Shown here piece by piece: positions 1-33,563 of a stretch of DNA of 33,563 bases. The stretch covers positions 1-33,563 of the forward strand of contig JALRLY010000232.1 of NCBI GenBank assembly GCA_023647555.1, in the 5' to 3' direction. The stretch is from Pancytospora philotis (taxonomy: Eukaryota > Microsporidia). The position numbers were made by a program, and so were the translations under genes. Below the pieces are notes generated by a model. The model did not search any database. It was not told where the DNA came from and saw only the letters and a program-made list of their open reading frames with translations. How positions within the stretch are numbered: position 1 is the first letter of the stretch; every line of letters begins with the position of its first letter.

Positions 1-409
1 CCACTTTTGGTTCGCACTGTATGTGCTCGACCGTCTCCTCTCTCCGCTCCCCGCATCCCGAACATAGGCCTAACCTCTTGTCTCTGGTCCGGTTCATGCG
101 GACAAGGTCGTTCCGGGTGAGCACGGTGCCCAGTCTGCAGCGTAGCTGCATTCTCCTGCCCTCACTCTCTCGCCCTACCAGGTTCATTCTGCGGTAGTAT
201 GTTCCTTCTCTCAGCCCTATTCTCGCAGCCAGCCGTTGAGATCGCGTGTCCGGATTTAGACGCCTTACTCCGCCGTAATGGGTCGTGATCTCCTCCTTTA
301 CGAGCCAGCGTGGGTCTGTAAGTTCAACCTTCATTCGCCGCATGATAGTCATCGCTCTGTAGCACCAGGTGCTCTGCTTTCCGTTTAAAACTTGACAACA
401 TGCTAACCT
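1..409 (-). mobile_element. Non-LTR retrotransposon-like ORF fragment, C-terminal region
   Basis: Read on the minus strand, a frame stays open from the base after a TGA at 412-410 down to the window edge, about 136 codons, with the first in-frame ATG at 352-350. The peptide is basic and ends with a CSGCGE...EHIQCE cluster (C-x2-C-x9-H-x2-C, about bases 15-66), which resembles the Cys/His motif after the reverse transcriptase domain of LINE-type elements. The Arg-rich stretch before it also fits that region. No reverse transcriptase catalytic motif lies upstream, because the frame is closed there. The piece is therefore 5'-truncated or decayed, as LINE copies usually are, and its 3' part lies outside the window. 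It could instead be an unrelated zinc-binding protein. The H-x2-C spacing is tighter than the usual H-x4-C. Confidence 0.55.
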
Positions 410-639
410 TCAATAAATTTACTTATTTCACACTGGTATAGTTCTTGAGCTGCGCATAACATGCTGATATTTCGCCATGTTGAATCGCTGAAATACTTGA
501 TCAGCCCATCATTTTTTACTTTCACCACGTCACCAAATGCATCCTGAGTCGCTTAGTCGCGTACTGATATATCGGCCAGCAAACGATTGCGTCAGTAGCA
601 ATATTACCAAGCTATATAAGCAGCGTGTGGTGGCTCCCT

Positions 640-1935
640 ATGAACTTCACTTACCCACTAACGTTGATACTCACAATTGTCTTCGCGCTTTTTAACGCAA
701 AAGGTTTGGCGCTCAGCGGCGATGCGGGTGACAAACTGGAATCTAACCCGCCCGCCTCTCTTTCCCCACTTCTGTTACAGGGACTAAGAGAAGCTGCACT
801 TAGGGTAGACAACAAGAAGCGTGACATAAAGGTCCACGAGATGCTATTTAAATGCCGCTATCCGGGGCAGCCGGAAGCCTCAGAAAGCGAGCTGAACAGG
901 GGCTCGCCGGCTCTACTGCACGGGGCTTGTAATCCCAGCCTCTACAAGGACGATGTCCCCAGGAGGAGGCATATTCATCGCCATGGGAAACACGTAGGCA
1001 CTGCTTCTGAGGGCCACCAAGCCCAAGGTAGCAGGGGTGGGGTGGCTGTGCCGCTTGCATCGGAAGGCAGGTCTGAGTACACCGATAGCGAGCATGGAAG
1101 CGCACTACATAGGACCCTTACCAGCGCCCGGTTCACCTATTCCAACCCGCTCTCAAGGCATGCAAACTTGAGCAGCACGGCTTCCGAGGATGGATTCGAT
1201 CTTGCCTCGATATATGGCGCCATGGAGTACCGCGCCGTGTTCACCCCCGATGACACCGAACCAAGATTGATACCTACGCCCACAAGCCGTTACTTCTTCG
1301 ATAGCGAGCACTTTAAGGCGTTTCTGGCCCGCTGGCAGTGGAGCAGCGCGAACGCAGAGTTCCACGTTTCGCAGGCCGGCTTAGACGAGCTACACGAGCT
1401 GGCTAAGAGCAGAGTGGCGTACCAACATTTGAGCAAACACAACAGACGCCAGGTAGCGAAGTTAATCTTTGTCAGGAACGGGCTTGAAACGTTCGGCTTG
1501 ATAAAAGCAGCTAGAAGTGCGCTTGGTTTTACGTTTGATAGGCACAAAACTGTCGAAAACTTCCTCCAGGCAGTGCATGCGTATCTAATGGCGGTAGATG
1601 GCTCAGAGAGCAGGCTGAAAGTCTCGGGGTCTGTGTCCAGATGGATTCTGTCGGCTGATATATTCAGCCTATCCTACGCTCGGTGCAGTAAGCGCAAAGA
1701 GTATGTCCGGTACAGGAATTCTGAGGGCCATGTGAGGATGGAGCTTGGCCACTACATTTTTGATCAGTCTGATGCGTACATCACAGGCATGATTGTACTG
1801 TTCCAGGCCTGGGAAGAGTCTTCCAGCACTGCCATCGACCCGGCGGTGCTCAAGAACGTGGTTGACAGGCTTGAAGAATTCACCAAGGCATTCACGGGCA
1901 GCTATAAAGATGGCTGCCAACTACCGGGTCAATAA
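640..1935 (+). CDS. Secreted protein of unknown function (431 aa)
   Basis: No family recognised. The ATG at 640 is chosen because CTCCCT lies directly before it; the frame is open further upstream only through a GTG at 625. The N-terminus, MNFTYPLTLILTIVFALFNA, is a clear signal peptide with cleavage likely near residues 20-27. Residues 30-190 are polar and low in complexity (Ser, Gly, His, Arg), probably disordered. Residues 200-425 look folded and helical, with several Cys and aromatic positions. There is no second membrane segment, so the product is probably secreted or sits in the secretory pathway. The stop codon overlaps an AATAAA (CAATAAAT). It is the first gene after the retroelement fragment and has no clear similarity to the family A proteins further right, although a very distant tie cannot be excluded. 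Confidence 0.8.
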   Translation: MNFTYPLTLILTIVFALFNAKGLALSGDAGDKLESNPPASLSPLLLQGLREAALRVDNKKRDIKVHEMLFKCRYPGQPEASESELNRGSPALLHGACNPSLYKDDVPRRRHIHRHGKHVGTASEGHQAQGSRGGVAVPLASEGRSEYTDSEHGSALHRTLTSARFTYSNPLSRHANLSSTASEDGFDLASIYGAMEYRAVFTPDDTEPRLIPTPTSRYFFDSEHFKAFLARWQWSSANAEFHVSQAGLDELHELAKSRVAYQHLSKHNRRQVAKLIFVRNGLETFGLIKAARSALGFTFDRHKTVENFLQAVHAYLMAVDGSESRLKVSGSVSRWILSADIFSLSYARCSKRKEYVRYRNSEGHVRMELGHYIFDQSDAYITGMIVLFQAWEESSSTAIDPAVLKNVVDRLEEFTKAFTGSYKDGCQLPGQ

Positions 1936-2297
1936 ATAATTGCGAACGATGTGTTATAGGAGCAGCATAGCGCCCTTTGCTCGACGTGTATTTTTGCATC
2001 TTTCCCCTACCATTTTTGGGGCGCTGACAGGCTCGGGCACTCAGATAGGGTTCTTGCGCAACACCGGCATCGATCATTGAGCTTGTAAGATGCACACATT
2101 TAATATCGTAAAAAAGGCGGAATTAAATAGAGCAGTAGCCTCGAGCTGATAATTAATTAGTAAAAGCCTGCTCTGCCCAAATATTGATCATCCAAACATA
2201 TAACTCAGAGGTCTGATTAATTCCTCAGCACCTTTCAGACATCGAAAGTGCTGCATAACGTATAAGATATACCAGCATTCGCTTAGAATACAGTAAT
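1936..2297. other. Intergenic, convergent 3' ends
   Basis: This gap lies between the 3' ends of two convergent genes. It is AT-rich in its second half and contains an AATAAAT at the first stop. The short minus-strand frame over 1892-2095 has no start signal. I see no gene or RNA here. Confidence 0.6.
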
Positions 2298-3518
2298 TTA
2301 CTTTTTGATCAGTTTCTCGTGGGCCTGAATCCGGTTATAGATCGACGGATGAGTTCTAGTGATTGTAAACGGATAGTTGTTATCGAAAAACACACCGCCA
2401 TTGGTGTTTATAATCACCTCTAGCAAACGGCCGCTTCCATACGCGCTGTACTTGGACTTGGCAACGCCGATGTCAGCCTCGTACTCCTGACCGATGCCCC
2501 AGCAGCCATTATTGATCAGAGGCATAAGGGTGGCAAACGCGGTGGCCCAGACCGAGGAAATAACCGCGAGGCAGGGCCGCTTGAAGAGCATGTGGGCCTT
2601 GCGGTACAGAAAATAAATCGCAGCACAAAACAACAGATGCACGGCCATGCTGTAAACTGTATCTTTAAAGGAGTGCATTCTCTTATAATGCTCGAGCTCG
2701 TGCATAAGCGTGGCGTACACATGCTCGGGCTTCGCGCGTTTCAGCGTTCCCGCGTTAATCTCGATGTATCCCCATCTTAGCCCGCTCGAACAGGCAGCAT
2801 TCAGCGAATCGTCGTGCTTTACCAACACGTAATCGCGCGGCACGCCGCCGGCCCCGCAGATCTCGAAAATGGTGTTTCTGATGTCGCCACTGATGCCTTT
2901 AAATTCTGAAAGCCGGGTTAGGTCGCCACGTGGTATGGTATAGTTATTGATGTAGTTGCTTCCCTCGAAAATGTGTATACTGAATGTCTGTACCTCATGG
3001 TATAGAGAAAATATCGAGACGCAGCACGCCGCGAGCCCGTATTTCCTGCCCATCACGAAGACTGATAACGCCACTACCGAAAGCATGAAGATGATGCTGA
3101 GCATATTGTAACTTGATATGAGGTATTTCAATTTCTTTGCGCAGTCCCATATCATCTTCGAATAGAACACACCCTCCCAGAGCGCGTCACCCAAGTCCCA
3201 GATGCTGAAGGGCAGGGCCATTAGTAGAGCCGGAAGCAGATGTATCGTTGTGTACAGCATCTCGTTGTGTATGCTTAGCATTTTTATACCCAAGTAATAC
3301 TTGCTTAGTTCGTAGCTGTTCGCCGGCATTCCGTACGCCTCCCACTTGGGCACTTCAGTGCTGGCGTGCGCTATGTAGTAATTCAGCTGGTGACGGCGTG
3401 CCATGATGTTGAAGGCATACACGGCCATGAGCGGCACAAATGCTATGAAGTAGGCCAGAGCCACCATCCCCAGGCGTTTTCCGATGCTCGTTTGTGCGGA
3501 GTTTTTCAGCTGCACCAT
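2298..3518 (-). CDS. STE24: CAAX prenyl protease, Ste24 type (M48 zinc metalloprotease)
   Basis: This is a membrane zinc protease that removes the last three residues from prenylated CAAX proteins and trims N-termini, in the ER and inner nuclear envelope. The zinc motif HELEH is at residues 273-277, the third ligand Glu345 lies in an EYEAD motif, and the RTHPSIYNRI block near residue 388 is the usual M48 C-terminal signature. Hydrophobic segments fall near residues 17-40, 85-105, 138-157, 288-306 and 315-335. At 406 aa it is shorter than yeast (453) or human (475) Ste24, mainly in the N-terminal membrane part and the loops. The start has GCCCATCGCG directly before the ATG and AAAATT further up. 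Both neighbouring genes in this strand direction encode secretory proteins, but no operon is implied. Confidence 0.93.
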   Translation of the reverse strand: MVQLKNSAQTSIGKRLGMVALAYFIAFVPLMAVYAFNIMARRHQLNYYIAHASTEVPKWEAYGMPANSYELSKYYLGIKMLSIHNEMLYTTIHLLPALLMALPFSIWDLGDALWEGVFYSKMIWDCAKKLKYLISSYNMLSIIFMLSVVALSVFVMGRKYGLAACCVSIFSLYHEVQTFSIHIFEGSNYINNYTIPRGDLTRLSEFKGISGDIRNTIFEICGAGGVPRDYVLVKHDDSLNAACSSGLRWGYIEINAGTLKRAKPEHVYATLMHELEHYKRMHSFKDTVYSMAVHLLFCAAIYFLYRKAHMLFKRPCLAVISSVWATAFATLMPLINNGCWGIGQEYEADIGVAKSKYSAYGSGRLLEVIINTNGGVFFDNNYPFTITRTHPSIYNRIQAHEKLIKK

Positions 3519-3913
3519 CGCGATGGGCGTCCGCCGGTTTGCACAATTTTACAGCCCCTTTTTATGGCGCATGCCGCTGAGGCTTCCAGGGACGCGTTGC
3601 TTTCAGTTTTCTCCTTGCAGAGTTAGGGCTGGAGCATACCGGGCGAATTCTCCTGGCTCATCTGCATGTGCAGGGAAAGGCCCACCCTGTGTTACCAGCC
3701 GTGCGAGCTTGCACACGCGCGACGTTTAAGGAGCTATGCTGCCTTGCGCTCTTTCGTTTACGCGCAGTTTTAGACCGTCCGGAGTGATCACACGGCTTCC
3801 GCGTGCACGGTGCTTCCGCAGCCCCTATACGGCTTAGCGGAGCTGGGCCATGGAGACCAAATTTAAACAAGAGAGGGCCAGCAACAGGCCGCCTATGGCA
3901 ATTTTTGAACAGT
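3519..3913. other. Intergenic, with STE24 upstream region
   Basis: These 395 bp separate two minus-strand genes. The left end holds the STE24 start signals (GCCC beside the ATG, AAAATT about 30 bp further up). The rest is mixed in composition. The 70-codon minus frame at 3658-3870 would start on TTG and has no C-run before it. I looked for a tRNA around 3640-3850 and found no convincing cloverleaf or T-loop. Confidence 0.5.
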
Positions 3914-5011
3914 TTACTTGTTGGCCGAGCCCTCGAACGCGATGTCAGACAGCCCGCAGCACACCAGCGACTTTACACGTGACCGGTTCACGGGCACCGT
4001 CGTGATCTTCTTGTGGCACATGGAAACCTGGTAGAGCTTCTGCTGGGCCTGCGCGAACAGCTGGTTTTTGCTGTTCACGTATAGCACGACCTGGCTGCCA
4101 TAGGCGCGCTGCAGCTCATCCCTGATATGGGCCAGGCGCTTAGGTGAGCGCAGGACTTTCGGTACGATGCCTTGGCGGTGGCTGCTGAGCGAGATGACCT
4201 CCTGCTTTCTTTTATCCTGGCGCGAGCGCACCTTTAGCACCGTGCCTTGGTTTGCGCACCCTGAGCCTGCAAAGATGAACGTTCTCGATGTGTCGATGGC
4301 TTCGATCTGCTTTCCGCACGGGGTTCTGCATGCGTTTAATTTGCGCTGTGCTAGCCGTGTATCAGGCTTGCAGTCAGGGCTCGGCTCGCAGTAGTCTGGA
4401 GTCGGCTCGTAGCAGTCTGGAGTCGGCTTGCAGCAGTCCGGGCTGGGCTCGCAGGGCTGCTCAGGACACGGAGTGACAGGGCTGCAGTAGGCTGGGTAAG
4501 CGTAGCATGAACTAGCATCTGGCTCCAAATTTCCAGCACAATTGTATCCCATGGCCGTGGCTTCTACGACCAGCTGGTCGCTGATGGCAGCCACGCATGT
4601 CCGCCGCTGGGTGACAACGGCGCCTACTCTGTAGCACGTTGGGTCGCCAAGGGCTGCGCCATGGCATACGCAGATGACATCATCGGCCCCACTGCAGTTC
4701 TGCATTGTGTACAGAGCCACGCTTGGCCGGGTCAGGTCTTCAGCGGGCACGACGGTGCCGTTGTCGTGGAGCACGTAGTCGCCCGTGTGGTCCATCCAGC
4801 CGCCGACCAGGGCCCGCTCGACGCGGCAGCACTTGAGCGCCAGGATGAACCGGGGGAAGCTCTCGGGGGTGATCTTTCCCAGCTCCATTTCCGGGCACCA
4901 CGTGACCTGCTGGATCCTCACATGCAGGCCGAGCCGCAGGACCTTGATCTCCTGGGCTAGAACCGCGGTGCAGGCGAGGAAGAGCGCGAGAAGGTGCTGG
5001 GTTGCTCTCAT
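3914..5011 (-). CDS. Secreted Cys/Pro-rich protein; candidate polar tube or spore coat protein
   Basis: The product has 365 aa. The start at 5011 is chosen because GCTGCCC touches this ATG; the frame extends 15 codons further without such a signal. MRATQHLLALFLACTAVLAQ is a typical signal peptide. Residues 20-200 are rich in Cys, with two NCS/NGT sequons. A short repeat follows, with a seven-residue period of the type C-x-P-(S/T)-P-D-C. Residues 230-365 are basic (many Lys and Arg) with few Cys. A signal peptide, many Cys, a Pro-rich central repeat and a basic tail recall polar tube or spore wall proteins, which diverge so much that family membership is often known only from such traits and gene order. 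I cannot identify it as a named PTP. An unrelated extracellular matrix-like protein is the alternative. Confidence 0.75.
   Translation of the reverse strand: MRATQHLLALFLACTAVLAQEIKVLRLGLHVRIQQVTWCPEMELGKITPESFPRFILALKCCRVERALVGGWMDHTGDYVLHDNGTVVPAEDLTRPSVALYTMQNCSGADDVICVCHGAALGDPTCYRVGAVVTQRRTCVAAISDQLVVEATAMGYNCAGNLEPDASSCYAYPAYCSPVTPCPEQPCEPSPDCCKPTPDCYEPTPDYCEPSPDCKPDTRLAQRKLNACRTPCGKQIEAIDTSRTFIFAGSGCANQGTVLKVRSRQDKRKQEVISLSSHRQGIVPKVLRSPKRLAHIRDELQRAYGSQVVLYVNSKNQLFAQAQQKLYQVSMCHKKITTVPVNRSRVKSLVCCGLSDIAFEGSANK
4383..4445 (-). repeat. 21-bp tandem repeat, three clear copies, in coding sequence
   Basis: Units lie at 4383-4403, 4404-4424 and 4425-4445. The first two differ at two positions and the third is more diverged; 4446-4466 is a degenerate fourth. 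The repeat is in frame and encodes the seven-residue Cys-Pro-Asp repeat of the secreted Cys/Pro-rich protein. Copy number could vary by slippage without breaking the frame. Confidence 0.85.
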
Positions 5012-5438
5012 GGGCAGCACAAACGCGCGTTTATTTATGGTTAGAAATGTAAACATATTACATCAGTGAATGGTGCCCTTTAATACCCTGGTTTATTGAG
5101 CTACGTCACAGTTACGTGTCCCCTAAAAAGGCAAAAATAGCTCGCTATTAGGGCGAATACTAGTGGAGTTCACATGCATACCGCACTGGAAGCAGCAGTT
5201 GTACCATCCAATAGATCATGCTCTACACGGTATGATTAGCAGGGGACACCCCATAGGGCACAGGCGCAACGCTGTACCGTACGACAGCTTTGGCGAAATT
5301 GCAGCTGGCAATGGCCGCGCTACGAAGAATCACAATCCGTGTCGGGCGGCATCCAAGAAGGATGCTAAGCTGGAGATGAGCGCACCACCGTCGGAAAAGT
5401 AGCAACAAGAAGCAACAGCGCTTATCAAGAGATTTATT
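5012..5438. other. Intergenic
   Basis: This 427-bp gap separates two minus-strand genes. The right end carries an AATAAA (minus strand, about 5430) overlapping the end of the membrane protein gene. The 79-codon plus frame at 5163-5402 lacks start signals. Nothing else is visible. Confidence 0.5.
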
Positions 5439-6146
5439 TCAAGCAGTGCTGGTTGGCAGGAGCGGCACTCGTCTTTTGACCGTGCGCCGCACGCAGAAGT
5501 AATAGTAGGCGATACCACCAAAAATTAGGACAGTTACCAGCACTGCAAATGACAGGAGCATAATAGTTCCAGCCGAATGCGGGATTACATACGGGTCGAC
5601 TTTGGCAGGTGGCACTGGGGGCAGCGCGATGGCATCACCGATACTATCACTGCCACCGTATATCAAACGACTGAACATGCGCTTAGACGGATCATCTTTG
5701 TTGTAAATGCGCAGGATATGCCAGGCGCCAAGCAATAGGAAACTGTCTATCGGGTGGAATATGGGCGTTTCGGCAAGCGGCACATCAAGCTGCCGCTGCT
5801 TGAGGGGTATGCAGTCTGTCATGTGTCTCCATTTCTTGTCGATCGTAGTGTACACCAGCCATTCATAGACGTACAGCCCGGGCTCGTTGTAGCTCGATGC
5901 TATTTTAAGCTGGCGGGGAATGATCGGAACGCCGTATGTACCATCCTTCCGGACTGCGAGTCCGGTGAGCTTGCACTTGCCGACGGCGCGGCTGGCATCG
6001 TCGTTGAAGTCGGCCGACTGGTACTCGGGGCTGCCATCAGACTCTGCGTCATCGATGTGGTCGCAGCGCAGCATGGGGAGCAGCTGCAGGAGCACGAGCA
6101 GGCCGGCGAGCCACCCGAGTCTGCGACCGTTGCTGGGATGGTCCAT
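5439..6146 (-). CDS. Single-pass (type I) membrane protein of unknown function (235 aa)
   Basis: The start at 6146 has CGCCCTCC directly before the ATG and AAAAATTC about 20 bp further up; the frame continues 35 codons beyond it without support. Residues 7-28 (GWLAGLLVLLQLLPMLRC) form a signal peptide. An acidic stretch follows, then an ectodomain of about 130 residues with Cys near its start and middle and alternating hydrophobic residues that suggest beta structure. One membrane helix lies near residues 190-215 (IMLLSFAVLVTVLIFGG), with a short basic tail after it (CVRRTVKRR). The stop is followed at once by AATAAA. The layout is shared with the protein at 19760-20443, and a few aligned positions hint at distant kinship. 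The role could be surface exposure or a receptor. No family recognised. Confidence 0.8.
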   Translation of the reverse strand: MDHPSNGRRLGWLAGLLVLLQLLPMLRCDHIDDAESDGSPEYQSADFNDDASRAVGKCKLTGLAVRKDGTYGVPIIPRQLKIASSYNEPGLYVYEWLVYTTIDKKWRHMTDCIPLKQRQLDVPLAETPIFHPIDSFLLLGAWHILRIYNKDDPSKRMFSRLIYGGSDSIGDAIALPPVPPAKVDPYVIPHSAGTIMLLSFAVLVTVLIFGGIAYYYFCVRRTVKRRVPLLPTSTA

Positions 6147-6560
6147 GGAGGGCGATAAACCGCCGAATTTTTCATCCGACCAGAATAAAGGAGAGTATTG
6201 ATTTTTCTGGCTTCGCTGTAGCTTTGGGCTTTGCTGCGCTGTGCATATCACTCATTATGATGCATATTGCTTTATTCTATGCAGCGCATGCATTGCCCAT
6301 TCTGCTGTCTACCCCTTTGTATGGAGCTGGCTGATAAAGGGGTAAATGACTGGGATGGGGCTTATTATTTGAATGAATCGCGCTTTATCATGCATGCATA
6401 GATGGTAGACATAACTTGGCGTAATTCACCAGCTCTGCATCCTGAGCGGTTTCGGTGCGCTCCTCCGCAAGGAGCACCTATTTGGATGTGAATCCTAGAA
6501 CGCATAGCACGACGGAGCTATAATCCAAAGCGCTTAACTAACAAATTTAATGGTGCAGAC
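6147..6560. other. Intergenic with a GC-rich hairpin
   Basis: The left part holds the start signals of the membrane protein gene. At 6454-6478 an imperfect inverted repeat (GGTGCGCTCCT / AGGAGCACC, five-base loop) could form a stem of about nine pairs with a two-base bulge. It lies about 80 bp beyond the stop of the SNARE gene on its transcribed strand. A short GTATGGAGC at about 6319 recalls the unit repeated at 7371-7430. No gene seen. Confidence 0.45.
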
Positions 6561-7265
6561 TCACAGGCCCTTTTTCAGCTTGGAGTCGGTCTTGTCCACC
6601 TTCTTCTTGGAGTACTCGTTCAGCACGTTGATGTCCCGCAGGTCCGTCTCCTGCTCCTTGGCCATCTTCGACTGCTTGTTCGCGGTCTTGTTGATGTGGC
6701 GGACCGAGTGCAGGATCCTGCCCAGCTCCTCGTTCGTCTTGGCCTCGCCGGGCACGTACTCCTCGGTCTGCGCATTGCCCTCGTACTCGGACTCCTCGCT
6801 CGCCTCCGCCTGCTCGCTCTGGCTGCCCGCGCTCTGGCTGCCCATGGTCTGCTCGATGGCGCCCACGTCCTTCTTCTCCTTCCGGTTCTTGCTCCACCAC
6901 TTCTTGATGCCGCCCCAGAACGGCACGCCGAAGTTGAACAGATGGCTCTCCTTCTCGATGGTGTCGGCTAGCTCGTCCGCGCCCTCCGCGTTCTTGTGCA
7001 CCTTGAGCGCCGACTTCTTGGCATGCGTGATCTTCTCGCCCTGCCGGTGCATCTCCTCGGTGGTGCCCTTCTGCAGCTCGGCCGCGCTCTCGAGCTTGAG
7101 CCGCGCCGCATGCGCCTTCTTGTAGTTCTGCGCCTCGGTGCGCTCGGCCGCCGCCAGGATCTCCTTGTCGACCTCGCTCTGGAGGGCCTCGCCGTCGCTC
7201 GCCTCTTTCTTCTTCTTGGCGGCCTTTTGCTTGAGCGCCTGGTCCACGTTGTAGAGGTCCTTCAT
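6561..7265 (-). CDS. SEC9: Qbc-SNARE, Sec9/SNAP-25 family
   Basis: This is a target-membrane SNARE that supplies two helices to the four-helix bundle driving fusion of secretory vesicles with the plasma membrane. The ATG at 7265 follows CTGCCCCT directly; a 52-codon upstream extension is rejected because it runs into a DNA repeat. The protein has 234 aa. Residues 45-100 form the Qb helix with zero-layer Gln75 (HRQGEKI), and residues 178-232 form the Qc helix with zero-layer Gln205 (KEQETDL). A Ser/Gln/Glu-rich linker (140-175) joins them. There is no Cys anywhere, so palmitoyl anchoring as in SNAP-25 is impossible; the linker has WWSKNRKEKK-like basic and aromatic residues (about 120-132) that may touch membrane. 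Yeast Sec9 also lacks palmitoylation. Which pathway step it serves is inferred. Confidence 0.85.
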   Translation of the reverse strand: MKDLYNVDQALKQKAAKKKKEASDGEALQSEVDKEILAAAERTEAQNYKKAHAARLKLESAAELQKGTTEEMHRQGEKITHAKKSALKVHKNAEGADELADTIEKESHLFNFGVPFWGGIKKWWSKNRKEKKDVGAIEQTMGSQSAGSQSEQAEASEESEYEGNAQTEEYVPGEAKTNEELGRILHSVRHINKTANKQSKMAKEQETDLRDINVLNEYSKKKVDKTDSKLKKGL

Positions 7266-7370
7266 AGGGGCAGCCGCGCGAGAGAACTGTTGCGGGCGTA
7301 TTCCCAGGGGCTGTCGGCCGCGCATAAAGGGGTAGATGCGTGTGAGCAGGGGCGGAGACAGATGCGCCGT

Positions 7371-7430
7371 ATGGAGCGCAAATAGCTTGTATGGAGTGCA
7401 AATAGCTTGTATGGAGCGCAAATAGCTTGT
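7371..7430. repeat. 20-bp tandem repeat, three copies, upstream of the SNARE gene
   Basis: Units are 7371-7390, 7391-7410 and 7411-7430. The first and third are identical, and the second differs by one base (gcgca to gtgca). The array lies 106-165 bp before the SNARE start and just past the 3' end of the next minus-strand gene. It may be a simple slippage product or a multimerised upstream site. Confidence 0.9.
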
Positions 7431-7476
7431 TTATCTGCGCTAATCAATAAATCAACACACTGAGAAGAGCATTTAA

Positions 7477-8679
7477 TTAATAGCCGGAAGTTGCACGGAC
7501 CCGAACTAGCGGGTTTTTGCTTTTCCTTGCAGCCTGCCCATTCTGGGCCACTGGTGCGCGTTGGGCTGGATTTGTATGCCGGGCTCTGGATGCGATCCAT
7601 TGCGCCGTTTCGAGTTCGAGCCGCGCGGCGATAGCGGCCGGCAGTTCTTTTCCGAGCTTGCGGCTGTGCACGTACAGATCCCGCCGCCTCCCCAGTGATC
7701 CGCTCGAACCGTAGTAGTACCGCTCGCACAGCCGAACCAGCGTATCTTCGGGCGCGTTCTGGGTCTTAAGGTATCTGACAAGACAGGGCATGAAGTCAGA
7801 TGGTAGCCACGGGAACTGTTCGATGCTGTCCAGAACGGTTACCAGCTTACAGTTAAAATTGAACTGATCAAAGCACTCCAAAATATGGGGGCATTCTGTG
7901 CTCAAGGCGCAGCGGACTATGGCCATAGCAACGGCCTTTCTGGCTGCTTCCCGCTGCTCTCTGTGGCAGGCAGAAATGTACGTAGAGGTGAGCTCCGCAA
8001 AGAAGCTGATGTCCTCCGTGTTTATCGTGTCGGGCCCTGACAGACTTCCCCTCTTAGATAGTTTCATGCACACGGTTATAAACTCGATGAAGGCCGCCTG
8101 CAGGCTTATATTGAGGCGCCCGCTCCTGGCACGGAGGTAGAAGAGAACGCTGGGGATGTCGTTGCAGCTCTTGTAGAGATCACAAAAATCCATAACACGC
8201 ATTTCCAGCTGCTGCTCAATCCAACGATTGATGGTTCCAAACCATCTACGGGCGTTGGCTGCTTTAGCTTCGGTTTTAAAGTCTTGACTATTACGCATTA
8301 GTTCTAGTATCACGAGCAGATATACAAACGAGTTCTGCGCAATGATGCTGCTGACGGGACGCCCCATTGAGATTTCACAGATTGTGGCGCTTGCTATTTC
8401 TCTAGGGCTTCTGCGCTGCGCGCCGGATAACTCCTGGCCGGGTACGGTAGCGGCATTCGCCATCGGGCCATTCGTTCTGCTCTGCAGCCATTCTGCTTTT
8501 GCGCGACATAATTCCCCGGCCATCTTCTTTGCAGCCCGCTGAAAGGACGAGTCCATGGGGTCAATCCAGGGTGTTTCAGCCTCGGGGAGCGGCGCAGCAC
8601 CCATGGGTGTCTGCTGGTTATAAGCGCAGTTCGTTTCCGTCGCCAATACCAGTATTGGTATGGAAAGCTTCAGCATCAT
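7477..8679 (-). CDS. Secreted family A protein (400 aa), close paralogue of the next gene
   Basis: The upstream GAGCCCC, nine bases before the ATG, and the AAATTTTT block support this start; a second ATG follows at once. MMLKLSIPILVLATETNCA is a short signal peptide. The rest is a helical, Cys-containing body with no membrane segment and a basic Arg/Lys-rich tail. It aligns along its length with the protein at 9020-10183 (for example EISMGRPVSSII, then LCERYYY near residue 320, then ELPAAIA). That YYY block corresponds to the YFTEAG...RLRWL block of the longer family A proteins, so I place it in the same superfamily. Promoter and 3' flank are duplicated as well. Function unknown; likely exported to the parasite surface or host. 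Confidence 0.85.
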   Translation of the reverse strand: MMLKLSIPILVLATETNCAYNQQTPMGAAPLPEAETPWIDPMDSSFQRAAKKMAGELCRAKAEWLQSRTNGPMANAATVPGQELSGAQRRSPREIASATICEISMGRPVSSIIAQNSFVYLLVILELMRNSQDFKTEAKAANARRWFGTINRWIEQQLEMRVMDFCDLYKSCNDIPSVLFYLRARSGRLNISLQAAFIEFITVCMKLSKRGSLSGPDTINTEDISFFAELTSTYISACHREQREAARKAVAMAIVRCALSTECPHILECFDQFNFNCKLVTVLDSIEQFPWLPSDFMPCLVRYLKTQNAPEDTLVRLCERYYYGSSGSLGRRRDLYVHSRKLGKELPAAIAARLELETAQWIASRARHTNPAQRAPVAQNGQAARKSKNPLVRVRATSGY

Positions 8680-9019
8680 TATTATTGGGGCTCAACCGCT
8701 TTAGAAAAATTTGCAACTGACTCGTGATGGGAACATATTTGAATATTTTGCTCGATCTTAATACGGCCATATTTGACAGCTTAGTGAAATGTTATCGCAT
8801 AGCTGATGATATAGGGTTGTTCCTGCTACAGTATTGTTGTGGTTATATAGCAGTAAAGCTTAGTGGGAGCGGTTCTGGAGCATGCTTGCGCAGGTTCAAT
8901 TGGATTACCCAGACAAATTATAATGGCCGCGCTAGAACTAACTATTTAAATATAGAAGCCGCGAAAAGCATTTAATTGATGGCCGGATGCGGCACGGGGC
9001 CAAACTAGCGGGGCGCTGC
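8680..9019. promoter_or_regulatory. Upstream region with duplicated 51-bp block
   Basis: The part beside 8679 has the C-run and AAATTT-like start signals of the gene to its left (minus strand). Bases 8758-8808 match 10261-10311 at 45 of 51 positions, and both lie 78-79 bp upstream of their gene starts. The 83-codon plus frame at 8724-8975 is open across this block but has no start signal. The right end contains the 3' flank of the next gene. Confidence 0.6.
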
Positions 9020-10183
9020 TTATTCTGTAGCCTGCCCATTCTGAACTATTGGAGCGCGACTGGCTGGCCGTGCCACTAGATTTGATAGCCGGCCTGTAAG
9101 CGCGGTCCACTGCATCGTCTCACGTTTGAGCCGCGTCGCGATAGCGGCCGGCAGTTCACTTATGCAAGCAGAGCTGAAGCGCAACAGATCCAGCCGCCTT
9201 CCCAAAGATCCGCTCGCATCGTAGTAGTACCGCTCGCACAGCTGCGCCAGCGTATCTTCTGGTACGTTCTGGGTTTTGAGGTGGCTGACAAGACGCGGCA
9301 TGAAGTCAGATAGCAGCCGCGGGAACTGGTCGACGCTGTCCAGAATGGTAATCATCTCGTGTTTAAAATCGAACTTTTCAAAGTTCTCCAAAATATGGAG
9401 GCATTCTGCGTTTAGAGCGCTGTGCACTATGGCCGTAGCAACGGCTTTTGTAGCTGCTTCCCGTTGCTCTTTAGGACAGGCAGAAATGTACGTGGAAGAG
9501 AGCGCTACAAAGAAGCTGATATCCTCCGTGTCGGGTTCTGACAAACGCCCCATTTTGGACAGTTTCATGCATGCGGTTATAAACTCGATGAGAGCTGTCC
9601 GCATGCTCATATCATTGAAGTGGGCGCTCCTGGCGCGGATGTAGAAAAGGAAGCTGGGAATGCTATTGCGGCCTCTGCAGATGGTACAGAACTCCGTAAC
9701 GGGCATTTCCAACAGCCGCACAATCCAACGATCGATGGCTCCGAGCCATTCACGCGTACTGGCCATCAGAGCTTCTTCTTCAAAGTCTATACTGCAGTGC
9801 AGTATTCCCTGCATTACAAGCAAGAAGGAAAATGAATTTTGCTGAATGATGCTGCTGACGGGGCGCCCCATCGAGATTTCATAGACTGTAGCGCTTGCTA
9901 CTTCGCTAGGTGTTTTGTACTGCTCATCGAGCAGCTCCGAATCGGCCGATGCAGGGATATCTGTCATCACGTTATTCGTGCTGTTCTGCAGCCGGACGAC
10001 CTTTGCGCGACATAATTTCCCAATCATTTTCTTTTCAATGGTTGCAAAGTACGAATCCATGGGTTCAACCCAGATTGGCCCTGTCTCGAGCTGCGGTGCT
10101 GGATCTTCTTGTACCTGTGCATCATCAGTTTGTTCCGTTTCCATTGCTAGGACCAGCAGAGGTATAGAAAGTATCAGCATCAT
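9020..10183 (-). CDS. Secreted family A protein (387 aa), tandem duplicate
   Basis: CCATCCCTCAAT precedes the ATG at 10183. The signal peptide is MMLILSIPLLVLAMETEQ. The body matches the 7477-8679 protein throughout, with substitutions spread evenly rather than confined to one end, which suggests an old duplication now evolving as a protein. Shared landmarks are EISMGRPVSSII, FITACMKLSK, a DISFF block, LCERYYY and ELPAAIATRL. It lacks the basic C-terminal tail of its partner and ends in a short polar stretch. Hydrophobic spacing suggests an all-helical fold. No catalytic motif seen. The 3' flank (GCCGGA...AACTAGCGGG) is shared with the partner gene, so the duplicated unit was longer than the coding part. 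Confidence 0.85.
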   Translation of the reverse strand: MMLILSIPLLVLAMETEQTDDAQVQEDPAPQLETGPIWVEPMDSYFATIEKKMIGKLCRAKVVRLQNSTNNVMTDIPASADSELLDEQYKTPSEVASATVYEISMGRPVSSIIQQNSFSFLLVMQGILHCSIDFEEEALMASTREWLGAIDRWIVRLLEMPVTEFCTICRGRNSIPSFLFYIRARSAHFNDMSMRTALIEFITACMKLSKMGRLSEPDTEDISFFVALSSTYISACPKEQREAATKAVATAIVHSALNAECLHILENFEKFDFKHEMITILDSVDQFPRLLSDFMPRLVSHLKTQNVPEDTLAQLCERYYYDASGSLGRRLDLLRFSSACISELPAAIATRLKRETMQWTALTGRLSNLVARPASRAPIVQNGQATE

Positions 10184-10260
10184 ATTGAGGGATGGACACA
10201 GTTTTATAAATAATTCGCAATTAATTCATGGATAAGCTTATTATAAAATTTTACAAGGCC

Positions 10261-10311
10261 TTAATATGGCCATATTTGACGGCTTATTGAAATATTGTCG
10301 CATGGCTGATG
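10261..10311. promoter_or_regulatory. Conserved upstream block (copy 2)
   Basis: This is the partner of 8758-8808 at the same distance from its gene start. It contains a GGCCATATTTGAC core. On the plus strand it overlaps a small frame from ATG at 10266 to TGA at 10370 (34 aa), described under findings. A duplicated promoter is the simplest reading. Confidence 0.45.
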
Positions 10312-10462
10312 GAGCGTATGCCTTCTACAGTGTTATTGCAGCTATATGGTCAAGTATACTACTGCTGTGAGCTTACCAATTCAAGCATGTCTATTTGAGT
10401 GCATAATTCAACCCTATTTGACATCGCAACGGTCAAAATATAAGTTAATTGAACGCATTTGT

Positions 10463-11890
10463 TTATTTCTTTTTCATGTGCAGTCTTACGACATGTTCAT
10501 GTACCGCATCCATCTTATTCAGTGACATCTTTTCATAGATAATTTCTCTGAACTGCTTGAATTTCGTTGAGTCTCCCTGGCTGCTCGGGACGAGCTCCAG
10601 CACCTCGACCAACACCCGGGCGATGAAGGCATCCGGCATGCACTCGATAAGAAGGCCATTTTTAGAGCCCTGAATGCACCAGCGCAGCACCCTGAGGTGT
10701 GTGTCCGCGCCAGACTCAAAGTAGTAACGCGTGCACACCCCGTTCTGCTCGTCCTCGCTGATACCCCAGCGTCTGAGCAGCTGGATCAGCTCGGGGAAGA
10801 AGGTATGATCCACCGTCGGGAGCGGACTGGGCAGTCCCCTAAGAATTTCTGTAACGCTGTAGCCGAAAAAATTATCGGCTAAGGCGTTGAGCCCGTGCTT
10901 GTAGTCGCAGTCCAGGAGGCACTGGAGGATATCACGGACGTACTGCTTCCGCGTCTTCTCAACGCAGACCAGCGACTGCGCCATGAACAAGTGGATGAAC
11001 ACGGCAATAAAGCTACAGTTGGCTTCGGTGTTTGTCGATGCTGCCTTATCGCTCTCTTTGATATACCCAATGCAAGATCTCATAAAATCGTTGAAGAGCG
11101 CGCGAAGCGTAGTATACGCCTCTATCTCGCGCCGCACGCACAGGTACAATACATAATCATCGGTGGTGTTATACTCTACCGTAGTCTTGAAGTATTCTAA
11201 CATGTCTTTGCGCAAGGCCTGGTCTATCGAACCGTTGATAGTATTGAGCGCGGCGATCTCTGGCTCTTTGCCCTCCAGGCAGGTGGAGAACGTGAGTGTC
11301 TCGATCCTAAGCACGGCGTCTTCCGGTGTGCGCTTGGTTAGGAATGCCGTGCTGGTTACGTGTCTGGTGAGGAGTTTATGCATCACCATTATGTGGGAGA
11401 ACGGAAGAAGCGCCAGGAGCAAATCGAGCTTGCTGTTTTCCTGGTAGCGCAGCAGCAGGCGGATTGTGTCCTGCTCGATGCCATCAGCTTCTTCATGTCC
11501 AGAGTCCGTGCCTGCATCGATAGCGCAGGCGGCGAGTATATTGAGCGCTTTGTCAAATGTTGCATCTACATCGTTCGCTTGCGCTGTACCAACGGCGGTG
11601 TGTTCAGCTTCAAGCGGCTGTTCATGGCGTATGGTGCCGATGCTGTTAGGCTCCTGCGAGGATCCCAGGAGGTACAGCACGGTTTGGCGGACGGTTTGCA
11701 GTATGTGCATCTCCTCGGGCGTGTAGCCATAGCGGATGTGGCCGATGCGGTGTATAGTAGCCGTGTCGAAATCGCGATTAGTGGCAACAAGCGTGGGATG
11801 GCTGCCGCGCACCCCCGCTAGCAGAACGAGTAATGCGGCACCGAGCAAGCATCTCCAGCGCACGCGGCAGAGGAACTCGCTGCCGTGCAT
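10463..11890 (-). CDS. Secreted family A protein (475 aa), diverged member
   Basis: The start at 11890 follows GGACCCTT. Residues 13-30 (CLLGAALLVLLAGVRGS) are a strong signal peptide. It is a helical protein with no second membrane span. Two regions tie it to family A. NTTDDYVLYLCVRRE near residue 241 matches NTTDYILLVRNRY in the 13765 protein. CTRYYFESGA...LRVLRW near residue 387 matches the YFTEAG...RLRWL block. The middle (about 295-350) also follows the DISFF region of the two preceding proteins. An Asn-Thr sequon falls in the first block. The stop overlaps AAATAAAC. It is transcribed away from the next gene across a 347-bp shared upstream region. Function unknown. Confidence 0.83.
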   Translation of the reverse strand: MHGSEFLCRVRWRCLLGAALLVLLAGVRGSHPTLVATNRDFDTATIHRIGHIRYGYTPEEMHILQTVRQTVLYLLGSSQEPNSIGTIRHEQPLEAEHTAVGTAQANDVDATFDKALNILAACAIDAGTDSGHEEADGIEQDTIRLLLRYQENSKLDLLLALLPFSHIMVMHKLLTRHVTSTAFLTKRTPEDAVLRIETLTFSTCLEGKEPEIAALNTINGSIDQALRKDMLEYFKTTVEYNTTDDYVLYLCVRREIEAYTTLRALFNDFMRSCIGYIKESDKAASTNTEANCSFIAVFIHLFMAQSLVCVEKTRKQYVRDILQCLLDCDYKHGLNALADNFFGYSVTEILRGLPSPLPTVDHTFFPELIQLLRRWGISEDEQNGVCTRYYFESGADTHLRVLRWCIQGSKNGLLIECMPDAFIARVLVEVLELVPSSQGDSTKFKQFREIIYEKMSLNKMDAVHEHVVRLHMKKK

Positions 11891-12237
11891 AAGGGTCCTT
11901 TCAGGTGCGAGGTTTTTATGAGGTGTCCATTGGCGTTGCTATCAAAATGACAACATATCAAATTCGCAATGCGCTAGCATTCTACAGTAAATATTGACTG
12001 TATGTAACGCAGTTGTGTGTAGGCATGCTGCGCTTATTAGGCCGCATTACAAGAACGCCTTCACAGCGAATATAGAGCTGTTGGAACACACGCAGCATTT
12101 GCATGCATGTTAACAGCCGTCTCAAAAACTCAAAATAATTGTCAGATGATTGAGTGACTAATTAGCACAAGCAAAAGTCACAGCAGCTGAGATACCGCAT
12201 CTCGAGTTGTTCTTTCGATAAAAATTTGCCCTGAATC
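11891..12237. promoter_or_regulatory. Divergent upstream region between two family A genes
   Basis: The left gene reads away from 11890 with ACCCTT before its ATG. The right gene starts at 12238, with AAATTT at 12222-12227 and GCCC at 12228-12231. The middle is AT-rich and has no supported frame or RNA. Confidence 0.6.
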
Positions 12238-13470
12238 ATGCTGGCCGTCGTCTCATGTGTGCTTGAGGGCGTGGCTGCCAGCCAGTTTGAGGGGAGCGAT
12301 TTTGCGCCGCTCGACATGTCTCGCGGCTACGACCGTATTATAAGGGAAATCAGCCCGTTCAAGGAGATTCTCGTCACGAATCACGGCCGAGACAGAGACC
12401 TGTTCGAAAAAATTTATGACCGCGCGGTAAAGCACTCAGGAAAGCCGCCAAATGACGCTACTGTGACTGAGGCTATGATATACGCAGTTGCAGACTATAT
12501 TGTGAGGGATCCATCTCCCATCGAGTGTGTAGAGAAGAAATTGCTGTTCTGCAATTGCCTCGCGGAATACACCATGATCGCGTCTATTATCCGCTTTGCA
12601 CAGGGAAAGCCAAGCAATGCGGAACAGCGCAGCAGGATCAAATTGCTGCTCGAGCACCTGGACGAGCAGATCGCCGCAAAGCGCGCGGTGGATCCCAAGG
12701 ATTTCTTCGTCAGAAAAAGAAAGGGTCGCTTTCTCTATGATGCACTGGTGTATTTGTTTAGCGAGGTGGATAGCGGCGTGGACGCCGTGCGAGAGCGCTT
12801 TCGCAAGATGCTGCAGGCAGCAGCCGAGAAGAGGGACGTACATCATAACATCCTCGGTACAATCGTAAAATTGGTCAATGCGCTTGATTCGGCTACATTC
12901 ATATGCGACATAGAGCAGTATGAATTCCAAGAGGCGTTTCTCGCGTTTGTGACCTCTCAAGATGGCCTTTGGGCTGTCAAGTTTTTGGATAGCATCAAGC
13001 TTAGTGGTGGGACTGCCGAGCTCGTTCTAGAATATGTAACAAGCGGGCAGCACCTAAGAGTCAATCCATGCTTTGTGGTGCTGTATGCCCAATACGCTCT
13101 GGAGAACGTGACTCAGAATGCTCTTTGGGTGGAGTCCATACTGTTCAAGTACTTTACCGAAGCGGGCCTGCCAGTCCGGCTGAGGTGGCTGTGTGAAATG
13201 CCCGAGATTCTGCGGCGGATGCCTGTGCGGGTGATTTGCCATGTTCTCCATTACATCTGGAAAGACCCCGCGCTCAGCCTGGCATCGTTCATCGATGAAA
13301 AAATGAAAGATGTCGAAGTGAGCCTGTTTTTGGGCACGCTGGCAAGCACCCTAACGGTGGATCACTACCCCGGATTTTATCCTGTGCTACTTGAGCACTG
13401 CCCTTCTAATATCAAGAATGCGTGGGTTGCGTACATTGCGGAGCTGCATGCACAATCCAGCGCTAGATGA
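12238..13470 (+). CDS. Secreted family A protein (410 aa), short form without coiled coil
   Basis: The start lies six bases after AAATTTGCCCT. MLAVVSCVLEGVAASQ is a short signal peptide matching those of the 22066 and 24043 proteins, with a conserved ASQ end. Landmarks are EISPFKEI at residue 37, DPSPI at 91, LAEYTMI at 108, VDPKDFF at 151, YDALVYLFSE at 167, NPCFVVLYAQ at 276, YFTEAG at 305, RLRWL at 314 and CHVLHYIWK at 334. It shows what the ancestral layout probably was. Where its two relatives carry about 110 residues of coiled coil, it has only a short link (about residues 190-205). The fold appears helical and extracellular. Function unknown; no enzyme motif. Confidence 0.87.
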   Translation: MLAVVSCVLEGVAASQFEGSDFAPLDMSRGYDRIIREISPFKEILVTNHGRDRDLFEKIYDRAVKHSGKPPNDATVTEAMIYAVADYIVRDPSPIECVEKKLLFCNCLAEYTMIASIIRFAQGKPSNAEQRSRIKLLLEHLDEQIAAKRAVDPKDFFVRKRKGRFLYDALVYLFSEVDSGVDAVRERFRKMLQAAAEKRDVHHNILGTIVKLVNALDSATFICDIEQYEFQEAFLAFVTSQDGLWAVKFLDSIKLSGGTAELVLEYVTSGQHLRVNPCFVVLYAQYALENVTQNALWVESILFKYFTEAGLPVRLRWLCEMPEILRRMPVRVICHVLHYIWKDPALSLASFIDEKMKDVEVSLFLGTLASTLTVDHYPGFYPVLLEHCPSNIKNAWVAYIAELHAQSSAR

Positions 13471-13764
13471 AGCTGGAAAGGAAATCCGGTGGAGTGCTTT
13501 CTGGATGCTCAGCAATCTCGATGACATGCGCACTAAATTTATACCTTTATAGTTTATCTAATAAAACAGTGGCAAAGAGACAAGTCTCGACCATCAGCGA
13601 CAAATCGTGGTTATCATTTGGAATTAGTAAAACTCGCTTGCGCCGTTTATTGATGGTGGCAACGCCTGGCCAATAGTGCAAAACTTTTACACCGATCTAG
13701 GTATCCATGCAGGGTCGATGCCTGGCCGCCCAGCTACTGTAATCGCAAATTTTCGTTCGCCCAC

Positions 13765-15237
13765 ATGCTGGCCGCAATTTTTTGGCAGCTGGTACGCTGC
13801 CATGCAGGTGCGGATGGTAAGGTAGCTGATCCAGCTGCCATCACCACCACCGACTACACCGAATTCGGCGCTCTCAAGAAACCCAAGCTCAATGCGCTGG
13901 AGAAACGAGTGCTGGATCAGCTCTGGACGAGCGGCATATGCAGTACCAGCCCCGAAATCCCATCAGGAAAAATCGATGCGCGGATGACATTGCCGTCAAC
14001 TGCCGAAAAAACGTGCTGTCTGACCTACTCGGTGCTTGACGACACCAGTCGGCGCGATCAACCCCATCGGCTGCTTGACCGGCTCTTCGACAGCTTTGGA
14101 TCTAGCGGCCACATACTATTGGAGAAGCTCTTCTGTATCGGGTGTCCTGCACCGGCCGCTGGGTACGTTTCAGACGCGCACAAACAGCTGGCCGAGCTCA
14201 TCCAGGCGTCCAGCGACCTGCTGGAAAAGATCGCTGCGGAGGTGGGTACGAGGGTGAGATATGAGCGCACAATCAACTTAGCGCAATATGCTAAAGAAAA
14301 TAAGGTGCCAGATAATACCACTGATTACATACTATTGGTAAGAAACAGGTACATCCTGAATAAGAATGATTTTATTGCGGAGCTATCTGACCTGTTTGAT
14401 TACTGGTTCAATGACTACGAGCGTTTCTCGAAGAACTTCACCACTATCTCCGAATGCATCTCGATAATTTGGCACTACAGAATCCTACCGAATTGGAGGC
14501 AGCCTGAATTCCGGGATAAGTTGGCTAGGCACATCATCGACAAAGAAGAGCCCAGGTATCTGGACCTACTATCCAGCTTCCTGCACAAACAATATGTGAA
14601 GCAGGTAGTTACTGCTTATTTTGAGGCCTACGACTTCGATTTATTCAAGCCACAGTTCGTTCTCAACTACATCAAATATGCCCAGGAATCGGGCGGCGAC
14701 ACATACGGCGTAATATCGCGCACCTGGAGGAGGTACCTAAAGGATGTACCTACATTCTTGCGCAAGAAAACCGCGTTCAAAGATGAACTGTTCACCCAGC
14801 TGCCCCAGTGGTTTCTGCATAAGATATTCGTCCATTTGAAGGGCCTCCCAGCGAACGACCCTAGCAGGGGCGTTAACATCTGCGCCTTTGTACGCAGGCT
14901 CGATTGCGATTTATTTCTCCAGATCGTGAGCAAATGTAAGGGCGTTGAAGAACAGAATGCGCTATTAGATTTCATGCTTGACTGTCTAGATGCTAGCGGA
15001 GTTAAGGAGTATGCATCGTACGTTAATTCTGGTACGTATGGCAATACCATACCCGCTGGATGCATGGATGTAGCATCACAGCTACGCTGTGCAGTAAACG
15101 CACTCATGCGTGAGAGACGAGGTGCTGCGGTGGACGGTCCCCAATTGTCAATTAAAAAGGACAGTATTTTACACGCTGGCAGCGCCAATAACCAGTTACT
15201 TTCTATCGGTGAAGCGGTGTTTCCCATCAAACAATAA
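13765..15237 (+). CDS. Secreted family A protein (490 aa), diverged member
   Basis: AAATTTTCGTTCGCCCAC precedes the ATG. MLAAIFWQLVRCHAGADG is the likely signal peptide. The protein is helical with scattered Cys and no membrane span. NTTDYILLVRNRY (residue 188 on) aligns with the 10463-11890 protein. The segment from PQFVLNYIKYA to WRRYLKDVP aligns in pattern with NPCFVVLYAQYA...FKYFTEAG of the 12238 protein, so it is placed in family A with moderate support. The C-terminal 60 residues are unique. It lies head to tail behind 12238, 294 bp downstream of that gene's stop, with no RNA or other gene between. Function unknown. Confidence 0.83.
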   Translation: MLAAIFWQLVRCHAGADGKVADPAAITTTDYTEFGALKKPKLNALEKRVLDQLWTSGICSTSPEIPSGKIDARMTLPSTAEKTCCLTYSVLDDTSRRDQPHRLLDRLFDSFGSSGHILLEKLFCIGCPAPAAGYVSDAHKQLAELIQASSDLLEKIAAEVGTRVRYERTINLAQYAKENKVPDNTTDYILLVRNRYILNKNDFIAELSDLFDYWFNDYERFSKNFTTISECISIIWHYRILPNWRQPEFRDKLARHIIDKEEPRYLDLLSSFLHKQYVKQVVTAYFEAYDFDLFKPQFVLNYIKYAQESGGDTYGVISRTWRRYLKDVPTFLRKKTAFKDELFTQLPQWFLHKIFVHLKGLPANDPSRGVNICAFVRRLDCDLFLQIVSKCKGVEEQNALLDFMLDCLDASGVKEYASYVNSGTYGNTIPAGCMDVASQLRCAVNALMRERRGAAVDGPQLSIKKDSILHAGSANNQLLSIGEAVFPIKQ

Positions 15238-15704
15238 TGCAAGTACCGGTAAAAATCTGTACTAATCTGGGGTTATCGTGCTATGGCAAGCGCCAAACTT
15301 ATAAAAGTAAATCTACTCAGGCCATGCAATTTTATGATTATTTGAATAATTCGTATCTGCTCCTGCGCCATCTGTGCGCTTCCGCGCGCCAGCTCTTTTA
15401 TTACCAGTTCATAACAGTCGTGCTTACGCATCTTTTCCTTTCGAACTGCTTGTAGCCGATCGTGGCTGGTAATATTAAAACTAGCAATATCTGTAAGCAG
15501 ACAATGATGAATGAAAGCTTCAGCTAGACATTTTTTAATGCTTTCATCCGCACCGATACTTGATGCTGCATCCGAAAGTTGTGCATCACTTTACCTTGAG
15601 CACCATCATAAAACGCATCCTCTCAGTAATATTCCAACGCATAAAACAAAGAACAGTCAAATGAATTTACTAAACCGCCAGCGTTCTATAGATCCCCTGA
15701 GCGG
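15238..15704. other. Intergenic, convergent 3' ends, possibly decayed sequence
   Basis: This 467-bp gap lies between the 3' ends of a family A gene and RNA14. It is AT-rich in places. An ATGAAAGC...GCTTTCAT inverted pair lies near 15511-15546. The plus frame at 15511-15708 starts on an ATG but has no C-run before it and no recognisable similarity. It may be the remains of a gene, but I cannot show this. Confidence 0.45.
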
Positions 15705-17084
15705 CTAAATGCCCGCCAGCAGCTCCGAAATCATGCCAAAATCGACATTCGCAAAGATGTTCTCGCGCGTGGCGATCTTGGGCAGCCTCTCGAGGAACTG
15801 CGCCAGCAGATCGTCCGTCGCAAACTGCAGGTCCATGTACCCGAAGTTGCCCAGCACCTCCTCGTAGATGCCCTGCGTGCCGTTCGCCTTGATCTTGTCG
15901 ACGACGACGGGCGCCGGCGGGAGCAGCTCCTGCCGCTTCCGCGCCTCCTCGCGCTCGGCGATCAGCGCGCGGTACGCATCGAAATCGCCGTGCTGGAACT
16001 CGTACTCGATCATCTGCGCCCACATGCGCTCCGTCTTGCCGAGCTTCTTGAAGAGCCCGCGGATGTTGTCGTCGTCGCCGATCTTGAGGAAGAGCCCGAG
16101 GAACTCCTCGGCGAGCTGCGGGTTCTCCGGCTCGCGTGCGCAGGCCTCCTGGAAGATCTGGTAGGCGGCCTCCTTCGAGCCGCCGTGGTAGTACTCCACG
16201 TTCGCCACGTAGATGAACACGCGGTGCCCCACGCGCTCCCGCACCTCCGCAAACTTGAGGCGGTAGGCCTCGATGCCCTCGTTCTTTATTATCCAGTTAA
16301 AGTAGTTTATGCAAACGAGGTCAAAATTTTCCTTGTCGTCGAAATTGAAGAAGTTTTTGCCGTAGAGAAAAGAGTACCAGATGGAGATAAAGAGGGAGCT
16401 CGATGCGGCCGGTTTTACAGCCTCCTTCATGTAGAAGGAGTGGAGGAAGCGCAGCGCCTCCACGCCGGGGAGCTTGGAGGTGTAGAAGTTGAAGATAAAG
16501 CCGAGCCGCGCCGAAAACGCGGACTTCGAGAGTTTGAGCGGGTTCTCGAGCTCGATGTCGAGGATCTTAAAGTAGCTGTCGGCCTGGATGTGCGCGAGGA
16601 GCCGCTGGTAGACCGACGCTGCGTTGCTGTAGACGGGCTGCATCTGCTCGATGATGCCGCGGGCTGTCGATCTGTTTACGCTAAGCTCCCACTTCTCGTA
16701 TTCGCTCCAGAGCTGCGAGAGGCCGTGCACGGGCGTGGCCAGCACCGACTGGTAGATCTTTCTGGTCTTCTCGATGCACAGCGCCTCGTCGTCGAGGTTG
16801 TCGAGCTCTGCGATGTACTCGCGCACGAGGTCCACGGTGAAGTACGAGTGCTCGAAGTGTTGGAGGACGAACGCGTAGACATCGCCGATGTTCACCTTCT
16901 TGACCGACACGCGCTTGACATACTCCACGTAGAGGTTCCACAGGCGCAGATCGTAGGACTTCTTGAGGTAGCGGGAAAAGAGCCTCTCGAGCTCCTTGTT
17001 GAGCTTGCCGTTGTAGTACGACTGTGCGAGTTTGTACAGCTCGTCCTGCGTCTCTGGCTCTCTGCTCTGCTGCGCCTCTTCCAT
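15705..17084 (-). CDS. RNA14: mRNA 3' end processing factor, Rna14/CstF-77 family (HAT repeats)
   Basis: This is the scaffold of the cleavage factor that binds the pre-mRNA downstream region, bridging RNA-binding and polyadenylation subunits in the nucleus. It is made of HAT (half-TPR) helical repeats. The repeat TRKIYQSVLATPVHGLSQLW (about residues 125-145), followed by an acidic-aromatic helix, and HRVFIYVANVEYYHGGSKEA (about 285) are close in pattern to CstF-77. At 459 aa it is well below yeast Rna14 (677) or human CstF-77 (717). The C-terminal monkeytail region that binds the RNA15 partner appears reduced or absent. CCGCCCCC touches the ATG and AAAAATTTT lies about 12 bp further up. The codons are strongly GC-rich, as in the other conserved genes here. 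Confidence 0.9.
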   Translation of the reverse strand: MEEAQQSREPETQDELYKLAQSYYNGKLNKELERLFSRYLKKSYDLRLWNLYVEYVKRVSVKKVNIGDVYAFVLQHFEHSYFTVDLVREYIAELDNLDDEALCIEKTRKIYQSVLATPVHGLSQLWSEYEKWELSVNRSTARGIIEQMQPVYSNAASVYQRLLAHIQADSYFKILDIELENPLKLSKSAFSARLGFIFNFYTSKLPGVEALRFLHSFYMKEAVKPAASSSLFISIWYSFLYGKNFFNFDDKENFDLVCINYFNWIIKNEGIEAYRLKFAEVRERVGHRVFIYVANVEYYHGGSKEAAYQIFQEACAREPENPQLAEEFLGLFLKIGDDDNIRGLFKKLGKTERMWAQMIEYEFQHGDFDAYRALIAEREEARKRQELLPPAPVVVDKIKANGTQGIYEEVLGNFGYMDLQFATDDLLAQFLERLPKIATRENIFANVDFGMISELLAGI

Positions 17085-17364
17085 GGGGGCGGCCCAAAAA
17101 TTTTGAGAAGAGCTTGTGGGCGAGTGCTATGGTGGGGGATTTTGCGTTGTGTTGTGTGGTGGAGTGTTTTTGATAGGATAATAGTAGTGCATTCATAGAT
17201 GCTTTGTATTACCAGAATATGTTATTATTACTATCAAACATGCGCATAGCATGTTTAATTACATCTGATACATCCAAGCTTAAGGCTACTATTTAAGTTA
17301 ATCATGCCACCATTATAGATTTTAAAACAGCTCTGCATCAAATTAATAAATTTATTCAGCACCG

Positions 17365-17832
17365 CTACCCGAAGGTCTTCTTGTTGAACAGATTCAGCGT
17401 GACAGCAGCGAAGAAGGCCGAGTACGAGCGCCCGCCTTTGATGTACGTGTTGATGTACTCGGGCCACTCGTTGAGGTAGTCCGTCTGCTTGAGCACAAGC
17501 TTGTTGTCGGCCACCTCCACCTCGAAGACATCCTCCTCGCAGAAGGCGTAGACAGAACGCAGCACAAGCGTGTTCTTGTTCTGTTTGATAGAGAAGCCGA
17601 GGATGGTCTTCAGGTAGTGGAGCACGGAGGCAGCGTCCTCCACGCGCATGCCGCTGGCAGTGCTGGGCGCATCGGCCCCGCAGCACGGGCTGGGGCAGCC
17701 CTGGGGCGCCGGTGCCTGCGGCGTGGGCAGCTGGCCCAGCGGGTGCCGCGTCTTCTCCAGCAGCTCCAGTCTTTCGCGCAGCGCGCAGTTCTCCCGTTCC
17801 AGCTGCAGAATTTTTTCGCCGTGGCTGTCCAT
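17365..17832 (-). CDS. MAD1: Mad1-like protein, C-terminal domain with very short coiled coil
   Basis: Residues 67-155 read as the Mad1 C-terminal RWD-like domain: VLHYLKTILGFSI, then LRSVYAF, an acidic strand, a LKQTDYL segment, and the closing SAFFAAVTLNLFNKKT, which fits the Mad1 ending 'IPAFLSSLTLELFSRQT'. In other eukaryotes this domain binds Bub1 and kinetochores, and Mad1 recruits Mad2 for the spindle checkpoint. Residues 1-28 form a short heptad stretch. Residues 30-62 are a Pro/Ala/Cys linker. The total is 155 aa against about 720-750 in human and yeast. I do not see a good Mad2-binding motif. GAGCCCCGCC precedes the ATG. The stop is followed at once by AATAAA. Other RWD-type kinetochore proteins (Spc24, Csm1) are the main alternatives. 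Confidence 0.72.
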   Translation of the reverse strand: MDSHGEKILQLERENCALRERLELLEKTRHPLGQLPTPQAPAPQGCPSPCCGADAPSTASGMRVEDAASVLHYLKTILGFSIKQNKNTLVLRSVYAFCEEDVFEVEVADNKLVLKQTDYLNEWPEYINTYIKGGRSYSAFFAAVTLNLFNKKTFG

Positions 17833-18181
17833 GGCGGGGCTCTGCGGCGCGTCTTAATGCGCAGGCTCTCGGCCGTTTATGCAAATTTTTGCGAGTTGTG
17901 TGCGGGAGTCGCTAGACCACTAGAGTTGTATGTCTGAGTGTACATTGAAATATGTCAATGACGTATCAATTACAATGGTGTATTTTTAACTGATCTTGTA
18001 CATTGGATTATACAAGTCTCTAATAGCATACACATACCAACAGCCATAAACATTCGCTGTAGAGTAATCGATACGACTATTTATAATTTATCACAGTTGA
18101 AATACTATCACTTCTTTCCACCAGACAGTACACAGTACACAGCAAATACAAACGGATAAGAAAAATTTGGCACAGCCACCC
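17833..18181. promoter_or_regulatory. Divergent upstream region, MAD1-like and AsnRS
   Basis: The MAD1-like start signals lie at 17833-17845 (GCCCCGCC on the minus strand). On the right, AAATTT lies at 18163-18168 and CCACCC at 18176-18181, touching the AsnRS ATG. The middle (17940-18110) is AT-rich with no gene. Confidence 0.65.
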
Positions 18182-19507
18182 ATGAGCCTAGAAGCGATGG
18201 AAGATCTGCGCGTGGGCGAGTACACGAAGAAGAGCCTGGTGGATCTGAGCGCGAAGGACGCCGGAGCCAAGGTTGAGATTTTCGGGTGGGTGACGAAGCA
18301 CACGGCGCTCAAGCGCGTTACTTTCGTGGAGCTCACCAGCTACTACCGGACCGTCAAGGTCGTGCTGGCCGGCTCGCACCCCATCACCTTCTGCACCACG
18401 CTGGTGGTGCGCGGCGCGGTCGTGGAGGTGGAGAAGAAGAAGGACGCGTTCGACTTTGAGATCCACGCCGATTCGTTCGAGGTGCACGGCGGCAAGATGG
18501 CCCCGTCCTTCCCGCTGAACAAGGAGAGCGACAAGGACACGATGCAGCACAACGGGCACCTCGCGCTGCGCCTCCCGGAGCGCTCGCTCTTTCTGAAGGC
18601 GCGCTCTGAGCTTCTGCGCGTGATCAGAGACTGCTTCTACCGCAACAGGTACACGGAGGTCACGCCGCCCACGATCGTGCAGACGCAGGTGGAGGGCGGG
18701 TCCACGCTGTTCAAGCTCGACTACTACGGCGAGCCGGCCTACATGACGCAGTCCTCCCAGCTGTATCTGGAGACCGCGGCGCCGGTGGCCGGTGCGTGCT
18801 ACTGCATCATGCCGTCGTACAGGGCCGAGAAGTCCAAGACGTCCCGCCACCTCAGCGAGTACACGCACGTGGAGGCTGAGATCGTGGACATCAGCTACTC
18901 GGGCCTCATCGATGCGCTCGAGCAGCTGGTGCGCGGCGCCATCAGCGGCTTCTACGAGGCGATGCTCCCGGACATCCGCCGCGTCTACCCGGGCTTCGAG
19001 CCGGTGAGCATCAGCGCTGAGCCGTTCAAGCGCATTGCGTACGCGGATGCGATCAAGTTCCTGATCGAGAAGGACCACAGGAAGCCGGACGGCACGCCCT
19101 ACGCGATGATGGACGACATCTGCGACGCCTCTGAGAAGTTCCTGGTGGACGAGTACGCCGGCGGCCAGCCGCTCTTCCTCACCCAGTTCCCTGTGGAGCA
19201 CAAGCCGTTCTACATGCGCAGGAAGGACGGCTACACCGAGAGCTGCGATCTGCTGTTCCCGGGGATCGGCGAGATCGCAGGCGGCTCGATGAGGAGCGAT
19301 GCGTTCGACGAGCTCAAGGCCGGCTTCGAGCGCGAGGGCCTCGACACCGAGCCGTACTACTGGTACCTCGACCTGGCGCGCTACGGGCCGAGCATCCACG
19401 GCGGCTACGGCGTCGGCTTCGAGCGGCTTATGATGGGCGTGATGCGCTACGCCAACGTGGACGAGGCCACGCTCTACCCGCGCAAGGTCAAGAGATGCAC
19501 GCCGTGA
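18182..19507 (+). CDS. NARS1: Asparaginyl-tRNA synthetase, cytosolic
   Basis: It charges tRNA-Asn with asparagine (class IIb). The OB-fold anticodon-binding domain is at about residues 30-105. Motif 1 is around RNRYTEVTPPTI (154), motif 2 is SYRAEKSKTSRHLSEYTH (212), and motif 3 is HGGYGVGFERLMM (406). The VEGGSTLFKLDYYGE block (170) and the RCTP C-terminus are AsnRS hallmarks that separate it from AspRS. At 441 aa it lacks the N-terminal extension of about 100 residues in yeast and human enzymes (about 550 aa). The ATG at 18182 follows CCACCC directly; a TTG 15 bases before is not used. GC content at third positions is very high. The stop is followed by AATAAA at about 19511. Confidence 0.97.
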   Translation: MSLEAMEDLRVGEYTKKSLVDLSAKDAGAKVEIFGWVTKHTALKRVTFVELTSYYRTVKVVLAGSHPITFCTTLVVRGAVVEVEKKKDAFDFEIHADSFEVHGGKMAPSFPLNKESDKDTMQHNGHLALRLPERSLFLKARSELLRVIRDCFYRNRYTEVTPPTIVQTQVEGGSTLFKLDYYGEPAYMTQSSQLYLETAAPVAGACYCIMPSYRAEKSKTSRHLSEYTHVEAEIVDISYSGLIDALEQLVRGAISGFYEAMLPDIRRVYPGFEPVSISAEPFKRIAYADAIKFLIEKDHRKPDGTPYAMMDDICDASEKFLVDEYAGGQPLFLTQFPVEHKPFYMRRKDGYTESCDLLFPGIGEIAGGSMRSDAFDELKAGFEREGLDTEPYYWYLDLARYGPSIHGGYGVGFERLMMGVMRYANVDEATLYPRKVKRCTP

Positions 19508-19759
19508 GCGAATAAAGTAGTTTGCGTTATTTTTAGAAGTGATTGTATTTTCTATGATGTGGGTGTTGACTAGATTGAATATTGAATATTATGCATGTGC
19601 TTTAAATTGTAGTAATTTTTCTCATGGTATGATTAATGTCAGAGCAGCTCGTACATTGCATTGCATACTTGTGTAAAAGCGACCAATCAACAGCTGCTAT
19701 ATCGTTGCAGCTGTGCCTCCTAATGCTTCTCCTATTTAGAAGCGTGTGGAAAAGCTCCC

Positions 19760-20443
19760 ATGCATCTCGGAGCTGGCCGCTCGTTGCAGCAGTTTTGGAG
19801 CATGCTGGCTTTCGCTGGGCTATGGCCGCTGGTGCGCAGCCAACCTCGCACGGGCATAGACTACAATACCGATGAGAGCCGCGCGCTGGGGTCATGCCGT
19901 ATCCTGTCTATAGTAGAGTCGCATGATGATAGCGGGCAAGGAGATCTGTGCCGCGTGCGCGTTGACACGTCGGTAACGCTGTCCGGTGGAGGCACATACA
20001 GCCTCTGCTTCATTGGGTATGACACAGAAATGGGAGAATGGATGGGCTTCGCCAAGATAAAGGATGTAATAGGAAGCGCTGGGGCAATGCTGAATGGGAA
20101 ATACTTTATTGATATAGAGAAAAAAGGCTGGTATGCTATATTCGCGTGCCCAACTGGCAATCAGCAGCTGCGGATATTTAGCAATCCATACTTCTTCGAC
20201 GCTAGCGGGAAGACTGAAGCTGCGAAGCAGCGGCTTCCGCCTCATCCTCAGGCGCGGATCTGCTGGGATTGGACTGAGAGACGCGCAGAGCCAGATGAAA
20301 TATTCACCTATGCTCTGTTAGATTTATTAGTTTTTGCAGGTATGCTGTTTTATGGCCTAGTCTGCGTAAAACAGTTTTTAGTCACTGCGGCATACGAGCA
20401 GTTATTGTCTTCTGACAGACTTAGATTGCTTGCCCGTGTATAA
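19760..20443 (+). CDS. Single-pass membrane protein of unknown function (227 aa)
   Basis: AGCTCCC touches the ATG. Residues 10-30 (QQFWSMLAFAGLWPLVRSQ) form a signal peptide. The ectodomain spans about residues 35-170 with Cys at several positions and short alternating strands (TYSLCFIGYDTEMGEWMG, KGWYAIFACP). One membrane helix is at about residues 185-205 (LLDLLVFAGMLFYGLVCV), with a short tail after it. Size and layout match the protein at 5439-6146, and both have a Trp-containing strand after an acidic turn and a strand of the type (I/L)RI(Y/F) followed by a loop, so a shared origin is possible but weak. It sits inside the conserved gene block, and its base composition is less GC-rich than that of its neighbours. 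No family recognised. Confidence 0.8.
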   Translation: MHLGAGRSLQQFWSMLAFAGLWPLVRSQPRTGIDYNTDESRALGSCRILSIVESHDDSGQGDLCRVRVDTSVTLSGGGTYSLCFIGYDTEMGEWMGFAKIKDVIGSAGAMLNGKYFIDIEKKGWYAIFACPTGNQQLRIFSNPYFFDASGKTEAAKQRLPPHPQARICWDWTERRAEPDEIFTYALLDLLVFAGMLFYGLVCVKQFLVTAAYEQLLSSDRLRLLARV

Positions 20444-20740
20444 TGGCGAATGCCTGATAGATAGTAAGCATATACGATCAAACTCCTCTTGCCGCACTTC
20501 TTGCAATTATCCTTGATTAAATTTGTTAGATTGCTTGCGCTTCAGTCTTTGTCGTTCATCATATTTGCACGGCGACGCGTTCAGGGTAAACTCAGTGTAA
20601 GCAAACGACACCTGACCTTTGGGCGTAGATTGCAGTACTAAAAGTGCCCGCTACGGACACCAGCCTTCATCCGAAGCCAAATATAATATACCGGCCATGG
20701 CCGCACAAGGGCTTTTTGCTATCATAACACGGGGACCCCA

Positions 20741-21289
20741 ATGCCACGAGGCCGCATCTGCATCCAGGTAGGAACCAAAAAGCGAGCCAAGACAGCAAGC
20801 GAGAAGAAGAACAGCAAGCAGCCCAGCGCAAGCGCTGCCCCAGCACTGGAGGAGCAGCCGGCGGGCAGGAAGATCAAGATCGAGCTCACCTCGCCCGAGC
20901 GCAGAAAAGCCGCCAAAATTGCCGCACAGGATCCTGCGGGCCATGCTGAGATGTTGAAGGCGATCTGCCGCGCGCACCAGCTGCCTTTCTCCGGGGCGCT
21001 GGCGCTCAAGTTCGGCCAGTTTTACGCAGACGTCGTCGAGAAGCTGAAGTGCAGGGACGATAACGTAGTCAGGATATACGCGAACGCCATGGTCTACAAG
21101 TACACGAAGACTGCGCTGCCCAAGAAGGGGTTCCTCGGTGGCTGCAAGGTCAAGGTCTTCGACAAGGCGCTGGGCACCGTCGGGGGCTGGCTGGGCGCGT
21201 ACGAAGAGCGAGTGGAGAGCCTTTCTGTTGGTTTCAATCCCGTATGCAATCTTTACGCGATCGTACAGCACGAAGATGCTTCTGAATGA
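20741..21289 (+). CDS. Unrecognised basic protein (182 aa)
   Basis: GGACCCCA touches the ATG at 20741. The N-terminal 60 residues are Lys/Ser/Ala-rich and basic, with KKRAK-like clusters that could be a nuclear signal. Residues 60-182 look folded, with helices (RRKAAKIAAQD, GHAEMLKAICRAH, KFGQFYADVVEKL) followed by a Gly-rich stretch (KKGFLGGCKVKVF) and strands. There is no signal peptide or membrane span. The conserved-looking composition, high GC and position between AsnRS and eL33 suggest a conserved nuclear or RNA-related protein, but I do not recognise it. Confidence 0.75.
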   Translation: MPRGRICIQVGTKKRAKTASEKKNSKQPSASAAPALEEQPAGRKIKIELTSPERRKAAKIAAQDPAGHAEMLKAICRAHQLPFSGALALKFGQFYADVVEKLKCRDDNVVRIYANAMVYKYTKTALPKKGFLGGCKVKVFDKALGTVGGWLGAYEERVESLSVGFNPVCNLYAIVQHEDASE

Positions 21290-21398
21290 AAGAAGTTTGT
21301 TAGCTCGGCAGCAGAAGACGCACAGAGCTGCATGCAGATTTGCTAGCCGCTTTAAGATGCGTTTGGCACTGTCATCCGGCGCCTCCTCTGCCGCTTTC

Positions 21399-21435
21399 AA
21401 AATTTTACAAAATTTTGCACCGGAGCGGACCCATA
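21399..21435 (+). promoter_or_regulatory. Double AAAATTTT plus CCC start signal of eL33
   Basis: AAAATTTT occurs twice (21399-21406, 21409-21416) and CCC lies at 21430-21432, four bases before the ATG. This is the clearest case of the start-proximal signal pair seen at most genes in the window. Duplication of the first element may reflect high expression. Confidence 0.7.
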
Positions 21436-21762
21436 ATGTCCACGCCCGCCCTGCTGAACACCACGATCCCCGCGATCTTCGTGAGCCACAAGCGCAGCCA
21501 GCGCAGAATCCACCCGCGCTATGCTCTCCTCGAGATCAGCGGCGTGAAGGACAGGAATACCGCCGAAAATTACATGAACAACGCAGTCTACATGTGCTGG
21601 ACGAACAAGGAGGGCGAGCTCGTGGAGAACCGCGGCGTGATCCGGAAGCACCACGGGAACAGGGGCACCGTGCGCGCGGTGTTCCAGAGGAACCTGAACC
21701 CCAAGTCCATCGGGCAGACCGTCTACGTCAAGCTCTACAAGGTGGAGGACCTTCCGTTTTAA
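21436..21762 (+). CDS. RPL33: Ribosomal protein eL33 (L33/L35a)
   Basis: It is a large-subunit ribosomal protein that contacts 25S rRNA and tRNA-proximal regions. The 108 aa match the family (yeast 107). Typical segments are FVSHKRSQRRIHPRYALLEI near residue 14, VYMCWTN near 49, NRGVIRKHHGNRGTVRAVFQ near 64 and LPF at the end. The start at 21436 is set by GGACCCATA beside it and two AAAATTTT blocks at 21399-21406 and 21409-21416. The frame extends upstream, but the extra 32 codons are not part of the family. No 5' intron, as sometimes found in microsporidian ribosomal genes, is needed. The stop overlaps AATAAA. Confidence 0.97.
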   Translation: MSTPALLNTTIPAIFVSHKRSQRRIHPRYALLEISGVKDRNTAENYMNNAVYMCWTNKEGELVENRGVIRKHHGNRGTVRAVFQRNLNPKSIGQTVYVKLYKVEDLPF

Positions 21763-22065
21763 ATAAAGCTATACGAAATTGCTGTTTACGGTTGCGCGGG
21801 CTGTCGGCTCAGATATTATGTGTATTTATAGAGTGGTTGTATGGCTATTTGTGATCGGCGCGCTATTTGGATGTATTCTATGCTGGCGTCCGCATTGGGC
21901 AGTTTCTTGAGAGGTAATTGCACCAGTATTATCATCAGATTGAGAATTTACATCTCTTTGCAGCTTCATGCTGCCAACTTCCTCGATTTTAATCTCGGCT
22001 CCACGTGTCTGATAATCGCTCGCACAAAATTTTTTCATCTGCCAATAAAAAATTTGCCCTGAATC
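21763..22065. promoter_or_regulatory. Upstream region of family A gene
   Basis: The right end has AAATTT at 22050-22055 and GCCC at 22056-22059 before the ATG at 22066. The last 60 bp resemble those before 24043. The left part is AT-rich without a gene. Confidence 0.6.
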
Positions 22066-23658
22066 ATGTTGGCCGTTATTTCATGGATACCCGAGGTAGT
22101 ACTCGCCAGTCAGGCGTTGGAGTATTTAAAAATCCCGCAAGATTCTCTTCGCAATTACGACCGTATTGTAATGGAAATCAGCCCGTTCAAGGAGATCTCT
22201 GTCTCGTTTAATCCGCGGGATCGAGACGTGCTTAGAAATATTTATGATCGTGCGCGGAAGCACTCAGGAGATTCACGGGGTGATGTGTATTTAAAGCTTA
22301 TGATACACAGAATTGCAGACTACATCGCGCAGAATCCGTCGCCCATCGAATATGTGAGATATGTGCTAGCGTGCTCCGAAAACCTCGCAGAATACACCAT
22401 GATTGATTCTATAGTCCGCTATGCGCAGGAAAAGCGACGCAAGCATTATAACGCGTCTGCGATTCCCGACGACGATGAAGAATTGCACGGCAAAACTAAA
22501 TCGCTGCTCGCGCACATGAAGACGCAGATCCTGGCGAAGCGCGCGGTAGAGCCCAGGGATTATCTTCGTAGGGAAAATGGGCACAGTTTCTGCTACGACG
22601 CAATGGTGTATTTGTTCAGCGAGCACGACAAAGGCGTCTTCGCTGTGCAAAGGCGTTTTTGCATGATGCTGGCAGTAGCGGTCGAGGAGAGAAAGCTGGC
22701 GGAAGTGGTTGAGGACAGAGAGCAGGCAGTAGCCAATGCACAGAAAAAGGCTGCAGAGGGAGCCGCGGAGAGAGGGCTTGCTGCTATTGACGCGAAGAAA
22801 AAGCTAAAGACAGCGCGTGAGCTGAGAAGGCTGAAGGTGGTGGGTACGAGGGAACAGCTGGCTGCAGCGGTCAAGGAGAGAAAGCGGGCGGTGGCAGATG
22901 AGAAGAGATCGCGGGCAGCGGCGGCTAAGGAGAGATGGCGGGCGGTGGCAGATGAGAAGAGAAAGCTGAAAGAAGCGGTTGAGGAGAGAGACAATGATCT
23001 GAGAATGTTTGATACGATCGTGAATCTGGTCAAAACACTCAAATCCGCTAAGTTCATACGCAACATAGAGAAGTATGAGTTCCAGAGGCTGGTACTCGAG
23101 GTTTTAACCTCCAAGCAGGACCTCCGAGCTGTGAAGTTTCTGGACGCAATTGGGCTAAGTGCCAACGCCTCGCTGGTAGTTCTACAATACATAACGAGCG
23201 GGCAGCGCGCCAATGTCAGCCCGTGCTTTGTGCTGCTGTATACTCAATACGCTCTTGATAGCGGCGTTAAAGATGGTATCTGGGCAGAGTCTATACTGTT
23301 CAAATACTTCACTGAGGCGGGCATGACGGCCCGGTTGAGTTGGCTGTACCACAGGCCTGAAATCCTTCTGCGGATGTCCGAGCGTGTGCTCTGCCATGTC
23401 CTCTACTACGTCTGGAAAGAGCCCGAGCTTGGGCTGGCGTCCTATATCGACGAAGAGCTGAAGGATGTAGACAAGGAATTATTTTTGAGGACTCTGACGA
23501 GATCATTATCCGCGGATTACGGCCCTGAGTTTCATGCCGTGCTACTCAAGCATTGCCCTTCTAACATCAAAATCGCGTGGGATGCGTATGTATCCGAGCT
23601 GCGTGCAGAGAGCAGCACACGCATGGACGCAGCCGGAAAGGACAATCTGAGTGAATGA
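22066..23658 (+). CDS. Secreted family A protein (530 aa) with KER-rich coiled coil
   Basis: The start follows AAATTTGCCCTGAATC. The short signal peptide is MLAVISWIPEVVLASQ. Landmarks are EISPFKEI (37), PSPI (91), LAEYTMI (107), VEPRDYL (161), YDAMVYLFSE (177) and, at the C-terminal side, YFTEAG, RLSWL and CHVLYYVWK. Residues 205-312 form a highly charged Lys/Glu/Arg/Ala coiled coil built partly from an 18-residue repeat, placed where the 12238 protein has only a short link. The domain pair on each side stays well conserved, so the insert probably acts as a spacer or dimer rod. There is no second membrane span. It is closest to the 24043 protein. Function unknown; an exported structural or host-facing role is inferred from the signal peptide only. 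Confidence 0.88.
   Translation: MLAVISWIPEVVLASQALEYLKIPQDSLRNYDRIVMEISPFKEISVSFNPRDRDVLRNIYDRARKHSGDSRGDVYLKLMIHRIADYIAQNPSPIEYVRYVLACSENLAEYTMIDSIVRYAQEKRRKHYNASAIPDDDEELHGKTKSLLAHMKTQILAKRAVEPRDYLRRENGHSFCYDAMVYLFSEHDKGVFAVQRRFCMMLAVAVEERKLAEVVEDREQAVANAQKKAAEGAAERGLAAIDAKKKLKTARELRRLKVVGTREQLAAAVKERKRAVADEKRSRAAAAKERWRAVADEKRKLKEAVEERDNDLRMFDTIVNLVKTLKSAKFIRNIEKYEFQRLVLEVLTSKQDLRAVKFLDAIGLSANASLVVLQYITSGQRANVSPCFVLLYTQYALDSGVKDGIWAESILFKYFTEAGMTARLSWLYHRPEILLRMSERVLCHVLYYVWKEPELGLASYIDEELKDVDKELFLRTLTRSLSADYGPEFHAVLLKHCPSNIKIAWDAYVSELRAESSTRMDAAGKDNLSE
22867..22974 (+). repeat. 54-bp direct repeat in coiled-coil coding sequence
   Basis: Units are 22867-22920 and 22921-22974, with a partial third from 22975. 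The first 42 bases of the two units agree at 38 positions, then diverge. Each unit is 18 codons, in frame, with KERxRAVADEKR at the core. This recent-looking duplication shows how the coiled coil grows. Confidence 0.85.
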
Positions 23659-24042
23659 TTTTCGCACCCAGGGGTATCTGGATAGCGTACGCATTAAATT
23701 TTTAACCTGATTAATTAAATAGAAGGGTAGAGTAGTTACCAAGCGATGTATTAGATCTACCCCTTTTAAAAAAATTATTCGATGGACATCACATCTTATG
23801 AACGAATATCCCTTTCTTATTCGGGTGGTCCGCCGGTCTTTGGTGCTGCCCCCGAAGAAGACTTTGATTTCTCTGAATATAGATTTTTTAGCTTCTTCGC
23901 ATAGAGAACGTCGCACATATAAAAATACTTTCACTAATCAGTTAGTATTAGTTTCTAGGAGATATCTCCCACCAGATTCTGTGCATCTTACAGTTGCTCA
24001 CATGAAAAATTTTTCATATTGCAATAAAAAATTTGCCCCTGT
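23659..24042. promoter_or_regulatory. Intergenic with duplicated flanks and a 16-bp palindrome
   Basis: The start of this gap (to about 23705) resembles the sequence after the next gene (25639-25685), and its end resembles the sequence before 22066. A perfect 16-bp palindrome, ATGAAAAATTTTTCAT, is at 24002-24017. AAATTT (24029-24034) and CCCC (24036-24039) precede the ATG. The open frames over 23542-23934 (minus) and 23798-24046 (plus) have no start signals. Confidence 0.6.
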
Positions 24043-25638
24043 ATGATGCTGACCGTTGTTTCATGGATGCTTGAGGGTGCGCTTGCTAGTCAGTCTGTAG
24101 AGGTTTACAATGATCAGCCCATCGCTTTTCGCAAGCACGATGGCGTTGTAATGAAGGTCAGTCCGCTGAAGGAGGTCCTCTGCTCTGTTTATCAGCGGGA
24201 CAGGGATGCGCTCAGAAAAATCCATGATCGCGCACTGAGGTACGTAGACATAACGCCCCGGGATGATATATCTACAAGGGAAATGATATACAGACTTGCC
24301 GATTATATTGCGAGGGATCCGTCTCCCATAAGCTATGTGGAAAAGATACTAATGCACTGCGATAAGCTCGCAGAATACACACTGATTACGTATGTAGTCC
24401 AGTATGTGCAAGAAAAACGGCGTGACTACTATAAGGAGCGCGGGATTCCCGACGATGATGAGGAATTGCGCAACAAGACCGAATTGCTGCTTAAGCACAT
24501 GAATGAGCAGATTATGGCGAGGCGCGCGGTAGAGCCCAAGGATTTCCTTCACAGAAAAAATGGGTACCTTTTCTTCTACGATGCAATGGTTTATCTGTTT
24601 AGCGAGCACGATAAAGGCGCGGATGCTGTGCGGAGGCGCTTTTGCATGATGCTGGCAACAGCGGTCGAGGACAGAAAGCTGGCAGAAGCAGTCGAGGACA
24701 GGATGCAGGCAGTAGAGGATGCGAAGAAAAAGCGAGTAGAAGTGGCGGCAGAGCGGGAACAGGCAGTGGCTGCTGCGAAGAAGGATTATGCTACTGCGCT
24801 TAAGGAGAAAAAACAGGGGGCGGGTAGGAAGATGGACCGGACAGCGGTAGCCAGGGAGAAAAAGCTGGCAGTAGCGTTTGAGCATAGTAAGCTGTTCGAG
24901 GCGGATATAGAGAGAAAGGCGGCAATAAACACTGAAAGGGAAAGGCTGAAGGAAGCGATCGATGAGAAAGATAATGACTTGAAGATGTTCAATACGATAG
25001 CGAAAATGACCAACGTACTTCTGTCAGCCACATTCATACGCGACATAAAGCAGTATGGGTTCGAGGATATTGTGCTTCTGGTCACGACTTCCCAGGTGGA
25101 TCTCCGGGCGGTCAAGTTTCTGGATGAAATTGGGCTGGGCGCGAGCACCTCGCTTCGAGTTCCACAGTACATAACGACTGGGCAGCACGCCAATGTCAGC
25201 CCGTGCTTTGTGCTGCGGTATATCCAAAATGCAATAGAGAAAGGGGCCAAGGACGCTATTTGGGCCGAGTCTGTGGCGTTCAAGTTCTTTACTGAGGCGG
25301 GCATGTCGGCCCGGTTGAGGTGGCTGCACGACAAGCCCGAGTTCGTGCAGTTTCTGTCCGCGCGTGTGCTCTGCCACGTGCTTTACTACGTCTGGAAGGA
25401 CCCCGAGCTCGACCTCGGGCTCTACATCAACGTAGGATTGAAGTATTTGGATAAGCAGCTGCTCCTGCGCACGCTAACGAGAACACTAACGGCTGATGGC
25501 TACCCCGGGCTGTACCTCGTGCTAATCGAGCACTGCCCGCAGAGCATCAGGGATGCGTGGGCTGCATACATTGCCGAGCTGAGTGCACAGAACAAAGCAT
25601 TTGCAGATGCAGCGGGAGAGGAAGAAATGGAAGAGTGA
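24043..25638 (+). CDS. Secreted family A protein (531 aa) with coiled coil, paralogue of previous
   Basis: AAATTTGCCCCTGT precedes the ATG (a second ATG follows at once). MMLTVVSWMLEGALASQ is the signal peptide. It follows the 22066 protein along its length: KVSPLKEV (38), DPSPI (92), LAEYTLI (109), VEPKDFL (163), YDAMVYLFSEHDKG (179), then a coiled coil at residues 206-314, SPCFVLRYIQ, FFTEAG, RLRWL and CHVLYYVWK. The coiled coil has the same length as in the partner, but its repeat units have diverged, so that part evolves faster. The C-terminus is acidic (AGEEEMEE). The 3' flank resembles that of 22066. Function unknown. Confidence 0.88.
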   Translation: MMLTVVSWMLEGALASQSVEVYNDQPIAFRKHDGVVMKVSPLKEVLCSVYQRDRDALRKIHDRALRYVDITPRDDISTREMIYRLADYIARDPSPISYVEKILMHCDKLAEYTLITYVVQYVQEKRRDYYKERGIPDDDEELRNKTELLLKHMNEQIMARRAVEPKDFLHRKNGYLFFYDAMVYLFSEHDKGADAVRRRFCMMLATAVEDRKLAEAVEDRMQAVEDAKKKRVEVAAEREQAVAAAKKDYATALKEKKQGAGRKMDRTAVAREKKLAVAFEHSKLFEADIERKAAINTERERLKEAIDEKDNDLKMFNTIAKMTNVLLSATFIRDIKQYGFEDIVLLVTTSQVDLRAVKFLDEIGLGASTSLRVPQYITTGQHANVSPCFVLRYIQNAIEKGAKDAIWAESVAFKFFTEAGMSARLRWLHDKPEFVQFLSARVLCHVLYYVWKDPELDLGLYINVGLKYLDKQLLLRTLTRTLTADGYPGLYLVLIEHCPQSIRDAWAAYIAELSAQNKAFADAAGEEEMEE

Positions 25639-25895
25639 TTTTTGGATACAGGGCTTCCTGGATAGCATAAGCATTAAATTTCTGGTTTCAATAATCTAAT
25701 TGAACAGCGGCATAGGAAACTCTATTGTTTCAAACTGTGCTGGTACCAAGGGGTATTTTTGTAGATGTGCTATACTTTGCTTGGGCGCATTTAATAGGAT
25801 CCTAACTGTTCAGAGTCCTCTATGCAAAAAATGCCTTAGGGTTGGAGCACGGACGATAATACAGGGCATGATACAATTTGTGGGCTTCTACCCTG

Positions 25896-26522
25896 CTAGT
25901 TCTCAATAAATTTACTGATCGGATCAAAGGCACCACTGAAACCATTGAAAGTACCTGCGCTAACATAAAGCAAGTTGAAGGCTGTGCAGGCGTAGATCAA
26001 CGACCCTACGTTCTTTGCCATGACCTTGTTTGTGCTTGCGGCCATCCGCGATCTGAAGTGCGCAAAGACACAGCGAAAAGACATAAAGATAGACAGAAGG
26101 GTGGACAGGATTGCGATCGGCCGTGGGAGCGGAAGCAGAGCGGCTAGTACCGGGAAATAGGTGGTGGCGCCCGCCATGGCGGCCATGTCTAGCGCGAGCG
26201 ACTCCTGGTTAAACTTCTCGCCGATCCACCTGGCGTTGGCGAAAATCTGCAGGGACAGCGCGGGGAAGAGCATCAGCAAACGCCCCGCCTCGTCGCTTAG
26301 CACGCTGTATATGCTCTTTGAGTGGTAGAGCGCATTGCAGCAGGCGTGGACGACCACTGACAGGAATGCTACTATGAAAATGTACTCTACGCTCAGCGCG
26401 TACGGCGCGTTGTAGCTCTTGCTCGATATTGGCATAAGTAGGACACTGTGCGTGAGCAGCCTGTACAGCGACAGGTCTTGTTTCTTGCGCTCGTTTGAGG
26501 AGGCTTCCGTTGCGTTATCCAT
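25896..26522 (-). CDS. Multi-span membrane protein of unknown function (208 aa)
   Basis: CCCCGCCCA touches the ATG at 26522. After a polar start (residues 1-20), about five hydrophobic segments follow (approximate residues 28-40, 46-66, 82-98, 110-130 and 132-150, with a last one near 165-190). A basic loop (SFRCVFAHFRSRMAAS) lies near 150. Its size and the opening pattern (L-x-x-H-x-x-x-x-x-P-I-S, then a first span) resemble the family B proteins encoded just to the right on the other strand, but the later signatures of that family are missing. It may be a very distant member or unrelated. No function can be given. It is divergent from 26867 across 344 bp. Confidence 0.75.
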   Translation of the reverse strand: MDNATEASSNERKKQDLSLYRLLTHSVLLMPISSKSYNAPYALSVEYIFIVAFLSVVVHACCNALYHSKSIYSVLSDEAGRLLMLFPALSLQIFANARWIGEKFNQESLALDMAAMAGATTYFPVLAALLPLPRPIAILSTLLSIFMSFRCVFAHFRSRMAASTNKVMAKNVGSLIYACTAFNLLYVSAGTFNGFSGAFDPISKFIEN

Positions 26523-26866
26523 TGGGCGGGGACAGAAAAGCCGCGGGGAAATGTGTGTTTGTATGCCAAGGCGTGTGCGCCGGAATGGCGGTCTGCGATG
26601 CGTCTACTACATAAATGAGATGCAGCGGGCCGGGTAATCCATGAATATAAAGGGGTTGATGCTTCGACCGCCTGGCTGTGTAGCTTTGCAGAAAAACGCT
26701 TATTCATTGCGAGGTAAACGTGCTATTGATAAACGCAAGCGCTAACTCCTAATTCTGCTCTTGCATTGGCTGCGCTGCCCACGCGCTACCCCTAAAACTA
26801 AGTCGCCTGCGATTGGTCCGCTCGGCTCAAGAGCGAATGCAAATTATCAAATCGGCGGAGTCCCCA
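26523..26866. promoter_or_regulatory. Divergent upstream region, shared in part with 27950-28037
   Basis: The right-hand part (about 26780-26866) has GCGCTACCCCTA, GCGATTGG (26809-26816, an inverted CCAAT) and a GTCCCCA start signal, all in the same order as before 28038. The left part holds the GCCCA signal of the minus-strand gene. No RNA seen. Confidence 0.65.
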
Positions 26867-27469
26867 ATGGAAAATGGTAGTACAGGAGCATCACAAGCTG
26901 CAGCCCATAAGCTCTCATTCCTATCTATTCTCATACGCTGCGCGATCTTCAAGCCGGTCAGCGCCGCTAGCTTTCCTGATTCGTTCTTCCGTGGCGTGCT
27001 GTTCATTCTGCTGAGCAGCGTGCTGTTCTTTTTCATCGGTGAAACAGGATGCCTTCTCTTCATCCGGGGCGTGGATCACCGGCTTGTGCGCGATGTTTCG
27101 TTAATTCTTTATTTTACCATGATGGTCAGCATTTCTGTAGCGGCCTGCCTCATCGCTGTGGTAATCAACAGACTGGTCCTCGGCCACCGGTACCTCATCG
27201 GCCGCAACTTCCTTCTCTTCAGCACCACGCTGCTGCACACATTCATTAGGCTGTACGGAACGATGTTTTACCACAGAGACGCGGCCCTGCTGTTCTACTT
27301 TCTCTACTTCGTAGCGTACGGCTGTCTCGCCAATTACTACGTACAAGGCTGTCTACTAAAGGCAGGGGAGCTTGACAGGCTCGACGCCGATGCCAGATTC
27401 AAGATGAGACTGCTGATCTTCATCGAGGTATTTATAATTGTGCATGCGCACTGGCCTCTCTTCTTCTAA
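26867..27469 (+). CDS. Four-span membrane protein, family B (200 aa)
   Basis: The ATG at 26867 follows AGTCCCCA; an upstream ATG at 26837 and the TTG at 26813 have no such signal. Family B landmarks are FKPVSAASFPDSFFRG after a polar start, a first membrane span, a second span ending in VVINR, LIGRNFLLFSTTLL (third span), CLANYYVQGC (fourth), then an acidic LDADARFK helix and a final hydrophobic stretch. The DARFK loop and the short C-terminus suggest a compact helical bundle in an internal or surface membrane. Almost the same signatures occur in the next plus-strand gene and, more weakly, at 30858. No family recognised; the DUF2463/UPF0328 membrane proteins of Encephalitozoon are a comparison to try. 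Confidence 0.82.
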   Translation: MENGSTGASQAAAHKLSFLSILIRCAIFKPVSAASFPDSFFRGVLFILLSSVLFFFIGETGCLLFIRGVDHRLVRDVSLILYFTMMVSISVAACLIAVVINRLVLGHRYLIGRNFLLFSTTLLHTFIRLYGTMFYHRDAALLFYFLYFVAYGCLANYYVQGCLLKAGELDRLDADARFKMRLLIFIEVFIIVHAHWPLFF

Positions 27470-28037
27470 TGCATATTACAGGTTTGCTGATTGGACCACC
27501 AAGCCCTTGCGGTTTATAAGACAAACTGCAGTTAATAAATGCATTATGGCTATATGCGACGGCGTGTGAATGTTTGTTGAAAGCGGTGTACAATTCGAGG
27601 CATTCTTGAAAATATCCTGCACTATTGGCTCGAATAGCCTAGAAATTGGGTTTGATATGCTTCCATAGAAGCAGCCCACACGGTCCAGCATGAGCACCTC
27701 TGTTTTAGTCCGAATAGTACACAATCGCACAAGGATGAGTCATGCGCTTTATTAGTTAGCTGCATACTGACTTGCTTAACGAGGATCAGCACTCAACATC
27801 TATTCTGTCTCATTCGTTCGGCTCCCTTGAAAGTCCGCACCCGTTGGCAAAAATCGCGCGCCACGGCCTTTGAGCACCTTTTCAACTCAGGCAGCGTGTT
27901 CACCAGCCACTAGCGCCATGACTCGGCCGTGCGACCCTATCAGCTGCCGCCTAATGCGCTACCCCTAATACCGAGCCGCGGCGATTGGTCCGCGCAATTC
28001 CAAAGCGGAATGCAAAATTTTATATTGGGGTGCCCCA
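27470..28037. other. Longest gap in the window; upstream region of second family B gene
   Basis: The last 90 bp repeat the upstream sequence of the first family B gene: GCGCTACCCCTA, GCGATTGG (27981-27988), AAAATTTT at 28014-28021 and CCCC at 28033-28036. The rest is unexplained. A minus-strand frame at 27476-27730 starts on GTG (first ATG 13 codons in) and lacks a C-run. It is a weak candidate for a gene remnant. Confidence 0.5.
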
Positions 28038-28649
28038 ATGGTAATCCGCAATACAGGAGTATCGCCGGCGTCGCAGTCGCGGGCCATAGAGGAGTACAGG
28101 CTAGCAGCTGTAACCATTTTCAAGCACTGCGCGACGTTCACGCCGGTCAGCGCCGCGTCATTCCCCGATTCGTACTTCCTGGGCACGGTTTTTATCCTGC
28201 TGAGTTGCTTACTGTATACCGCCACCCGTGGAATAGTGCGTTATATCCTTAAGGGAGCATTGTGTCCGTCGCCCGGCATAGTTGCGGATGCTTTAAATTT
28301 TCTCCTGATGGTCAGCATTTGCGCGCTCAATTGCCTCGTCTCCGCGGTGATCAACAGACAGATTCTCGGTCCCAAGTACCTCATCGGCCGCAACTTCCTC
28401 CTCTTCAGCACTACGCTGCTGTACATGTTTGTTAGGGCATTCGTGCTACTACTCGATGGAGGCAATAGCCTCTTGTTCCACATGATCTACTTTGGCGCTA
28501 TCAGCTGCCTCGCCAACTACTACGTGCAAGGATGCCTGCGCGAGGCTGGAGAATTTGATGAGCTCGACAACGATACCAGATTTAAGGTGAGGCTGCTGAT
28601 TTTCATCGAGATCCTTGTAATCTTACACACGCATGGGATGTTCCTCTAG
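28038..28649 (+). CDS. Four-span membrane protein, family B (203 aa), close paralogue
   Basis: TGCCCCA touches the ATG, with AAAATTTT about 17 bp before that. The protein matches the 26867 product closely in FTPVSAASFPDSYF, the VINRQILGPKYLIGRNFLLF run, CLANYYVQGC and LLIFIEI near the end, and less in the first span and the loop after it. Conserved parts are concentrated in spans 3 and 4 and the following acidic helix (ELDNDTRFK), which probably form the functional core. There is no signal peptide; the first span likely acts as the anchor. The upstream region was duplicated together with the gene. Function unknown. Confidence 0.83.
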   Translation: MVIRNTGVSPASQSRAIEEYRLAAVTIFKHCATFTPVSAASFPDSYFLGTVFILLSCLLYTATRGIVRYILKGALCPSPGIVADALNFLLMVSICALNCLVSAVINRQILGPKYLIGRNFLLFSTTLLYMFVRAFVLLLDGGNSLLFHMIYFGAISCLANYYVQGCLREAGEFDELDNDTRFKVRLLIFIEILVILHTHGMFL

Positions 28650-28995
28650 AAGTGCAAAAATTAAACGTTATTTGGAGCCAGCTGCGTGTTTTGAGAGCAA
28701 TATTCTTTTCACTGCCGAATGGGTCTGTACTCTGGACAGGATGCACTGGAGTATCGCGGCGTTGCTGCGGTTCTTGATCGCCTGGATATCCTTGCAGACA
28801 CCAAGCGGCGCAAAGAGGCATTACTGATCGAAGCTGTAGCGTTGGTCAGGATCTGTCGTATAGTGCCGTGACAGATAAGCTGCACAAACACGATCTACGA
28901 GCTGGCGAGAAATCGTTGAAATAGAGACAGTGTTGTGGCTGCAAATCCCAGGCCTTTCGTAGCCGATAAATTTTTTAAAAAATTCATCCGTTGTG
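28650..28995. promoter_or_regulatory. Intergenic with AT palindrome before family A gene
   Basis: AATTTTTTAAAAAATT at 28969-28984 is a perfect 16-bp palindrome, ending 11 bp before the ATG at 28996. A weak C-pair (ATCC) follows in place of the usual C-run. Short frames at 28709-28891 and elsewhere are unsupported. Confidence 0.55.
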
Positions 28996-30510
28996 ATGTG
29001 GTCCGGTGCGCCGCTCCAGGTTTTCCTACTGCTTATCACCGGCATTGCTGCTGCCACCGCCACAGGCGGTTTCAGTGCACCAGCGCGCAGCGTAATAGGG
29101 TATGCGGAGATCAGCCCGTTCAGGGGAAAGCTCCATGGGCAGAGCCAGACAATTGATGTGCTGAAGGGCATCTACCAACGAAGCGTCACCCACTTCATGA
29201 AGAAGGCCGGTGAACCTGCAGGTCGTTCCAACAGAAAAGAGTCATATACATGCTACAACATGAGGTATTGGATTGTCGCAAACGTTCTACGGCAGGACAA
29301 GCCCGTGGATTTCATCAAGGAGCTCTTCTGCCAGCCGCATCTCGCTGCGTGCCGCACGCTTGGGCTGATCTTTGAGCACCTCGATCTAACAGAGCTAAAA
29401 AGGGCGTCAAAGAAATTAGTACCGGCTATGGATATGGACAGAGCAACGCTCGATTCGCTTTTGAGCAGGGCTAAACGCGAACTGCCCGAGATTAAACGAA
29501 TCTTAAGTACAATGGTAGAGAAAATGATCGCGCAGAGCCCACGCGATTTTATAGCCGACCACCATTCCGAGCGGGCTCCCAAGGACATCCTTGCCTACAT
29601 CTCGCTTAGGTGCGAGTGCGGCGAGCGCCCGCTGGCGAGCGAGCTTTCTGCAGTACTAGAAGCGATACGTGCGCGAGTGGAAGCGATAAGGCGAGTGGAG
29701 GATGCTGAAGTGACTAGTCCTGAGAAGAGAGGCGAGGAGCGCTATTTCTGCATGAGAATGGAGAAGGAATTGCTCTTCGCATCTATTCATTCTCTTCTAA
29801 ACCTAGGCTACAGGGCCAGAACAAACAATTGTGAACTCTTCGCGCTGACTCTTAATTGCATGGCATCCCGGTATAGCAGGAGCTTCATCGAGCTGCTGGT
29901 GTCTTCCCTGCTCAAAGACAGCACCATGGAAGCAGTCGTAGATTACATCTGTACTGCCGGTGCTGGGAGCGTGGACCCGTATTTCGCATGCGATTTTTTT
30001 GCTGCACTGAAGGAAAGGGCGAGGATTGACGAAGAGAAGCAGGCCGAGTATTTGCATAGCTATTACAGCAATAGCAACGCGGACAGCCGGATCAAGCTCC
30101 TAGCTTTCGATGAGAAACACCCGGAGCCGCTACCCCACAGGTTTTTCCAGCTTCTGGATTCGCTGTACAGCGAGCGCGCCCATCGCACCCGCCCTAGGCG
30201 TTCGGCGTTATATCGGCCCGCTAAAAGCAGAAATCTGGACCGGGACAGCACAATTGCAGACCTGTATCTGGAAGGATACGAGGCATGGCGCCTCAAGTAT
30301 GAGGAGGGCGTAGTAGATATGCCTCACCTGGAGGCGGCGCACTGCAGCTATCCGGACCACGATAGTAGTGTCGCAGACCAGCGGCCAGAGGAGTGCGAGG
30401 AAATTTCCCACGAGTATGAGGATATCGTAGCAGACATGCCGCCTTTGGAGGCGGTGCTTCGCAGCATAGACGCTGCCGTTTCGCTTATGACCACGGATGA
30501 ATCGTCTTAG
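28996..30510 (+). CDS. Secreted family A protein (504 aa) with duplicated acidic tail
   Basis: The ATG at 28996 is used; the GTG just before it is in frame but less likely. MWSGAPLQVFLLLITGIAAA is a strong signal peptide. AEISPFRGK near residue 37 is the family A N-terminal signature. Matching blocks follow: KPVDFIKELFCQPHLAACRT for PSPI...LAEYT, SPRDFI for EPKDFL, VDPYFACDFF for SPCFVLRY, and YYSNSNADSRIKLL for the YFTEAG...RLRWL block. The middle (about residues 205-240) has a short charged helix rather than the long coiled coil. Residues 414-451 and 452-490 are two copies of an acidic, Tyr-containing unit (DRDSTIAD.../DHDSSVAD..., ending VDMPHLEA/ADMPPLEA), absent from other members. Function unknown; the tail could be a binding peptide. 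Confidence 0.85.
   Translation: MWSGAPLQVFLLLITGIAAATATGGFSAPARSVIGYAEISPFRGKLHGQSQTIDVLKGIYQRSVTHFMKKAGEPAGRSNRKESYTCYNMRYWIVANVLRQDKPVDFIKELFCQPHLAACRTLGLIFEHLDLTELKRASKKLVPAMDMDRATLDSLLSRAKRELPEIKRILSTMVEKMIAQSPRDFIADHHSERAPKDILAYISLRCECGERPLASELSAVLEAIRARVEAIRRVEDAEVTSPEKRGEERYFCMRMEKELLFASIHSLLNLGYRARTNNCELFALTLNCMASRYSRSFIELLVSSLLKDSTMEAVVDYICTAGAGSVDPYFACDFFAALKERARIDEEKQAEYLHSYYSNSNADSRIKLLAFDEKHPEPLPHRFFQLLDSLYSERAHRTRPRRSALYRPAKSRNLDRDSTIADLYLEGYEAWRLKYEEGVVDMPHLEAAHCSYPDHDSSVADQRPEECEEISHEYEDIVADMPPLEAVLRSIDAAVSLMTTDESS
30235..30465 (+). repeat. Imperfect 114/117-bp tandem repeat in coding sequence
   Basis: Unit 1 is 30235-30348 and unit 2 is 30349-30465, in frame. They are clearly related at protein level (D-x-D-S-x-x-A-D start, E-Y/K-E core, D-M-P-x-L-E-A end) but well diverged in DNA, so the duplication is not recent. 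Confidence 0.75.
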
Positions 30511-30857
30511 TCGCGTGGTTTGCCGAGTCTATGTTACCCACGAATGGGTGGAATAAATATAGGGTTAAATTTAGAGTAAGTGCAACTATAACCTTTGTTT
30601 GCTTGAACGGGGTTGTCTTCATTGATATGAGCGAAGATTCTAGCCTTCGTGGACCTAATAGATTTTATCATACATTTATGATTTAGAGAACTCTTTTACG
30701 CTAGACTATTTTGAGTTTCAATGATTACGCATTCATTAACGAGTATCTTGCCACTAGATACACCATTTGCACACGCCCGGCACCCATCCCTCACCCCGCC
30801 ATTCTCCCTTGGGTTTGTTAATGAAACAACATAAATATTTTTGAGGGCCTCCAAATA
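30511..30857. other. Intergenic before third family B gene
   Basis: AATAAATATA at about 30553 could end the upstream transcript. GGGCCTCCAAATA stands before the next ATG. The middle is AT-rich and holds no supported gene. Confidence 0.5.
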
Positions 30858-31460
30858 ATGGTAGTGAACTCCTCTGTTGCACCACGGCTCCGGGCGGCCG
30901 GCAGCCCCAACGCCGAGAAGCTCACGTTCCCCGGCATTATAAAGCACGGCGCAACCTTCAAGCCGATCAGCCTCGACGCCTTTCCCAACTCCTTCTTCCG
31001 CGGCTTCCTGCTCACGCTGGGCGTCAGCGTGTGCATCGAGTCGGTCATGTTTGCCCTTTTATACGCGATGAAGGGCTCGTCTGATGAAATCGCCAGCTCG
31101 GTCTTCATGCTCCTCAGGTACGTGAGGACACTGGCGATCCTGAACATATCCTGCTTCAGCTGTGCGCTCCTAAACAGATGGCTGCTGGGCGATACCAGCC
31201 TGGCGCGCCGCGACTACCTGCTCTTCTGCAGCATCCTGCTGTACGTGCCGCTCTCCATGCTTCTGGCGCTGAAGCTCCCGCTGCTCTACTTCATCTACGT
31301 GATTGCGATGTCCTCGCTGGCCAGCTACTACGTGAACGGGTGCATGAGCATGAGCAAGGACTTCGAGGAAATGGACGAGGACAGGCGGTTCAAATTTAAC
31401 ATCCTCATAACCATAGAGACGATGGTTATAGTGAGTCTGCTGGGGGTCCTCGTTCTATAA
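30858..31460 (+). CDS. Four-span membrane protein, family B (200 aa), diverged member
   Basis: The start lies after GCCTCCAAATA. The protein keeps FKPISLDAFPNSFFRGF, a (A/V)-L-L-N-R-W motif, RRDYLLFCSILL in place of GRNFLLFSTTLL, SLASYYVNGC in place of CLANYYVQGC, and the acidic EEMDEDRRFK helix followed by a hydrophobic end. It is therefore a family B protein split off earlier than the other two. Codon use is more GC-rich than in its relatives and nearer that of the conserved genes, which may mean older residence or higher expression. Four spans, no signal peptide. It ends 47 bp before the 3' end of the convergent PWP1-like gene. Function unknown. Confidence 0.82.
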   Translation: MVVNSSVAPRLRAAGSPNAEKLTFPGIIKHGATFKPISLDAFPNSFFRGFLLTLGVSVCIESVMFALLYAMKGSSDEIASSVFMLLRYVRTLAILNISCFSCALLNRWLLGDTSLARRDYLLFCSILLYVPLSMLLALKLPLLYFIYVIAMSSLASYYVNGCMSMSKDFEEMDEDRRFKFNILITIETMVIVSLLGVLVL

Positions 31461-31507
31461 ATAGCCAGTAAATAATTAAGCAGCGTTCCAATATTGAAAC
31501 TGTTAGT

Positions 31508-32512
31508 TTATTTAAATTCTATCTCGGCCACCGCGTCTTCATCGTCGCCGGCGAAGAGACGGCCGTCCTTGTCGAAGGCCACGCAGAAGACGGGCGCGTC
31601 CCTCTTCACGCTGTGCAGCTCGTTGAACTGCCCGTCCCACACCTTGATGCTGCCGTCCATCGCGCACGTAGCGATCTTGCCCTCGTGGAAGGCGATGTCG
31701 AACAGATCGTCGCTGTGCGCATCGACGGTCCGGACCGCGGTGCTCAGGCAGCGCGGATCGTACACGAGCACCTGCCCGGCATCATCCACCACGTAGACCA
31801 GCCCGCCGTGGATGCGTATCCGCTCGAGGCTCGCATCCAGCGCGATCGTATTTCCATTGATGTTCAGCACGTCCTGCGCGCCGGCAGCCACGGTCGAGCC
31901 GTCGAAGTCGAAGCGCTCGATGGCGAAGTAGTCCTTGGTCGGCGAGCCGAGCGGCGCGCCGGGGACCTCGCCCCTGTTTATGAACAGCCTGTTGAGATCC
32001 TCCTTGTACACGAGCTTCTCCAGATCCCACTCGATGACGCGCCCGTCGTCGCCGCTGCTCGCGAGCCGCCCGCCGTGCTGGGCAATGCCGGTCACGCAGC
32101 CGCTGTGGCCGGAGAGCAGCGCCTGCGGGAGGATGGGGAAGCGCGTGAAGGCGTCGTACACCATCACATCCGACTCGTACGTGGCGACGGCCACGAGCCC
32201 GTCGCGCACATGGGTGGAGTCGAGGATCGTGCTGAACACGTACACGTCGTGGTGCAGGAAGTTGTCCTCGGCGTTGTACACGTTGAAGCCCACGATGGAG
32301 TCCTGCTCGGTGTTCGAGGTGTAGTAGAGGATGGAGTCGGTGGCCTCGATCGCCTCATCAGACTCCTCCTCCTCGCCGGCCTCGCGCGTGGAGATGTCCA
32401 CGAGCGGTATTTGGAGGTAGTCGAGCTTCTCTTTGATAGCCGCGTCGGGCACGAACGGACTGAGGGCCGTGCGCGCCTCAGAATTGGGAACGAAACCGAG
32501 GGAGCTAATCAT
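31508..32512 (-). CDS. PWP1: WD40 protein, Pwp1 family (ribosome biogenesis)
   Basis: Pwp1 is a nucleolar WD40 protein needed for large-subunit assembly and rDNA expression. Evidence is the N-terminal MISSLGFVPNSEA (Pwp1 starts with MISxxxWVPRG), an acidic stretch EEEESDEAIEATDSILYY near residue 48 as in the family, an HHDVYVFSTILD block at about residue 87, and WD-type repeats, for example SGHSGCVTGIAQ...WDLEKL near 134 and DAHSDDLFDIAFH...IKVWD near 265. At 334 aa it is much shorter than yeast (576) or human (501) Pwp1. TTTACCCTT touches the ATG with AAAATTT beside it. The stop overlaps AAATAAAC. A generic WD40 scaffold is the alternative. Confidence 0.83.
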   Translation of the reverse strand: MISSLGFVPNSEARTALSPFVPDAAIKEKLDYLQIPLVDISTREAGEEEESDEAIEATDSILYYTSNTEQDSIVGFNVYNAEDNFLHHDVYVFSTILDSTHVRDGLVAVATYESDVMVYDAFTRFPILPQALLSGHSGCVTGIAQHGGRLASSGDDGRVIEWDLEKLVYKEDLNRLFINRGEVPGAPLGSPTKDYFAIERFDFDGSTVAAGAQDVLNINGNTIALDASLERIRIHGGLVYVVDDAGQVLVYDPRCLSTAVRTVDAHSDDLFDIAFHEGKIATCAMDGSIKVWDGQFNELHSVKRDAPVFCVAFDKDGRLFAGDDEDAVAEIEFK

Positions 32513-32798
32513 AAGGGTAAATTTTGCTGGGCGCTTTCAGCGGGCCGTTCAGCGGTATGGGATTTATTGGTGGGGCGTTGCGAGTGGCTGATACTATGTG
32601 TGAAATGTACAGTAACTGTTGCGGTTGGATGCGATTATTTGATACTTCTCTGCTATGCTATGGCAGCAGATCTTACACTACTATCGTGAGCAGTTAAAGT
32701 TATCCATTTTGTTGCGATCTATCTTAGCCATATGCTCATTGTAGCAGTTTTTGCATCCTACTGCCAAATTATTACTCGCGCCTTTGCGCACCCCTCAG
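32513..32798. promoter_or_regulatory. Divergent upstream region, PWP1 and proteasome beta-4
   Basis: PWP1 signals lie at 32513-32525 (CCC and AAAATTT on the minus strand). On the right, CCCC lies at 32791-32794, five bases before the ATG of the proteasome gene. A shared promoter for two growth-linked genes is plausible. Confidence 0.6.
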
Positions 32799-33401
32799 AT
32801 GGGAATATCGATAGGGCTGAAGACCAAAACACACGTGTTCGTTTGCTCGGAGACGACGTTCGGCGAGTCGATCATCAAGGTGAAGGAGGACGAGAACCGC
32901 ACGCAGAGCATCGGCAGCGTGCTGCTCAACGTCACCGGGAAGATCGCCGACGGCCTGCGCCTCGAGAGCTACGTGCGGGAGACCGCGCTGCTGTTTGCCC
33001 ACGAGTACCGCGTGGACCTGGATCCTGCGCTGCTGTGCGACCTGGCGCGGGAGCGGATCCACGGGGCGCTCCGCTCCGGGCCGCTCGAGTGCGCGGCGAT
33101 CATCGGCGGTGTGCCTGCGCGCGCCGGGCCGGAGGAGAGCAGACGCACAGAGCTGTACGCGGTCGATGGGCACGGCGCCGTGCACGCGGACAACTTCGTG
33201 GTGACCGGCTACGGCCTCTACTTCCTCTACGGCCTGTACGATGCGTACTACGCCGAGGACATGGGCGCGGCCGAGGCCCGCCACTTCCTTATGCTCTGCC
33301 TCAAGACGCTCAAGGAGCGGCTGATTGTCGACACGAACAAGTGGTCGCTCGACGTAGTTGATGCCGGCGGCGAGCGCACGAGCGAGAGCATTGATATATA
33401 A
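32799..33401 (+). CDS. PRE1: Proteasome subunit beta-4 (Pre1/PSMB2 type)
   Basis: It is a non-catalytic beta subunit of the 20S proteasome core. The ATG at 32799 follows CACCCCTCAG; the frame extends 16 codons upstream without a signal. The protein starts directly with a beta strand (MGISIGLKTKTHVFVCSE), as Pre1 does, with no propeptide and no catalytic Thr1. Other features are SIGSVLLNVTGKIADGLRLE (about residues 37-57), CAAIIGG (about 102) and a GYGLYFLYGLYDAYY helix matching the GYSGFY...LLDHHYRPDM region of beta-4. Its 200 aa equal the family's usual length (198-201). The gene is GC-rich. Another inactive beta type (beta-3, beta-7) is possible but fits less well. Confidence 0.88.
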   Translation: MGISIGLKTKTHVFVCSETTFGESIIKVKEDENRTQSIGSVLLNVTGKIADGLRLESYVRETALLFAHEYRVDLDPALLCDLARERIHGALRSGPLECAAIIGGVPARAGPEESRRTELYAVDGHGAVHADNFVVTGYGLYFLYGLYDAYYAEDMGAAEARHFLMLCLKTLKERLIVDTNKWSLDVVDAGGERTSESIDI

Positions 33402-33563
33402 AGTATTAATAGTAGCTTTTTCTCTGTGTTGGGGATACTGTCGAATGAGAATTTATTATCGCTCATCGAATGGGGTAAATTTTGCACGTAGCTAAACGCC
33501 CGTTGCGACATCTCCCCCGCTCGAAGAAAAGTCACGTTTCAGATGGCTTTTGTTCAGCCTGTA
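33402..33563. other. Right edge, possible start of a further plus-strand gene
   Basis: After the proteasome stop, AAATTTT (about 33477-33483) and a CCCCC run (33515-33519) precede an ATG at 33543 that stays open for seven codons to the edge. The distance from the C-run to the ATG (about 24 bp) is larger than at other genes, so this is only a hint. Confidence 0.3.

Follow-up and report, generated by a model that had tools for sequence, protein, structure and literature searches.

We regard, with moderate confidence, eight diverged proteins encoded within a single stretch of the genome of Pancytospora philotis as members of one large family, most likely PanLGF1, whose products would act as secreted, non-enzymatic scaffolds binding host proteins, and whose repertoire would have been built through tandem duplication and exchange between paralogs. 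Pancytospora philotis is a microsporidian parasite of nematodes, and the two Pancytospora genomes have published sizes of 4.2 and 4.6 Mb (PMC10393165). The window analyzed here is its contig C65, with a length of 33,563 bases, from an assembly comprising 83 contigs and 3.68 Mb. Given these genome sizes, and since the shortest contig of the assembly has 10,104 bases, shorter contigs were probably omitted, and all family counts below are therefore lower bounds. Among candidates for the means by which microsporidia handle host cells, large secreted families take a leading place, and most of them have no known fold or mechanism. The family considered here, termed Family A, does not on its own establish a new type of system; its helical models, its outlying subgroup and a single clear exchange between paralogs nevertheless give structural work, and attempts to follow changes in such a repertoire, something concrete to begin from.

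Results and Discussion

The eight genes of the window

All eight open reading frames described in a first-pass annotation of the window were found at the positions that it gave. Each is named here by its first coordinate, and the start of 28996 is an in-frame ATG one codon downstream of a GTG:

7477..8679, minus strand: Family A member of subgroup B, 400 aa; 57% identical to 9020, together with which it shows a profile link of P 2.5e-5; AlphaFold2 pLDDT 66.9
9020..10183, minus strand: Family A member of subgroup B, 387 aa; forms a clade with 7477 (support 1.0)
10463..11890, minus strand: Family A member bridging subgroup B and the rest, 475 aa; blastp to 7477 5e-8, held-out profile E 4.2e-6, hhalign probability 96.8
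12238..13470, plus strand: Family A member of subgroup E, 410 aa, free of the coiled-coil-like insert; placed by blastp and iterative profiles; model pLDDT 77.9, pTM 0.72
13765..15237, plus strand: Family A member of subgroup F, the largest subgroup, 490 aa; 77 matches in its own genome; E-F hhalign probability 99.4
22066..23658, plus strand: Family A member of subgroup E, 530 aa, with a charged insert separating two halves; placed by genome search, blastp and alignment
24043..25638, plus strand: Family A member of subgroup E, a mosaic, 531 aa; placed by genome search, blastp and a site test
28996..30510, plus strand: Family A member of subgroup C, 504 aa; 15 matches in its own genome; C-E hhalign probability 99.6

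Sequence relationships among the eight proteins

As judged from sequence comparisons, all eight proteins are related, the evidence being least direct for 7477 and 9020: the profile links are strong for 12238, 13765, 22066, 24043 and 28996, good for 10463, and weaker for these two. The four blocks that had been picked out by eye are present in the alignment (DPSPI..LAEYT, EPKDF, N/SPCF and KYFTEAG..RLRWL), and the best-kept positions among 76 members, in the numbering of 12238, are D168 (74/76), L114 (68/76), F279 (67/76) and Y283 (63/76). The description of some members as near copies was overstated, the closest pairs in the window being 55-57% identical. Comparison of the 24 window proteins by blastp joined 22066, 24043 and 12238 at E <1e-50 and 7477 with 9020 at 1e-148; it further linked 10463 with 7477 (5e-8), 12238 with 28996 (2e-6) and, at just 0.019, 13765 with 22066.

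Iterative profile searches were run on 204 proteins, namely 180 frames from fetched loci and the 24 window proteins. Starting from three seeds (22066/24043/12238; 13765; 28996), they converged on the same 88 proteins, which include 10463, 12238, 13765, 22066, 24043 and 28996. A profile of 76 non-redundant members, from which 7477, 9020 and 10463 had been held out, recovered 10463 at E 4.2e-6, and none of 900 shuffles scored better than 0.89. In a tree of 79 proteins, in which several inner nodes are weakly supported, clades were recovered for 7477/9020/10463 (0.99), E (0.96), C (1.0) and D (1.0).

Subgroup B (7477, 9020 and 10463) might instead be an unrelated helical family that scores through general resemblance. 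Several results lean this way: 1) Iterations seeded with 7477 and 9020 ended at three proteins and never left the trio with 10463. 2) Plain hmmsearch with the held-out profile placed 7477 (E 6.6) below three shuffles and behind the unrelated helical protein 15705 (2.2). 3) In whole-protein hhalign comparisons, the links of B to individual subgroups were weak (probability 58.2 to F, 37.9 to D, 5.2 to E and 1.6 to C), against 94.1-99.6 among C, D, E and F themselves; three control groups gave at most 1.5 against F and at most 0.4 against C, D and E. Profile-profile comparison with the 76 members argues the other way, with probabilities of 96.8 for 10463, 95.7 for the trio and 50.2 for 7477 with 9020, as compared to at most 0.8 in 40 shuffles of each and at most 0.1 for four other window proteins or groups. 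The alignment for 7477 with 9020 is nearly full-length (P 2.5e-5), with a score of 28 versus at most 9.9 in 40 shuffles. The recovery of 10463 by the held-out profile and the correspondence between the helices of the 7477 and 12238 models, described below, point in the same direction, and we consider a separate origin of subgroup B very unlikely. The proposal that the eight form a single family has thus held up: profile comparisons tie in every one of them, and neither a missing profile link nor, in the models of 12238 and 7477, a difference in fold was encountered.

Family size and genomic arrangement

Searches of the P. philotis genome gave, with the query included, 77 matches for 13765, 42 for 22066, 28 for a member on contig C38, 15 for 28996, seven for a member on C43, and three each for 7477 and 10463. 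Merged, they amount to 129 matches on 33 contigs, often in arrays and falling into five subgroups. Two-domain versions exist in the family; with two-domain and split frames counted once, the number is about 125 genes. Seven of these lie in a stretch of C39 that repeats another one, always 42,207 bases apart, and if this repeat is an artefact the number may be 118. Among the frames, one on C79 is identical to PAPHI01_1458 and one on C42 to PAPHI01_2236. At a blastp threshold of 1e-10, 90 fetched family frames formed components of 49, 23, 9, 6, 2 and 1. The best paralog lay no more than 15 kb away for 57 of these 90 frames, a share biased upwards because the frames include fragments of split genes and because fetching favored clusters over single genes; 55 of the 57 were on the same strand, and permuted positions gave a mean of 4.5 and a maximum of 14 (1000 permutations). 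Contig ends hold no excess of family genes: 74 of 125 lie within 15 kb of an end, and the corresponding share of the genome is 0.57.

The eight genes had been described as two local clusters; these are more than sets of local copies. The only close local pairs in the window are 7477/9020 and 22066/24043 (55-57% identical). For 10463 the best match, 7477, is 24% identical; the nearest relatives of 12238, 13765 and 28996 lie off the window, on C79, C75 and C39 respectively; hence the window clusters consist partly of old lineages lying side by side. That the family is old and still duplicating is supported. When the protein database was searched with 22066 and with two alignments of 20 rows (7,993, 7,994 and 7,998 scored), the matches listed were confined to window proteins and two further proteins of P. 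philotis, PAPHI01_1458 and PAPHI01_2236; members supplied in the query alignments were missed as well, so this result is uninformative on relatives in other species.

Selection and exchange between paralogs

In 10 close pairs, dN/dS over whole genes ranges from 0.26 to 0.58; of 43 windows of 60 codons taken from six pairs, one has pN above pS. The family is therefore diverse but constrained, with no indication of positive selection. Its earlier characterization as fast-changing finds no backing from selection, although paralogs do exchange segments. The clearest such case is 24043, for which the following features are relevant:

22702..22965, plus strand: charged, coiled-coil-like insert of 22066, approximately residues 213-300, limits approximate; seen as insert columns of the alignment, coiled coil judged by eye
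24679..24942, plus strand: charged, coiled-coil-like insert of 24043, in the same place as in 22066, limits approximate; alignment, by eye
24988..25715, plus strand: segment common to 24043 and a family gene on C79, with 86% identity over 728 bp and extending 77 bp beyond the stop; breakpoint test

At the DNA level, codons 1-210 of 24043 are closer to 22066 (71% identity) than to the C79 gene (59%), and codons 301-531 are closer to the C79 gene (85%) than to 22066 (70%). When 418 informative sites are split at the best breakpoint, 22066 is matched at 168 of the 258 on the left and the C79 gene at 134 of the 160 on the right; the chi-square is 94.8, and 1000 permutations gave no more than 18.6. 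Clearly, paralogs on different contigs, C65 and C79, have exchanged the segment that makes up the second half of 24043, in one direction or the other. In the tree the whole of 24043 groups with the C79 gene (0.97), as expected of a mosaic.

Exchange in other members is only suggested: the two halves have different best paralogs in 37 of 76 proteins, with more than 30 bits on both sides in just 2 of the 76, and 24043 itself reaches 26. A bolder reading treats the family as a combinatorial library of secreted α-solenoids, in which N- and C-terminal halves are swapped among more than 100 loci and new binding surfaces emerge more by module swapping than by point change. We find this doubtful, and prefer a repertoire that would grow by tandem duplication and be reshuffled, at least occasionally, by segment exchange.

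Structural features and domain searches

AlphaFold2 models of 12238 (pLDDT 77.9, pTM 0.72) and 7477 (pLDDT 66.9) are all-helical. Over 275 aligned pairs their helix states agree at 85%, compared to a mean of 61% and a maximum of 71% for shifted alignments. The helical bodies proposed earlier are thus present, with corresponding helices, in the models from both subgroups tested (E, 12238; B, 7477). Each of the eight proteins would consist of a secretion-type N-terminus followed by an all-α body of some 18-24 helices in a solenoid-like arrangement. Five comparisons between parts of the profile found no internal repeat (probability at most 1.1).

A Pfam scan placed none of the eight window members above a family cut-off, and no enzyme family was found, in agreement with the absence of an enzyme motif noted at the outset. 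Two matches are ascribed to chance, each seen in 1 of 20 members: one of 13765 to Glyco_transf_61, which at E 0.0017 does not reach the cut-off of that family, and one to Talin_middle. Foldseek searches with the models of 12238 and 7477 gave no match at E <=0.001 (best row 0.038), and the best match of a PDB sequence search had E 0.22; neither set of rows was accepted as indicating kinship.

Secretion and possible function

Secretion was judged by a simple hydrophobicity measure on 9-residue stretches. All eight proteins have a hydrophobic stretch within their first 28 residues (1.64-2.98, weakest in 22066), consistent with the signal peptides originally assigned to them. At a threshold of 2.0, such stretches occur in 51 of 80 family frames when read from the first Met and in 57 when any Met among the first 60 residues may serve as the start, with internal stretches at 8%; at 1.5 the counts are 66 and 72 of 80, with internal stretches at 29% and shuffled proteins at 33%. 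None of the 80 members ends in a K/H/R-DEL motif, 12 have a 19-residue hydrophobic window beyond residue 40, and NLS-like motifs show no enrichment (23 of 80 versus 28.6 expected). Family A proteins are predicted to be secreted.

The parasite would secrete these proteins while growing in the nematode cell, where they might serve as non-enzymatic scaffolds binding host proteins. This host-facing reading, first put forward from the sequence, is favored by analogy, because proximity labelling detected members of NemLGF1 and NemLGF5 of Nematocida within host cells, including some in the nucleus (PMC5423893). The secretion-type N-termini would equally suit structural proteins of the spore wall, polar tube or parasite surface that are not delivered into the host cell, and the cysteines, at a median of 10 per protein, are also compatible with a coat. 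N-glycosylation sequons bear weakly against such a role, being unenriched (150 versus 154.8 expected). More than 100 divergent, tandemly duplicated copies would be unlike the known spore-wall components. We hold such a structural function to be unlikely, and a host-facing role in binding host proteins to be the more probable proposal.

Relationship to known families

PanLGF1 was described by Wadi et al. 2023 as a large gene family of Pancytospora without known function (PMC10393165). Its equation with Family A is our best guess, which follows from the size of the family, its lack of Pfam domains and the estimated position of the PanLGF1 member PAPHI01_0471. On the assumption that locus tags follow the contigs from longest to shortest, which is calibrated on two tags only (gene density per kb 0.66-0.67 up to tag 1458, and 0.71-0.75 from there to tag 2236), this gene would fall at about 97-111 kb of contig C6, adjacent to an array of Family A genes that occupies 66-105 kb. 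One criterion for PanLGF1 is a signal peptide or transmembrane domain in at least half of its members; in Family A, a hydrophobic N-terminus of at least 2.0 by our simple measure is present in the 51 or 57 of 80 frames given above.

Alternatively, Family A, or its largest subgroup F, could be NemLGF1, the other large family of P. philotis, which is shared with Nematocida. The 81 members reported for P. philotis (PMC10393165) are similar in number to the matches of 13765 (77, including some in the repeated stretch of C39), and NemLGF1 proteins have signal peptides and a helical C-terminal domain (PMC10393165, PMC5423893). Against this, our iterative profiles merge F with C, D and E, and families overlapping by at least 90% were collapsed in the published work (PMC10393165), so that a similar procedure should have yielded well over 81 members. 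We therefore judge an identity with NemLGF1 rather improbable, and retain PanLGF1.

Comparison with other systems places the family as follows. The ARM/HEAT α-solenoids (β-catenin, importins, condensin Ycg1) resemble it in general helix stacking, and proteins of this type account for most of the best rows obtained with the 12238 model. InterB/DUF1609, placed within NemLGF26 (PMC10393165), is likewise a large gene family, found in several microsporidia. No DUF1609 match was seen among 38 distinct Family A members at E <=1 in a scan of sequences against profiles, provided that the Pfam copy used holds this model. The listed titles and opening parts of abstracts on microsporidian gene conversion, subtelomeres and armadillo-repeat effectors contain nothing on Family A, and PMC10393165 was the only paper on PanLGF1 in the library searched.

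NemLGF1, large like Family A, is a signal-peptide family with species-specific expansions in Pancytospora and Nematocida (PMC10393165, PMC5423893, PMC4928854); it differs, as compared by description only, in having 81 P. philotis members and three described domains, Family A as a whole being larger. The model of PAPHI01_0471 has no apparent similarity to solved proteins (PMC10393165); the two Family A models searched gave no Foldseek match at the threshold used. Where the available text on PanLGF1 mentions no subgroups, segment exchange or 7477 group (PMC10393165), a comparison made by description and not by sequence, the present analysis adds two elements: the subgroup of 7477, which lies apart from the others, and the well-supported exchange seen in the 24043 mosaic.

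Family A elsewhere in the genome

Beyond the window, genes of Family A, the large all-helical family with secretion-type N-termini, were found in several distinct arrangements in the P. philotis genome (contig coordinates prefixed G000; L011 and L012 are two of the fetched loci):

G000 C39, ~47.9-77.7 kb and ~90.1-119.9 kb: repeated stretches with seven Family A genes (own-genome search)
L011:902-3442, L011:7228-9960 and L012:166-2835: frames with a doubled Family A body
G000 C6:66128, C52:49638, C26:8268 and C70:85: matches interrupted by in-frame stops (own-genome search)

Each of the seven genes on C39 has an equally scoring counterpart 42,207 bases away, the same distance in every case; either a long segment has been duplicated or the assembly is at fault. 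The three doubled frames, of 847-911 aa, each contain two tandem bodies. Given the in-frame stops in the four interrupted matches, Family A appears to include decayed copies.

Other proteins and a repeated element in the window

625-1935: second-family member with a hydrophobic N-terminus (own-genome search)
5439-6251 and 19760-20443: protein pair, faintly similar to each other (E 4e-4)
6561-7421: DUF5089 protein (E 3e-54)
26813-27469, 28038-28649 and 30858-31460: three mutually paralogous hydrophobic proteins (sequence comparison)
33439-33510: 72-base element with copies on other contigs

The 625-1935 protein is a member of a second large family, for which profile comparison found no link to Family A. 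Own-genome searches with this protein and with a distant member of its family each returned 37 matches; contigs C5 and C73 hold many of the matches to the family. None of the three hydrophobic paralogues matched Pfam, and a genome search with 28038 recovered this trio alone. By eye, both proteins of the faintly similar pair have hydrophobic segments close to the C-terminus. The copies of the 72-base element on C79 and C35 are identical, and that on C69 is 94% identical. The DUF5089 protein adjoins the first Family A cluster.
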